DNA of 64,000 nt from Antitrichia curtipendula (taxonomy: Eukaryota > Streptophyta > Bryopsida > Hypnales > Leucodontaceae), in contig OX579641.1 in the NCBI GenBank assembly GCA_951230915.1, forward strand, positions 310,001-374,000, written 5' to 3'. This document shows, piece after piece, positions 1 to 64,000 of this stretch. The notes beneath the pieces were generated by a model that worked only from the letters and a program-made list of their open reading frames with translations, was not told the DNA's origin and did no database searches. A program made the translations under genes and the position numbers. Every line of letters begins with the position of its first letter. Position 1 is the first letter of the stretch.

Positions 1-56
1 ATAGAACCTGGTCGGTGTTCGCCCGATTACCAAGGGTGGATAATCTGGCGCCCACA
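1..56 (+). repeat. 3' end of an LTR-like repeat (partial)
   Basis: These bases are nearly identical to 59599-59654, from ATAGAACCTGGTCGGTGTT to GCGCCCACA, after which the two copies diverge. Sudden loss of homology just after a CA dinucleotide is what the end of an LTR would give. The main copy of this family spans 39527-59654. Only the last bases are in this window, so the rest of this copy lies to the left. Confidence 0.5.
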
Positions 57-999
57 GACGCCAAACAGGGCACGGACGTGAGACAGGGCGCGGACGGAAG
101 TAGTTGGGGCGCGGACATTTTTTGGTACAACAATCTCACCATTGGAATTAATGCATTTTCATTCCATACAAAAGATATTATTTTAGATTTTCCTACTATC
201 TCCTACCTACTTCTACTTAACATTTTTTTTAATAATGAAAAGGAAGTTTTTTTGAATTTTTTTTTTTTTGCTAGACTTTCAATTCAATTTTCCATTGTAA
301 AGATTTAAAGCTCAAAACTTATTAGTGCAAAAATTTAAAGTTTAAAATGTTTAAAGTCAAAACATCTAGTCGCACAATGTACTGAAAAACTAACTTTTTG
401 TAAATTTAAAAGTAAAGAGGACAAACCTTGCTCTGTGGACCCGTCTTCTTTTTTCTTGTAGGCGAATGAATTTAATTCATTTGCCATTAACGAGCACTAA
501 AGGGGCCCTCGTTCAATTGAACCATATTTTTTTCTATTGTAGGCGAAAAGATAATAATTCCTTTTGAATTTATAAGTAATAAGTAATAACCTCCAACAAG
601 GGGAATCACATTTTTTTAAATTAGACACAAATTCAAGTAATTTTTTTGGGAATGAAAGGGGGCCCTTATTCAATCAAACCATTTTTTTTCCATTGTGAAT
701 TTCAAAGTAAAGGTAAGGGGGCCCTTGTTGGCTTGCTCACTCACTCACTCACTGCCTCACTCAGACCCGCTTTTTGTCAGAAGCTTGGTGAATTAAAACA
801 ATTAGGAATTCACTTCATTTTCATATTGAAGAATATTATATATTTCAAAGTCATTCCTTCCTACATCTTACGGGCTACGGATTACGATTCTTTCAAAATT
901 TTAAGGTGCCCACAGCATCTACCATATGCCCATGCTCTTTTGCATTCAAAGTTGTTTGCTTACTCAACATTCATAAATTCAAAAAAGTCATACAGTTGC
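57..999. other. AT-rich sequence without a recognisable gene
   Basis: This stretch lies between the LTR-like end and the left terminus of element A. It is AT-rich, with short poly-T runs and a small (TCAC)n microsatellite near 737-756. An open frame from 646 to 1332 runs across the element A terminus and has no family resemblance that I recognise, so I do not call it a gene. Confidence 0.5.
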
Positions 1000-1029
1000 C
1001 ATGATGCCCTATTTAACTACTTTTGGACT
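1000..1029 (+). repeat. Left terminal inverted repeat of element A
   Basis: This is identical over 30 bases to the reverse complement of 27560-27589. Outside it the left flank reads ...CAGTTGC, while the reverse-complemented right flank reads ...CCTTCCAT. A CCAT(CAT)GATG alignment with a 3-base gap suggests the repeat could extend a few bases further out. Confidence 0.7.
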
Positions 1030-1081
1030 GGAGGTAGTCCAAAATTAAGGAAGTGGCAAAATCCCCCGATGTTTTCCTCTA

Positions 1082-2352
1082 TATCAGGAGATTTCCCCAT
1101 GTATGATGGGGTTGCATGCATCAAGTTTTACAGTCGTTACTATTGCATGAACTGCTTTGTCTGTATAGAAATGACTCGAATTCTTCAGACATTGCTCGAT
1201 AATTACTGTGCAGAAGTTTGCACTACTGGATTGGGAGAAATCCGACCAAGGTATCCAATATTTGAGGATCCCATTAGCAATAGAACGACGTCCCAAAAAG
1301 TATCGAGAGATCTCCTGATGAAAAGTGCTTGAAGCAAATATAGCTCCCATCACCCATATGAATCCCTATCTCAACTCTTGTGGTACAATGCGAGTGCTAT
1401 ACTTACAGTCCTCCAAAACAGTATATGATTCACAAGAAGACATGATGTAAGAGATTGTCTCAAAGAGTAGGAGATGATTACATAATTATCAAATGAGGAT
1501 TTCCTCTTAGGGAAAACGCCCGCAGTCATGATTTCAACGTGAAATCCACCGATAGAGTATTAACATCGTCAAGCAATGTAATCATCTATAACAAAGTGAT
1601 GGTTTGTGATTAAATGCCAACACTCACCGTATATTATTAACCACTCATTCACGCGGAGGTCCACGACTGCGTTCGTAGCTAGAATCCGTTTTGCAGCAAA
1701 TGTACATCATGGCTGACCTCCAGTGGTACACTAGGAGATCCCCCGATGAAATTTGTAGGAAGGCAACTGGAGAGTGTGTAAAGACTAAGACATTGCCAAT
1801 CTGACTCCAGATGAATAATGGCAAGCATATTGTTCCATCAGAAATAGTAACAGATTGTGTGAAAGGAACACGGAGTCTCTCTCACTACTAGAAATGGTCT
1901 CTACCTGGTTGCCTACTTCTTGAGACTAAAGATCAAGAAATCCATGAAAGCAGAATTCCCTCGTTCACTAAATGTGAGAGGAAATAAATTGCAGACACAG
2001 ATTAATACTGAAGCACGCATAATCCAAGCACTGCACTTTTAATCTGATACAAACATGAACCACATGCAATGCAACACATCAGAGAAAGCCGAAGCCACAC
2101 TTCAGGTATAAGCAAAATTATCCTAAGTTGCATGCAGAGATTAAACCGCAACATACCAAAATAGATGTTTTCATTATGCCGACATACGGTATTACATGTC
2201 ACAGACAACAGCTGCAAGAAAATGGTGTCTACAAGCAGTCATACTCAAACACAGAAGTACAACTCTTGACTGCGCTAAGTGGTTGGAGATTTCATCAGGA
2301 GATCTCACGATGGCGGCATGGCCCATAGAAAGGATCACAAGATCTCCCGATG
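1082..2352. repeat. Palindrome family A, left-end cluster (5 copies)
   Basis: Copies start at 1082, 1301, 1729, 2293 and 2333, each about 20 bp and centred on GATC. The best is CATCAGGAGATCTCACGATG at 2293. Half-sites alternate between CATCGTGAGATC and CATCAGGAGATC or CATCGGGGGATC. They lie between the element A terminus and the 3' end of the DUF7869-type gene. No function can be read directly; they could be protein-binding sites or tiny palindromic mobile units. Confidence 0.8.
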
Positions 2353-2548
2353 ATCGGAAAGATCCGAATAGGGGAGTCCATCAAGGGTCAACCTCGTTTG
2401 CCCGATTCAAATTTACTAAGGCAGCCTCCCTACTCTTCTTTGGAATTGTCCGTGACTTTGGATCTACTATCTTGGACCAGTTCAAATACACAACACAAGT
2501 AGCATCCACCCATTCTGGGGCCCTTCTCTCAACAAACCACTTATCCTC

Positions 2549-5500
2549 CTAGCAATTCCGATACCTCAATTCCATGGTACTCTCCAAGTTATCTGGTCGC
2601 CAATACTGTATCAAGAACTTCCCGTTATTTGCATCTCCATTGACTTTGCATACGGCAAATAGTGCTCTTCCTTGCCATACAGCACAAATTGCTGGGTTTT
2701 CGGGTCTCAGAAGCACCCATGACCCTGGGCGTATGTCAAGCCAGGGATTGAAGCTTTCTAGAGGTGCTTCATTTGCAGGGCCGCAGTAAGGTTCAAGATC
2801 CTCCTCCTCCGGAATCACATCGAAGGGATTCCCAGTGAACCCCGCGAGAGGTCCTTCAGTGCGAGGCCCCCTCCAATCGTGCTTCGGCCAGAAACCCTCC
2901 ACTAATTTAGTAGCACATTCAGGTAATGGTTCCTTCAACTCGATCAGCACGCGCTTCCAATATTCCACGTATGGACCGAACGCCGTCGCAAATCCGTCGC
3001 ATTTGGACATTCCGTTCTGCCAATACTAAATGTACTTCTCTAGGCCTATTAGCATGAATCCCTTAATCACGGTTGCCTTTCGTGCCATTTCCTTAGCCTT
3101 CTCTTGATTTCCCGTTGGTTTAGGAACCTTGCTGCCCCACATTGGCTTGAATGGAACAGGCTTTGGAAACCCATGAGGGAGCATTGGCCGACCATTGCGG
3201 TCTCGCTTCCAAAGGCGGGTTGACGGCTTATCAGACGGTAGCCACTTCGAGTCCACTGCTGACTTCTTATATTTCATGACTGGGACTCCATCACTATCCA
3301 CGTAGAACTTGAAAAGATGCATCTCCCCTAGTCCAATTAGTCTAGCGGAGCCATTGCTCTGGTAACCCTTTATGAACGACTTGAAGTCCCCCACTTCCTG
3401 TATGAACTTCGGCATAAATGACAGTTCCTGAGATTGCATGAACGCCTTCATGAGGTCCGCGACAACAAAAGTGTTTTTGCTCTTCAAGGCCTTTGAGAGA
3501 TGGCTGAAATATGCATCGATGTCTTCATGAGTGTGTCCCACAAGCAGAAAACCAACTTGAATTTCTTTAAAGACACCTCGTGCAGTTAGCAGGGACAAGA
3601 ACGCCATGAGGTACTGGTTCTTGTTATCCTTAGCAGAGTTGTCAAGCTGAAGATACAAATTTCGGGGAAGAGGAGTGGAGCCGACTCGAGCTCCTGGTTC
3701 AACAAGGGTTAAGCTGTCCAAACATCTAGACTTCCCCCTCAGAAGAGCCTCAAACATCGGATTAGCCGGCGGATACAGGAACAGGTCGCCTGTCTCTCGA
3801 ATCGGTGGACCCTCCAACCGGCGCAACAGTCTGGCCAGCGACGAAATTGTGAAGTTGGAATCTCATGGCCAGCAAGACGGAGCATAATGGGCGTAAGCCC
3901 CATCAGCATGACCATGGGCTACCATACCAGTAACGCTAAGTGGAAGTTGTCCCAACCCCGCCGTGGCCTTCGTGGTCACCCGCATTCTTGGTAAAGCCGT
4001 CTTGGCTGTATCCATCTTGTCGTGAATTATACACAATATCTCTTGAGGGTTTTGTTTGGATTCCTCACGCCAAGACGCATACAGTCGACGGCAAGAAGCT
4101 TGGTGATTGAGATGTTCAGTGCGTTGCTTCATGAACTCCACATACTGAGGGCACCCCTTCGGTGATTTCAGAAGAAATTGCTGAAGCTGGTCGCATGTGC
4201 TACATTTTGCAAACGAACTTCCAACAGGCTTATTATAAACATTGTTGAAGTGCTCCTTCCTTAGTCTACTGATAGTGGACTGACTGATAGGAGGAAGTCC
4301 GTAGTCCGCATTGAGCTGCACAGGAAAGAGAACCGCACATTAGCTTGGGTACAACTGACAATGAAGAACTGCAAAGTTGAACACCCAACATCCAAGAGAA
4401 CATCGTGAGATCACACGATGATCACAGCCCATGGTAGGAAATCACAATCAGCCACGCATTGAGCAATGAGTAAGACAAATACCTCGTTGGCATCTGCTTG
4501 GACGCGTTTCCAGTTTCGTCCCGCAGGCAAGAACTTCAGCGTGTCCACTCGCCCGTTCCCGATTCCACGCATTTGATGGGGCATTTGGTCCGCGTTCTCG
4601 TCTATGATGGATTTCATAGTTCCAGTGACCTGGACAGTTCAAATCCGTGGGCGCTTAACGCCCTTGTTTCCGTGCGTTTCCGATACAGTGCCCTCGTTAT
4701 ACTTCTCTAAGTAACTATGGTATGTCGACTTCGGGATACCATGAATTATGTACCATGCCGTGGCACAAACCTCCATCCCCATTAATGTGACAAATTTTCT
4801 CTTCCGATTCCCGTCAAGCTCATGAAGTTGTCCTCCGACAGAGATGCCATACTCGCGGCGGTCCTCAAATGCCTTCAAGGTGTATTTCTGCCTCACAAGG
4901 AGTGTCTGGAACTGGTTGAAGTGCTGGCAACATAAACGATTGCAGCATTTCGACAAGGTGACCTCCCGAATCTCATCGTTAGTAGTTTTCCGATCGTACA
5001 GTGAATCCGTCACGTCCAAACATGGCTTATAAACTACGAATCGATACGGAGCTTTCATTCTGCCGCCGAGATAAGCCAGAGGGTCGTCCAAGTCCGGAAC
5101 TACTGCAAAATGATGCACGGTCTCCTCCAAGGACCGACCATTCGGGAACCAGCACTCAGACAGTGGCCACCGAGCGTGAGACATAACATCCTCTTCATTC
5201 CCCACAAAAACCTCGCGGATTGTCACACCCACGTGGTCTTCACCAAGTGTTTCATCCTGAAAATGATCATCCGGCCTCCAACTGAATATTCGACCCAACG
5301 ACAATACGACACCGCTCGAGTCTTTCCGATGCACATCTAGACCCCACCAGGCTCCCTGTCGAATATACGGACGTGCATCCATCGGGGGATCTCCTGATGA
5401 TCTGACGACGTCGGCAGCTCTCCACAGAACTATCCGTTCTTGAGTGTCCCCCAAAAATCTCACCCCTATCTGAACGGGTGCGCACCTTAAACCTTGAAAT

Positions 5501-5766
5501 TCGGGTTTGATAAACTGCGCCCAAACTAAAATGTAAGTCCACGGCTCCAACGGGATGGGCACACCAAGCCACTGACCCTCTGGACGAACCTCCTTTACCA
5601 TCCCTGCTCCAACTTCACCGAAGCCATAAACAAACAGCCTAATCCAATCACCATTGGCGAATGGTTCAGGTGCACCACTGGAGGCATGCGATTCACCATG
5701 CACGCCTGGTCCTTCAAAATGAGGAATTATCGCACCAGCATTCGAATGACGCGTTGAGACCATCAT
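2549..5766 (-). pseudogene. DUF7869-family, putative DDE-type transposase of element A, with in-frame stops
   Basis: Two exons are supported: 5766-4483, then 4315-2549. The intron has GT-AG ends, keeps phase and itself contains a family A palindrome at 4401. The joined frame is about 1,016 codons. Exon 1 carries the Cys-rich CCNRLCCQHFNQF region and an HGNKGVKRPR segment typical of the N-terminal part of DUF7869 proteins. Exon 2 has a C-x2-C motif (CSTCDQL), then HDKMDTAKTALPR, QLDNSAKDNKN and VGHTHEDIDAYFS. The last is the family hallmark, and the spaced acidic residues resemble an RNase H-like D-D-D/E core. Three in-frame stops interrupt it (TGA 4639-4641, TGA 3863-3865, TAG 3026-3028) with no frameshift, so the frame is otherwise preserved. 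A palindrome at 5380-5399 is translated in frame as SSGDPPMD. The DUF7869 assignment is from motif memory; a role as the mobilising enzyme of element A is inference. Confidence 0.7.
5380..5399. repeat. Palindrome family A copy inside the DUF7869-type coding exon
   Basis: CATCGGGGGATCTCCTGATG lies inside exon 1 and leaves the reading frame open. It is read on the minus strand through Ser-Ser-Gly-Asp-Pro. Two further copies in the plus-strand gene are also read as SSGD, which suggests the palindrome can be tolerated as coding sequence in one particular frame. Confidence 0.85.
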
Positions 5767-6044
5767 GAACGGTGAACTTCTTGAAAAAGGAAAAATTGGT
5801 GGAGCACAATTATCTGCGAATAGGATGAAGGCTAGACAGAGTTAGGCAGGGCAGGGACAGAATTCATAGCACTTGTCCAGTACAGGATACGACATCTGCC
5901 CAAACATTTTGAATCATGTGAAAGCAGATATGCTAATCAAGGCACAAAACATATGGAAACCATCTCATTATAGTCAAGGTCATGCAATGCAACATCACCT
6001 TGTGATCAGAAGATGAATGGTCATTATCAACCATCTGTTTTCCT

Positions 6045-6664
6045 CATCAGGAGATCTCACGATGTATGTACTAAGAGAACTAGGGATGGTTCCTTTTGTA
6101 ACTAAGCGATATTGTCGCTTGCATTATTTGGAATCGCGCTAAGCATTACACGTACAGGATTCCAAACTAGGCACCATTCGATGCCCCTAACATGGATGTA
6201 GACTACCATCCCCGGAAAATGGTATCATGTAACATCATAATACGACTGACACGAGATCCTCTGCCGGAGCTATCAAGTCATCCATGGATAAGACGATAGA
6301 GAAACCTTAGGATTCATCTATCGTGCGATCCCACGATTCCCCATTTCTCAAAATACTTGGTGAAAACTATAAGTTGCAGCCCAAGATTAACTATCGTGAG
6401 ATCCCCTGATCCAACTCTGAACCAAAAGCTCCGACTGCCAAATGCCGTAATGTAGACAACGTGAGATCCCACGATACCTCCATGAAAACGGAGGACACAA
6501 TAGGCTGCACCACAAGTTAATCTATGTAGAGGTCTCCTGTTCCAAATCTGAAGGGAAGCCCCAGAACTCCTGTCGTGGGATCCCATGATGTAGACATCGC
6601 AAGATCCTGCAATAACTACACGTAATAGGGATTGTCGAACAGCCTATCGTGGGATCACACGATA
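6045..6664. repeat. Palindrome family A, dense cluster upstream of the DUF7869-type gene (8 copies)
   Basis: Copies start at 6045, 6319, 6392, 6457, 6571, 6595 and 6645, and a weak one lies near 6527. Most are TATCGTGNGATCCCACGAT-like. This is one of the two densest clusters in the window and lies 5' of the minus-strand gene, where a promoter or a long intron would be expected. The other dense cluster, at 18521-19312, lies near the 5' end of the plus-strand gene. Confidence 0.8.
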
Positions 6665-6938
6665 GTCATTCTGTACATTCAAACATACGTATACGTATGC
6701 CGTGGATACAAGACATCAGATACATACAACATTGTCGTCTCCATACTACATGATCGTTGTGTCCACGTACACCCAGACCTCTGTTCCATCCTTCTCAGGA
6801 GCTGAATCTTGATCTAATCCGGCTGCAGCCGAGAACAATGGACAAACTAAATGCAGCCTCTGTTCTTCCCGGATCTTATCCTTCTCTCTCTCTCTCTCCG
6901 CAGATGCCTATTTCTCATCTGAGGAACAGCTGGGTCGT

Positions 6939-7582
6939 CTAGAGCAAAGCGAAATCATCGAAGCAATCATGAGCAATGAAACTGGAAGTCTTGGTAGCAT
7001 ACCTTGCAACGACTGGATCAGTTGAGAGCCTTCTGTGCCAGCAACAAGAGGAAATGGCACTAGCAAGCAACACGACTTGCTCACTCCAAAGCCTCCACAA
7101 CTTAATCAAGTGCAGAAAAGAGAAAGCTTCAGGTTCCTCAAAGCTTATGACTGAACTGGGTTGGGATTCTCGAACTCCGAATTCCCGCCTTGACATTTTG
7201 AAATGGAGGCGCGTTCCTTCATTTCGGATATTGGATGCGTTCTTGAATATCGCGCCACATTCAACAAGGCGCTGGATTACGTGCTGCCGTTTCCCGCTTA
7301 TGTTGACCGATCTTTCCATATCCGCGCGGCCCTGACAACATAAAGGGAGGGCGTGCGTCTCTTGATTTCCGGCCAGAAAATTTAGAATTCGAATCTTGAT
7401 CGGTCTTTCAAATCCTCACTGACATGTGGAATTTCGTTGCATTCAAAGATGGCATCGTTGCAAGGGACTCTGAGGGTCAATGATACTTTCAGCAAAGCGA
7501 ACCTAGCTTTGAACACTGTCAGTTTCTCAATGAGCCAAGGAATCCCGAATTCATATTCGACGCTTTGCCATTTGCAGATCAA
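6939..7582 (-). CDS. Possible 5' exons of the DUF7869-type gene (uncertain)
   Basis: Two minus-strand open segments, 7582-7382 and 7319-6939, have protein-like composition and could be upstream exons of the gene that continues at 5766. I see no recognisable domain and cannot fix splice sites. The plus strand is also open at 6976-7335, so strand choice is weak. The Penelope-like element begins only about 120 bases further right, so the true 5' end may have been separated by that insertion. Confidence 0.2.
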
Positions 7583-7701
7583 TTTATTGTCCTAAGATAA
7601 TTCTTTATGAAAGAAGCATGAGAAATATATGCCATGACAGCAAGGAACTCACAATTCTCCAAAAAAATAAAAAAATAAAAAAAGGAAAAAATAAAAAAAT
7701 A

Positions 7702-8930
7702 AAAAAATTCCTTTCTGGTACACCCCATTCCTGGGCAATATTCCTACCATTTCCAGCTTCTCAGTTTTTATCATATTTATGTGACATTTCTTGTGCATAA
7801 AGCCACTAGAACACTAAGAAAATCAGTCATTTCCATGTCCCATTTTTTCAATAAAATTTTTCAGCTCATAAATATAGTACATAGTATTACAATCTAGAGT
7901 AAATCATCTAAGTGGAAGGTCAAGTTTTCGCATGAAGTATCTCCAAAAATTCCAAGAGGTCATGAGCCTCACCTGTGCCCATCCCAAAAACACAACAACC
8001 AAATGTGATGTTAGTGAGGATGCAACAGGTGTCTGCAGCTCATATACGCGTGTTATAGCTTTCACTTGGAATGATAAAAGAAGCAAAGGCAAAAAAACAA
8101 AACCCTAGACCACATTCCATACCAACAATGATCATTAGTAGACAAAGACCTGGTCATTAGTAGACTGCTGTGAAGAAGATGCCATTTTTCCTTAAAAGTT
8201 ACCACCACAGAAGTCCGTCCAGTATCAAATATCCACCAACAAAAAGAGCTAGCAATGTTTAGAACACGCAGTTTACTAGCACTTCCCCCAGAAGTAAGAC
8301 TACTTGCAATAAGAGGCCCTTGTCCAATTCCTCAGAGAGGTATATGGACTGGCTGGGCAGGGCTTCAGTCCCTGCCTGCCACATGCTTATTGGAGAGGAG
8401 TTGGCTGCCTGTCCAGTTCAGCAAGGGCTTCCCGGCCGCCCCATCAGAAGCTTCCCGGCCGCCCATCATAGACTTCCAGACAGCTCAGCAGAGGCGCCAT
8501 TTCAGGAAGGTTTTAAGAAACCTTCATAGCAAGGCCAGTAACGTTCATCAAGCCTAGGGACCAATAAATTCAGATTTTGGAGGTTATTTTAGGACGTCAG
8601 AGGAGATTAATATTACCATCATGAAGGGCATAATCTCAGGATGTGCATATTTCCAGCAACGGACATATAGTTAAACTATATCCATTAGAGGTGTCAAGTT
8701 TATGATCTGTCAGTGATAAAATCAAGCTTAAAAATCAAGCCAGTAAGGAAAGCAAATTCATGTAGTATGCTCACAATCACACTGGATCATTTTCTGAAAC
8801 CAATAGAGCTAGCAAGTCGAGTACATAAATTTTTTTCCTTAAAACATACATATATATGTACATAACCAAAAGTCTTTCTAAATTCACGTACTTGGATACG
8901 GAATCATGAAAAAAGAAAAAAAGAAAAAAA
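7702..8930 (-). repeat. Downstream direct repeat (pLTR-like) of the Penelope-like element
   Basis: This matches 13022-14250 base for base wherever I compared, at an offset of 5,320. It starts in an AAAAAATTCCTTTCTGG junction and ends in GAAAAAAGAAAAAAAGAAAAAAA. In element orientation it is the copy downstream of the reverse transcriptase. Short open frames inside it, such as 8255-8557, recur identically in the other copy and have no recognisable domain. Confidence 0.9.
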
Positions 8931-9105
8931 GCCCGCCTCCTCCCCTGGAAGTGCAAAGCTACAATAAGAGAGCCTAGTGTACCCTCTTATTGAGCTGCAC
9001 ACTAGGCCTCTGTAATTCCATCGGTATAGAAGTATACTTGGACAGTTTTCTTTTTCCATTTCTAGAAGAATACTGTACGTACTAATTGAGCTTATCAATC
9101 AAAAG

Positions 9106-11241
9106 CTACATATCGAATTTTAACCCTGGAAACATGTTAGAGCTGAGGAATTTCTTAATAGTTCGCACTAAGCGTGCTTCAAAGAAGCCATTTTCCATAA
9201 GGGTTTGAATAAGAACCCTGATCTCTTTGTACGCTGCATCTGTGGTATTAGAGATATAGATAATAGGGACTGTTTGAGAAACAACAATGCTGTATGATTG
9301 CCTGATAGGGCGATTAGACTTGAACTTGATATACTGCGCATATTTGAACGGTAATGTTCTCCGCTTGTCATATTTATGAGTTGTGTACGCACCCGAATTA
9401 TCATCGGCCACCACAATCTGTATATTCATGAAGTTGGCGACGATGCCTCTTGCGGGATCTAAAGCAGAGTATTGTGTAACTTCAGGCTTGATCTCTAGTA
9501 CGTCCAAAGGATAAATCCAAAAAGGATTATTTGACGTCCTTTGTTGTAAAGGAGATAGAAACTCCAGAGGTTTGCCAACATTAAGCCAGCAAAGATCATC
9601 AATGTACCGAAATGCATAGCGGAATTTCTCAAGGAGATCAACCCTGCCCAGCCTAGCCAGTCTTTGAATGAATAGAATCTTGTAGTGCATCAGATATATA
9701 TTGCACCACAGAGGAGAGCATGCAAAGCCCATGGGTATGCCCAGTCGTTGTCTCCATACACGATCACCCAAGGCAATGTAGCAATTCTGCATTAGCCATT
9801 GGTGTAGTCGAATGATTTGTGGTTCATCAAGTGAAAACCAGGTCCCATATGAGGGACAACAGGTTTCCCATGAAGCCCTTGCAGCTTGGCCATTACCATC
9901 AGTTCGGATCCAGATTTTCGGTACCGCTTTTGGATGTTTCGATTTTGCTTGCTGGAAGCCAAGTTTGATGATGTGCGCAACAGCATCCACGATATTGTCA
10001 GATCCCTCAAGGGGAATAGACTCATAGCAACGGGTAATATCAGCAACGAAAATATCTTGTAATAGTGCAGGAAGGTTGAGTGCTGCTTCCACTGATGAGT
10101 TAATCATCCAAAAAATGGAAGTTTGGCACCTGAGGAACCGGGCGTATCCAGCCATTGTGACTTCAGCCCAACTTTTGATTTGTTCCAGGATTTGCATTGT
10201 AGCAATCGTTAAGAGATGTGCCACATTGGAGTATACAGTGTTGTAGGCATTGGTAAGCCATCTGTATTTGTTTTTATGCTGTTTATACGTAGCCATCAAG
10301 TAAGGCAGTGTAAGAAAAGGAATGCTAAGTTGCGGCACTAGGACCGAAATGTCCTTAGTAATGCCATCCAAAATATGAGCTGGACTAGTCCAAGCTGCAT
10401 CAGTTTTGCAAGGCAAAAACTCCGGGCCTGAGAGCCGTTCTAGAGCCATCAATCGTATATGTTTAATGCAAATAAAGCATGCATTATTTGAAGCCTTGTC
10501 TAGACCAGCACAATATAATTTGGCTGTAATCCAATCGATTTCATTCCTGACAGCGTTAAGTTGCAAGAGATCGCAACCTGAAAACCGTAGCCCAGATTTG
10601 TTGGTTTTGGACGCGGTTTTCAATTGTTCCAAGCAAGTATTTCGCACCCATTCAGTGGCCTCTACGGTAGAAAGACCAGCACTTTCAAGATCAAGAATAG
10701 AGATAAATTGCGAGAAAGCGTCAAGGACAGTAGCAATACTTACTGCAATATCAGTAGGCTTAAGGGGAATATGATTAAGTCCCATGCCAATCGCTTCTCG
10801 TAAACCCGCATGTTGAATGATCTTGACATCCATAGTGCATACATGCACCTGAGCTTTTGCATAACTGGAGGTTTCGGTCAACATTAGGACGTCGAGAAAT
10901 TTGGAAAATCTGTTTACTTTCAAACAAGGGCAGTCGGCAAGAGGATCCAACAACTGTGTGAAGGTGAATTTCTTGAATACCTCAGCCGGCCGATACAAGA
11001 CAGCGGCAAGATTTTTGTGGTATCGCCATGCAAATCTAACATCAGCCACATTAGGGATCAACTGTTCGAAGCCAAACTTGTCCAAACAAGACGTAAAAAC
11101 AGCACGTAAGTCAAGCCATTCAAGAGCTTGACACGGATAAGTCACAGTAATATAGCCGAGCGGTTTACTTTCAGACTGTTTTTTGAGAACATTTCGTCCA
11201 AGCATATCTATGCTTAGGTAACGTCGCAAATCTGCTAGCAA
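9106..11241 (-). CDS. Reverse transcriptase of Penelope-like type (ORF2)
   Basis: The frame is open for 711 codons with no internal stop. Its first ATG is at codon 13 (about 11205), because the upstream codon is TTG, so start by reinitiation or frameshifting from ORF1 is possible. In order I see GLNHIP (compare the GL-F-P motif of Penelope-like enzymes), KYRWLTNAYNTVYSN (motif 2-like), ADITRCYESIP (motif A Asp), GIPMGFACSPLWCNIY (motif B) and YAFRYIDDLCW (motif C, catalytic YIDD). FMNIQIVV...THKYDKR then matches the family's thumb-side FLD...YRKPT segment. No GIY-YIG endonuclease follows. Placement among Penelope-like elements or the related rvt genes is by motif only; DIRS or LINE assignments fit worse. 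Confidence 0.8.
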   Translation of the reverse strand: MLADLRRYLSIDMLGRNVLKKQSESKPLGYITVTYPCQALEWLDLRAVFTSCLDKFGFEQLIPNVADVRFAWRYHKNLAAVLYRPAEVFKKFTFTQLLDPLADCPCLKVNRFSKFLDVLMLTETSSYAKAQVHVCTMDVKIIQHAGLREAIGMGLNHIPLKPTDIAVSIATVLDAFSQFISILDLESAGLSTVEATEWVRNTCLEQLKTASKTNKSGLRFSGCDLLQLNAVRNEIDWITAKLYCAGLDKASNNACFICIKHIRLMALERLSGPEFLPCKTDAAWTSPAHILDGITKDISVLVPQLSIPFLTLPYLMATYKQHKNKYRWLTNAYNTVYSNVAHLLTIATMQILEQIKSWAEVTMAGYARFLRCQTSIFWMINSSVEAALNLPALLQDIFVADITRCYESIPLEGSDNIVDAVAHIIKLGFQQAKSKHPKAVPKIWIRTDGNGQAARASWETCCPSYGTWFSLDEPQIIRLHQWLMQNCYIALGDRVWRQRLGIPMGFACSPLWCNIYLMHYKILFIQRLARLGRVDLLEKFRYAFRYIDDLCWLNVGKPLEFLSPLQQRTSNNPFWIYPLDVLEIKPEVTQYSALDPARGIVANFMNIQIVVADDNSGAYTTHKYDKRRTLPFKYAQYIKFKSNRPIRQSYSIVVSQTVPIIYISNTTDAAYKEIRVLIQTLMENGFFEARLVRTIKKFLSSNMFPGLKFDM

Positions 11242-11272
11242 TCAGAGCACGACGTGAGAATCACAGCAAGCT

Positions 11273-12910
11273 CTATTCATCATCAAAACTTAAAATCTTT
11301 CCCCGTACTGGGGAGGCACCAATCTCAAGAATGCGTGAAGTCGTGCCAGGTGTAGCCAGTCTTGACCCCGAAGACGCTCCAGGATCCAGCCCCTGTTGGT
11401 TCCGGAAGACAGGGAGTCGGTCCGTCCTAGGAGTTGTGGGAAGATACTGGAACGCTGAGTTTTGGACCGGAGCATTGTATCGTCGATACTGATTGGAATT
11501 ACCCCGACCAGAGCCTGCACCGCGACCGCGTGGTTGGGACGCATGTCCTCGGCTGTATCCACCGCCTGATTGGCGATTTGCGCTTGGCGGCGTGTTCAGG
11601 TTTATTTTTTGCCGCTTGGAGGGAGGCGCATGGCTAGGAGTACCCGGGTTGGCTACCGAAAAGGAAGCCGGTTTAAGCATCCGCTCAATCTGCCGAGGTC
11701 CAGGGAGATCAGGTAACTCGGCAAGGACCTTCCCAGTGGGATTGTTAGCGAATTGTATCGCTCCAGTACACATCCAAGCGCGGGAATAAGCAAAAGCAAT
11801 CTGACAACGAATGGCTGTGCGGCCCGCCCCTTGCATCCATATTAAAAACGCTATAAATTTTGCCTTCAGAGAAGGAAAAGACTCATCTGGGAAAAATTTC
11901 TCCAGGTGGTTTACCATATACCAGCATGAATGATCCCACCAAATAAAGGATCCATTGCAACCATTGTTGGACTTAGGGTGGCAAGCACATCTGAGGTAGG
12001 GACGATGTACGTTCCACATCTCTTGAGGGTGCTTGTCTCTCCTATCGTTGGCTGTAGGAACTTCTAGTTTTATGTGCAGTTTCACAGTAGTGACTGAGCA
12101 CTTGCTATGGTCGTAGCCATATAATGCAAAAGCATTAACTAGATTTTGGCCATTGGATATGATCCTCTTACTGTTCAAGGCAGCTTCTTTACACTCGTCT
12201 AAATCTGATTTTTGCAAGCCAGCCCAAATGCGCCAAGTAGACAGCAGAATGGGAGCCAACGAGTTGACATTACCGGTCGCCCAGACACGGTGGCCTTTAG
12301 CTGTCATTTGGTCCTCAATAGTTCTTTGTGGTACAAAAGGAATAGCGAGATGGCGTCCAGAGGACACCAATGTCTCTTGCTCTTTTTCTAACTGGGTAGA
12401 GACTATGGATTCCTGCAGATCTTCTAATGCAGCCTTATGAGCTTCATCGATAGATAGATTTGCTAGATATGGGTGGTTAAACGTACCGGATTCAGGGATC
12501 GACAGTTGGGACAATGAGGAGCAACAATCATCCGTCTGATTGTTTGCATGCCTAATTGCAACCTCCGTGATGGTGGTGTTTTTCTTGGCGTCTGCCAAGT
12601 CGAGCTCATCTTCAGCTAGTATTTGCAACAGCTTCCCCTGGAATTCCTGTAAGCGTGCTAGCGCTTTTGGCAGATCGGTGTTTGCCACTTCAAATATACG
12701 AGTCCATTGAGCAAGATCAAGAACTGTGAGGAGAAGTGCTGGCTCACCCTCTTCACCGGCATTGTTGATGGCCGTGAGGTCGTTCTCCTGTATATATTGA
12801 TGGACTTCAGCTGGACTAATTGCTGCAAGAGTGGCCTGCACCCCAGGGATCGGTGGTGGAAGCGGCTCCTTGTATCCCAGAGCTAGCATGTCTGGATGCC
12901 ATGCGGACAA
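11273..12910 (-). CDS. Gag-like RNA-binding protein (ORF1) of the Penelope-like element
   Basis: This is a 545-codon frame ending TAG, 31 bases before the ORF2 frame. The N-terminal half is helical and acidic (around DLTAINNAGEEGEP). The middle has a Cys/His/Trp-rich segment (LRCACHP...NGCNGSFIWWDHSCW) that may bind metal. The C-terminal 150 residues are basic and RG-rich (GGGYSRGHASQPRGRGAG), as in RNA-binding tails. I do not recognise a named domain. The role as nucleocapsid or ORF1 protein is inferred from position and composition. Confidence 0.65.
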   Translation of the reverse strand: MSAWHPDMLALGYKEPLPPPIPGVQATLAAISPAEVHQYIQENDLTAINNAGEEGEPALLLTVLDLAQWTRIFEVANTDLPKALARLQEFQGKLLQILAEDELDLADAKKNTTITEVAIRHANNQTDDCCSSLSQLSIPESGTFNHPYLANLSIDEAHKAALEDLQESIVSTQLEKEQETLVSSGRHLAIPFVPQRTIEDQMTAKGHRVWATGNVNSLAPILLSTWRIWAGLQKSDLDECKEAALNSKRIISNGQNLVNAFALYGYDHSKCSVTTVKLHIKLEVPTANDRRDKHPQEMWNVHRPYLRCACHPKSNNGCNGSFIWWDHSCWYMVNHLEKFFPDESFPSLKAKFIAFLIWMQGAGRTAIRCQIAFAYSRAWMCTGAIQFANNPTGKVLAELPDLPGPRQIERMLKPASFSVANPGTPSHAPPSKRQKINLNTPPSANRQSGGGYSRGHASQPRGRGAGSGRGNSNQYRRYNAPVQNSAFQYLPTTPRTDRLPVFRNQQGLDPGASSGSRLATPGTTSRILEIGASPVRGKILSFDDE

Positions 12911-13021
12911 AGTTTTTTGAGCCTGAAAGTAACCTCATACCCAACATAAATTAGAAAACTATGAGCACGGAAACAGAATGAATATCGGAAGGATTTCACC
13001 AATCCTTCATGGATAAAGAGC

Positions 13022-14250
13022 AAAAAATTCCTTTCTGGTACACCCCATTCCTGGGCAATATTCCTACCATTTCCAGCTTCTCAGTTTTTATCATATTTAT
13101 GTGACATTTCTTGTGCATAAAGCCACTAGAACACTAAGAAAATCAGTCATTTCCATGTCCCATTTTTTCAATAAAATTTTTCAGCTCATAAATATAGTAC
13201 ATAGTATTACAATCTAGAGTAAATCATCTAAGTGGAAGGTCAAGTTTTCGCATGAAGTATCTCCAAAAATTCCAAGAGGTCATGAGCCTCACCTGTGCCC
13301 ATCCCAAAAACACAACAACCAAATGTGATGTTAGTGAGGATGCAACAGGTGTCTGCAGCTCATATACGCGTGTTATAGCTTTCACTTGGAATGATAAAAG
13401 AAGCAAAGGCAAAAAAACAAAACCCTAGACCACATTCCATACCAACAATGATCATTAGTAGACAAAGACCTGGTCATTAGTAGACTGCTGTGAAGAAGAT
13501 GCCATTTTTCCTTAAAAGTTACCACCACAGAAGTCCGTCCAGTATCAAATATCCACCAACAAAAAGAGCTAGCAATGTTTAGAACACGCAGTTTACTAGC
13601 ACTTCCCCCAGAAGTAAGACTACTTGCAATAAGAGGCCCTTGTCCAATTCCTCAGAGAGGTATATGGACTGGCTGGGCAGGGCTTCAGTCCCTGCCTGCC
13701 ACATGCTTATTGGAGAGGAGTTGGCTGCCTGTCCAGTTCAGCAAGGGCTTCCCGGCCGCCCCATCAGAAGCTTCCCGGCCGCCCATCATAGACTTCCAGA
13801 CAGCTCAGCAGAGGCGCCATTTCAGGAAGGTTTTAAGAAACCTTCATAGCAAGGCCAGTAACGTTCATCAAGCCTAGGGACCAATAAATTCAGATTTTGG
13901 AGGTTATTTTAGGACGTCAGAGGAGATTAATATTACCATCATGAAGGGCATAATCTCAGGATGTGCATATTTCCAGCAACGGACATATAGTTAAACTATA
14001 TCCATTAGAGGTGTCAAGTTTATGATCTGTCAGTGATAAAATCAAGCTTAAAAATCAAGCCAGTAAGGAAAGCAAATTCATGTAGTATGCTCACAATCAC
14101 ACTGGATCATTTTCTGAAACCAATAGAGCTAGCAAGTCGAGTACATAAATTTTTTTCCTTAAAACATACATATATATGTACATAACCAAAAGTCTTTCTA
14201 AATTCACGTACTTGGATACGGAATCATGAAAAAAGAAAAAAAGAAAAAAA
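13022..14250 (-). repeat. Upstream direct repeat (pLTR-like) of the Penelope-like element
   Basis: This is the upstream copy in element orientation and should contain the promoter for the gag-like and reverse transcriptase ORFs, which follow from 12910 downward on minus. Its outer edge merges into about 200 bases of A-rich sequence (14250-14440). Confidence 0.9.
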
Positions 14251-14440
14251 AAAATTAAAAAAAAAGAAAAAAAGGAAAAAAGAAAAAAAGAAAAAAATTA
14301 AAAAAGAAAAAAAGAAAAAAAGAAAAAAATGAAAAAAGAAAAAAAGAAAAAAATTAAAAACACTGAAAATAGTAATAAAATTTAAATGAAAATAAGCTAA
14401 AAATGTAAAGGAAAAAAAAAAATGAAAAAAATAGAATATC
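14224..14440. repeat. A-rich low-complexity tract
   Basis: Runs of A interrupted by single G or T form about 200 bases next to the upstream direct repeat of the Penelope-like element. A shorter A-rich tract (7660-7701) lies at the other end. They may be target sequence, or tails added in rounds of target-primed reverse transcription. A 72-codon Phe-rich frame on the minus strand is an artefact of this composition. Confidence 0.8.
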
Positions 14441-14654
14441 AAAAAAATGCAGAAAGTACAAAAAGTATGGGTTCATTAATATTCATTTCAAATACATATG
14501 CTAGAGTTGGCACTAGTTTTGCTAGATAAATACTAGGGGTTAGTTTTTATTTCTAATAGCAAATTTCAAATCGTCCTGTATTAATGTATTAACTATCTAT
14601 TATTAATGTAATAAAAAAAAATTCCTCAGCATTTTTATGGGTAAGGATTTCAGA

Positions 14655-14885
14655 ATTCAGCGTTCTTAGGGTTTAGGGTTTCTTTAGGGTTTTAGGGTTT
14701 AGGATTTAGGGGGGGGGGAGGGTTTTCAGGGTTTTAGGATTATTTAGGGTTCATGGGCTTTAGGGCTTAGGGTTTAGGGGGGGGGAGGGTTTTCAGGGTT
14801 TTAGGATTATTTAGAGTTCATGGGCTTTAGGGCTTAGGGTTTAGGATTTAGATTAAAGTGAATTTAAGGGTTTAGGGTTTCAATA
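14655..14885 (+). repeat. Degenerate telomere-type TTTAGGG repeats
   Basis: TTAGGGTTTAGGGTTTCTTTAGGG-like units recur with G-runs (GGGGGGGGG) and two near-identical sub-blocks of about 95 bases, beginning near 14700 and 14770. The heptamer is the plant-type telomere repeat, so this resembles an interstitial, decayed telomeric tract. It lies about 400 bases from the 5' side of the Penelope-like element, which matters because endonuclease-lacking members of that class are known to attach to telomeres in other eukaryotes. Confidence 0.65.
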
Positions 14886-17590
14886 TCTTATACTGCAAGG
14901 TTCACGGTCTTCAATTTTAGGGTTCACAATCTTAGTCCTTTGGTTCCTTTGCTTTAGAGTTATAGGTTTATATTGTCCACAATAGTAGGATTTCAAACAT
15001 CAAGATAATATAAAATTGGAGGGTGTTTTTTGGCAGTGAAAGTAGTAAATTTAGACGGTATTTTTATACCAATCATTTGTTTATCTTAATTAGAAAATGT
15101 CGAATCGAGGAATGCTCTTAATATAAATTATGATTTCACAAATTTGAAAGGCTATAAGTGCCCACATCTTGCAAAACAATTTGAACCATCGATATTGAAG
15201 TGTAATTTATGTTCATGTTTTTAATTCAAATTACATTTTCTAATGGTTAGCTTTCAATAATTTATGTGATCATGTTGTTTAGGAGCGATCGTGGCTTAGA
15301 CAACCTTTGTGTTGATTTCTCTCTCCATTGAATTTGATGTTGAGTTACATTGTTATTTAATAATGGTGTCCCTAGTTGTTGTTTTCCTAAATGCAAGCCT
15401 TTAATTTGAAACAAGGTCATTCAACCTATGTCTCGCGTTTATGCAAACTTTAATTTTAAATGTTTTCTACAACAAGGTTCTATAATTCGTAATTGAAGAT
15501 ATCAAAAGTAATTGTTTCAATTTGTATGCAAGTACAACTACCACATATGTAACTAGTAGGCAATATACACAAATTTTTAAATTCTGAATTGAATTGTAGA
15601 ATAATCATTAGATAGATTTCTTTAGGCACTCTCAAAAAAACTTAGTATCAAATGAAGAACAGAGGCATGGAATCTATTGAGTTCCCTCAAAACTATTGCG
15701 CACCATAAAATTGAAATTGATGTCATATACTAGCAGTTATATTTTTAATTCACGTAAGCTGGCAAAAGGCTGCAAATGTTTGGCGTTCCATAGCTTTGCT
15801 AAGTTTATAAATTATTAAAATGAAAACGAGGAATTCAGGAAAATCTTGTACCAGATGACCAATATATAGAGTGCCACTTCAAATAGTAGTTGGATGTTCA
15901 TTTTAAAAAAGAAAAAATAGGAGCAAAACGGGTTTACTTAGAAGAGTTTGTTAGTTGCATGGAGTGCAACTGAGTGAAACAACTTTTTGTAACGTTTAAA
16001 TCCTTCTGCAATGGGCACTTCTTCTTAAGCACCATATTTGGGAACTCTAAACTCTTCACCGAAGTTTCTAACTTTCAGTCGGAAGTGGTGGGAAATTAAA
16101 TTAGAGCTGAAAAAAAATTAAAGAGAAAAAAATATAAGAGTAAAATGGCATATGGTAAATTTATGGCAATTGAAGATTGCAATTAATGTATGCCCCCTTT
16201 TGCTAGTGTTAAATACAAATAACCTTTTATGTTTTTGTAAGCTGAACTTGTTAGAAAAATTAAATAGTTACACTATCATTGTGAGGATTGGAGTAATAAA
16301 TCATGTCATGTCAAATGAATGGAAATTATCTCACGTGGATTAGCACTTACTGAATTTATGATGTATCATGGCACATCATTGCAAGCCATATGATTGCGTA
16401 TGATGTATAGGTAAATGATTTTTTATGATGTATACTAAAAGCATGGATTTCATTTTGAAATTATGATTCACAACAATTACCAAAATTTTACTACAAGTAC
16501 ATTTAATTTATGCACTTGAATTACATGATTTTAATTTACATAGATTATCTTCATTTCCAGCAAGTGATGATTGTGGCAGTATTTTGTAGCAATGAATATT
16601 CGTTTTGACCTGAAATTGACATAAAACCTTTGAGATTTGACCTAATTTTGAAAGGTTTTATTGCAATTTAGGACAAATCGACATAAATTGCAAGAAAACC
16701 TTTCAAAATTAGGTCAAATCTCAAACGTTTTATGTCAATTCAAGTCAAAACTCGACTTCAATTGCATTAAAACCTTTTCACCGAATTTTTTAAATTTATC
16801 TTTCATTTCAATGGAAAACTCTCATTTGAATGAATATGGTGTTCATGGAAGAAAGGCCTTTGAACTTCGCTAACCTTATAGCGTTTTGCTGAATTGCAAG
16901 TATTCCTAATAAAACATGATCCAATTTAGGTTGTATGATTGTAATAATTGATTCATTTTGTGATTATTACTCTAAGTTATAAGATGTAAGATGCTCACGA
17001 TCCAATTTGGATTAGACAAAGTGACCTACTCTCGACCAGGGTGGTCAATTTTTTAACGTTCTGAAAATGTGACGAAGTAACATCTAATAAAGTTGTTAAG
17101 ATTTTGCACTAGGAAAAATAGGTATTCCTATATATTGGAAATAGGACGAATGACAATGTACACTTCCTTTTTTTTTAACTAATTCTAATCTTGATGGAAA
17201 ATTAACCAGAAGAAAACATTCGTAGTGTTTTCAATTTCTTAACTGTAGGAAATAATCCTTCGCAACGTTGTTGAACTGGACATTTGATACGTTGCTTAGG
17301 GTGTCAAAAATAATTGACATACTTTAATTCAATTACGAACTAATTAGTTAACCTTTTCTTTACTTTTATCTTGGTTGTACACACACGGATAGTACACATA
17401 ATGTTCTAAGCAAGTATTTGTTATATAAAAAAAAAAATAGTTCTAAAACTTATTGGAAAAGAGTGTTCATCAATTTAAATTTGAATAGTTAGTAGTAAGT
17501 TAAATAAATTTTGATTAGACCTCCGTCCTCTACAGGAGCCAGAAAATCTCATGATATGTATTTCATGGATTTTATAAAAATCTCATGATG
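14886..17590. other. AT-rich gene-free spacer of element A
   Basis: The stretch is very AT-rich with only short open frames, none with recognisable motifs. The one structured feature is the 150-bp foldback at 16602-16751. It separates the Penelope-like insertion from the start of the plus-strand gene. Confidence 0.6.
16602..16751. repeat. 150-bp near-perfect foldback
   Basis: The arm 16602-16670 (beginning GTTTTGACCTGAAATTGACA) is complementary, with only a few mismatches, to 16684-16751 (ending CAATTCAAGTCAAAAC). The loop is about 13 bases. This could be a short MITE or a small-RNA hairpin precursor. I saw no second copy in the window and no clear target duplication. Confidence 0.75.
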
Positions 17591-17687
17591 TGGATTTTAA
17601 TAAAGGGCGTTCCTTGATGAATTTTGGTCATGATGACCCTGTACATCCGCCGCCGGTCTTCCGCCTCGCCCTATCCGCTCGCGCCAC

Positions 17688-18049
17688 GTGGCCTCTGTCG
17701 CCTCCGGATGGTTTTCTCTTTCCCTCGATGAGAGTTTTGCTGCCTCCCGTTGTTTTCTCTCCCGATACTCTTCCTTTCCCCAACCTCACGCTGTTTTCTC
17801 TCCCGATGTTCCAGTCTTCGATCCTGATCCTTTGCGTTTTGTGCCGCTGGTCTTCCAGAGTGGACAACTTCCCTTGTCATCAGTGAGTGGAACTCGGCAT
17901 TGTTGGCGGCGAGGCGCGTTCGACATTGGAGGATTGCTGGAGCTGCAGGACATTGGAACTACTCCGGGAGCGCGTCCGACCTTGGAGGAGTTGGAGCAAA
18001 TAGTACTAGCTTTGCATTGTGCAGCGGGCTTGAAAGAGTTGTTGCGCAG
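17688..18049 (+). CDS. Possible first exon of the element A accessory gene
   Basis: An open frame runs into a good splice donor (GCGCAG|GTGAGT at 18049/18050) and ends in a helical segment, PTLEELEQIVLALHCAAGLKELLRR in outline. The base composition becomes GC-rich here, unlike the spacer on its left, as expected for a promoter and first exon. A second donor (GACAG|GTAAGT) lies at 18500/18501, so a short exon probably precedes it. I cannot fix the true start codon or how these exons join to 19380. Confidence 0.35.
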
Positions 18050-18520
18050 GTGAGTCAATGTCTTCGTTTGAGTGTCCCCACTTGCTCGCTTTTGGAAATG
18101 CATCACGGGATTTTTATTTTGTGCGTTGAGAACAATTGTGCTGTTAGCTTGTGCTATCTTGTTGGTAGCTTTGACATTGTGGACGTTGGACGGCATGTAG
18201 ATGTTATTAGTAGTTTCATTGAGTTTCGGAGAAATGCTACTCGCTTCCGTTCAAATTTGTCCCACCTCGTTCTTGTGCTCACTGGCGTGCAAGTTTAAGC
18301 TGTATCCATTGCGGTTCTTTGAGTTTGATACATAGTTCAAATTTATGGCTTCCTGATGTTGATCTTTGCCGTCATGTATCAGGAGTTGAGGCTGCGATTC
18401 GTACATTGAAGGTTGCTTTGTGGCCTTGACCACGTTGAAGACGAAGCATGGCAGGACCGTCATCACAACGCAGCGGAGGCCTTCCAATTTGGAATGACAG
18501 GTAAGTTCCTCTGAACCGTA

Positions 18521-19312
18521 TGTCGTGAGATCTCACCATACTACCATTACAGAGTTTTAGACAAGAACAGCAGAGGTTTTAGAATTAGCAGATTGAAGAA
18601 TGCACGATAATTACAAGTCTGTAGTTCAGAACCCACGGTTTTAAGGTTGTTAAAACCCTATAACCGCGCATCGTGGCGTGGCATCAACTAGAGAAATGCA
18701 TAAGGGGTCAGCCCTATCAGGAGATCCCACGATGAAGTATCCATTAGAGTAGTCCGACTGGGAAATTTGGGACAGTTAATCTGCATTGGATGTCCTGTAA
18801 ATGATTGTATTCACATTCAAATCATCGTGAGATCCCCTGATAACCAAGAGACATCAAAGAAATGAGGGAAATAAGATACTCAATAAGCTGAAAAAGCAAC
18901 CGCATAACCGTAAAATCTCACTCCTGAGACTGAAGCTGTAGAATAAAAGAGAGATTACCGTGAGATCTCACGATAACGGATCATGAGTGGTATCCCAGAA
19001 CACCAAAGCTTATTGTAGTCTGCCCAACCAGAGCTGCTCCCCTTATAGTGATTGCATCGTGTGATCCCCTGATAAGCAAGGTAGACCAACAGATCATGAA
19101 TAATAAGTAGTTCAGTCTAAACCCTAAACCCGGATGTATGAGTGAGGACACATCGTGAGATCTCACGATGACGACCAGTAATAGTCTAGCATCGTGAGAT
19201 CCCCTGATGATGTTCACGTAGGAACTCTCCAGTTCCATTCGAAGCCGCGGTGTCGTAATAATCTGTCATAGAAGCCCTACTGTAGAAGCAGACATCGTGT
19301 GATCTCACAATG
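18521..19312. repeat. Palindrome family A, dense cluster in the 5' introns of the accessory gene (8 copies)
   Basis: Copies start at 18521, 18715, 18823, 18956, 19055, 19151, 19190 and 19293. The one at 19151-19170 is the perfect CATCGTGAGATCTCACGATG; others combine a CATCGTGAGATC half with a CCCCTGATG half. They fill the intron that ends at the acceptor at 19379. Further intronic copies follow at 20765, 20887 and 22681. Confidence 0.85.
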
Positions 19313-20764
19313 ATTCCAGATGTGGACCTGCTATGATGACACTCTAATCTAACACTTTGTATGATATGAAATGCTGCAGTGGTGCACAGATGCAGGACAT
19401 TCCTGAGGACTTGAGCCCAAGGAAGCTTGCAGCCTTTGTCGACTACTGGATACATTCCTTCGAGTACATCGGGGAGCACAATCCGGCGGCAGTTTTCCGA
19501 TGCAACCTCAGCGTCACGGAGTGGTGGCTGGAGTTCGTGATAGAGGAAGGCAAGGCTCTCATTGTCCCGATGCTGAGACATCTCGACAGGGTGCACAAAC
19601 CAGCTGGGCTAAACGTCACGGAGATGCAGGGCCTTGATGGGCATACAGTTCTTGTCATTGTGGAGGAAAAGATACCGAACAGTGACCAGTTCATCACCTA
19701 CGGCTTTATCCTGGACTACGCTAAGCTCAACATGACGAAGTGCAAGTCCATGACAGACAGATCCTTGCTGTTCTGTAGAAGCACCTCATCACCCCATTGG
19801 AGTGTGGCTGAAATGAAATCGCAGTGGGATTTGATTGATGAGGATCGGATCGACGTTGGAGCTCCCGAGCGTCCAGTTGTTCACGGTACTCCTACCAAAC
19901 CATCTCCGAAGAAGAAGGCCAAGAAGCGCAAGTCAGCTGCCGGAGCTCCAGGTGACAAAGAGGTGGTAGAAGAAGCCACATCATCTGGGAAAAAGCAAAA
20001 GGTAGGGACCGAGTTATCTATTCACGTGTGCGTGAATATGGAAGAGAGCAAAATCAAGAAGCTGACAAGGGAGGACATGACTAAGATGAAGAAGTTGTAT
20101 GACACCCATTTCACGGACTTGTACCGATGGGGGAAGAAACCATTCTGCAACGTGGCCAGAGATCCCATCCGCGTACACTACGATTGCTTGCACGAGGCTC
20201 CCCCCGGAATTCTCGTGTACAGAGGGATAGAGCAAAGCCGCCTTGAAGGGATCACGAACAAGGCCAGAATCGCACCTGACTTTGACTCAGATAATAGAGT
20301 TATAACGGTGCTCCCTGTCGAGCGCGGTCCTTATGGGGACAAGAAGAAGGCCGACTTCTACAAAGAGGAGCCCGACAATGCGGTTTTCAGCACAAAGACT
20401 CAGTACTTCATTATAGGGGGACAACACACTGTGAGGGCGTACAGGAATTTGGTGAAAGACGGCGAGATAGCAGAGGTGGACAAGAAGTTAGCAACGACAT
20501 TCAACATAGTACCCATCTTCACCAAGAAGGAGAACTTCGATAACGTGTTGTTGCTTTCATGGGCCCTCAACCAAAATCTTGCTGGCGAACAGAAAGAGCA
20601 GTGCTTCACGAAGCAACTAATCAACACCAGGATCAAATGGAGAGACATGGGCAGCCCGCAACCAGCACTCTTCGGTAGGCACCACGGCAAGAAGTACCTG
20701 GTATGAGTGATGTCAAATGCCCTCATTTGGTCGGTCCACTGCTAAATGCAGTCTTCATTCTCAA

Positions 20765-20906
20765 TATCGTGGGATCCCCTGATGCTAATGTAGCTCTCAA
20801 TCTAGGATCATGAGTTCGCTTACTCTAGAATGAAATGTCCACTTCGATTGTCGAAATACACGGTGACTTCCTCCAAAATAGTATATCATCGTGAGATCCC
20901 CTAATG
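20765..20906. repeat. Palindrome family A copies in intron 20701-20965
   Basis: TATCGTGGGATCCCCTGATG at 20765 and CATCGTGAGATCCCCTAATG at 20887 both lie inside one intron of the accessory gene. A further near-copy, CATTGTGAGATCTCCGGATG, is at 22681-22700 inside intron 22657-22754. Almost every intron of this gene that is long enough carries at least one. Confidence 0.85.
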
Positions 20907-23511
20907 CTTCAATGCTGTACACGGTCTTGTACTAATAGTCCCATTGTGTTTCTGGTCTTGAGCAGGCATTTCATCCGTCCCTTGTAACAATCTTCACGGG
21001 TCAGAAGCCGAAAGACAACAAGGAGCTGCGGATTCCACTTGCCTTTCTCGAGGACGACAAGGATGTTAACAGATGGATTAAAATCGAGGAGAAGTACATG
21101 ACAGGGTTGCTGCCGGACACCGCAGGGTCAGTCAATGAGACCGGATCTCTGAAGCGCAAGCCCCTTACTGCAAACGATTTCAAGACGTTGTATGGGCTTC
21201 GAGCGGAAGACATCAACTACCTTGCAACTCTTGTGGAAGAGAAAAAAATTACCGTGAAGAGCGGCAAGGTCAAGACCCCGAAACCCCTCATGACTCTTGC
21301 TTCGGCAGGCGCCAAGGAGCGCCTCATTCGGGGATGAAGAACGAGTTGATGCTTCACTACATGAAGCATCCACTACCTAGCAAGAAGCCGGAGTACGAGC
21401 CATACTCCCCAACGGAGTGGGACGACTTCGCGAAGGAGAAGGGAATAGATCGTGAGCAAGTAGAGCTTTGGGTGAACAAAGCCATGGATTCGCATTCCGG
21501 ATTGAAGTGGCTGCTGGATCGCACAGCGGGGCTTAACAAGACGATCGACCTGGCTGACTGTCCGCAATTTGTGCGGGACATGTGGGAGGCGTACTTCAGT
21601 TCAACGGCGACCATTGGAGTGGAGGAGGCGCTTGAGAAGGGGTACTCCGAGAACTACATGTGCAGAGTCTTGGACGACCACTCCGGGAATCTCAGCAGTG
21701 TTCTGAGGAACCCCGACGTCGTTTTTTGGCGGGATGGAAGTAAGCCGCACATGTACTTCTGGTTTCTCTTTGAGCAGACGGATTTGGGATCACGGGCAAA
21801 ACTTCTGGAGGATCGAAGACTGAGACTATTCTTCGACGCTTTGGAGTGCTACAATCCATTCACGAAGCTTATCACAGCCCGGTCTGCCGCCGTACTCCTT
21901 ACTGATGCAGAGGGATACCACATGCTGTGTCTTCATTTGGAGAAGAGAAGACGTGAAAACGGCAACACTAGAGTGTGGGACCTGCACCTTGTCAATTACA
22001 TGACGGCACCAGAGGACGGATTCCCGGAGACTGTCGCCGGGGAGGGCTTCAACATCTTCGTTGTGTTCTGCTTCGGGTACAACAAGGAATATGGTTTGCA
22101 ATTGTCTTTCAAGACGTTCTTCCCGGGAGAATCGAAAAAGATGAAGCAAGTGTACAGGTCCAAAGAGCATCGGGATGACTTCACATATTGGAGACGGCAG
22201 AATGTACCGTACTTGAAGATTTCGACGGCCATGATCATCTTCTTCGAGCACGTATATGGCGACCTTATCCTCGTCAACATTAACGGTGGACCAGAGTTCA
22301 CATTCCTAGGAATGGTACGCAATTGATTGTCCCTCTCCTTTTCATCGCCTTCCAATATTATGTTGATCCCATAAACTAGCAGATACTGACGTACTCTTCT
22401 TCCCCATCTGCTGTAGAGTGCCAAAGTAAAAGTCCTCAAAGTTGTGAAATCCGCGGAGGCTGCATATGAAAGTCAAGCCTTTGCGAGACAAATGTGGGAC
22501 CACTTCCACTTGAAGCCGAAGCCACTGTCTGAGCACCAAGTATTGAACGACGAGGAGCAGGACTCGGATGAGGAGGAAGAAGCGTACAAGGAATTGGACA
22601 ATTCCGGTGAACGAGAACATGAAGGAGGAACCGGATTATTGCAGGGGAACAATAAGGTCAGTGTACACTTCTTGTTGAGCCATTGTGAGATCTCCGGATG
22701 CCTGGCAGTGCACATCAATGATATACGCTATCCCAATGGCTTACTGATTTCCAGTGTCGTTGGCATGTTCCGACGCAGGAGGGCTCTCTGCGAGGAAGGG
22801 GGCAGACGGGTGACTTCGAGACTCCGCCCTTGGTCAACAAGATAGAAAAGGAAGTTTGTCCAGCGTGGGAGAGCAGGAGGGAAAGGCATGGGAAGGGAGT
22901 TCGGAATTCACCAGCTGGTTCAGGTGCTGCTCGTCACTATAGTGAGTTGGAGGACGACGCTGCGGACGCGGCGCTTACTGACAAGAGAAAACTCCATAAG
23001 AAAGCCGTCAAGAACTCTTCGAAGTCAATCAGAGGTCCAGAGCAGTCGACGCAGGAGAAGCGGAAAAAACCAGAAATCAAGAAGAAGCTTTCTAATGTTC
23101 TGGAGAAGGTGAAGGACAAGGTAATCGTTAAGAAGAAGAGCAAGAGCACCGCAGTGCTAGCGGCGGAGAAGTTCTTGGAGGACGGAATCACCTCATCACC
23201 TGACGTGGAAGTAATTGAGAAGGACCGGTTTGTTCGTCGCTCAGATCCTGAGATGGTGGCAACCGGAAATCAACAGGGCAAGGGCTCCGGCGACGATGCA
23301 GTGGATTCGCCGTCACCGGAAGCGTCGAAAGCCGCGAAGACACTGGTTTCCTGCGCCTCTCGACCGTCACATTTAGAGTCCGCCGACAATACACTCTCGG
23401 GTGCTGAGCACCCTCAGATGTCTGATGCGGAGCAGGGAAATGGAGAGGGTCCGATCGTTCAGTCACCTGTGAAGGAGGCAGGACGACCGCAGGAGGAAGT
23501 TGCCCAGCCGT

Positions 23512-23849
23512 CATCGGGGGATCTCACGATGGCACAGGAGGACCCGGTCGTCATTGGGCAAGACGGTCAGTCACCTAGCCCTGCACTTGGCTGCACGCTG
23601 GAGCTTTCCGGCATACATGAAGAGGTGAATCAGTTGAGGACTGGAGAGTCTGAGCTGCTATCGAGTCCTGCAAGTGAGACGCGGATCCCAGGGAAGGAGG
23701 AATCAGAACTTGCAACCGGCACTTTGGTATCGGGTGAGATGCTAAAGGAGACACCGGTTATCTCCCATGATTATGTTACTTCTAGATGCAAGGGGAAGGG
23801 TATAGAGACGGTGGAGGAGAACCTTCCTTCATCGGGGGATCCCACGATA
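23512..23849. repeat. Palindrome family A copies translated within the accessory protein
   Basis: CATCGGGGGATCTCACGATG at 23512 and CATCGGGGGATCCCACGATA at 23830 are in the disordered linker exon and are read as PSSGDLTM and PSSGDPTI. Both use the GGGGG half-site variant and the same reading frame. The exonic copy in the DUF7869-type gene uses the same variant. Confidence 0.85.
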
Positions 23850-25076
23850 GTGCCTTTGGAAAAGCGCGTGCAGGTGGACATGAGTGTTGACGTTCGAAGG
23901 GATGCTATGACGGATTTGGACTTATTCAGTCCGTACCAGGTAGGGACTCGTCGAGGCTTGAGGAGGCATCTGTAGTAAACATCGCCCTCAAGGCAGCAGG
24001 TGAGGTTGCTCGAGAAAGCGATACAGGTGTGGACATGGGGTTTTTGGATGCTTTGCCCTTAGATGGGGCAGAGGTTCTGAAGGTCAGCAATTTTGATGTG
24101 TTCAAGGAGTTATGTCATTTCTCGAGTCTAAATTCATACCCCAATCGACGACTAGATAATCCGAAGTCAAAGCATCTGGAAGCCATAAGGCAAGCAAATC
24201 GTTTCATATACGAAGAGGTGTTTAACTGGAATCTTGAACAGGGGGCGCCGTCACAAGATGCTTTGAAAGTACCGGAGAGCGATGCGCCGAAGCAAAGGGG
24301 AAATGAGACGGAAGACGTCATAGGTGCTTGAGTGCTCTACTATTTCATTGTATCATATTTTGTTTTAAAGCTATGTCTCCTGAATTGACTCTAACTACAT
24401 GTTTCTTTTGTCTTTTGCAGAGCTTGGAATGCCTTCCTTGCCTGTGGCGAGTTCATCGAGAGAGGTAGTTTTTAGACGATACTCTGTGGTCCTTGACCTC
24501 AATGGGCTTCTTCTTCACAGATCCTTTGATGATCGTAATCGACGCAAGAATGTACCCCGTCCGGGTGTTGTAGAGTTCCTTGACTGGTTGCGTAGACATG
24601 CAGCCGTTGCGTTCTGGAGCAGCGCTTTGAGCCGGAATGTGAGGTCTCTACTGGATACCCTTCTGCAGCCCACCTCATTTAAAGCAGCGGACGTCATTGT
24701 TCTCTTGTAGGAGGATTGCAGGGTGTCGTCCTTTAGAGACTGCAACAATCTGGATAGGCCCTACTTCCTGAAGGATCTGACCACCTTCGCCACAATCGCG
24801 AATTTAAATTCCTTAGACAATGTTCTTCTAATTGATGACAGTCCGATTAAGAACCTCCTGAATGATCCATGCACTGTTGTTCATCCGAAAACATGGGCCG
24901 GTGATCTGAAGGACTACTTCTTGGAGGGGCAATTGAAGCCATGGCTTCAGGATCTGTTTCAGTCAAACGAGAGTGTCGTCTCCTACGTCTTGAACCATCC
25001 ACTTCCGGGTGGTCAGAGGTCGGAGATTAAGTTTTCCAGGCTGGCGAAGAATATTCTGGGCGGAATTCCTAAATAG

Positions 25077-27559
25077 GGCTGTTTTTTCATACTCGGTAGG
25101 CGTTATCAGGAGATCTCACGATGATATCTGGGACTTCTTTATAAGTAGAGATAGTGGGTGTCACAATATTGGTAGAACAGACTATAATCATAGTAAATGT
25201 ATCTTCTGTAACTAACTTCGACGCTTATGTTCATAACAGAGAAACTGGTTGACCTTATAAATTTACTTGTAATCTTCATAGTAATGCGATCATCATGATA
25301 TCTCACGATGCTTTCTTTTACTTCAGTGTTGTTGTAGTTGAATACCAAGCTGTTCTTGTTCTCTCTTTAAAGTACTCTATTTTCCGTCCCTTCTGGGAGT
25401 TACTGTTTTCTAATGTCTGTAATCGTTATGATGGGAATTTCCAGTGAATTCGCTAATGTGGTTGTTTATTTCTTAGTATGGCCGTCTGTTTTCCATGATC
25501 CTGTAATATGTAAATTATAATCCTTCGGGCAGACTCAGTTCATTAAATTTGCGTAGTTTTAGGATTTTCTCGGAAGAGATGTAGATGTCTGATTTGTCTC
25601 ACAAATGCTCTCCGTTTTATGAGTCCTTCATTATGTTTTTGTCAGATACTTCATTTACGCTCTCGGTATTCTATTACCCCTCTATCTTCTTTGGAATAAT
25701 TTTAATCGTATTTGAATTGTGGTAAGTTGGGGCCCCTAGCCTTCCCACTGCTGATTCTTCATCAGGAGATCTCCCGTTACATGATTCCTTATACATGTCA
25801 TATCTTTATTCTGAGTGCGTATGGTATCATTGTCTTGTTTCTTATTTCTTTCGCTTAGAATTCGTTCTTACAATATATATATTTTTTTCTTACCAACTTA
25901 TTCGTCCATCAGTAATATGGACACTGGTTCAGTTTGCTTCTACATAAACTCTTTGGATGTTTTTTTGTAATAAGCTCGTCCATTACCTCATCCGGAGATC
26001 TCCTGATGTTCGATAATTTTGCTTTTCGGGTACGGGTGTATTACTCTTTTACAGTCTGCATCACGGAATTTCACGATACAAATCTTCATGGTTTACCTCG
26101 GTCCGAATTCTTTTCCTCTGAGTCTACCACCACATGTGGAGGTAGTTTTTTAGTTCATTTTAGTTTATGAATGATCTACATTCTCCATAAGCAGTTCACT
26201 TAAGAATGGAGCCCTACTTCTCTCGATCATCTCGGAATTACTTTGAACCGATGGGAGCATAATTACACAAGTCTCACATTTTTCCCAAAGCTTCTGGGGG
26301 TCGTCGGAAGTACGAATTGTTTTCTGCGTTCTTCTTTATAATTTTATTAGTAAATCGGAATGCTTGATTACTGCAGTTCATGGAACACTGATCCCTTGTT
26401 CGGGTATGCTACAGACAGTTTCATAGGATATATTCCATCAGGAGATCTCTCGATAATTAAGGTCACATTTCCTTTCATTATAGGTATTGTGTCCTTGACT
26501 GTGGGCGGGTGTTGTTCTCTGCAAGCGGTGGTGATCCTGGTACTCACGGGTGCTCTCTGCAGTGGCGATTCTCCTTCGGATCTCCAGATTAATGTGAAGA
26601 CATTATCACGCTTCGAGGCGTTCATTAGTCTTCTGCTGACAACGACTTCCGTTTTCCTCTGGTCGAATATGCATTGGTCGTCATTGAAAGAGATTCTTGC
26701 ACGTTTTCTTCCACAAAAACTTATTTCGAGGTTATGGCGGATAATTTGTGGATGTGATTTTCATTGCAAGTTGCAACTCCATCATCCTCATTGTCGACAT
26801 GTATTGAAGACCCTCGTTAGTGATCCTCATGCCAGGGAGGTACTTAGGAATCGAACGGTTCATTTCCTTGATATAGATCCTATGAACATGCGGATGCATT
26901 TAATCCCCCCGGTCGTACATGTTAGAGATGACCCCAATAGCTTGTACAGTAGACTCTGAAATGCAAGCTAATTTCATATTCATTTCAGAGGCGCACGCCT
27001 AAGTATGCTTTGGTGTATCTTTACGAATGAATTATGGTGATTTCACCTTACTTCACTATACAATTGTCTCTATTTTGTAGAAATCTCTCTATTTGCATGC
27101 ATTGAACATGTCATCCTATATGCCTGTATAATGCTATGGGAATTTCATCTGGAGATCTCTTGATCTCCAATTCCCAATTTCAGTGATGGATTTCATACCT
27201 CCATTTTGTTGTGGATCTCAATGCTTCTAACGAAATAAACATGTAGACATGTTAGCATTTGAATTCACAATATTTACACATGGTCTACAATTTCCAGAAG
27301 TAAATTTGTGGACAAGTATTTCAATCTCTACATCATGAAATCCCTAGATGATGGATTTGTTTCAATGAATAAAACAGCAAAAAACGCACCCTAAACGCTT
27401 ACAATGCCAAAGCGCGTTCTGTTATATGGCTTTTAATATACATATGTGCTCAATTACCTATTATCCTAGCTACTTTCAACATCATGACGGTGATTTTTTC
27501 CATAATGTCGGTTGTAATCATCATAGGATATCTTCCAAAAAGTCCGAAATTGGGCCCAA
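25077..27559 (+). other. Right subterminal region of element A, with one unassigned open frame
   Basis: The region is AT-rich and holds six palindromes. One open frame of 199 codons, 26360-26959, contains hydrophobic segments (IIKVTFPFIIGIVSLTVGG; VVILVLTGALC) and then a Cys/His-rich stretch (CGCDFHCKLQLHHPHCRH). I do not recognise it and cannot say whether it is expressed. Confidence 0.4.
25104..27165. repeat. Palindrome family A, right-end series (6 copies)
   Basis: Copies start at 25104, 25291, 25760, 25989, 26436 and 27146. They become more degenerate toward the right terminus, and a very weak one lies near 27333. They mirror the left-end cluster at 1082-2352, so both subterminal regions of element A carry these sites. 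The one at 26436 falls inside the open frame 26360-26959 and reads as IPSGDLSI. Confidence 0.8.
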
Positions 27560-27589
27560 AGTCCAAAAGTAGTTAAATAGGGCATCATG
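27560..27589 (-). repeat. Right terminal inverted repeat of element A
   Basis: This is the partner of 1000-1029. Just inside it, AGTCCGAAATTGGGCCC at 27541-27557 makes a local foldback with the repeat. The left side has a similar but not identical AGTCC arrangement at 1036-1040. Confidence 0.7.
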
Positions 27590-29286
27590 ATGGAAGGAAG
27601 ACCAAATTCTATATTACAAAATTTTTACCTTACATTTGTGTCTTTATGTAGCAATTGCGAAATACATATACTCTTCTAAGTACAAAAGTGTAGTCTTCCC
27701 ATAAAACTGCCACATACTAAACCTGAAAAAGTACAAACTATATACTATATACGATAACAACAATCAGGCATAGTCCGATAGTGAGGTGCCTTCACTACAA
27801 GAAAATGGCCTGGTTTGCGACTAGGAAAAAATGACTGGCTGTCCGGAACAACTAAGAAATGACTGGACACTTTGTAATTGCACCGGCGGACCTCCTTTTT
27901 CAACATTTCCGTCATTTTGTAGTCACCATTGCGACTGTCGAATGTACAATTCGGGGGGTGCAGTTTTCATCCAATACTTTTCATTGTTTGAGACTGAGAC
28001 TATATGACGTAGATGGAGGCAACAACGGCCCAGTCACTAACGAGTTGGACGCTGTCATTTCTTGTAACTGCACTGACTGAGAAGTGACTGCAAAATGACT
28101 ATAAAAAGACAATGGAGCATCCTCTTTTCTTTATCGGCTTCTTCATGGAAAAAGATAAAAAAATTGTGGACATTGTATGGCAGTGCAGAAAAAAACTTTA
28201 TTGGTGACTCGACAGTAGACATTTGCGGCACTGCAGAATGAGTGAAGCGTGACTACCTACGTCTTCAAAGGTATATACTTAGGTAAAAGCTACTTACACT
28301 GAGCACAATACTGCACGTCCATGCATGAAAGCTATCTATTTTGAAGGTGGCCTTCCCTTTTGCGGGGTACACAACACTTTCTCATGTCCGGGTTGACGTA
28401 TGTTGTCTTAAGAAAGTATACTGAAAATGCAGTAAGTATTTATCAACGTTTTTGGCACTTTCATTTACAACATTCATGTGCCACACTTGAAGTTTTGCTC
28501 TAACATGGGATGAATGTGCTTAGTACCATCACAACATGTCTATCACTTGTGTAGAAAACAAGGCCACACCTTGCAAAAATGCTTAACTTTAATTGGAGTG
28601 CACTTGTACGCTCTGGTTACTGAATGCTCTAAAGCTTTGAATACAAGGGACGCGGCCTCAAAATCGTGGTGCTCGGTACAATGGCTTACATGCACAGTCG
28701 TATTCCATGCATAGGTATGTTGCAACTCCGGTGCCATTGGAAAAAACTGAATTCTGACTGTTGACAATCATTAAGAAGTCATCATGTAGTGGATCTGTAG
28801 TACAGATTATCTTGAACTTTGTCCTTCACTGTTTTCTTCTCAAACAGCCTAACAGACTCTCTCAACAATTTCACTACATGAATGCCTTCGAGCCCAGAGA
28901 ATCATGGCAAATGAAGATCACTAGAGATCCATTCATGTCACTGGTAATCTTCTGGAGCTAATAAATTCTCTTCCACTGATAGCTCAATGGCTCCCACTAA
29001 ATTAGTTGTCTTTATTGGAATTGGCCATCCTTGTGGAGCTGTCAACCCCATTGTCTCCTGTGTAGTGGTGATGAAGGCGTCCATGCAATCTACTACCTCA
29101 CGCCGGGCTCTTGCTTCTTTGCGTAATACAACTTTCCATCCGTTTGTCAGCAACATCGGAGAAAAAAACTTGTGTAGCTTGACTTGGAAAAATAAATGGT
29201 TCAGCTAAGCAAGGCAATTTATGGCAGAAGTTGACCATAAGAAAGCTTGAGTCATCCCTCAGGTATGTAGGGTTCCCTCGATTGTC

Positions 29287-32200
29287 TTAGGGCTTCACCC
29301 ACTCGCAGCGCAAAAGAATGATCTCTGTATGTAGTGCGCCATAATCCAACTTCAATATGTCCTTCAGGACTCCAACATAGTTTATTGACAAATTGGCTGC
29401 ACCCCCGGAAGGCAAATCAAACATGGAAGCCACACCGCTGTTGTAACTTACTAATCGGATGGTTGTCTCATCTTCCACTCGGAAGTGGTTACCAAATGTA
29501 GTGATTCTTGAATAACAAGTTGCTCTTTGTGAAGGCTTTGTACTCATCAACAAGCGGTCCATGTCCTTAGGGTTTCTAAAATCCAAATCAGAATCTCGTA
29601 CAACGCCAACGATCCATTCTGCAAATGGCACAGTGGATGGATTTACACACTCTTCCTTGCTCCACCTCCTGTTTCCATGTAATTTGAATGTTCATTAGTA
29701 CGATGGGATACACATGCATCCAGTACTACTGGTTTATGACTTTTGCGTGACTGGACATAGTCATGACTTATTCACATGAAAGTAGCAAATCGTGTATATG
29801 ACTCACAATTAAGTGGACCACATCTTCTATGCTATTGCGAAGCCCTCTATGCCTACTGCTTTGGCACAAAATGCGGCTGACATCATTTACAAGATGTCCA
29901 GACGATTTTCGATTCAAATAAAAGGAAAACATTCATGAAAGCTGAGAACACTTACACATACAAGTCTTGCATAACGGAGGCATTTGTCAATACGTATTGG
30001 TGGGCTACATCTCTTAATTCAGGAGTCATCATGTAGGGCTTCCCTGCACCTTGTAGCACATCCTCAGCGTCACTGTACTCTTCATCTTCATCCCATACAC
30101 GTCGTGAAGTGGCCTCAAATCCACGCAGGTACTCCATCACAAAGCCAACGCATTCGTCTTTCGAGTATCCCTCTGCCATATAGGCTTCAGGGCGCGCCAA
30201 ATTTCGGACGTAGCTTTTTAAGACTTTCATGTACCATTCCACAGGATACATCCACCTTGCAGTCACGGGTCTACATAGGTCTAGCTCTTTTGCCAAATGG
30301 TAGGGCAAATGTGTCATTATGTCAAAAAATGAAGGTGGAAATTCAGCCTCCAACAATGCCATACTCTCTGCCACATCAGCCTCTAGAGATCGAAAGTCTG
30401 CAGGGTTATAGACCTTTGTGCACAAGCGCCTAAATACCTTGCACATTCTCATAATAGCCATACGTAGCCTAGGTTGCATCAGTCTACGAAGTGCTAGTGG
30501 CAACAACTACTGCATGAGCATGTGGTAATCGTGAGACTTCAAGCCTCCAAAATTCTTCTTCCGCATGCACTTACCTAAGTCAGAAGAATACCCACTTGGT
30601 GTCTTCAATGACTCGATGCAACTCACAAACTTCTCAAACTCATCATCTGTTAGAACGTATGGTGCTATCGGCTTCAACATCTTGCCCGGCTTACATGGAT
30701 TTGGAGTTAGCCATAGGTGCTTCTTCAGATTCCGCCTCTGCAAATCTCTTCTCACCTTCATCGTATCCTTTTTTCCTGTTATGGTCTTCAAGAAGTTCTT
30801 TGCCAAGTTCATTTCGCAGTGCATTAGGTCCAGTGTGTAATGAATGAGAAGATACTGCCAAATTCATGTGAGGGAGACACTCAGTGAACCACATGGTATA
30901 TGAGAGCATGGCGGACTTCACAAGTGCCCTATACTGATAGTGGATACCATTCAACAATGTCAGCTTTATCCTCCTATGACAAGGAAATCATTACAGTCAT
31001 TCTAAGTCACTTTTTCTTTGATTGTCCTCACCAGTGACTTCTATAAGACTGAATACTGACTTCTTCGTCACTTTCTAATGACTTCATATTGACATGCGCA
31101 TCTATCTCATTCAACAGAGGCAAAAAAAAGTGTGTGTCACCTTCCAATAAGGTAATCTATACAGACTGCTCAGTCGCTTCACGCCATGTTTTTTGGAGGG
31201 ATCACCCTTAGCACCTTCTCTATGTCCGGCAGCTTTCCAAGCCTCATACTCCTCTGTATATTGCATTTGCTCTTCCACACTCACTGCACGTGGTTTAGGC
31301 CGAGTTTCGATGGAACCATTAAAGTGCTCTTTCATAGCTTCTGATCTGTAAGGATGATCTTTGGCTAACCAACGCCTTGTCCCTCCATACGTGCACTTTC
31401 CAAGCTCAATGGAATGCTCAGTGCCTAAATCTTCACCGCACCACAAACAAGCGGCATAACCTTGATGAGAAAATCCTCCTACTGTGCCATATCTCAGGAA
31501 GTCATGAATCGTCCAAAGCAACATTGCTAGTAGCTGAAATGACCGGGCGCCAACATCCTTTGTAATGTCATAGGCTGGGATTCCACTCCACAATTCTAGC
31601 AACTCGTCCACAAGGGGCTCCAAGTATACATCAAAAACATCAGAAGTTACAGATTCCCTCCCAGGTATTAGCAACGACAAAAGAACAAAGAACTTTTTAG
31701 TGGTCAACCATGGTGGCACATTGTAATTCAATAAGAGAACCAGCCAAGTGGACCATGAGGACCGGTTTTGCTTAAAAGGATTGACTCTGTCAACTGCTAG
31801 AGCAAAGTGAGTATTGCGTGCATTTGAAGAAAAAGTAAAAAAAAGTTGTCATGGAAGTGCTGCCAAGCCTTCGAGTTGCACGGGTGCCTAACAAGTCCAT
31901 CTCCACCATCTTGGTTGCTTTGATTCTTCGAGTGCCACACCATGAGCTTTGAAATTGCAGGGCTCCGAAACATTCTCTATAATCGTGGAATAAGTGGAAA
32001 GTGTCGAAACACCTTCAATGGAAAGCACCGCCGCTCTTCGTCTTGGAATCTACGGCCACCACACTTAGGACAGCGTAGTGTATTCTCGTGTTCCCTACGG
32101 AATAGGACACATCCTCTCTCGCAAGCATGTATGGTATTGTATGTCAAACCCAATTTTGTGGTGAGGGACTTTGCGGCATGGTACGTTCTTGGCAACATGT

Positions 32201-32917
32201 TTCCTTCTGGTAGAAGATGGAGGTGCAGAAGGAGAAAAAGTTCGTTGGCACATGTGTTGCTCATTGCGTGGACAGTGTACAAATTCATAAGAAGCACGAT
32301 CGCTGCCAACTTGCTGGACTTGCAGCCCTCGTACAGTACTTGTATAGACTCCCGCAGTGCTTGTGCATCGAAGTTGATGTCCTGTCCGCCTCCATCCATG
32401 GTCATGGCGCCACATTTGCCAGGGTCGGCGACGTCCTCTTCAACTTCTTGCGTGCAATCTTTATGAATGGAATCTGCAGTTCCGAAGGCGTCAGCCACCT
32501 CCCCTTGAACTCTGTTTGCTAAACTTTCTAGGTTGTCCATTTCTAGTGAGGCTTGCTGGATCATGCCAATAGTATCAACATCTGCATCCATTTGCACAAC
32601 TCTCCCTCCATTTGCAGCGCTCCCTCCTTAGTAGGTCTTCAAAATTCTCTTTCCCATTCTTCATCGGATAAGTCCCGGGTGCCTGGTTCTCTCCAAATCC
32701 TTGAGCCCGGATCTCGACCATTCCGGATTAGGTAGTCGCGGATTAATAATCTCCTACGGCCCCGACATTGAGTGCATGGGCAATGTAGTTTATTCACATT
32801 GTATTCCGTCGCCCTCTGCAACTCATGAATCCAGAGACGATCGTTGCACAAGGACTGTCTTTGCAAGTCGGACAGAGGTAGTCTTTCTAGAATCATCCTA
32901 TCTGTGAATTCCTGCAA
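29287..32917 (-). pseudogene. tnp2: CACTA transposase (TNP2 type), interrupted
   Basis: Segments in order on minus: 32917-32639 is the transposase-associated domain (LHCPCTQCRG). 32597-31977 and onward carries GLTYNTIHACERGCVLFR and CPKCGGRRF. About 31840-31111 carries FALAVDRVNPFKQN, NYNVPPWL and MLLWTIHDFLRYG. About 30850-29952 carries GLKSHDYHMLM, then the DUF4218-type FPPSFFDIMTHLPYHL and RWMYPVEWYMKVLKSYVRN. 29631-29287 is the DUF4216-type end (NYVGVLKDILKLDYG). TAG stops at 31977-31979 and 30507-30509 both stand where the family has Gln (PRLQR; LMQQLLP). A frameshift lies in a poly-T run near 31845. The coding pattern is otherwise well kept, so this is a recently dead or stop-suppressed autonomous copy. 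Confidence 0.85.
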
Positions 32918-32940
32918 CTTCTTTTCCTTAGACGTTGCAT

Positions 32941-35690
32941 TTATTTAAAATAAAAAAGTGAAAATGTGACACGGAAATGACCAGTAAGCATTCAAGAGTA
33001 ACAGGGATTAAGAAGAACTTGGATGCACTTCAGCATGACTTTTCTAACTAGAAAATGACTTTAACGCAACAGGTGTGATTTCTTCATGACTGAAATATGT
33101 CTTGCGGGAATAAGGCATCACTACCATATGTCTAAGCAATTGAAGGTTCCGCCATGCGCCTCATACATGCACAGGAAAATTGAAGATACCACTGTCTACT
33201 GTACGTGAAATCATTCCTTTTTTTCCTTATGTTTAATTATGAATATGAGATCTGAAAAGAACACATGCGTTCCCGCCACTCAAATAACATGCATGTAGGC
33301 TATCTAGCTAACCAGAAAGAATATAGCAACAAACTGAATGCGTTTCATTTTATACTTAGGACTTGGCTTTTTTTTTGGATTGCTATGGAAGTGACTACAC
33401 TAGCAAGTCAATGTCACAGCCCCATTGACCACTTGGTTTCACAATTTCAGCATGAGTACATGACTACAACATACGAACGCTAAAGTTCTTCAGAAGCACA
33501 TGCTGACATGCCAAATTGAACTTACAAACTCCCAACTGTTGGAAGGGGTTCCGGATTTTGTCTTACTCCATCTCTATAATGGATGACTTACAAAAACTTA
33601 TATGCAAGGAGTCAACCATTTTTCCATCAGGAAATGCTGGATGTAGAGTTTTACAAAACCATTCTTCGCATAGACGTGCAAGAAGACTTACTTTTGTAAA
33701 GAAGTACTTGAATTCACAGTGTGACGCTTCTCAGTAGACCATCAGATGCTGTGAGGACCAACTGTATCCTCGTACCTTACAAAACAACATCCACTGTGTT
33801 AAAATGATTGATTGTATTTCTATGCTCCTGCAAACTTGTCTTCATTGCTTATGCAAATCATTTCCAAGGTCTCCATTGCATAATTTGTCCACTTCCCAGA
33901 GAGTAGCGACACGCATTCACCTATTTGTACGTAGACATGCACACAAGTCCAAAAAAGGATTATATAATGACAGTACTGTAAATTAATGGAATTTGACAAT
34001 ATAGAGTTCACTGAGTCCACGAGACTAGTCCAAATTGTAAAAAAGTTGGAATTCCTTGTTGAGAGAGGGACGCCAGCTATAATGCCATCATTTTCGGCTG
34101 ACATGCAGAGGACTTCACATTGATGGCAGGTATGAAGTTCAAGTTCATGCCGCCACTTATCGTGAACCACTTGAAGCACACCACCTATTTCAAAATCTAG
34201 TACTCGAGGAACTCCTCAGACAGTAGCATACAAATACCAAACAATTACATGATATTGGACTTCTTCAATATACACGTCAACTTGAACAGGCCCTTCAGAA
34301 GTCATTTCTGCCTCTTCCACTTTCCTAAGCAACAGAAGAATGACTGATTCTAGTCATTGTTCAGTCGTGAGGTTCAATTTGCGACTTTCATGCAACTCTA
34401 GAAAGTCATGTCCTACATGTGAACTTCAGGAAACGCAGTTCTAACCTGCCTAAACCACGGAAATGAAATCCGCGGCTTCAGGTAAGGTCCACTAATCCAG
34501 AACTTGAATTGTAGGACCTCAACGGAATCAAAACCACGTCATTGATTATTGGAGATGATGGGACGTGAATGATAACAAAGATAGTTTTTGGATTCTGAGG
34601 CACCGTGCTCTCTAATCTGAATTGAAACAAGTCATTACTAATTGGGAGGTGGAGAATTTAATGCTAGGTCGCCAACTTCAACCTCCTTAATCATGCCACC
34701 ACCTTCCTTTGTGAAGTTTGTTACTTACCAAATGTGCAACACTTCCTTCATTGTCCAATGCAGTCCTTCATTCACTTAGGCAGGTAGATAAGCACAGGCA
34801 TGAGGCAGTCGTTGTTGATTTCCGAGTGACGTCAATTTCGTTGAGCTTCAGGAAGCGCAAGTATAGCAGCGGTTGTTGCTGCGCCAACATTCTTGTGAGT
34901 CGGGGAGGACTGAATTGTCGCAAGAAGGTACCAATTGTAGTGTCCAAGGATGGACTCAGGACTAGATAGCCCGCCTCACCCGAGAATGGAGTACGAGCTC
35001 CTCCGTGACAAAAAAGTTGCAGAAGTCTAGCAAGCGTTGGAACTTGCGCTGCGCTTGAAAGCCCAATGGTAAATACTGCGCTCCTTGCTACTTGGTACAC
35101 AGAAGGTCAATTGCTCCCGTATGTCTACAGTACTCTTCGCTTGCAAGCATGTGCATCTGTTTCTTTACTTCATTCGTCAATAGAGGGTATGCGTGAGGGC
35201 ACACATGTCCAGGACAAGTGAAGCAATCGTTGTGCTCAAGAACCATTTGCTGTATTTTTTTTTTGGTTGTTTGTATCTTCAATTGTGAGCGACAATGAAG
35301 TTGACAGCGCGCTAGGGGTTTGTTGTGGCTGCTCATTAAATTCGTAGCCGCCGTTGTCCTCGGGTCCTACGTAGTCATTTTGTACTCGCTATGTAGTCAT
35401 GTTGTAGTAATTCAAACCTTTTTGCGACTTCTTCAAAGTCACAAGGTAGTTGCTGTCCAGAAGCGCTGCAGTTAAAGCAAATACCTTGCAAAACGTTCCC
35501 CGTGTAGTGTAAAGTCTGTCTACGTGGAACCTTGAAGGTGTGGTTGGGTTATGGGTGGAGAACCCTAACTTCTGAATTGCTTGTTTTTGGTTTATTGTGC
35601 CTTGACCGAGCCTTCTTTTTAGCTTCTGTGCAAGAGTTATTGTACCTAGCAACTTGTTGTCTTGCTTTTGCCAATGCTGGTTTGCTTCTT
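32941..35690. other. Interior spacer of the CACTA element
   Basis: This lies between the divergent tnp2 and tnp1-like genes. It contains many AGTCAT/TGACTT words, as elsewhere in this element, and short open frames on both strands (for example 35336-35088 minus, with C-x2-C/H residues) that I cannot assign. Promoters for both genes would be expected here but no specific box is convincing. Confidence 0.5.
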
Positions 35691-36170
35691 TCCAAATTTC
35701 TGGTTCCTTCCGTTGTAGGGACGCGGACGAGGACAATAAGAAGAAGGCGGACGCGGCTACTTTAGGGAAGAAGGAGAAACCATCAAAGCGTAGGAAGATG
35801 ACAAGGCGGGGTTCGAGGACGCGGAGGGAGGAAGCAGAGAAGCGCAAGTCCTGGCGGAAGAGGACATCAAGAATCCGCCGACATGTCAAGCGGACACAAT
35901 TCTTCCTCTGAGGCCACGCAGTCCAATGAAGAGGCCATTGCAGTAGGTATGATGAATCTTGCAATAGTGTGTTTCCATGTTCAGCAGCAATCCAGCAAGG
36001 ACGCGGCTGCCGCAGGTACTTTGTTTTTACGCTCCCTTGATTTGGGCTTAGGGTTTGCAGGGGTCCAACTTCAGTTTTAGGTGGCGGCCAATCCGGACTC
36101 AATGCTTATCAACATTGTTGTTCTGTTCTTGAATGTTAGGAAATAAATGTGGCTGAACTAAAAGACCCAC

Positions 36171-37073
36171 ATGTTGTGGGCACGTTGGTCTTCCTACGAG
36201 CCTGAAATCCTACAGGTTCACATCACTGACTTTGTTGAATGCATAGGTCTTGATAAAATTGTCTATGACTCAAGCGAGGAGGAGATGGAGCAAAACAAAC
36301 CTCTTGTTGATCGGCGAGCAAAAAGACAAAGAATTCTTCTGAAGGCAAAGTCGCCAACAGAATGTAGAACAATGCAAGGTCCGACACCAAGTACAGGACC
36401 TTACAGTGGCTCTTGGTCGTGGGTTCTAGGCCAGTGGATGTCGCCCCAGCACTCACAACCTCCACCCCCGTGGACTGCAAGTCAACCACCATATGGAGGT
36501 CCCTGGTCTGATGCTCCGCCGACAGTGTCTCAAGACAGTGAGGACCGGTCTTCAAGGCGGCGTAGACAACATGCATATAAGGTTGGTAGCAAAAATCGTG
36601 CCACAGCAGGAAAGAAGCCCAATTGTGTCTACGTGCACGAAAATGGTAAAGTAGATGCCAGCAGTCAAGGAAAAAATGCTTGGGACAAAGCAATTCGTGA
36701 CTTTGTACCCAAAATTCTGGATATGAGTCAGTGGTCAAAGTAGTTGCCACAAGCTTTGAAGAAACTCCGGGAGGCATTGGATAGCGAGTTTGAGTACTTG
36801 GGCAACCTTTTGAGCATGGTCGGATTTAGAACAGCTATTACAAGATACTTTAAGTCTGAGAGATCTCGACTGAAGTGTAAGTGGATGAAAGGGCAGGTCA
36901 AATACCCTTTGCATGTAGACGGACAGCAGTGGCTACGGCTAATTGATTATTGGAAAACTGATGCTCAGGTTCTGAAGGCCAAGAACATGTCACTTGCAAG
37001 GCAGAATGTCAAGAACTATCAATAGGTAGGGCAGAAGGGCCGAGTTGGAAAAGAAGCTTCTTTGGTGAGCATG
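36171..37073 (+). pseudogene. tnp1-like (Ptta/En-Spm family) protein of the CACTA element
   Basis: The frame opens at an ATG at 36171. It contains a Pro/Gln-rich segment (about residues 65-120), a basic SSRRRRQHAYKVGSKNR patch, then a helical domain with LRLIDYWKTD and LARQNVKNYQ. The latter resembles the YW...S..NK.NR motif of plant En/Spm tnp1-like proteins. An in-frame TAG at 36741-36743 splits it between QWSK and LPQALKKL. A second TAG at 37023-37025 precedes GQKGRVGKEASL, which looks like the continuation up to a GTGAGC donor at about 37074. Orientation opposite to tnp2 is typical of CACTA elements. The assignment is moderate because this family is poorly conserved. Confidence 0.6.
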
Positions 37074-37075
37074 CA

Positions 37076-38230
37076 CATTTGCTTTGTATTTTATTTTTCG
37101 TTGTGATGGTCAATGTACATGCATAGGTATTTGTATTTACTACCATCTATTTTAGTTATAGTGCAAGGTGCAGCTTGACATACAATAAGCTGATGTGGAC
37201 TTGGCTGGCCTTGTGTGTAGATGGAAGGCAGGGATACTAGCCCCGTCACCACAGACAAACCTGATGGGACACGTTTAAGCCCTGATGGTGGACATGGCAC
37301 TGGGACAACGGTGGGATACTGACCCTAGCATCCTTGTGAATATGCTAGAGTTGCAGTCATTGTTGTAGTCCAAAGAGTTCACAATACCAATGAATGCTAA
37401 GGTCTCCATTTAGTTCATGGTGTTGTTGCATTTTCTGAAATGGTTTAGGTAGTGGTCATTATAGATTTGTAAGAACATGTAAACTTGTCGGGTAGTCCCA
37501 AGCGGTTGTCATTGTAGGCAAGTAAGTGGTCATTGTGCATTTACTAATTATGATAGCCAACGTAGAGAGACATACTGCAGTTGCTGTGAAGTCGGTCACT
37601 ATATGTGCTATCGCATGGTAGTCATTGTGTAGTAAACCCGCAGATGCATTCTTCCCGAAGAGTGACTTCCGTCATGGAGGAATGACTTGCCCTTCTCAAC
37701 CCCTATTGTGACCTTCACGGTACATGTGATAGTTTACATGAATCCATGGAGAAACCTATTCTACGAAGTAATTGAGTAGGGGTTGTAGCTTCTCTAATAT
37801 GACAGTCATTATAATGTCACATCCTATTGTAGTAGAGCATAATATTTGCCGACCTAGTGGATTTGTCCATTGCTTCACCCAACAGTTTCTACTATGAAAT
37901 GTGAGCAGGTGGTTGTAGCTATAATTGTAGGTATAGTGTGTAACTTGTAGTAGAAATTGAAAGTGTTTGCAAATATAGTAAAACTAAGGAGCTTATGGTT
38001 GTGTCGCACACTGTGCAACACCCCAAGAAAAACGGGGTGTGAATGTACACTAGAAAGCGGTCGCCCTGTAAAGAAGTTCTTCAAATACCAGTGGGTGGGA
38101 AGTCGTGAATAAGTTGCACAGTCATGTACAAGTCATACAATGTTAGTATGTTATGTATGCATTGCAGAGGTGACTTCTCAAGGACACTTGACTGACTTCC
38201 CGGACATGGAGTCCTTTGCCCTTGCTATTT
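37076..38230 (+). other. Probable intron or spacer between tnp1-like and linker exons
   Basis: The stretch has no convincing coding frame. It is rich in GTAGTCATT/GTGGTCATT words that match the reverse complement of the left subterminal repeats of the CACTA element, so it may be part of its transposase-binding region or a long intron. Confidence 0.4.
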
Positions 38231-38235
38231 AGGTT

Positions 38236-39218
38236 GTGCATGTAGGTGACACGTTTCTCAGGTCAACAGTCGAATCTCTGAAGGAGGAGGTTGACGTGAA
38301 GTTCAACAAATTCCTACAAACTTCCACGGCGCAAGCGGAGGCAATAGACGACTTGAGGAGTAAGTTCTATAGCTTTATGGGTCTATCAAAGCATCGAGAT
38401 GAAGGTAGTCCATCCCTCAACGAATACGCACTAGACAATCTAGATTTCGGAGTTGGCCCCAATGTTGCAGCTACTGGTTTGATACCAAATTCCCGAAAAA
38501 AAATAGTACACATGTCGACTCTTGTGGACAAACACAAGGGAGAAATGAAAACTCAGAAGGTAGTGACGGCTGGGGATATCAAGCGTAAACCGACCTTTGA
38601 AGTAGAGAGAAGGACAATGTGACACTATCCTTGAACTCTGACTTGCTTGATGACACCGTCACTCTGAAGTCAACTTGTTCAAAGCTTGCAGAACGGTCAC
38701 CCAATCCACCAACCGAGAAGGCTCCTGCGACGTCTGCTTTGGTCAAAGATGCGGTTGGTAATGATTGCGATCCAGTCGCTATTTACAGCATCGGGGACCT
38801 AGGAATTCCGGAAGTGCAGCTGCCGATGGAGGTGATCACGGATGTGCAGCAGGAACAAAATACTGCATTTATTGTGAACTCCGCTGAGAAGGAGAAAGAA
38901 AACTCTTTTGAAAGCGGAAGAGACGGACGGAATGATGTGGCGTTTGTACCTTCAGTTGGGGTTGACGTCCACATTTCTGAAGAAGACGTAGGTGACGACA
39001 AGGAAGTCGACGGTAAAGATCGCGCGCTTGAGGGGCCTGAGGAGGATGTTGCTGACGAGGCAGAAGCTGCACCTGAAATTCCAGCTGCGCCGGTGAAAAA
39101 GGGGCGGAAAACCGCAAAGTCTCTTGCAAAGGTTTGTACCTCAGACATTCTCCCATGTTCGTCAATTGAGGTCAAGCATGGTAAGTCATTGACCGCCATA
39201 TTGAAGGACAAGAGATAG
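38236..39218 (+). CDS. Acidic, coiled-coil linker exons upstream of the CACTA FCP1-like domain
   Basis: Two open stretches, 38236-38622 and 38619-39218, lie in different frames and must be joined by splicing or are frameshifted. The first begins with a coiled-coil-like segment (LKEEVDVKFNKFL). The second is strongly acidic and then basic (APVKKGRKTAKSLAK). A disordered acidic/basic stretch directly before an FCP1-like domain is the same order seen in the element A accessory protein (22755-24323), so I infer these are the equivalent part of the CACTA-borne gene. Confidence 0.4.
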
Positions 39219-39231
39219 TAGTGGGGTGGGT

Positions 39232-39526
39232 GCAAAGTTGGTCATTATTAATGTCCAAGGAACATTGTTGGATAGAAGCTTCCTGCATTGTACGAACCCC
39301 AATAGCAGAGTACGTCCAAGCACAAGAACGAAGTCCAGTAGAGTAGTATTCAGACCTTGGCTAAGACAATTTTTAGTCCGTTGCTTCAATGACTTTAAAG
39401 TAGCATTTTGAGGCAGCAATAGCGCAGACTACATGGAGGATGTAGTTCCAACCATGCTAGACTAGTCAAAGGTTGGCAGCAGTGCGGGACCTTTATTTAC
39501 TTAGTCAGGTGAGGATATTGGGGACG
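39232..39526 (+). pseudogene. FCP1/HAD-like domain of the CACTA element, cut by an LTR insertion
   Basis: The plus frame reads KLVIINVQGTLLDR, then FRPWLRQFLVRCFNDFKVAF, a TGA (39409-39411), GSNSADYMEDVVPTMLD, a TAG (39463-39465), KVGSSAGPLFT and a TAG (39502-39504). It parallels the element A domain (VVLDLNGLLLHR; VAFWSSA), so the TGA stands where Trp is expected. The catalytic DxD of FCP1-like phosphatases is replaced by N-V-Q, so it would be inactive. The frame stops where the LTR begins at 39527; the missing C-terminal half, with the DDSP-type motif, should resume after the second LTR, outside the window. Confidence 0.65.
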
Positions 39527-40035
39527 TGTGAGCTCCCAATTTGTCACTTGGGACTCGTAGAATTATTTTTTGGAAATTTGCAATTTAAAGTTAAGAAAAA
39601 TATACAAAAAGCCATAAAAAGAGTGTAGAACCAAAATAGGGCTGTAACATACCCATTATAGTAGTTGGTCTAGATTTGTGTTTAAACTTAGAATCCCACC
39701 AAATCTGGCCCAAAAATAGGTAGAAAGAGCGAAATAGTTAGAGTTGGAGGATTCAAGTTACATAGGCCCAAAAGGGCGAAATCCCATCATGAAGGTGACA
39801 ATTCATGGCTAAGTTGGTCCGAGGGATCCACAACGAGGCCACTAGGTCGAGTCCTAGAGTTAGGTTTAGAAATTCCTCAAACCTCGATTATTAGCATGTA
39901 GGAGCCACTAACGCATGACCGGGCCCGTGGAGAAATCTACAGCCCAAGGAGGGTGTCCTAGGATAAATCCCATGCCAAGAGTCCAACGACGAAATCGATT
40001 TGCCAAGATTCCTCTATCCGCAAAAGATTCCCGCA

Positions 40036-40045
40036 CCATCGATAA
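40036..40045 (+). repeat. Left 10-bp target-site duplication of element B
   Basis: CCATCGATAA is repeated exactly at 55987-55996. A 9-10 bp duplication is typical of Mutator-like elements and agrees with the encoded transposase. Confidence 0.9.
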
Positions 40046-40107
40046 CAAGAATGCTAGAATGTGAGCAGTGAGCAGTGAGCAGTGCGGTGTGAGCAGTGAG
40101 CAAAGAG
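40046..40107 (+). repeat. Left terminal inverted repeat of element B with GTGAGCA heptamers
   Basis: After GCTAGAATG come about six GTGAGCA-type heptamers (40061-40103), one of them altered to GTGCGGT. The array pairs with its inverse at the right end. The terminal repeat is short in unique sequence and mostly made of these heptamers. Confidence 0.85.
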
Positions 40108-40441
40108 AATTTTTTTTGAGTTGGATGCAGTACCCTATGACCACGGAATTCAGGTGATTAAAAGTGTGTAATTTGGTAAAAACTAGCCCCCATATCTGTG
40201 GAAAAAAACAAAATAATTGTTGGCAAAAAGGGAGATTCGAAATAGTAGAAATCATTATTTCCAAAAAGTCGACCGGAAGTGGATGGATGATAAATTGGTA
40301 AAGATGAATGTGGATGAATGTGGATTAATAAGGATGAATGAAATATTCCCCCCCAAAAAATGTAAATATGTGTGGGACTTGATTGTTGCTTTTTTTTTAC
40401 TGTTTAGGTCTGAAATTGCAAGTAAATTATGACGTCCAGAA

Positions 40442-40550
40442 GGCCTCCTCGGTACCGAGGAGGCCTTTTGCCCTACACAAAAACTTTGAGGGCCAAAAGG
40501 CCTCCTCGGTACCAAGGAGGCCTTTCGGCCCTCAAAGTTTTTGTGTGAAT
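40442..40550. repeat. Palindrome family B, left-end pair forming a long hairpin
   Basis: Two 24-bp palindromes with GGCCTCCTCGG arms lie at 40442-40465 and 40499-40522. The second is embedded in a longer inverted repeat: CACAAAAACTTTGAGGGCC before it and GGCCCTCAAAGTTTTTGTGTG after it. The DNA or RNA could therefore form a stem of nearly 40 bp. It lies about 400 bp inside the left end and about 530 bp past the end of the minus-strand gene, where it could also act in 3' end formation. Confidence 0.85.
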
Positions 40551-43500
40551 TTCAATGTTTTGTTTTTCAATAGTGAAATTCTTTTAGGAGCATAAACACA
40601 ATATCCTCAAAACAAGTTTCTATTTTTTGGGCATAAATAAGGTTGTCATGAGGTGCGTAATCCTATCAAAAAATATTTGAAGATCCAGACTTTCAAAAAA
40701 AATTTGCTACAACCCCAGGGTCATTATTTCAGCCTCCAATGTGTTGAGGGGTTACTAAACATTTTGCAATACATGCAGCGACACAAATTGGTGGTAAACA
40801 ATACAAAAGAACCAAGTAGACACAAAGAGATATGACTTAATGTAATGTATGAATTTCTAAAAACACCAAAAAGGCATTATGATGATGGTATATAAGAGAG
40901 GTGGCGAATGATATCAAGCATATTGAAAGAATCCATTATCAGTGAAGTTCTAAAGACATGGAAGCAATGAAAGACAATTAGACAAGATAAAGTACCAAAA
41001 TAAAGTGTAGTGGCCCTTTTAGTCTCACTACATGGAATTATGGAAAGCATACAATGACAAGAGTCATGACTTAGAAACATATGTTGAACTGCTACCACAC
41101 ACAAAAGATGCATCACTCAAAGTGGCACTAAATCCGCTCTTAGTGCTGCTAGTAACAACAGTAACCTCTTTTGCCTCATAGTCAATGTACCTACGCACAT
41201 TCGGATCATACCGAGGTAAAGTACTGACTTTTGAAGGACTATCCACGTTCGCTAGGTCAATGGCCATTGCCTCAATATAACATGGTAATGACAACGGACT
41301 TGGAGGACTTGGAATTAAGTCTACCAACCTGTAGAGATGGAAAACAATGAAAAGAAATTAGTTTTTATTGTTGAAGTAGATAAAATTGAAATAGATGCAA
41401 ATCAAAAAAGGGTAGAACTTACGTATACATGCGATTCTTCGCAATCCTCTTCGTAGCTCTTTCCATTGGGGTGCCTTTTGAAGCTGGTGGTGCCTTCCGT
41501 TTTTTCCCCATGGAGCCCTCGGAGGAAACCGCAGTGCAGAGTGGAACTAGAACAACCTCAAAGATTTCTTCATCGGACTTGAGAGCAATGAGGTGACGTC
41601 CACTTCGACGGCAAGCGTGAACGTTGGAGCCTAGAAAAAAACAAGTACGTCGCATTAAAACCAAAGCAAATTGGTGAAAGGTAGAAACTCACAAAAACTA
41701 AAAACAAATCAAGAGTGAAGATTTTACCAGTTGATGCATTGCAATCCAACACTACATCCCCAGGTTTGGAAAAGCTCTCAATAAGAAGTTGCAAAAGAAC
41801 TGGGTCTTTTTCACGAGCTCCTCTCCACATATTATCCCTGTTCTTCAAGGCCGTAACTGAATTAGTGTAGTTGTAAAGGGCACCTTGCCCCACAATATCA
41901 GTGCCCAAATTACTGAGTTCCCGGTTGACTTCAATAGAAAAGTTAGACTGAACTGGATTGTCAAAGTATGACTCCTTCACGTAAAGGATAATCCAAAATC
42001 GCTTAGTCTAAAAAACAAATATAAACATATTAGCAGGAGAAAAATCAGTAACGTCCCCATGAAGTAAAGACACAGAATGCGCTGAAGTTCAAGAAGAACA
42101 GTGAATAACTGGTGAATACAGAAACACCATCTTCAAAGAAAAGTCTCAAATGGTACAAAATTGACCCAATAATGAAATGCGAAGGATAAAAGGATAAAAG
42201 GATAAATTGATGGAATAGAAAGGCTTTAAACTATTATCGTGCGAGTGTGGTCTCTGTATGATGTGAGTACCATATCGTTGATGCCCCACCAATCATACAA
42301 CGTGGTTAAACCGTAAGCTTCTGCAAGAGCATCCGTTGCTAGCCGGACATCTGGAATATCAGGGTGGAAAAGCATAACCGCCCCATCATCTTGGAGAGTA
42401 TTACAAGCCACCTCAAAAATGGATTCTGGCCAATCCTCTGCTAATGTATTCCATGTAGGGACCGAAGATCCCATATCTGGGACTCAAAGACCATCTGGCA
42501 CATCTGCCACGATAAGATCAAGACAAGCCTCTCTCTTGGGCACACCGCAAGGAGTTGTTGATGACCACGACCCACCTATGCAATTACCAACAGAATGAAG
42601 ACTATATATAGAACATATATTGGCACACGATAAAGAATATGACGAAGAATTTAAGGAAATACAGAAGAGCATTAGAGCCAAACCTTCTGAGCAAATGTCA
42701 AAAGTTGTGAGAACTCAGGGGAAGGTTTCTGGTTCTTGACCATGAATTGCATGATAGAGTGAACAGAAGTCTTCAACAGGAGGACTTTGGCATCTACTCC
42801 ATGTGTGTCAATGCGTTTAGCAGTCTTCTCATAAAGCTGAGATGGTGCAAAGATCTCCGTGGACATTGAAAGCGATTCTGGAAGACAATGTGTTGAATTA
42901 CTAAACATGCCAGGGTTAATGGGGGCCACATAAATAGTCTCCGAATCACTCACAACAACTACTGCATCATCCTTACCCTTGCCTTTTGAACTACTATCTG
43001 AGGCCTTCTTGGTCTCAATTGCCTTCTTGGTCTCAGTTGTCTTCTTTGAACCTTTAATCATTCTACCTTTCTTGGTAGTTTTCTTCAACTCTGCCTCGGA
43101 TGGGGGATCCTCACTCATATCTGCATCAGAATCTTCCGTAGGCATTGGGGTTGAGGATGCCTGAAGAGCCTTCTCAAATTCTTCTTCGCTCGGAACGAAC
43201 TTCTTCGGGCATTCCAAATACCATGGACATGCTGTGTGCTCGATAGTATTGAATCCACGTACCTGTCCAGGTGTAAACATATATGCATCCTTCAATGTTT
43301 TCTCCAACCAACCTCCAAATAATTTTGGAAAACACTTCTCGATTGCTTTCTTTCCCAAGAGCTCCCTTTTGAAGTACCTTCAGCAGAGATAAATGCAAAG
43401 TTAGATAATAATATGATAATTATGATCCTCTGGGAATTTAAATACTTGCCATATCAAGTAAGCTATTGAAGGTATCGTAGGACAAAACAATCGGTTTACT

Positions 43501-43716
43501 CTGTCGACCATTATCGACGTCTAAAATGCAATACGTCAAGGTCAATATATAAAGATCAAGTTCATAAATGGAATTAAATTATAAAATCAATCCAACTAAA
43601 AATGGATATTGAATACCAAAACAACTAAAAAACTGTCAATTCTTTGAAAAATTAAATCCTAAAAAATTCCCGTTGTTCAGCCAAGCCAAGCAATATGTTA
43701 TGTAAGTCACCAAAAC

Positions 43717-43740
43717 AGCCTCCTCGGTGCCAAGGAGGCC
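43717..43740. repeat. Palindrome family B copy in an intron
   Basis: AGCCTCCTCGG...AGGAGGCC lies in the intron between exons 44076-43841 and 43377-42684 of the accessory gene. One base of the right arm differs (CCAAGG for CCGAGG). Confidence 0.85.
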
Positions 43741-46428
43741 ATATCATATCCAGCTTATGCCTTATGCCCAATTCTAACATTTAATCCACAACACTTGGGT
43801 CGTATGAAATTTCAGTTGAGAAGGTCAGTAAAAAATGTACCGGTACTGAAGACGTTGCATTGCTCTCTTAGCTCCATCTTGAGAAAGAAATGGCTTTGAC
43901 CGATAGTATTCTCCTGACTTTCGGAAAAAGAAAAAGAAAGCTTGATCCCACAGTATAATGCGGTATTTCTCAATGTACTCCTCAATTTCGTCCACATCAT
44001 CTCTCTCTTTCCAATCCACTATAATCCCCTCTGACTTCATTGTCTCGTTCACAGCTTGAACGGTAACAAACTCCAACTACAAGCATGATTAATAAACAAA
44101 TTAGTTGCATGACAAGTACAAGTACCTCGATGTACTGTTTAGCGGCTTAGATTGGGCAATTAGCAGCTGAGATCGGAACATCTCAAATCAAATACCTCAC
44201 CTGAGCCCAGAAAGCAGCCTTTGTTAACCAGGCTTCCAGTTTGTCATTTGTGACACCAATTGCTGGAAATTGCAACGCTACATGATTCATATCTCCGGAG
44301 TTCCACCAATTCAACCACTTTGTCTTGAACTGGGGTTCCACAATTGTAGTTGAAATCCTCTGGAGCTTCTCAAGTGACATCTCAGGCTTCTCAAACTGGC
44401 TCCAATGGTAATATATTTGGAATTCATATATAATCGACTCATTGGTTTAAAGACAATAACTTATTTGACTTTATAAATTTGGTAAAGGGCTCACATCGTT
44501 AAGGAGACAAGACTTTATTTTCTAAATTATGGAGTCAAGTTCCAACAATGACAATTTTATGGATAAAATATTGACTATGATATGAAGCTACAAGATTCTA
44601 ATACAGACAACAACATCGCTTGTTATTAGTTGGAGTCTAGGTAGAGAGGAAAGCGACACTTCTATGAAGACTAATAGAAATACAGAGAGTGCGCATTCAC
44701 CATGGGTTAGGGTACACAATAAGTTGAGTGAATATGAGGGCAAAGTAATTATCTCACCGCTTCCAGGAACTTTGGGCCATGCTTGGGATTGGCCACGCTT
44801 ATCATTTTGTCAAACTCTGTTCGATAGGACTTCACTCTTGCCTGTGAGGCACTTTCCATTGCATCGTGTATGCCACGAGCAGTGCGGTCTGTCTTTGCAG
44901 TCTTCTCCATGTATAGACAAGCAGCTTCATCTGCAGCGGCGGAGACATCTTGCTGCACATATCACGTCACAAATAAGACTACGCTTCATAAATTACGAAA
45001 GAAAATTCAACTTATCATATTGACGTGAAAACAAGTCTTACCCGATTCAAGAATTTGATGAAGACATCTGAAGTCAACGGATACCATGGGTATGGTTTTG
45101 GTCTTGTCTCACAAGCTCTGTACTCATCTGCTGTAAGTAGCTCTTTGAAATCCGATAATCTCAAAACCCCATACGAGCTTATGCGATGCAGTTTATGTAC
45201 CAGGTTTGTTTTCACATGTGCATTCTCTGTAGACTTGAAAAATAATCCAAAGTAATTAGAGGTTCACTCAAAATCGATTCTACAAACTCAAGTTAGAAGA
45301 TAATTTATACAAACCTACCTATTTACGTCGTTCATTGCATTCAAAAGAATGCTAGTACTGCCCTTTGAAGCCAGGAGAATAGAGTCCACTGAAAAATGCC
45401 ATTCTGCCTCATCTGAATGCAGACGTGAGATATAATTACTCCAAGCTTGAAACCTATAGTTTCCATCCCAAACAAAGAACATATGGCCGGAAAGTGATGA
45501 CAAGTGGATATCATCAGTTAATTGTCGCTCAAATGCTTCATTCTCTTTAACCCAATGCACGTCCCAAGTCCCCATAATTTCTTCAGTAAGAAGCTGAGAT
45601 TTTCTAGTATCATCTGATACTGATACGTAGAACACCCTGTCCCCTTCGCGATAGCCATGGACAAACTCCGCCTCTAAACGCCGAACATTGGAGTGAAGAA
45701 TTGGTCGGACCAACGGCAGCGGAATCATTCTACAAAGTGGAATTTTCAAGCGAGAGGATTCGACTAGCTTGAACCGCAGTTCTTGGATTATTGAAATGGA
45801 ATCAAGCTTTCCCTTTACGCGGAAGGCATTCTCTGCCTCACCAATGCTGAGTCCAGCCATCATATCGTTTGCTAAACTCTCCTCATTTCCTGTCGTGGTC
45901 TCATCACCCACAGTCAACACAACATGAGATTCCACTACACCGTCTTTCTGGATCTCCTCTGACGTCCCATTACCTTTGAAGCCAAAGTCCTCCTCTTCGA
46001 CATTGTGCATCGACTCAAGCTGCGGAGCACAGTCGTCATCGGCATTCAGCAACGACACAAATTTGCGCTCCTTGTTCCCGCCCTCCATCTGCCAAATGCA
46101 TCGAAGCATCCAATTAGGACACTGTCCATTACATTGACATCTTTATACCCCAAGCTGAAATACTACAAAAAGAAGCTTACATCATAATCGTCGCCCAAAG
46201 AAAGAGATTTGTATGCAGCAACTTCTTCAGCGCTCATCTACAAAATAACCAAATATTAACGTTAAATATGAAAAACCTAATCTCTGAAGTATCATTCGAT
46301 TCATAGGATAGAATGATGGTAATTAATCCTTGGATTTCAAAATTGCGTTTTCATTGATTGAGTCGTCGCAAGCGGCCATTAGGTATCATCACCATTGAAA
46401 CGCACAAACACAATATCAGCTTGAAAAA

Positions 46429-48152
46429 GCTTCTTCGGTGCCGAAGAGGACAGCAGAGAGGTCCACAAAAAGAAACAACAACAATACGATTGGGATTCAA
46501 TAAAAATATTCGTTAATGGAGCTTGAAAACAAAACGCTAATGGCACAAGAACTGCCCCAATTCATGAACCCGATAGCCAGTTCTCAGGATTCACCATGTA
46601 ATCCATGTTACAGCATCACCACGGTGATCCTTGTTGAACGTCCTCGGTGCCGAGAACGGTATTCAAGCTCTCCCCAATTTATTCCAATAAAGCTGCCAAC
46701 TGTATATCGACTTCCTCCATGTCACGTGAATGCACTGAAATTGTTAATCACACCTCGTTCACTAGTTGATACATGCACTCCATTAGTCCGTATCTGCATC
46801 ACACAAAGAATCTCTAATCTAGTTTCTATCCATTCCTAACAGGACACTAGTTTGAAATAATTTTGTCATCCTTTGTATGGGCACCTCGGTGCCGAGGAGG
46901 AACAAATTGGAATCTCAGGACTCTTAGAAGCCTCCGTAAGGCTCTCAGAAGACTCCCACAAGAATCTCAGAAGCCTCCGCAAGGCCTCCTCGGTGCCGAG
47001 GAGGACCCCATGATAACTTCTGAATATCAAGAAGCCTGTCCTACGAATTGTCACTTGATCGGAGAAATTCCGGATAGCTCCCTTAGGGTTCCTCGATGCC
47101 GAGGAGGTTTGAATCGATACTGCAGATTTCAAGTGAACTGCCTGCTTACCTCGTGAACTGATGAACTGACTGCCTTGAAAATCCCCGACCTGCCTGCTTT
47201 GTGAATTCCTAAACTGCCTGCCTTGCGCATTGGTAAACTCATCACTCGAAGACTCCGCCAGGGTTCCTTGGCACCGAAGAGGGTCGACCTGGTACCTTGA
47301 AACCGCAGGAAGGTCCGGGGAAAGCTATAACAATCAGAGGAAGTCGACACGATTCTAACCAATACACTCCGAGTCCAGGCGGGCCGGAATAATTCATGAA
47401 ATCTCAGTTAGGGATCCTTGGTGCCGAGGAGGTCAAATCTTATCCCCAGTCAAGCTCAAGAATTCCAACTAAAAGTGATTACAGTACCAGCGATAGGATC
47501 TCGATTCGAATGATTACAGAACTCGGACCAGTGATATCATCTCGACCATGAACCCGGACCAGTGCTAGGATCCCGATACCATCAATTGATCAGAACTCGG
47601 ACCCCTGACCAATGATACTAGCGGTTTAAAAGAACTCGGATTCGAACTCGATTGAAGAACGAAGACCAGTGACAAGATTGCGATACCAGCAATCCAATCT
47701 CAAAGCCTTCACAGTACTAGAAATTTCCAAAACCTGACCAGCGATTACAGAACTCGGACAATTGATTACACAACAGATCTGAAGATTACACTAAACTAGA
47801 ATTTTGAATAGCAAGCACCGCACTGGAATACCAAAATCATCACACCGCAAGCTTGACTATAGGAGCTTGCACGGGAGCTCCAAAATCCTTGAATGCTGCG
47901 TTGCAGGCATAATCCCTAACGAAATCAGGATGGCCACACTAACAGCCTCGTTGCACCTGTTGGACAGCTCGAGGAAACTAACCAAAAAGATCGGGAACGT
48001 CGACCTCGGACTGGATTCTATCGTGTAACAAACTCTTTTTATCCGTCGGAAACTTGCACTGGTGTCGATCCTTCCCCGTCACAGAGAAGCACTTGTGTCG
48101 CTCTGGACGAATCAAGCAAGTCCTCGCAAGCGTTCTTCGGTGCCGAGCAGGA
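46429..48152. repeat. Palindrome family B, intron-1 cluster (8 copies)
   Basis: Copies lie at about 46429, 46638, 46881, 46982, 47088, 47262, 47412 and 48131, all in the 3.9 kb first intron of the accessory gene. The core is CCTCGGTGCCGAGG with variants such as CTTCGGTGCCGAAG, where both arms change together and keep the symmetry. Compensated changes argue that the palindrome itself is maintained or was copied after change. Confidence 0.85.
47420..47800. repeat. Short-period irregular repeats within intron 1
   Basis: Phrases such as GATTACAGAACTCGGACCAG and ACCAGTGATA recur with variation over about 350 bases. A simpler CTGCCTGCCTTG pattern precedes it at 47140-47230. No coding signal or known element is apparent. 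Confidence 0.5.
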
Positions 48153-48359
48153 CCAAATTCATAACTTTCACCTCGTGGAACCCTAACTTCTCTCCGCAAA
48201 AATGATGTATTAACCCCAAGCTCGTCGAAGGTGGTCACTAGAGGTTTTCTAGGATTCAAAGCAGAAGATGCATGGTATAATTTTTTGGATTTAGTAACCC
48301 TAAGTGTAGGACATGTCACGAGCAATAGGTCATAATCTAGAAAGTATTCCCAAGGATGT

Positions 48360-50128
48360 ATAAACTAACGTCTGGTGTTTGCTGACCTCTCGCGCGAGAA
48401 TCTAACATCGTAAGCAGCTTAAGCAACACTGACCAGGAGAAATAGAAAATTTGAGCAGCTCAAAGATCACTGACAAGGAAGAACTGGACAATCAAGACGA
48501 ACGGAAACAAGAGGAGTAACGGCTACCTCGGACTGGTTTCTTTCACCCACAGGGCTCCTTCCCCGTCGCAGAAACGGACTGGTTTTGCTGTTCATTGGTG
48601 ACCCCGCATGCATAATTTCTTCGTGCAAGTGTCGCAGTCCCTCTTGAGCTCGCTCTCAAGTATCGCAGTATCTCTCGAGGAACGGTAACTCTGTTCGGAA
48701 TACAATCCACGCTGAATAGCTTAACACCTCCGATGGTCACCGGCACCGAAAGGAACCCTACCTCGTTCTTGGTGGACACCAATAACCGGAAGGTCTCAAG
48801 GTTCTATCCTCAAATCGCAACCGGTATAAGCTACACTAATAGCTAACTTTATTATTTTTACATTGAAAACTAAGAGATAAACGAATAATATTGTTCTTCG
48901 CAGTGCCTAAGGTTTTTGAACGGTCATTGGACGCTAATAAATTATGAATTATAATGATATCAATGATTTTCATCTAAATTCTCAATATAAACACATGGCT
49001 ACATTAAGACCATTGATGAAAAAAATTTGATGCTACATTTCCATCAGAAATATTTGATGGCTACAGTAACATCTTACACAAATGCGAAAATATTGATGTC
49101 TCAATTTATTTGAATTTCAAATTTCTAACCAAGCCTGAAGATCTTGTTGCACACTAGTACATAAAGCTGTAAAGTTTTTTGGACATTTGACCCTATGGAT
49201 TCAAAAATATAAGCTTCTGCAGAGTGAAAATTAACTTTTCTATTTTGCTCAGTATTATCCAATGCCTTTGATTATGAATTGTTGCCCAAAAGATTCACAA
49301 TCATTTTTTAATTTAGAAAACTAGCATATTTAGCATTCTTTTACTCATGTCTGTAAGACATTTCAATTCCAAATAAGATGCTCGACTTACTCAAAAACCA
49401 AGAATATCCTAAACTTTCTACTATGAAACCCAAATGAGATGTCTGAAGGCTTTCTAGATAGTCAAAAATATAATCGATGGGAATAAAATACTATTAATAA
49501 GAGTTCTAATCCCTTATGCTGTTTTAACTGCCCTCCGTCCATTGTTTTGATCTTATTTGGGCGTAACTTCTGCCGCATAAAACCGATTGTGAAAGCAATT
49601 ATATGACTATAAAGCTTATGACTACTAAACGCATTTGTCCCTCGAGGTAACAACGTTTCTTTAGGGGTTGAGCCCTTCATTCCAAGTGCCCCTACGGATT
49701 ACAATTATGTATGTTATTTCCGCAATTTTCATTCCCGCCATTGGATCAAAAGTGAAGGCATTTTCATTACGTCATCTCCAAATAGTTTAAAAGTAAGATC
49801 CTACGGTTAAATTTTCAATATGATCACTTTCTCAGTTTTGATCAAGGAAGCACAGTTTCCTCGACAATGGCTACGGATTTAATGGTTACAATCACGTCAG
49901 TCTTTTATAATCACCACTTAAATCTAGGGTTATCGTTCAGGGCTTATATCATTAACACTATCCAATCTCTACCCAGCCTCTATAGGAGCACATTATCCAT
50001 AATATCTATTGAGAAACGCAAATATATCAAAATAATAGGCTGCCAGACAAGGATTTCCCGAGCAATACTTTTCACCTATAACTTGTATAACCAAAACATA
50101 AAAGGGAACAATGGATTTTAAGACTTAC
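48360..50128. other. AT-rich part of intron 1
   Basis: The stretch has no open frame with recognisable motifs. Family B palindromes stop at 48152. Near 48540-48790 short minus-strand open stretches exist but show no domain. Confidence 0.5.
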
Positions 50129-50485
50129 ATGACGAATTTGGTCCGACGCACTTCCTGGAAAACTGGATAATTGAGTCAATGATTCGAACTCCTCTTCTTC
50201 AGCACCATTGAATTGCCCTCTTTCATCTTCAGAGTGAACTAAGGAATCATACTGAGATTCTATCAAATCGTTCTTGGAATTGTCATTCAGCCTAGCACTC
50301 TCGATCTTGCCCCCCTCCACTTCGGCTCCAGTACCCAACAATTCAAACGTAGCAGCCAAAGATGTTCCTCTCCCTTCTCCAAACCTGGTCTGATAACGTC
50401 TGGCCATTCTAGACCTCTGAAGTTGTTTCCTAGTGGAAAACCTGAGACCTCCCTTCCGCGTCTTTCTTTTTGGCTCTTCTCGCAT

Positions 50486-51039
50486 TACTCCCTTTCTATA
50501 TGGCTACTCCCATTGACCCACAGAACTACTTGCATCATTTGCTTATTGCTAGTCTCTCAATTTCTCTTTTTATATTGCCATGTAACTGACTTCTTACTGA
50601 CTAACTTATACTCACTAATTTAACTAGTACGCCGCCAATAACATTTTGGAAACTCTCAACGGATGCAATGCTTGACTGCATTTTGAATGTTCCTGCCATC
50701 TCACTTACATGGAATTTGAAATGTTACCAAATCTATGCTAGATTTCTGTAACGACATTCTAAATACGCCTCTGACAACTGCCAACAGGACATCATTGTTT
50801 TAAATGTCATTATTGCGCTTCTATTAAAATCAAAATTCACCAAGATACTTAATCACCCTAAATCGCCATGTAACTTCTTCCTCAGTACTGTCATTTATTT
50901 TTTTTTAACGGCTACAGAGAATTTGACCTTCTACACAATTCTACTACCCTCGCGTATGCTACATTCTCTACAAATCGACGCCTCCCAAAATAGAGCATCA
51001 TCTTCCCAAACCAATACCCTGTACTCAATCATTATGGCC
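50486..51039. promoter_or_regulatory. Shared upstream region of the divergent element B genes
   Basis: The accessory gene starts at 50485 on minus and the transposase at 51494 on plus. Removing the MITE leaves about 556 bp between the two starts, so the genes probably share a bidirectional promoter. I see AT-rich stretches (for example TATATTGCC near 50571) but no box that I would call. Confidence 0.4.
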
Positions 51040-51491
51040 CAAGGTTGTCTATCCGGACGTGACGTGGGTTTTTCACGTCCGGATGTCCGTCGGCGTCAGT
51101 CCGGACGCGTCTTGACGCGTCAGAATTGCGTCAGGATCAAAAAAAAAAATTTTTTTTTTTTTTTTTTCAAGGACGGCCTATTCGTCGACCTGGACAGACC
51201 GTCTGTCCACAGGGCCGGCCAGCCGTCAACAGGGCCGGCCGGCCGTCCACAGGGACGGACCAGCCGTCCACAAAAAAAAAAAAGATTTTTTTTTTTTTTT
51301 TTTTTTCGAGGACGGCCTGTCCGTCGACCTGGACGGCCAGCCGTCCACAAGACGGACAGACTGTCCATAAAAATTAAAAAAAAATAAAATTTTTTTTTTT
51401 TTTTTTTGGATCTTGACGGACGCCGGGGTTGAATCCTGACGTCCGTCCGGACATCCTGACGGACTGACAGGACGTGACGGGGACAACCCTG
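51040..51491. mobile_element. 452-bp hAT-type MITE inserted at the transposase start codon
   Basis: The ends read CAAGGTTGTC and, inverted, CAGGGTTGTC, flanked by an 8-bp duplication TTATGGCC at 51032-51039 and 51492-51499. End sequence and duplication length fit the hAT superfamily. The inside holds GTCCGGACGT/GACGTCCG blocks and three long A-run/T-run pairs (about 51139, 51270 and 51370) that can fold, and no transposase. The duplicated TTATGGCC contains the ATG of the transposase frame, so insertion recreated an intact start codon on the far side. Confidence 0.85.
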
Positions 51492-51493
51492 TT

Positions 51494-54400
51494 ATGGCCG
51501 TGGCTTTCATTCACGGTATGGACCGCTCTGTTCCATTGTCACTGCCTGTGGATGATGATGGTGTCGTATGGATCTCCGAGGCAATGCTCTCTCAGGGCTT
51601 TAGATTACTTCAAACATCCATGTGGTTAGAGCAGGAAGTTTATGATGCCCAAGGTGTAGAAGTAGTTTCAACAATATTGCAGAAGAAAAGAGTTAAGGAT
51701 ACAGAGCTAACCTGGAGACTTCCGGCTGGGAAATTTAGAGTTCTGGGCTATTCAATGAATAGTCCCTCAATATTTTCCCCAGAGTCTAGGAAGTCCACAA
51801 TCCACACATCATTCCCAGCTTCTGTCAAGCTTGAGGGCTCTGAGAATGACACCATTCTTTTGAGTGAGTCATCTGATGACGATGTCGTTCCTAGATATCG
51901 AGTCTCGGAGTATTCTTTTCTCTCTCCAATCACTGAAACCGTCGTAGAACTTGAAGAGAGCAAATCGCAGTCCCTCTCGAGCTTGCCCTCGCTAAACTCC
52001 CAACCACCTTTACCTCGTTCTAAGGAAACCTCTTCCGTTCTTGAGTGCCTTAGGCAATTGCAAACTAGACCACGTGGGAAGAATGACTTGAAGTTCTTAA
52101 ATCTAGATACTCTACGTTGCGAAAAGGTCAAGTACCTACCACTGGAATTTAATGGGGATGTGCTTTTCGAGCTCCCTCCTCTTTCTTCTTCTACTTCTTC
52201 ATCTATAGCTCGCCAAATGGAAGGCATGGATAAACGGTTCGATGGACATGCATGGACCAAAACGTACACGACTAACATTGTGAATGATTTTGGTCTCACG
52301 TTTCGATCTTCTAGCTGTGTTGGTCACTGACAATGTAAGAACACCGCTTGCCCGAGGTTACGTCGTAGCGGCTCACATAACGAAACAGACTGGGAGGGCC
52401 TTTCGCCGCACGTCTTTCTTTTTGGAGATATCCCTCCGCTGAACTCGACCCTAGTTTGCCGGATTTGTAAGTCTCCTCCATCTTGCCTTGAATCATGTCC
52501 GTCTAGAATGTATTACATTGTCAACAAAATTGGTATTGGTAGGGCTTGCATCCATATTGGTACACACCAACATCCTTTTGCTAAGGGCACTTGTCGTCAA
52601 TCCGTTGAGAAAGTCATTGAGCTTGTAAGTAACGAAGTCTCCAAAATCCCTATTGCGAAGAACTCCGCCATTGCTCTAGCTGCTAGTAAGGAATTCTTGT
52701 CAAATGAGATCTTTGCACTTGACCGGGAGGGCACGCCCGAACCGCTTTGTGGAGATTCCCTGGTCAGGGTTATGGAGCGGTTTCGGATTCTTAGTTCTCC
52801 AAACATCAGAAATGCTATTTCTTCCTTCCAACCGACTGCTAATGGGGGACCACTTGACAATATCATCAAACTCAAGTTGAAGAGTCCCTACGCATATATC
52901 CAAGACAGTGTCTTTCCTGGGCAAGGTCAAGAGAAGGTGTACCTGTTCAAAATGTCGAAAGAAGGTCCGGGCAGTGGTGTCGACCTCGTCAAATGTATGC
53001 AACCTGGTGGAGACCTCCAGAACTCTTGGATCATATTTGACCACGTCAAACGAGTAAGGGGATGGACTACAATGGCCGCCTATGTCTATGACGTTGAGTA
53101 CTGTCGTGTGATGAGCATCGCCGTCTGTGATATGCAGAGCGAGGATGTCGAATCCCAGAAGTTGATGTGGCAGTCGTTGAACAAGTTGATGGCATGCTAC
53201 GGAATCCCAGACCCTAACTTCAAAGGCTTCATGGCGGACAGCGCCCAAGCAAATTGGAACGCTATCCGTGTCGTCTATGGGAATGGCGACCCAACTGTGA
53301 AGATGGTGGACAGAGAAAGATCTTGTTTGCTTCACTGGGTGACATTCTTGAACAGACACACCAATAAGCTCATCAAACCGGAGTTTCGAGAACAACATGT
53401 CCGCCTTTGCCGACAATACAAGGACGCCAAGACATTTGAAGAGGCGGAAGAACTTTACCTCGGCATCAAAGGTTGGTGGCTCTCATCACGTGCGGCCTCT
53501 GAGGATGCAGTGCGTGAATTGGACGACTGGTTGGATTTCTGGCACTTCCGTTATCGCCAGTGGGGAGGCTTCATGGACATGGTATAACCCTCAACCCTTT
53601 AACCCTAATTTGTAACTTTGCTTCCCCCGCTGTAGCTATACTTGTAAACCCTAACTCTAAACGAATCATCTTCTTTCATTTCAAGCACTACTGTACTAAA
53701 GCCTTGAATGTGTGCCGTGTAATACAGAAATTGGACAATGAGCAATTGGCGGAAATGCCATCCTGCAACCTCGCGGAGACAGTGCATAACAAGTGGTTGC
53801 AAATGTCAAGCAACCGGGGGACTTGCCTCTATGTAGCTACAACGGACGACATGATGCGTGCCATGATGCAATCCACCAATTATTGGGCGTTCCTTCAAGG
53901 TCATGCATCTGGCACTGGGCCCCACCTCGATGAGCTTCGTCTTCGGGCTGCCAGAAGGTCGAACGACCCGGTAAAGATTGCTGCCGCAATTAGCATGCTT
54001 CCTGGGGCAGATAGATTCACCACTAGGGTTCCCCACTTGGAAGGGGAAGAAGTCTTTGGATCAAGCAAACGAAAGTTAGATTTGCCACTCGGATCAGAAG
54101 AGGACTCCCACCGCCATGACAAAGTTAATTTTTCCCATCCCCGTGTTCAAAACCCGTTCAACGCGAGCCCGAACTGACGCTGGGACTTCGAACGTCATCG
54201 CCACTCCCACTAAATCTATACCATCCTATCTTCCGCATGCTACTTCTATTCTTGAGATAGAGTGCAATCCATTGCAATGGCACATTGCACGTTGCAAGAA
54301 GGTGGGGAAGAAATGTCACAGCGTTCAAGTGGGGCAGAAGAAAAAGTGTGGTGCACTTGTCTGCAAAGATAGGAAGAATGGTACTCCTGCTCCAACTTAT

Positions 54401-55117
54401 AACGATCGCATGACCGAGTATGGAAGTAGGGCAATCATCATTTTTGATTTTTGGTTTTGCCCTGATGATATCTTGCGATGTGTTCACGGATCCAAACTCA
54501 AGTGGGTGTATGACTGGCCCGTTCTTCCAACGATTTGGCCTGTTGCTCGTGGCACCCATTTGACAAAGGGTGAGATCCTCGTTCTAGAAGAGGGAGGCTT
54601 TCAACTACAAACGAAAGACTTCGACATGTCTCCCCGGCGCCTCTTCCATAACTCATCCACATTAGCTATTGCTGACATTGTGAGTCCAAGGCCGTCAGAC
54701 GGTGCTTCACATCCTACCAAGCGATATGGCAGGACCATCAAGCACTCTGAAGGTGCCCCTACTGTAGACCATTGCAACAAATGGGAAACAGCCCGAAATA
54801 TCAAGGCTACTATAAAGAACGTGACGCCAATTCCATATCCCGATTATGATAGAATCATTACTATGGATTCAGGTATCTATCCCAAACAGAAGACATATAT
54901 TGTTGCTTTATGTGACTTTCTGTCTTGCACGTGCGAGGATTTTGTTACAATGAGCACTGGAGCATTGGGCAAACAAAAAGCATGGGTGAACTGCAAACAC
55001 TTGTATTATGTCTACCGGTTCTCGTGCAAGGCAAACTCTGAGGACGACAAGTACATACATGCACCAAGTCTTAGCTTTGATGAAGTACAAACCCTACTCC
55101 GTCATAGTAATCTCTAA
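51494..55117 (+). pseudogene. Mutator-like (MULE) transposase with SWIM zinc finger, interrupted
   Basis: The frame opens at the ATG left by the MITE and runs to 53584 apart from one in-frame TGA (52328-52330). Past the TGA lie Cys-rich CKNTACPR and CRICKSPPSC and the basic-to-catalytic region. The catalytic part includes IIFDHVKRVRGWTTM, FMADSAQANWNAI, a HW following CLL, and a later Glu-rich helix, consistent with the MULE D-D-E core. An intron (GT at 53585, AG at 53686) precedes NLAETVHNKWLQM. Between about 54070 and 54177 the frame shifts by one base. The C-terminal part ends with SCTCEDF...VNCKHLYYVY, a SWIM finger (C-x-C...C-x-H), and stops with TAA at 55115-55117. TSD length and TIRs agree with Mutator. 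The two lesions suggest it is not functional as it stands. Confidence 0.8.
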
Positions 55118-55210
55118 TTTTTTTCTTTCTTGGTCATAATAGTCCTAGCATGTTATTGCCCCTTTTTATTGTTTATGTCTAGAATTTCTCAAAAATTTGT
55201 AGGACAAAAA

Positions 55211-55257
55211 GGCCTCCTCGGCACCGAGGAGGCCTTTTGGCCTTCACAATGAATTTG
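55211..55257. repeat. Palindrome family B, right-end copy with adjacent hairpin
   Basis: A 24-bp palindrome with perfect GGCCTCCTCGG arms lies at 55211-55234. It is followed at once by GGCCTTCACAA...TTGTGAAGGCC, a second foldback. It is about 90 bp after the transposase stop, mirroring the pair near the left end that follows the accessory gene. A role in 3' end formation or as a subterminal binding site is possible. Confidence 0.85.
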
Positions 55258-55921
55258 TGAAGGCCAGTGTTTTTGTTCTTTTTTCGGTAAAATTTTATTA
55301 GGACATAAATAATGTATTTTGGACATAGAATCCTATTTTTTCCATTCGTGGAAAAGAGAAAAATACAAAAAAAGTATATATATTCCCCCATATAATGGGC
55401 CTAAATTGCTCTTTGGTAAAGAAGAATGTTTTATCCATTCTTTTAAATCTTGTAGCTCACTCATCCATCTTATGCAACAAAATGTAGATTTTTCAATGTA
55501 ATATCTAATGGGTTCTTTTCACCCAAGGTTCACTTTTTGTACCCACTGAAGTTCATGTGGTTCATTGAGGTTTTTTTGCAACAATGGATGAAATTCTTTT
55601 TCCATACCCAAAACGTCGTAAATCTAAAAAGTCTGTACATCCAAAAAATATATCATCCGAAAATGTTCATCCAATCAGCGGTATGAAGTAGTCAGTTCCA
55701 TTCTTAAGTTGGAATAGAGACGTTCTCAAAATTCAACATTTTCTTTTATGCGAGGGAATTTCATCGCCCATTAGCGCTTGGAAAATCACTTCAAAACATT
55801 TCTAAACCACGATAATGGATTACAAAAATTATTTTTTTAATAAAATTTAAAAAATTATTTAATAAAAATAAAATAAAATTTTCAAATCTTCTCCAAAATT
55901 ATAATACTTTAGGTCAATTTT

Positions 55922-55986
55922 GACCTCACTGCTCACTGCTCACTGCTCACCGCTCACCGCTCACTGCTCGCATTCTAGCGTCGTTG
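55922..55986 (-). repeat. Right terminal inverted repeat of element B with GTGAGCA heptamers
   Basis: Read from the outside inward it is CAACGACGCTAGAATG, then GCGAGCA, GTGAGCG, GTGAGCG and three GTGAGCA units. The number of units is close to that on the left, but the sequence of variants differs, as expected for arrays that evolve by slippage. Confidence 0.85.
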
Positions 55987-55996
55987 CCATCGATAA
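55987..55996 (+). repeat. Right 10-bp target-site duplication of element B
   Basis: CCATCGATAA is identical to 40036-40045. The homologous unoccupied site in the other LTR is CCGTCGCTAA at 63874-63883. Confidence 0.9.
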
Positions 55997-57180
55997 TTCA
56001 AGAAGATGGCCAATTCATCCCCATTGACCAATTGTGCCAGGTATGGAAACGCACCTGCACATCTTTCATGTGACCCCTTGAGAGGTCATGTGAAAAATCC
56101 CGTCATCTTCCTACTTACAGAAGAACCTTTCGTGGATGGTCAACCCTGGTAACCTCCAACGGGAATTTTATGGAAATTACCCAAGTTGCCAGAAAATCTC
56201 ACTAAAAATTAGACTAGTTTGTTTTATGTTAACAATGCGCTCCGTAAAGTTTCGCGACATTCCCATAGCAGCAAGTACCTGAACCGGCGAGATTCCTCGA
56301 GAATTAATCACGTGGCGGGGTCCCCGCCACGTTGACTGGCATTCCGGGACCATACGATGGCAAAACGAAGTCAACCAAGAGTGTTTTCCGACTCCCTCAC
56401 ACCTACCGGAGACCCTAGGCTATTTACATTTCTCAAAATAGGAGACCCCCAAGATCTAGGATTTTACTACGGTTTAGTTTTTAAACTAAATTAGCCTACG
56501 ATGGGTTTTTGGCCTCGATACGGGGGAAAGGGGGATCATGGACTAAACACGGCGATCTGAAGCCAATGGCACAATCCGTTTCATGATTGGAGTAAATCTC
56601 CAAAAGTTAGGAGGTTAGTCCAGCATAGATAGGTAAAAGTAGTTTTTTAGGGATTAGGATGAAAATCTTTGAAGATGAGGATGAAAATCCAAGTTGATAA
56701 GGTTACCTTAGAGCTCTTGAGGGAGAGGTGGGGCCTTGGAAACCTATTTAAGGTCCCCATTTTTCTCTCTTGAACACCCCCAATTCTTGTTTTGGGTCCG
56801 TGGGTCTAACTTATGTTGGGATTTTTGGCATTTTAGCCAAAAAACCTCTACGATGTTTTTGGAGCACTTTTTGTTCCTTTTGTTGTGTTATCTCAAAGCT
56901 TTGAAGGTCCTTAGGGGTCCTTCTACCTTGCCTTGTACTCACTTCGTGTGTGTTGTGTATACTCTCGTCGTTATTCGGAAGTCTTTTTATTGTGGTGTAT
57001 CCTTGTGAACTAACTTGTATCATGTTGAAATCTCTTTGGTGTCTTGTAGTAACCCTAGAGCAACCCCCCACTGTACCTTGGCAATGTCGCTTTGGAGGGC
57101 CTTTAGTGTGTGAACCTTGTGTTTTCATGTTGTCCTAACTTGCATGTTCCTTTAAGAATTTTTTTACCCTCTCCTAACGA

Positions 57181-57540
57181 TTTCTCTCGTTGTGTGGACC
57201 CCCCTTTGGGACGGCGAAGCTTTGATCTTGCGAGGTGTATGTCTTAAGTGTTTTTTGCCCTACCTTCTTCTAACTTCTCTCGTGTTGGGTGGACCCCCCT
57301 TCGGGACGGTGAAGCTTTGACTTTATTAGGTGTCTTCTTTAGAGTGTGTTTCCCTACCTTCTTCTAAATTCTCCCTTGTTGTGTGGACCTCCCCTCGGAA
57401 CGGCGAAGCTTTGAGCCAATAACAACGTCAAGTCCTATAGTGTGTGTTAAAATGGTCTGGACGGCAAAGCTTTGAGCCCCGGAGTGTTACAGAGTCCTTA
57501 AGTTGGTGTTAAATCCAACTTCACGGCGAAGCTCTAGACC
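57181..57540 (+). repeat. Three-fold ~110-bp repeat in the LTR
   Basis: The phrase TTGTGTGGACCCCCCTTTGG followed by GACGGCGAAGCTTTGA recurs around 57190, 57290 and 57380 with changes. Shorter GACGGCAAAGCTTTGAG echoes follow at 57459 and 57522. It lies downstream of the putative LTR promoter. Confidence 0.7.
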
Positions 57541-57649
57541 TCTTCAGGCTTTAGTTCCAAAGTCTAGTTTTCAAGACCTTTTTGGAAATGTCTAGAGTTT
57601 AGCTTCCAAGATATTTAGTGTTGTCAAGTTCCAAGTTACCCAAGCATTT

Positions 57650-57975
57650 AATCTTTCTTTAGTTTAGTAAAAATTCCAAGTTTCCTTAGTTAGCAAAAAT
57701 TCCATTCCCTTAGTTTAGTAAAAGTCCAAGTTTCCTTAGTTAGGAAAAAATACCAATCCCTTAGTTAGCCAAAATACCAGTCCCTTAGTTAGCCAAAAAA
57801 TTCAGTCCCTTAGTTAGCCAAAAAATTCAGTCCCTTAGTTAGCCAAAAATTCAGTCCCTTAGTTAGTCAAAATACCAATCCCTTAGTTAGCCAAGAATCC
57901 AGTCCCTTAGTTAGCCAAAAATCCAGTCCTTTAGTTGGCCAAAAATCCAGTTTCCCTTAGTTAGCCCAAAATCTA
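57650..57975 (+). repeat. Tandem ~24-bp repeats (CCCTTAGTTAGCCAAAA)
   Basis: About a dozen units of CCCTTAGTTAGCCAAAAATYCAGT lie head to tail, with early units reading TTCCTTAGTTAG. There is no reading frame across them. This is an LTR-internal minisatellite. Confidence 0.85.
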
Positions 57976-58974
57976 GTCCGGACCCGACCCCCCAGCCAGC
58001 CAGTCGGAGGCCAGGCCTTGCTCGGACAGGCGGTAGTGGAGCCAGCCCGGTGGCCAAGCCTTGCTCGGAGCAGGCAAGCAGTTGGAGCCAGTCCCCGGTG
58101 GCCAGCCTTGTTTGGAGCAGCAAGCAGTTGGAGCCTAGCCCCCGGAGGACCAGGCCTTGCTCGGAGTAGGTAGGATTTAGGGTCCCAGCCCAAGCTCTCC
58201 CATTGGACAATTTTTTTTTGTTTTTGATTCTCTCAAACTAAACCAAAAAAAGGGAAAAGATGTTGAACTAATTCCTCACGAAGGGATTGGGGTCTAAAAT
58301 AAAAAGGGAGGAGGGAGGAAAGGATAAGTAGCACCTCTATACCTGCATCAAACAACTTCCAACTTTCACCCAAATCACACCTACACACAATGGAGGAAGG
58401 TTAGTGGGACATAGAATTAAATAGGAGAAGAGAGAGAAAGACGATAAATAGTGCCCTAGGCTTAGTTAAGTAGGTATTAGGAGGGAAATCTCAAGAATTC
58501 ATAGTGACCATTAGGAGGTAGGATTAGGATTACACGAAGACAAGGTTGTATAAGAGAGTAGGAAGGACATTAAACCTCCTTGGGGTTTGAATCTATAGTT
58601 GTAAGACCCCATCAAAATTTAGGTAGAATACTGTTAGTGTAGAAAGAAGGAAAGGGAAAGAAAAAGAGAGAAAGAGGGGAAGGAGAAGGAAAGAGGAAGG
58701 GAAAGGAAAGGGTGGGATCACACGGGATCCACATTTTTTTAAACATAAGCGGTGAACTTGGGAAAATTTCCACAACCCAAGGACCACCAGGAGTATGGAA
58801 ATGGGCACACAGATGCGGACGAGTCTATTTTCGACACCGGGAGTGACAAGGTGAGTCCTTGAATCAACACTAGGGTTTTTCTCCTTATTAGTGTTTTTTT
58901 TTTCCTTAATTAGCTTTTTTTTAAAGGGAATAATAATCCAGAATAAGTCAAGATAAAAATTAGAAATAGAAGTT

Positions 58975-59160
58975 AGTAAAAATCTAGAGTTAGTTTAGGA
59001 GTGAAAACTTAGAATTAGTTTAGGAGTAAAAATTTAGAGTTTAATTTAGGAGTAAAAATTTAGAGGTTAATTTAGGAGTAAAAATCTAGAGTTAGTTTAG
59101 GAGTGAAAACTTAGAATTAGCTTAGGAATAAAAACCTGAGGGTAAAAGTCAAACCATAAA
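58975..59160 (+). repeat. Tandem ~30-bp repeats (TTTAGGAGTRAAAAYTTAGA)
   Basis: Five to six units containing TAGAGTTAGTTTAGGAGTRAAAA lie in tandem near the 3' part of the LTR. The segment is AT-rich and without coding potential. Confidence 0.75.
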
Positions 59161-59666
59161 GTCAAAATTGGAAGTAAAAGTTAGAACTAGCACTTGTGAG
59201 TCAAAATCTAGAGTTACATTTAGAAATGGGAAATTAGAGTAAACACTAACCTTGGGGCTAGCTATAGAGTTAAAACTTTTGAGAGAAGCGTTGAACCCTC
59301 AAAAGATAGTCTTGGAGGTTTATGGAAGGAACATGAGGGTTCCCTTTCACGTAGTTAGGGACGTTAGAAATGACGCCAACTACCCAGCCACCCCTAGACA
59401 TAGGATAGATGGTTAAGGAGTTAGGAATTACCATCACCCTTGATCATTACCGTCAGCTTGTTAGTTACCCATGCATTTCTAGTAGTTTCGCTGCCATCCA
59501 CGACACTTAGAAAACGTTAGCAAAAAAGATCCATTGCTTGGAAGGTACAGTGTACCGCGCTCACAACACCCCCATATGTTAAAAAGGTGGATAAAGGCAT
59601 AGAACCTGGTCGGTGTTTGCCTGATTACCAAGGGTGGATAATCTTGCGCCCACAGTTTTCGTGCGT

Positions 59667-60693
59667 CTGCAAAATTTTAGGGATAACTTACATTAGCATT
59701 CCGGATGTCTCGGATGCTTCTGTGGTTGGTTACCTTGATTTTTGGATGTCTTTTTCCCCTTTTTGTGTTGGTTTTAAATGGTAAGTAGGTCTGTTGTTCA
59801 TTCATTCCATCCTTATGCAATTTGAAGTTTCATTTCATATTCCTTACTTTGATCTGAGCCTCTAAGTGGACTTTCCATGCTCTAAGTATTGTTTGGAGGA
59901 CTTGGGCGGTGTGTTTGTGTGTTTTGAGAGTTGTGAGGAACCAGGAAGGAGGAATCTGGATTCCATGATTGTTTGGAGTAAGATAGGAAAGGAGGATCTG
60001 TGACGGAGCTAGGTCGGGCCTATAGGACTTGCACATTTAGAATCTTTAAACTACTGGAATGGTAATCCGATTGGAGTGGTGAGGGTGAGGTTCCGGAATT
60101 AGGAGTGGTTCCGTGTGGAGTTAAGCGGCCGCCAAGGGGAAAACCCCCACTTAGCGGAAGATTTGCCAACTGCAGTTTTAGACCAAGTCCTTCTAAACTT
60201 CCTTTTGTGTTGAATTCGGATAGTTATGTATCTGTCGTTGTAGTGGAGAGGAGAGACCGGATTCTGTGTAACATGTTTCCCGGATAGGCCATCCGGAAAG
60301 TAGTGAGGAGACGGAAACTTACTTTGTCACAACATTTAGATCTGTCGAGTGTCTTGGGTTGTTTTGTAGAAGTTAGGGTGTGTGGTCGATAAGTCGTGGA
60401 GTCTCTGCCCCTTCAAAGAGTAAAAGCAGACCCCCTAAAAGTAAAACAGGGGCATAACAAACCAAAGAGTGATTGTTTTTGGATTCCGGAAGAAGACGGA
60501 TCTGAATCAAATTCCAGAAAGAAGGAAGTCTGGAAAAGGGAAAAGACGTTTTGGGTTCCCTTGGTGTGTTTTAGAGATAATCCGAATAAATCCAAATCCA
60601 TAGCAACATAGTAGAGTCTCTGGGACGATATTCCATGTCATCTAACCACAATTGTGTGTTAAAGGTGCTTACACCTAGATTACGCGTACGACA
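59667..60693 (+). repeat. ~1 kb direct repeat, copy 1
   Basis: Copy 1 starts near AAAATTTTAGGGATAA and ends at TTACACCTAGATTACGCGTACGACA. It matches 61047-62070 with many substitutions. Both copies end in CA. The start is blurred by a 9-base difference, so LTR status is not proven. Confidence 0.75.
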
Positions 60694-60699
60694 CTGTGT

Positions 60700-61040
60700 T
60701 GCGACACAGGAGAAGACTTCGCTGAAGCCACCGTCGCCGAAACTTGCCGACGAGCCAATCGACTTGGACTTGCTAGTAAGAGCCATGGAGATTCTTGAAT
60801 CCGAAAAGGAGGACTTCGAGACAGAATCCGCCACGGAGATGGATGAGGAGAAAGAATCTCCGCCGAAGAAAAGGAAGATCCAGACCCGTGCGACCGGAAA
60901 ACTCATGCCGCTGCCAAAGACTAAGACAAGGACATCTCTGGCGCAGACGGGGAGCAGCTCGTAGAAACCGAAGAAAGTAGGGTTGAGGTAATTAAAGTTA
61001 GACTTTAGGTTTTCCGGAACGGATTTCTCGTATATGGGCT
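60700..61040 (+). other. Short unique segment between the 1 kb repeats, with a small open frame
   Basis: About 350 bases hold the end of an open frame (60635-60964) that begins in repeat copy 1. The unique part encodes an acidic Glu-rich stretch followed by PPKKRKIQTR, which looks like a nuclear localisation signal. It could be a captured exon fragment. I recognise no domain. Confidence 0.35.
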
Positions 61041-61046
61041 TGTTTT

Positions 61047-62070
61047 CAGAATTTTAGGGATAATTGGCATTAGCGTTCCGGATATCTCAGATGCTTCTGC
61101 AGTTGGTTAGCTTGATTTTCGGTTGTCCTTTTTGCTTTTTGCTTTTAGTTTTTAAATGGTGGGCAGGTCTGTTGCCCATTCATTCCATCCTTATGTATTT
61201 TCAAGTTTCATTTCATTTTTCCTTACTTTAATCTGAGCTATTAAGTAGACTTTCCATGCTCTAAGTGTTGTTTGGAGAGCTTGGGTGGTGTGTTTGTGCA
61301 TTTGTGAGGTGTAAGGAACCGGGAAGGAGGAATTCGGATTCATGGTTGTTCGGACTTATACAGTAGGGGAGGATCTGTGACGGAGCTAGGTCGAATCTGT
61401 AGGACTTGTGCATTTAGAGTCTTTAAACTACTAGAACGGTAATCTGATTGGAGTGGTGAGGGTGAGGTTCCGGAATTAAGAGTGGTTCTATGCGGAGTTA
61501 AGCGGCTACTAAGGGAAAAACCCCCACTTATTGGAAGATCTGCCAACTATAGTATCAACCACTTCCTTATATATTTCCTCTTGTGTTGAATCTGGATAAC
61601 TGTGTATCTGTCGTTGTAGTGAAGAGGAGAGACCAGATTCTGCGTGACCTGCTTCCCGGATAGGCCATCCAAAAAGTCGTGAGGAGACAAAAACCTACTT
61701 CGTAGCAACACTTAGATTTGTTAAATGTCTTGGGTTGTTTTGTAGAGGTTAGAGTGCGTGATTCATAAGTGGTAGAGTCCCTGCCCCTTTAAAGAACAAA
61801 AGCGGACCCCCTGAAGATAAAACAAGGGTATCACAAACCAAAGAGTGATTAAGTCCGGATTCCAAAAGTGGACGGATCCGGATCAAGTCCGGAAAGAACT
61901 GAATTCCGGAAGAGGGAAAAAGGGTTTTGAGTTCCCTTAGGGTGTTTTTGAGATAATCCGGATAATCCAAACTTATAACAACATAGTAGAGTCTCTTGGG
62001 ACGATATTCCGTGTCATCTAACCACAATTGTGTGTTAAAGGTGCTTACACCTAGATTACACGTACAACAA
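61047..62070 (+). repeat. ~1 kb direct repeat, copy 2
   Basis: This is the partner of 59667-60693, with the two copies about 1,380 bases apart start to start. If these are LTRs, the enclosed unit is a TRIM-like element with a 350-bp interior. If not, this is a local duplication in the interior of the larger retrotransposon. Confidence 0.75.
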
Positions 62071-63343
62071 TCTATGTGATTCTCAAGTATGTTTAAACTT
62101 AGAAATCTGGTGTTATCGTTGTCCTTGGCATTCCGTATATTTTGGTGTCTTTATACTTGTCACTCAAACCAGTTTGTTAGAAGTTGCAAATAAAGGAACA
62201 GAATCACCGCTAAAACTATTGTATTCTGAGCACAATGTAATACTCAAGGTACAGAAAATAGTATGCAAATTAGCAAATATGCATATTGAACACAGTAGAT
62301 GAGAGAGTTCTACACTTTGTAATCATAGCTTTTGTTCTTGTTGACTGAAATTAGAACTTGTTGTATAATAATATTATTACATCAAGTAGCAGTTTTATAC
62401 TCTTGAAAGTACAAAGAGATTTGTAGTACTGGAAGTATTTCAAGTACATTTTCAGACCGCGTCATGAGTCGTACATGTTTAATGTTGTTCTTGTAGTGGT
62501 TTTAGGCTTAAAGGTATAAAATGTATATTACATAAAGAATTTTTTTTACTTATTGTACAAGAAAGAATTGTTAGCTTGTATATTTTCTACTTTGAACCAT
62601 GAGTACTGAATTGCAAACCAAATACAACTATGTACACATGTATATTGTATTGGTAGTTTTGTACACTCTGTACATTAGGCATCGTGAGTGGTTGTGCTGA
62701 AGTAAAGTAGAAGTGCTTTTAGTATGGTTTAGTAGTTTTGAACACTTGAACATAATCTTTAGAATGGAGACATGGAAACATTTCAAGTACATCCGTAGGC
62801 CTCATCATGTGTTATACTGTACATGTTTAGCTTACAACGGTCGCGAAGTCAGGAGTACACATGTATATCCAACTTATTTCTGGTGCACTTAGTATACATA
62901 TCCAATGTTATCTTGTACAATCTCTACTTAGAACCCGAATGTTGTTAGTACAGCCCATTACACATGCGTGTCTCTTTGTACATTGTGGTGATACTTTCTC
63001 TACAATTAGTAATTTTTCTAAGTATATTGTGTACAAGGTTTACAAACAAAGGTCCTAGTTGTACCTGCAACTTTGTGAGTTTTGCAGACCTCATTCTTCT
63101 TGCACTTCAAGGAAGTCATTCAGAATGTAGTGTGCACGAGAGAACATTTGAGAGGTTGAAGCCGTGGTGGGTGCGGAAACTAAAGGAAAGGAATACATGT
63201 TGCTGTATCTACCACGTGGAGATGGACTTCGTGAAGGTTGGATTGAGCAATCTAAGAGACAAACTCCGAGGGCTGCGTGTTCACTGTGTTTGTGTGTGTG
63301 TAGTGTGCATAGGCAATGACAACGGGATTTGCTGTGCACATGT
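62071..63343. other. AT-rich interior of the LTR element without recognisable genes
   Basis: Only short frames occur and none has recognisable motifs. TGTGTTTGTGTGTGTG at 63286-63300 is a small microsatellite. No polypurine tract is seen immediately before the second LTR at 63344. Confidence 0.5.
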
Positions 63344-64000
63344 TGTGAACTCTCAATTTGTCACTTGGGACTCGTAGAATTATTTTTTTGAAAATTGCAA
63401 TTTAAAGTTGATAAGAATATACAAAAAGCCATAAAAAGAGTGTAGAACCAAAATAGGATTGTGTCATACCCATTATTGTATTTGGTCTAGATTTATATTC
63501 AAACTTAGAATCTCCCCAAACCTGGCCTAAAAATAAGGTAGAAATAATGAAATGGTTAGATTTGGAGGATTTGAGTCACATAGCTTCAAAAGGGCTAAAT
63601 TCCACCATAAATGTGGCAATTCATGGCTAAGTTGGTCCGAGGGATCCATAGCAAGGCCACTAGGTTGGGTCCTAGAATTAGGTTTCAGAATTCCTTGTCG
63701 AATTGACGAATTCCCAAAACCCCAATTATTAGCTTGTAGGAGCCACTATCGCAAGACTGAGCCCGTGGAGGAATCTACAGCCCAAGGATGGTGTTTGAGG
63801 GTAAATCCCATGCCAGGAGTCCAATTACAAAATTGATTTGCCAAGATTCCTCTATCTGCGAAAGATTCCCGCACCGTCGCTAATTTAAGGAGATGTCCAA
63901 CTTTCATCTCCATTGACCAATCGTGCCAGGTACGGAAACGCACCTACGTGTCTTTCATGCAACTCCTTAAGAGGTCACGTGAAAATTCCTGGCATCTTCT
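63344..64000 (+). repeat. Right LTR, 5' part (unoccupied by element B)
   Basis: This is homologous to the left LTR and runs straight through the element B insertion site. CCGTCGCTAA at 63874-63883 is followed directly by TTTAAGGAGATG, where the left LTR has the duplicated CCATCGATAA around element B. It therefore serves as an empty site. The copies differ at many positions, so they are not recent twins. Confidence 0.8.

Follow-up and report, generated by a model that had tools for sequence, protein, structure and literature searches.

Two unrelated families of giant transposons in Antitrichia curtipendula pair a divergent accessory gene with their own dispersed palindromes

MULEs of the VANDAL group carry accessory anti-silencing genes, and to our knowledge it is mainly for VANDAL that the escape of large plant DNA transposons from silencing was worked out in detail. 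In the part of the literature source drawn on here, the VANC motifs of Arabidopsis VANDAL elements are described as dense in non-coding regions and introns and as varying between related elements (PMC5735166). Moreover, the portion of a second source considered here describes TET/JBP dioxygenase genes that are carried by fungal DNA transposons of unrelated superfamilies (PMC12730594). Here, we analyzed a stretch of 64,000 nucleotides of Antitrichia curtipendula (contig OX579641.1), the window, holding two unrelated giant transposons of two genes each, A and B, in both of which the accessory gene is divergent from the transposase, and a third element, C, which is a CACTA element with a second gene that, as judged from its sequence, shares the NIF-like end only. 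By analogy with VANC, the second gene and the palindromes of its family look like a self-recognition system that may serve the escape from silencing.

Three elements and their transposases

A first-pass annotation had proposed three elements with unrelated mobilization genes, each with a divergently transcribed second gene. This arrangement was recovered, the second genes showing no known transposase, and a six-frame translation of the window contains each of the seven peptide motifs quoted in the annotation a single time. Element A (1000..27589, ~26.6 kb including a nested retroelement) ends in a 30-nt inverted repeat with 30/30 matching positions (1000-1029 versus 27560-27589), and no clear target-site duplication was seen. 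Its transposase region (2549..5841, minus strand) comprises an ORF at 3026-3862 matching Pfam DUF7869 (9.5e-39) and further ORFs at 2549-3025, 3863-4339 and 4639-5841. The nested retroelement (7695..14250, minus strand) is delimited by direct repeats (7695-8930 and 13015-14250) of 99.8% identity and has an RT ORF at 9106-11241 (RVT_1 0.0024, under the Pfam cut-off).

MULEs are characterized by a target-site duplication of ~9-11 bp and by terminal inverted repeats. Element B (40046..55986, 15,941 bp) has inverted repeats and the 10-bp duplication CCATCGATAA on both sides (40036-40045 and 55987-55996), and a paralogous empty site is present at 63874. We take its transposase region (51440..55117, plus strand) to be MULE-like from the first-pass naming, characteristic motifs and the 10-bp duplication; a piecewise scan of its exons gave no Pfam transposase match, and the transposase has at least 100 matches in the genome. 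B splits a repeat that is probably an LTR (39527..40045, plus strand, continuing at 55987), a second copy of which lies at 63344-64000 (83.7% identity over 540 columns, 82.5% over 126). This LTR-like repeat apparently cuts element C (27793..39526) at 39526. The likely left end of C, CACTACAAGAAAATGG, starts at 27793, and its right end was not found within the window; a candidate at 62498 matching at 12/13 bases was rejected, having neither a target-site duplication nor a cluster of C repeat motifs nearby. The tnp2 transposase exon of C (31111..31848, minus strand) matches Pfam Transposase_21 (9.8e-51), and for its second gene (36162..39526, plus strand) we infer that the pieces 36162-37022, 38233-38619 and 38601-39215 belong together with a NIF-like start at 39229-39465, which has an in-frame TGA at 39409. 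Scanning the window against Rfam and for tRNAs gave nothing informative.

The second genes of A and B belong to conserved, multi-copy families, and a search of the genome (400,189,583 bases, 303 contigs) showed that, among the matches listed, A-type accessory genes pair with DUF7869 and B-type genes with the MULE-like transposase. A DUF7869 exon lies within 30 kb of 63 of the 100 A-type genes among the matches listed (null mean 3.2), and a MULE exon within 15 kb of 67 of the 146 B-type genes (null 1.1), the transposase exon being upstream and divergent in 63/63 and 67/67 of these pairs, respectively. The suggestion that the same architecture might stand next to other transposase types did not hold up for A, with a MULE exon within 30 kb for 1/100 A-type genes among the matches listed.

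Two separate families of accessory proteins

The accessory gene of A (19366..25075, plus strand) was modeled with the help of the kin proteins P0001-P0006 in exons 19366-20700, 20966-21334, 21335-22314, 22417-22656, 22755-~23939, ~24002-24323 and 24421-25075, the junction of exons 5 and 6 being ambiguous, and homologous exons are present in 10/10 genomic copies fetched. A 71-nt intron at 21269-21339 was dropped; because P0005 reads straight through this stretch, the window copy probably has a frameshift near 21333, placed at the 21334/21335 exon boundary. The accessory gene of B (41065..46237, minus strand) has 1128 codons in 11 exons with GT-AG junctions: 46237-46181, 46088-45327, 45233-45042, 44952-44758, 44395-44201, 44076-43841, 43377-42684, 42534-42232, 42007-41728, 41630-41423 and 41328-41065. 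An additional exon at 43520-43450 was rejected, as splicing 43841 straight to 43377 preserves the frame. Exon 2 has at least 150 genomic matches with identities as low as 40%. The window copies contain one in-frame TAG in the NIF exon of A (24708) and one in-frame TGA in the B frame (42484); together with the frameshift in A, this means that both window copies are degenerate.

A DGNHR-type box is typical for the ParB/Srx superfamily. The box of B, MFFVWDGNYRFQAW (45441..45482, minus strand), reads GNHR in 15/17 aligned family members, GNYR in the window copy and GNHH in one further member (L043). The box of A, FIIGGQHTVRAY (20407..20442, plus strand), reads IIGGQHTV or IIGGMHTV instead; IIGG.HTV.A is invariant across five aligned sequences, and a degenerate pattern of the box has 163 matches in the genome compared to 0 for the reversed control. 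No ParB Pfam match was obtained for A, B, four kin of A or eight B-family sequences. DUF6551 (0.029) and DUF1015 (0.045 and 0.064), which we take to be ParB-related families, matched weakly, and unrelated families scored as well or better (0.0082, 0.015 and 0.022; for A also RRS1, 0.00095). Of the earlier assignment of both proteins as ParB-like, the boxes are borne out as conserved motifs and are putatively ParB-like. The ParB-like part of A (residues 246-445) has a pLDDT below 50 in a low-confidence AlphaFold model, which shows a confident beta-rich domain at residues 20-130; Foldseek with this model gave no match at 0.001. The ParB-like region of P0001 gave one weak tblastn match each against phage and plasmid sequences (E 3 and 0.3, a Rhizobium locus, L005, among them), and neither searching phages with A exons nor scanning viral contigs for A exon 3 or the A palindrome was informative.

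The methyltransferase claimed for B was substantiated: its domain (41423..42534, minus strand) matches Pfam N6_N4_Mtase (1e-6; 29.3 bits versus a curated cut-off of 26.7), with motif IV preceding motif I, and is similar to phage adenine methyltransferases (tblastn, best 4e-7 across 91% of the query). Its motif IV reads DVPDG in the window and NVPDG, DIPEG and DLSEG in its kin (L053-L055), i.e., an aromatic residue is present in 0/4 members. When the spliced B protein was used to search for homologues, 0 matches were obtained at 0.001, and viral contig scans with B exon 2 were uninformative. The methyltransferase proposed for A was not recovered by profile in repeated searches; its motif GDLILVNINGGPE (22258..22296, plus strand) is an unconfirmed candidate, with a similar VN.NGGPE.T.LG in most of the kin that extend over it, and the AlphaFold model of this region is unusable for fold assessment (pLDDT 33.5).

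The catalytic motif of NIF/FCP1 phosphatases is DxDx(T/V). The FCP1-like end of A is a NIF domain (24486..24970, plus strand; Pfam NIF 1.5e-15, 57.6 bits, scored with X at the in-frame stop), in which this motif is altered to DLNG in 8/10 and LEPSG in 2/10 aligned sequences, the second catalytic Asp being replaced in DLNG. For C, the FCP1-like end is borne out by a sister copy (L052) with a full-length NIF domain over the cut-off (4e-9, 36.8 bits), while the truncated domain in the window itself stays under it (0.0016; 18.6 bits versus 21.8). In C the motif reads NVQG; the sister copies (L050-L052) have NVHG, NVHA or NVHV. The likeness of C to A is limited to this domain (31% identity over 49 columns).

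A relationship between the A and B proteins, which the first-pass annotation had expected, was not detected by sequence: blastp and tblastn gave no significant similarity, and the hhalign E-value of 0.3 lies inside the range of shuffled controls (0.14 with more sequences, no shuffles alongside). The two proteins would thus represent separate, not detectably related families.

Element-specific palindromes and their possible readers

Both families contain dispersed palindromes (~20 bp) that are specific for the element and clustered upstream of the accessory gene. With up to five mismatches to the 20-bp consensus YATCRKGRGATCYCMYGATR, 31 sites were found at 1301..27350, and 31/31 window sites fall within A, compared to 0-1 sites per window in 10 runs of a Markov null. 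Allowing six mismatches, 36 are within A and one elsewhere in the window (54461). Clusters are present at 6045-6664, past the transposase-region start, and at 18521-19312, upstream of the accessory gene; further sites lie in accessory-gene introns (20765, 20887 and 22681) and close to the element ends (1301, 2293 and 25104-27331), and none within the nested retroelement (7695..14250). The palindromes avoid coding exons: across nine A-type copies, the scored coding exons (29,981 bp) have 0 sites, the other sequence within the gene (17,395 bp) has 32 and the upstream sequence (9,900 bp) has 64. At up to five mismatches, two sites lie in a linker exon of A outside the coding-exon count and one lies in an ORF of the transposase region. 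Two copies left out of these counts, V1 and V2, kept the accessory gene with a promoter devoid of palindromes. The palindromes change between subfamilies, with four dominant types covering 9/11 A-type copies and each type being repeated inside its copy; minor sites best matching another type amount to 3/17 in the window flank. The type does not strictly follow protein similarity: V6 and the window copy have the same palindrome at only 50% identity, and V4 is closest to V3, yet has the other half-site.

The B palindromes, CCTCGGNNCCGAGG (40447..55229, 12 sites, up to two mismatches), account for 12/13 window sites, the remaining one lying in C (35358). Eight form a cluster on the upstream side of the accessory gene (46433-48148), whose exons are free of sites, as is the span of the MULE gene. 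At least one palindrome is present in the 2.4 kb upstream in 16/17 B-type loci and at least two in 14/17, L047 being without any; as a control, A-type flanks have 1 site per 200 kb.

These palindromes strengthen the analogy to anti-silencing genes drawn in the first-pass annotation, which appears reasonable in their light. With a probability of roughly one half, we propose that each accessory protein is a factor with altered catalytic parts that binds the palindromes of its own element, VANC-like with other domains, a reading consistent with the gene pairing and with the replaced motifs in the B methyltransferase and in the NIF parts of A and C. The accessory protein would recognize the dispersed palindromes of its family, might bind them as a dimer, probably via the ParB-like part, and might coat or mark the element, its own promoter first, thereby lifting host silencing or autoregulating the element as VANC does for VANDAL. 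The methyltransferase- and phosphatase-like parts would serve as binding scaffolds rather than as enzymes. It is a rather improbable extension that parS-like systems evolved here independently, with a ParB-like protein that loads at its own palindromes, spreads and shields the element, inactive methyltransferase- and NIF-like scaffolds, and palindromes and proteins that co-diversify, insulating sister families.

Subterminal repeats of other DNA transposons are transposase-binding sites. The palindromes might likewise be bound by the transposase, leaving the accessory protein another role, for instance in choosing targets or supporting excision, and both the linkage of DUF7869 or MULE-like transposases to palindrome-bearing elements in the two families and the A sites near both element ends (see above) fit with this. 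However, sites are most concentrated not at the ends but ahead of the accessory gene and in those parts of it that are not coding exons, and in C, a single element with a transposase, neither a ParB-like gene nor near-perfect palindromes were seen, making this explanation possible but doubtful. It is very unlikely that the palindromes serve purely as operators for autoregulation, by which the accessory protein would control the element's two genes without affecting silencing: the clusters upstream of both accessory genes, and in A beyond the transposase-region start, agree with it, but not the further sites in other parts of the element and in the accessory gene outside its coding exons. The single common module transferred among unrelated transposons, as the first-pass annotation had it, is unlikely as well. 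NIF-like ends in A and C, the ParB-like box in A and B, and reported transfers of this kind for TET/JBP in fungal transposons, as far as the source was drawn on (PMC12730594), speak for it, but A and B lack significant similarity, each accessory family has one transposase type among the matches listed, no methyltransferase was detected in A, and C shares the NIF-like part only.

Comparison with known systems

In two further transposon families, which have unrelated transposases and accessory proteins lacking detectable homology, a conserved second gene is accompanied by repeated, element-specific palindromes, and these vary from one subfamily to another. Should the accessory proteins bind these sites, sequence-specific self-recognition would have evolved convergently, many natural protein-site pairs would be available for studies of specificity, and altered DNA-methyltransferase and phosphatase domains would have been reused without catalysis.

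The B domain resembles beta-class N6/N4 methyltransferases (CcrM, DpnA, phage) over most of its length, with motif IV before motif I, but its motif IV has no aromatic residue compared to DPPYG, DLPYG and DLPFG of four aligned phage enzymes. Similarly, A and the sister copies of C share the NIF domain with FCP1/SCP/TIM50, while DxDx(T/V) is altered in A, C and these copies. The DGNHR box of the B family and the repeated palindromic sites recall bacterial ParB-parS, although the A and B proteins differ in having no ParB profile match, the likeness being one of sequence. As in the TET/JBP case, unrelated DNA transposons carry an epigenetics-related accessory gene; there, one enzyme family is spread over many superfamilies in the part of the report considered, whereas A and B have separate families with replaced catalytic motifs (PMC12730594). 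Compared with the 8-9-nt VANC motifs of uniform orientation, the A and B sites are palindromes of ~14-20 bp, and the portion of the source used mentions no ParB-like, methyltransferase or NIF parts for VANC. The anti-silencing role of the A and B proteins is putative; compared by description, they share with VANC an element-encoded accessory gene and a family-specific, subfamily-variable non-coding motif (PMC5735166).

Nested elements and their second genes

According to the sequence analysis, the 64-kb window is a nest of several elements. The DUF7869-type giant transposon, element A (about 1000-27589), has 30-nt perfect inverted repeats and carries its DUF7869 gene on the minus strand (Pfam, 9.5e-39). 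A retroelement nested in A (7695-14250) has 1236-bp direct repeats that are 99.8% identical; it contains a reverse transcriptase ORF (9106-11241; RVT_1 match weak) and a second ORF (11273-12934). Downstream of A lies the CACTA-type element C, its left end likely at 27793 (tnp2, Pfam 9.8e-51). The second gene of C apparently breaks off at 39526, where an LTR-like repeat cuts into it; that repeat is interrupted in turn by the MULE-like element B (40046-55986). B is flanked by a target-site duplication of 10 bp, and its paralogous empty site lies at 63874. Heptamer arrays (GTGAGCA and its complement) lie at the termini of B, inside the inverted repeats (40061-40102 and 55925-55969). The window also holds a pair of diverged tandem arrays whose units measure about 24-26 nt (57659-57979 and 58975-59134) and a duplication of ~1 kb (59665-60693 versus 61042-62069, region 59665-62069, 83% identical).

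The second gene of each element, divergent from its transposase gene, is termed the accessory gene. Hand-built models place it at 19366-25075 on the plus strand in A, with an ambiguous exon 5/exon 6 junction, and at 46237-41065 on the minus strand in B, where 11 exons are joined by GT-AG junctions. Both genes are degenerate in the window copies. The B gene has a single in-frame stop at 42484. The A gene has a frameshift near 21333 as well as an in-frame stop at 24708; the frameshift was recognised because the kin protein P0005 reads through without an intron.

Domains and catalytic motifs of the accessory proteins

The first-pass annotation had proposed a ParB-like, methyltransferase-like and FCP1-like accessory module common to A, B and C, and its seven peptide motifs were all found in the window, each once. 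The methyltransferase of B was borne out by a Pfam N6_N4_Mtase match above the curated cut-off (1e-6) and by tblastn similarity to phage enzymes (4e-7, 91% of the domain covered). PHROG and NCBIfam methyltransferase models also match B, the NCBIfam scores being far under their own cut-offs. The methyltransferase proposed for A was not recovered, as profile searches of A and its kin gave no methyltransferase match. The FCP1-like end of A is confirmed by a NIF match (Pfam, 1.5e-15). For C this assignment holds through a sister copy of its second gene, L052, whose open frame of 545 codons contains a full-length NIF match (4e-9), while the window fragment itself stays under the cut-off (0.0016).

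The ParB-like parts of A and B stand as conserved boxes but not as profile matches, since no ParB match was obtained with Pfam in A, B, four A kin and eight B-family sequences. Sub-threshold matches to DUF6551 and DUF1015, which we take to be ParB-related families, were no better than those to unrelated families in like scans. Within the B family, a conserved box, usually FF[VI][CW]DGNHR..AW, suggests that the B protein is ParB-like (15 of 17 members have GNHR, the window copy has GNYR and the locus L043 GNHH); for the A protein, the motif YIIGG.HTV, conserved in five sequences, suggests the same. AlphaFold models of A are confident only for a beta-rich N-terminal domain (residues about 20-130), the ParB-like and methyltransferase-like parts being under usable confidence. 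This domain (window 19423-19755) is conserved in kin; neither Pfam nor Foldseek (at 0.001) gave a match for it. Searched against plasmids, the ParB-like region of P0001, a kin protein of A, matched only an unannotated stretch of a Rhizobium gallicum plasmid (L005 2501-2818), and weakly so (E 0.3, 28% identity over 60%).

Canonical catalytic motifs serve as the yardstick for calling a motif replaced. Motif IV of B reads DVPDG, NVPDG, DIPEG or DLSEG in the four members compared, versus DPPYG, DLPYG (two) and DLPFG in four phage enzymes aligned with it. The NIF motif of A is DLNG in eight of ten A-type sequences and LEPSG in the other two (V1 and V2); in C it is NVQG, with NVHG, NVHA or NVHV in sister copies. 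The catalytic motifs of the B methyltransferase and of the A and C NIF domains are replaced wherever they are comparable.

Two apparently fixed two-gene designs

The proposed kinship of the A and B accessory proteins was not detected by blastp or tblastn, and hhalign of five A sequences against one B sequence gave an E value of 0.3, inside the range of 30 shuffled controls. A larger hhalign comparison (15 A-type versus 17 B-type sequences), run without shuffles, aligned the ParB-like boxes of the two proteins with each other, at E 0.14.

Genome-wide counts refer to the 400-Mb assembly containing the window. A degenerate FIIGGQHTV pattern of A has 163 matches and its reversed control none, and B exon 2 has at least 150 matches, with identity down to 40% and many without stops. 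In ten fetched A-type copies (V1-V10), exons 1-3 are homologous in all and the NIF exon is present in nine, five of which have it free of stops. Among the matches listed (100 of 163), a DUF7869 exon lies within 30 kb of 63 of 100 A-type places, upstream and divergent in all 63, against a random-placement expectation of 3.2. This is a lower bound, because V6 was scored as unpaired even though its fetched flank includes a DUF7869 gene. Likewise among the matches listed, a MULE exon lies within 15 kb of 67 of 146 B-type places (expectation 1.1), always divergent; conversely, 68 of 99 MULE exons have a B exon, 67 of them divergently. For A-type genes, a MULE exon was listed within 30 kb in only one case out of 100, in non-divergent orientation. 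Therefore, among the matches listed, A and B types constitute two fixed two-gene designs instead of the single accessory module moving between transposons that had been suggested.

V1 and V2, both close to the ends of contigs, keep the accessory gene but have no promoter palindromes and, among the matches listed, no DUF7869 neighbour; they may have been domesticated, or amplified near the ends of chromosomes. Contig-end A-type places include G000:C1:39619 and 89609, C5:23297, C7:45260, C8:25709144 and similar ones.

Family-specific palindromes and their candidate binders

Element A contains 31 sites within five mismatches of CATCGTGAGATCTCACGATG, all at 1301-27331, with none in the remaining 37 kb of the window or in the nested retroelement and 0-1 under a Markov null (10 runs); at six mismatches, 36 sites fall within A and one outside. 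Twenty-eight of the 31 are intronic or intergenic; the linker exon contains two and an ORF of the transposase region the remaining one. Twelve of the 13 window sites within two mismatches of CCTCGGNNCCGAGG are in B and the thirteenth in C, where no near-perfect palindromes were seen. Eight of the B sites (46433-48148) are directly upstream of the accessory gene, and none is in its exons or in the MULE gene span.

Across A-type copies the outer CATC...GATG is constant and the inner part varies, the dominant palindrome being GTGAGATCTCAC in the window copy, V5, V6 and V8, GTGAGTTCCCAC in V4, TGGAGATCTCCA in V7, V9 and V10, and TGGAGTGATCCA in V3. The window copy, V3, V4, V5, V6 and V8 hold some extra sites best matching another type. 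In nine copies, with V1 and V2 dropped and the linker exon not scored as coding, 29,981 bp of coding exons contain no sites, the other within-gene sequence 32 in 17,395 bp and the upstream regions 64 in 9,900 bp. The 2.4 kb upstream of B-type loci hold at least one site in 16 of 17 loci and at least two in 14 of 17 (controls: two sites in 85 runs of shuffled sequences, one in 200 kb of A-type flanks), with locus-specific variants, among them CCTCGTTNACGAGG in L042, TCTCGGCCCCGAGG in L046, CCTTGGCACCGAGG in L039 and CCTCGGCGCCGAGG in L048. Palindrome type tracked protein similarity only loosely.

A DNA-binding protein encoded by the element and co-evolving with its sites would be expected to leave this pattern: dispersed, mostly non-coding, family-specific sites that vary from one subfamily to the next but recur inside each. 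Because of their ParB-like boxes, the accessory proteins are the better candidates for this binder, but it may instead be the linked transposase. By analogy, the outcome of such a palindrome system might be anti-silencing.

At the level of titles and abstract openings, no published account of the A/B architecture or palindromes was found in the open-access literature; among the hits, an Ectocarpus transposon paper mentions ParB once (PMC12477816). The closest described case is VANC of VANDAL elements, whose motifs are dense in introns and non-coding regions and differ among related elements (PMC5735166). A related precedent is the epigenetics-related TET/JBP gene carried by unrelated transposons in fungi (PMC12730594).
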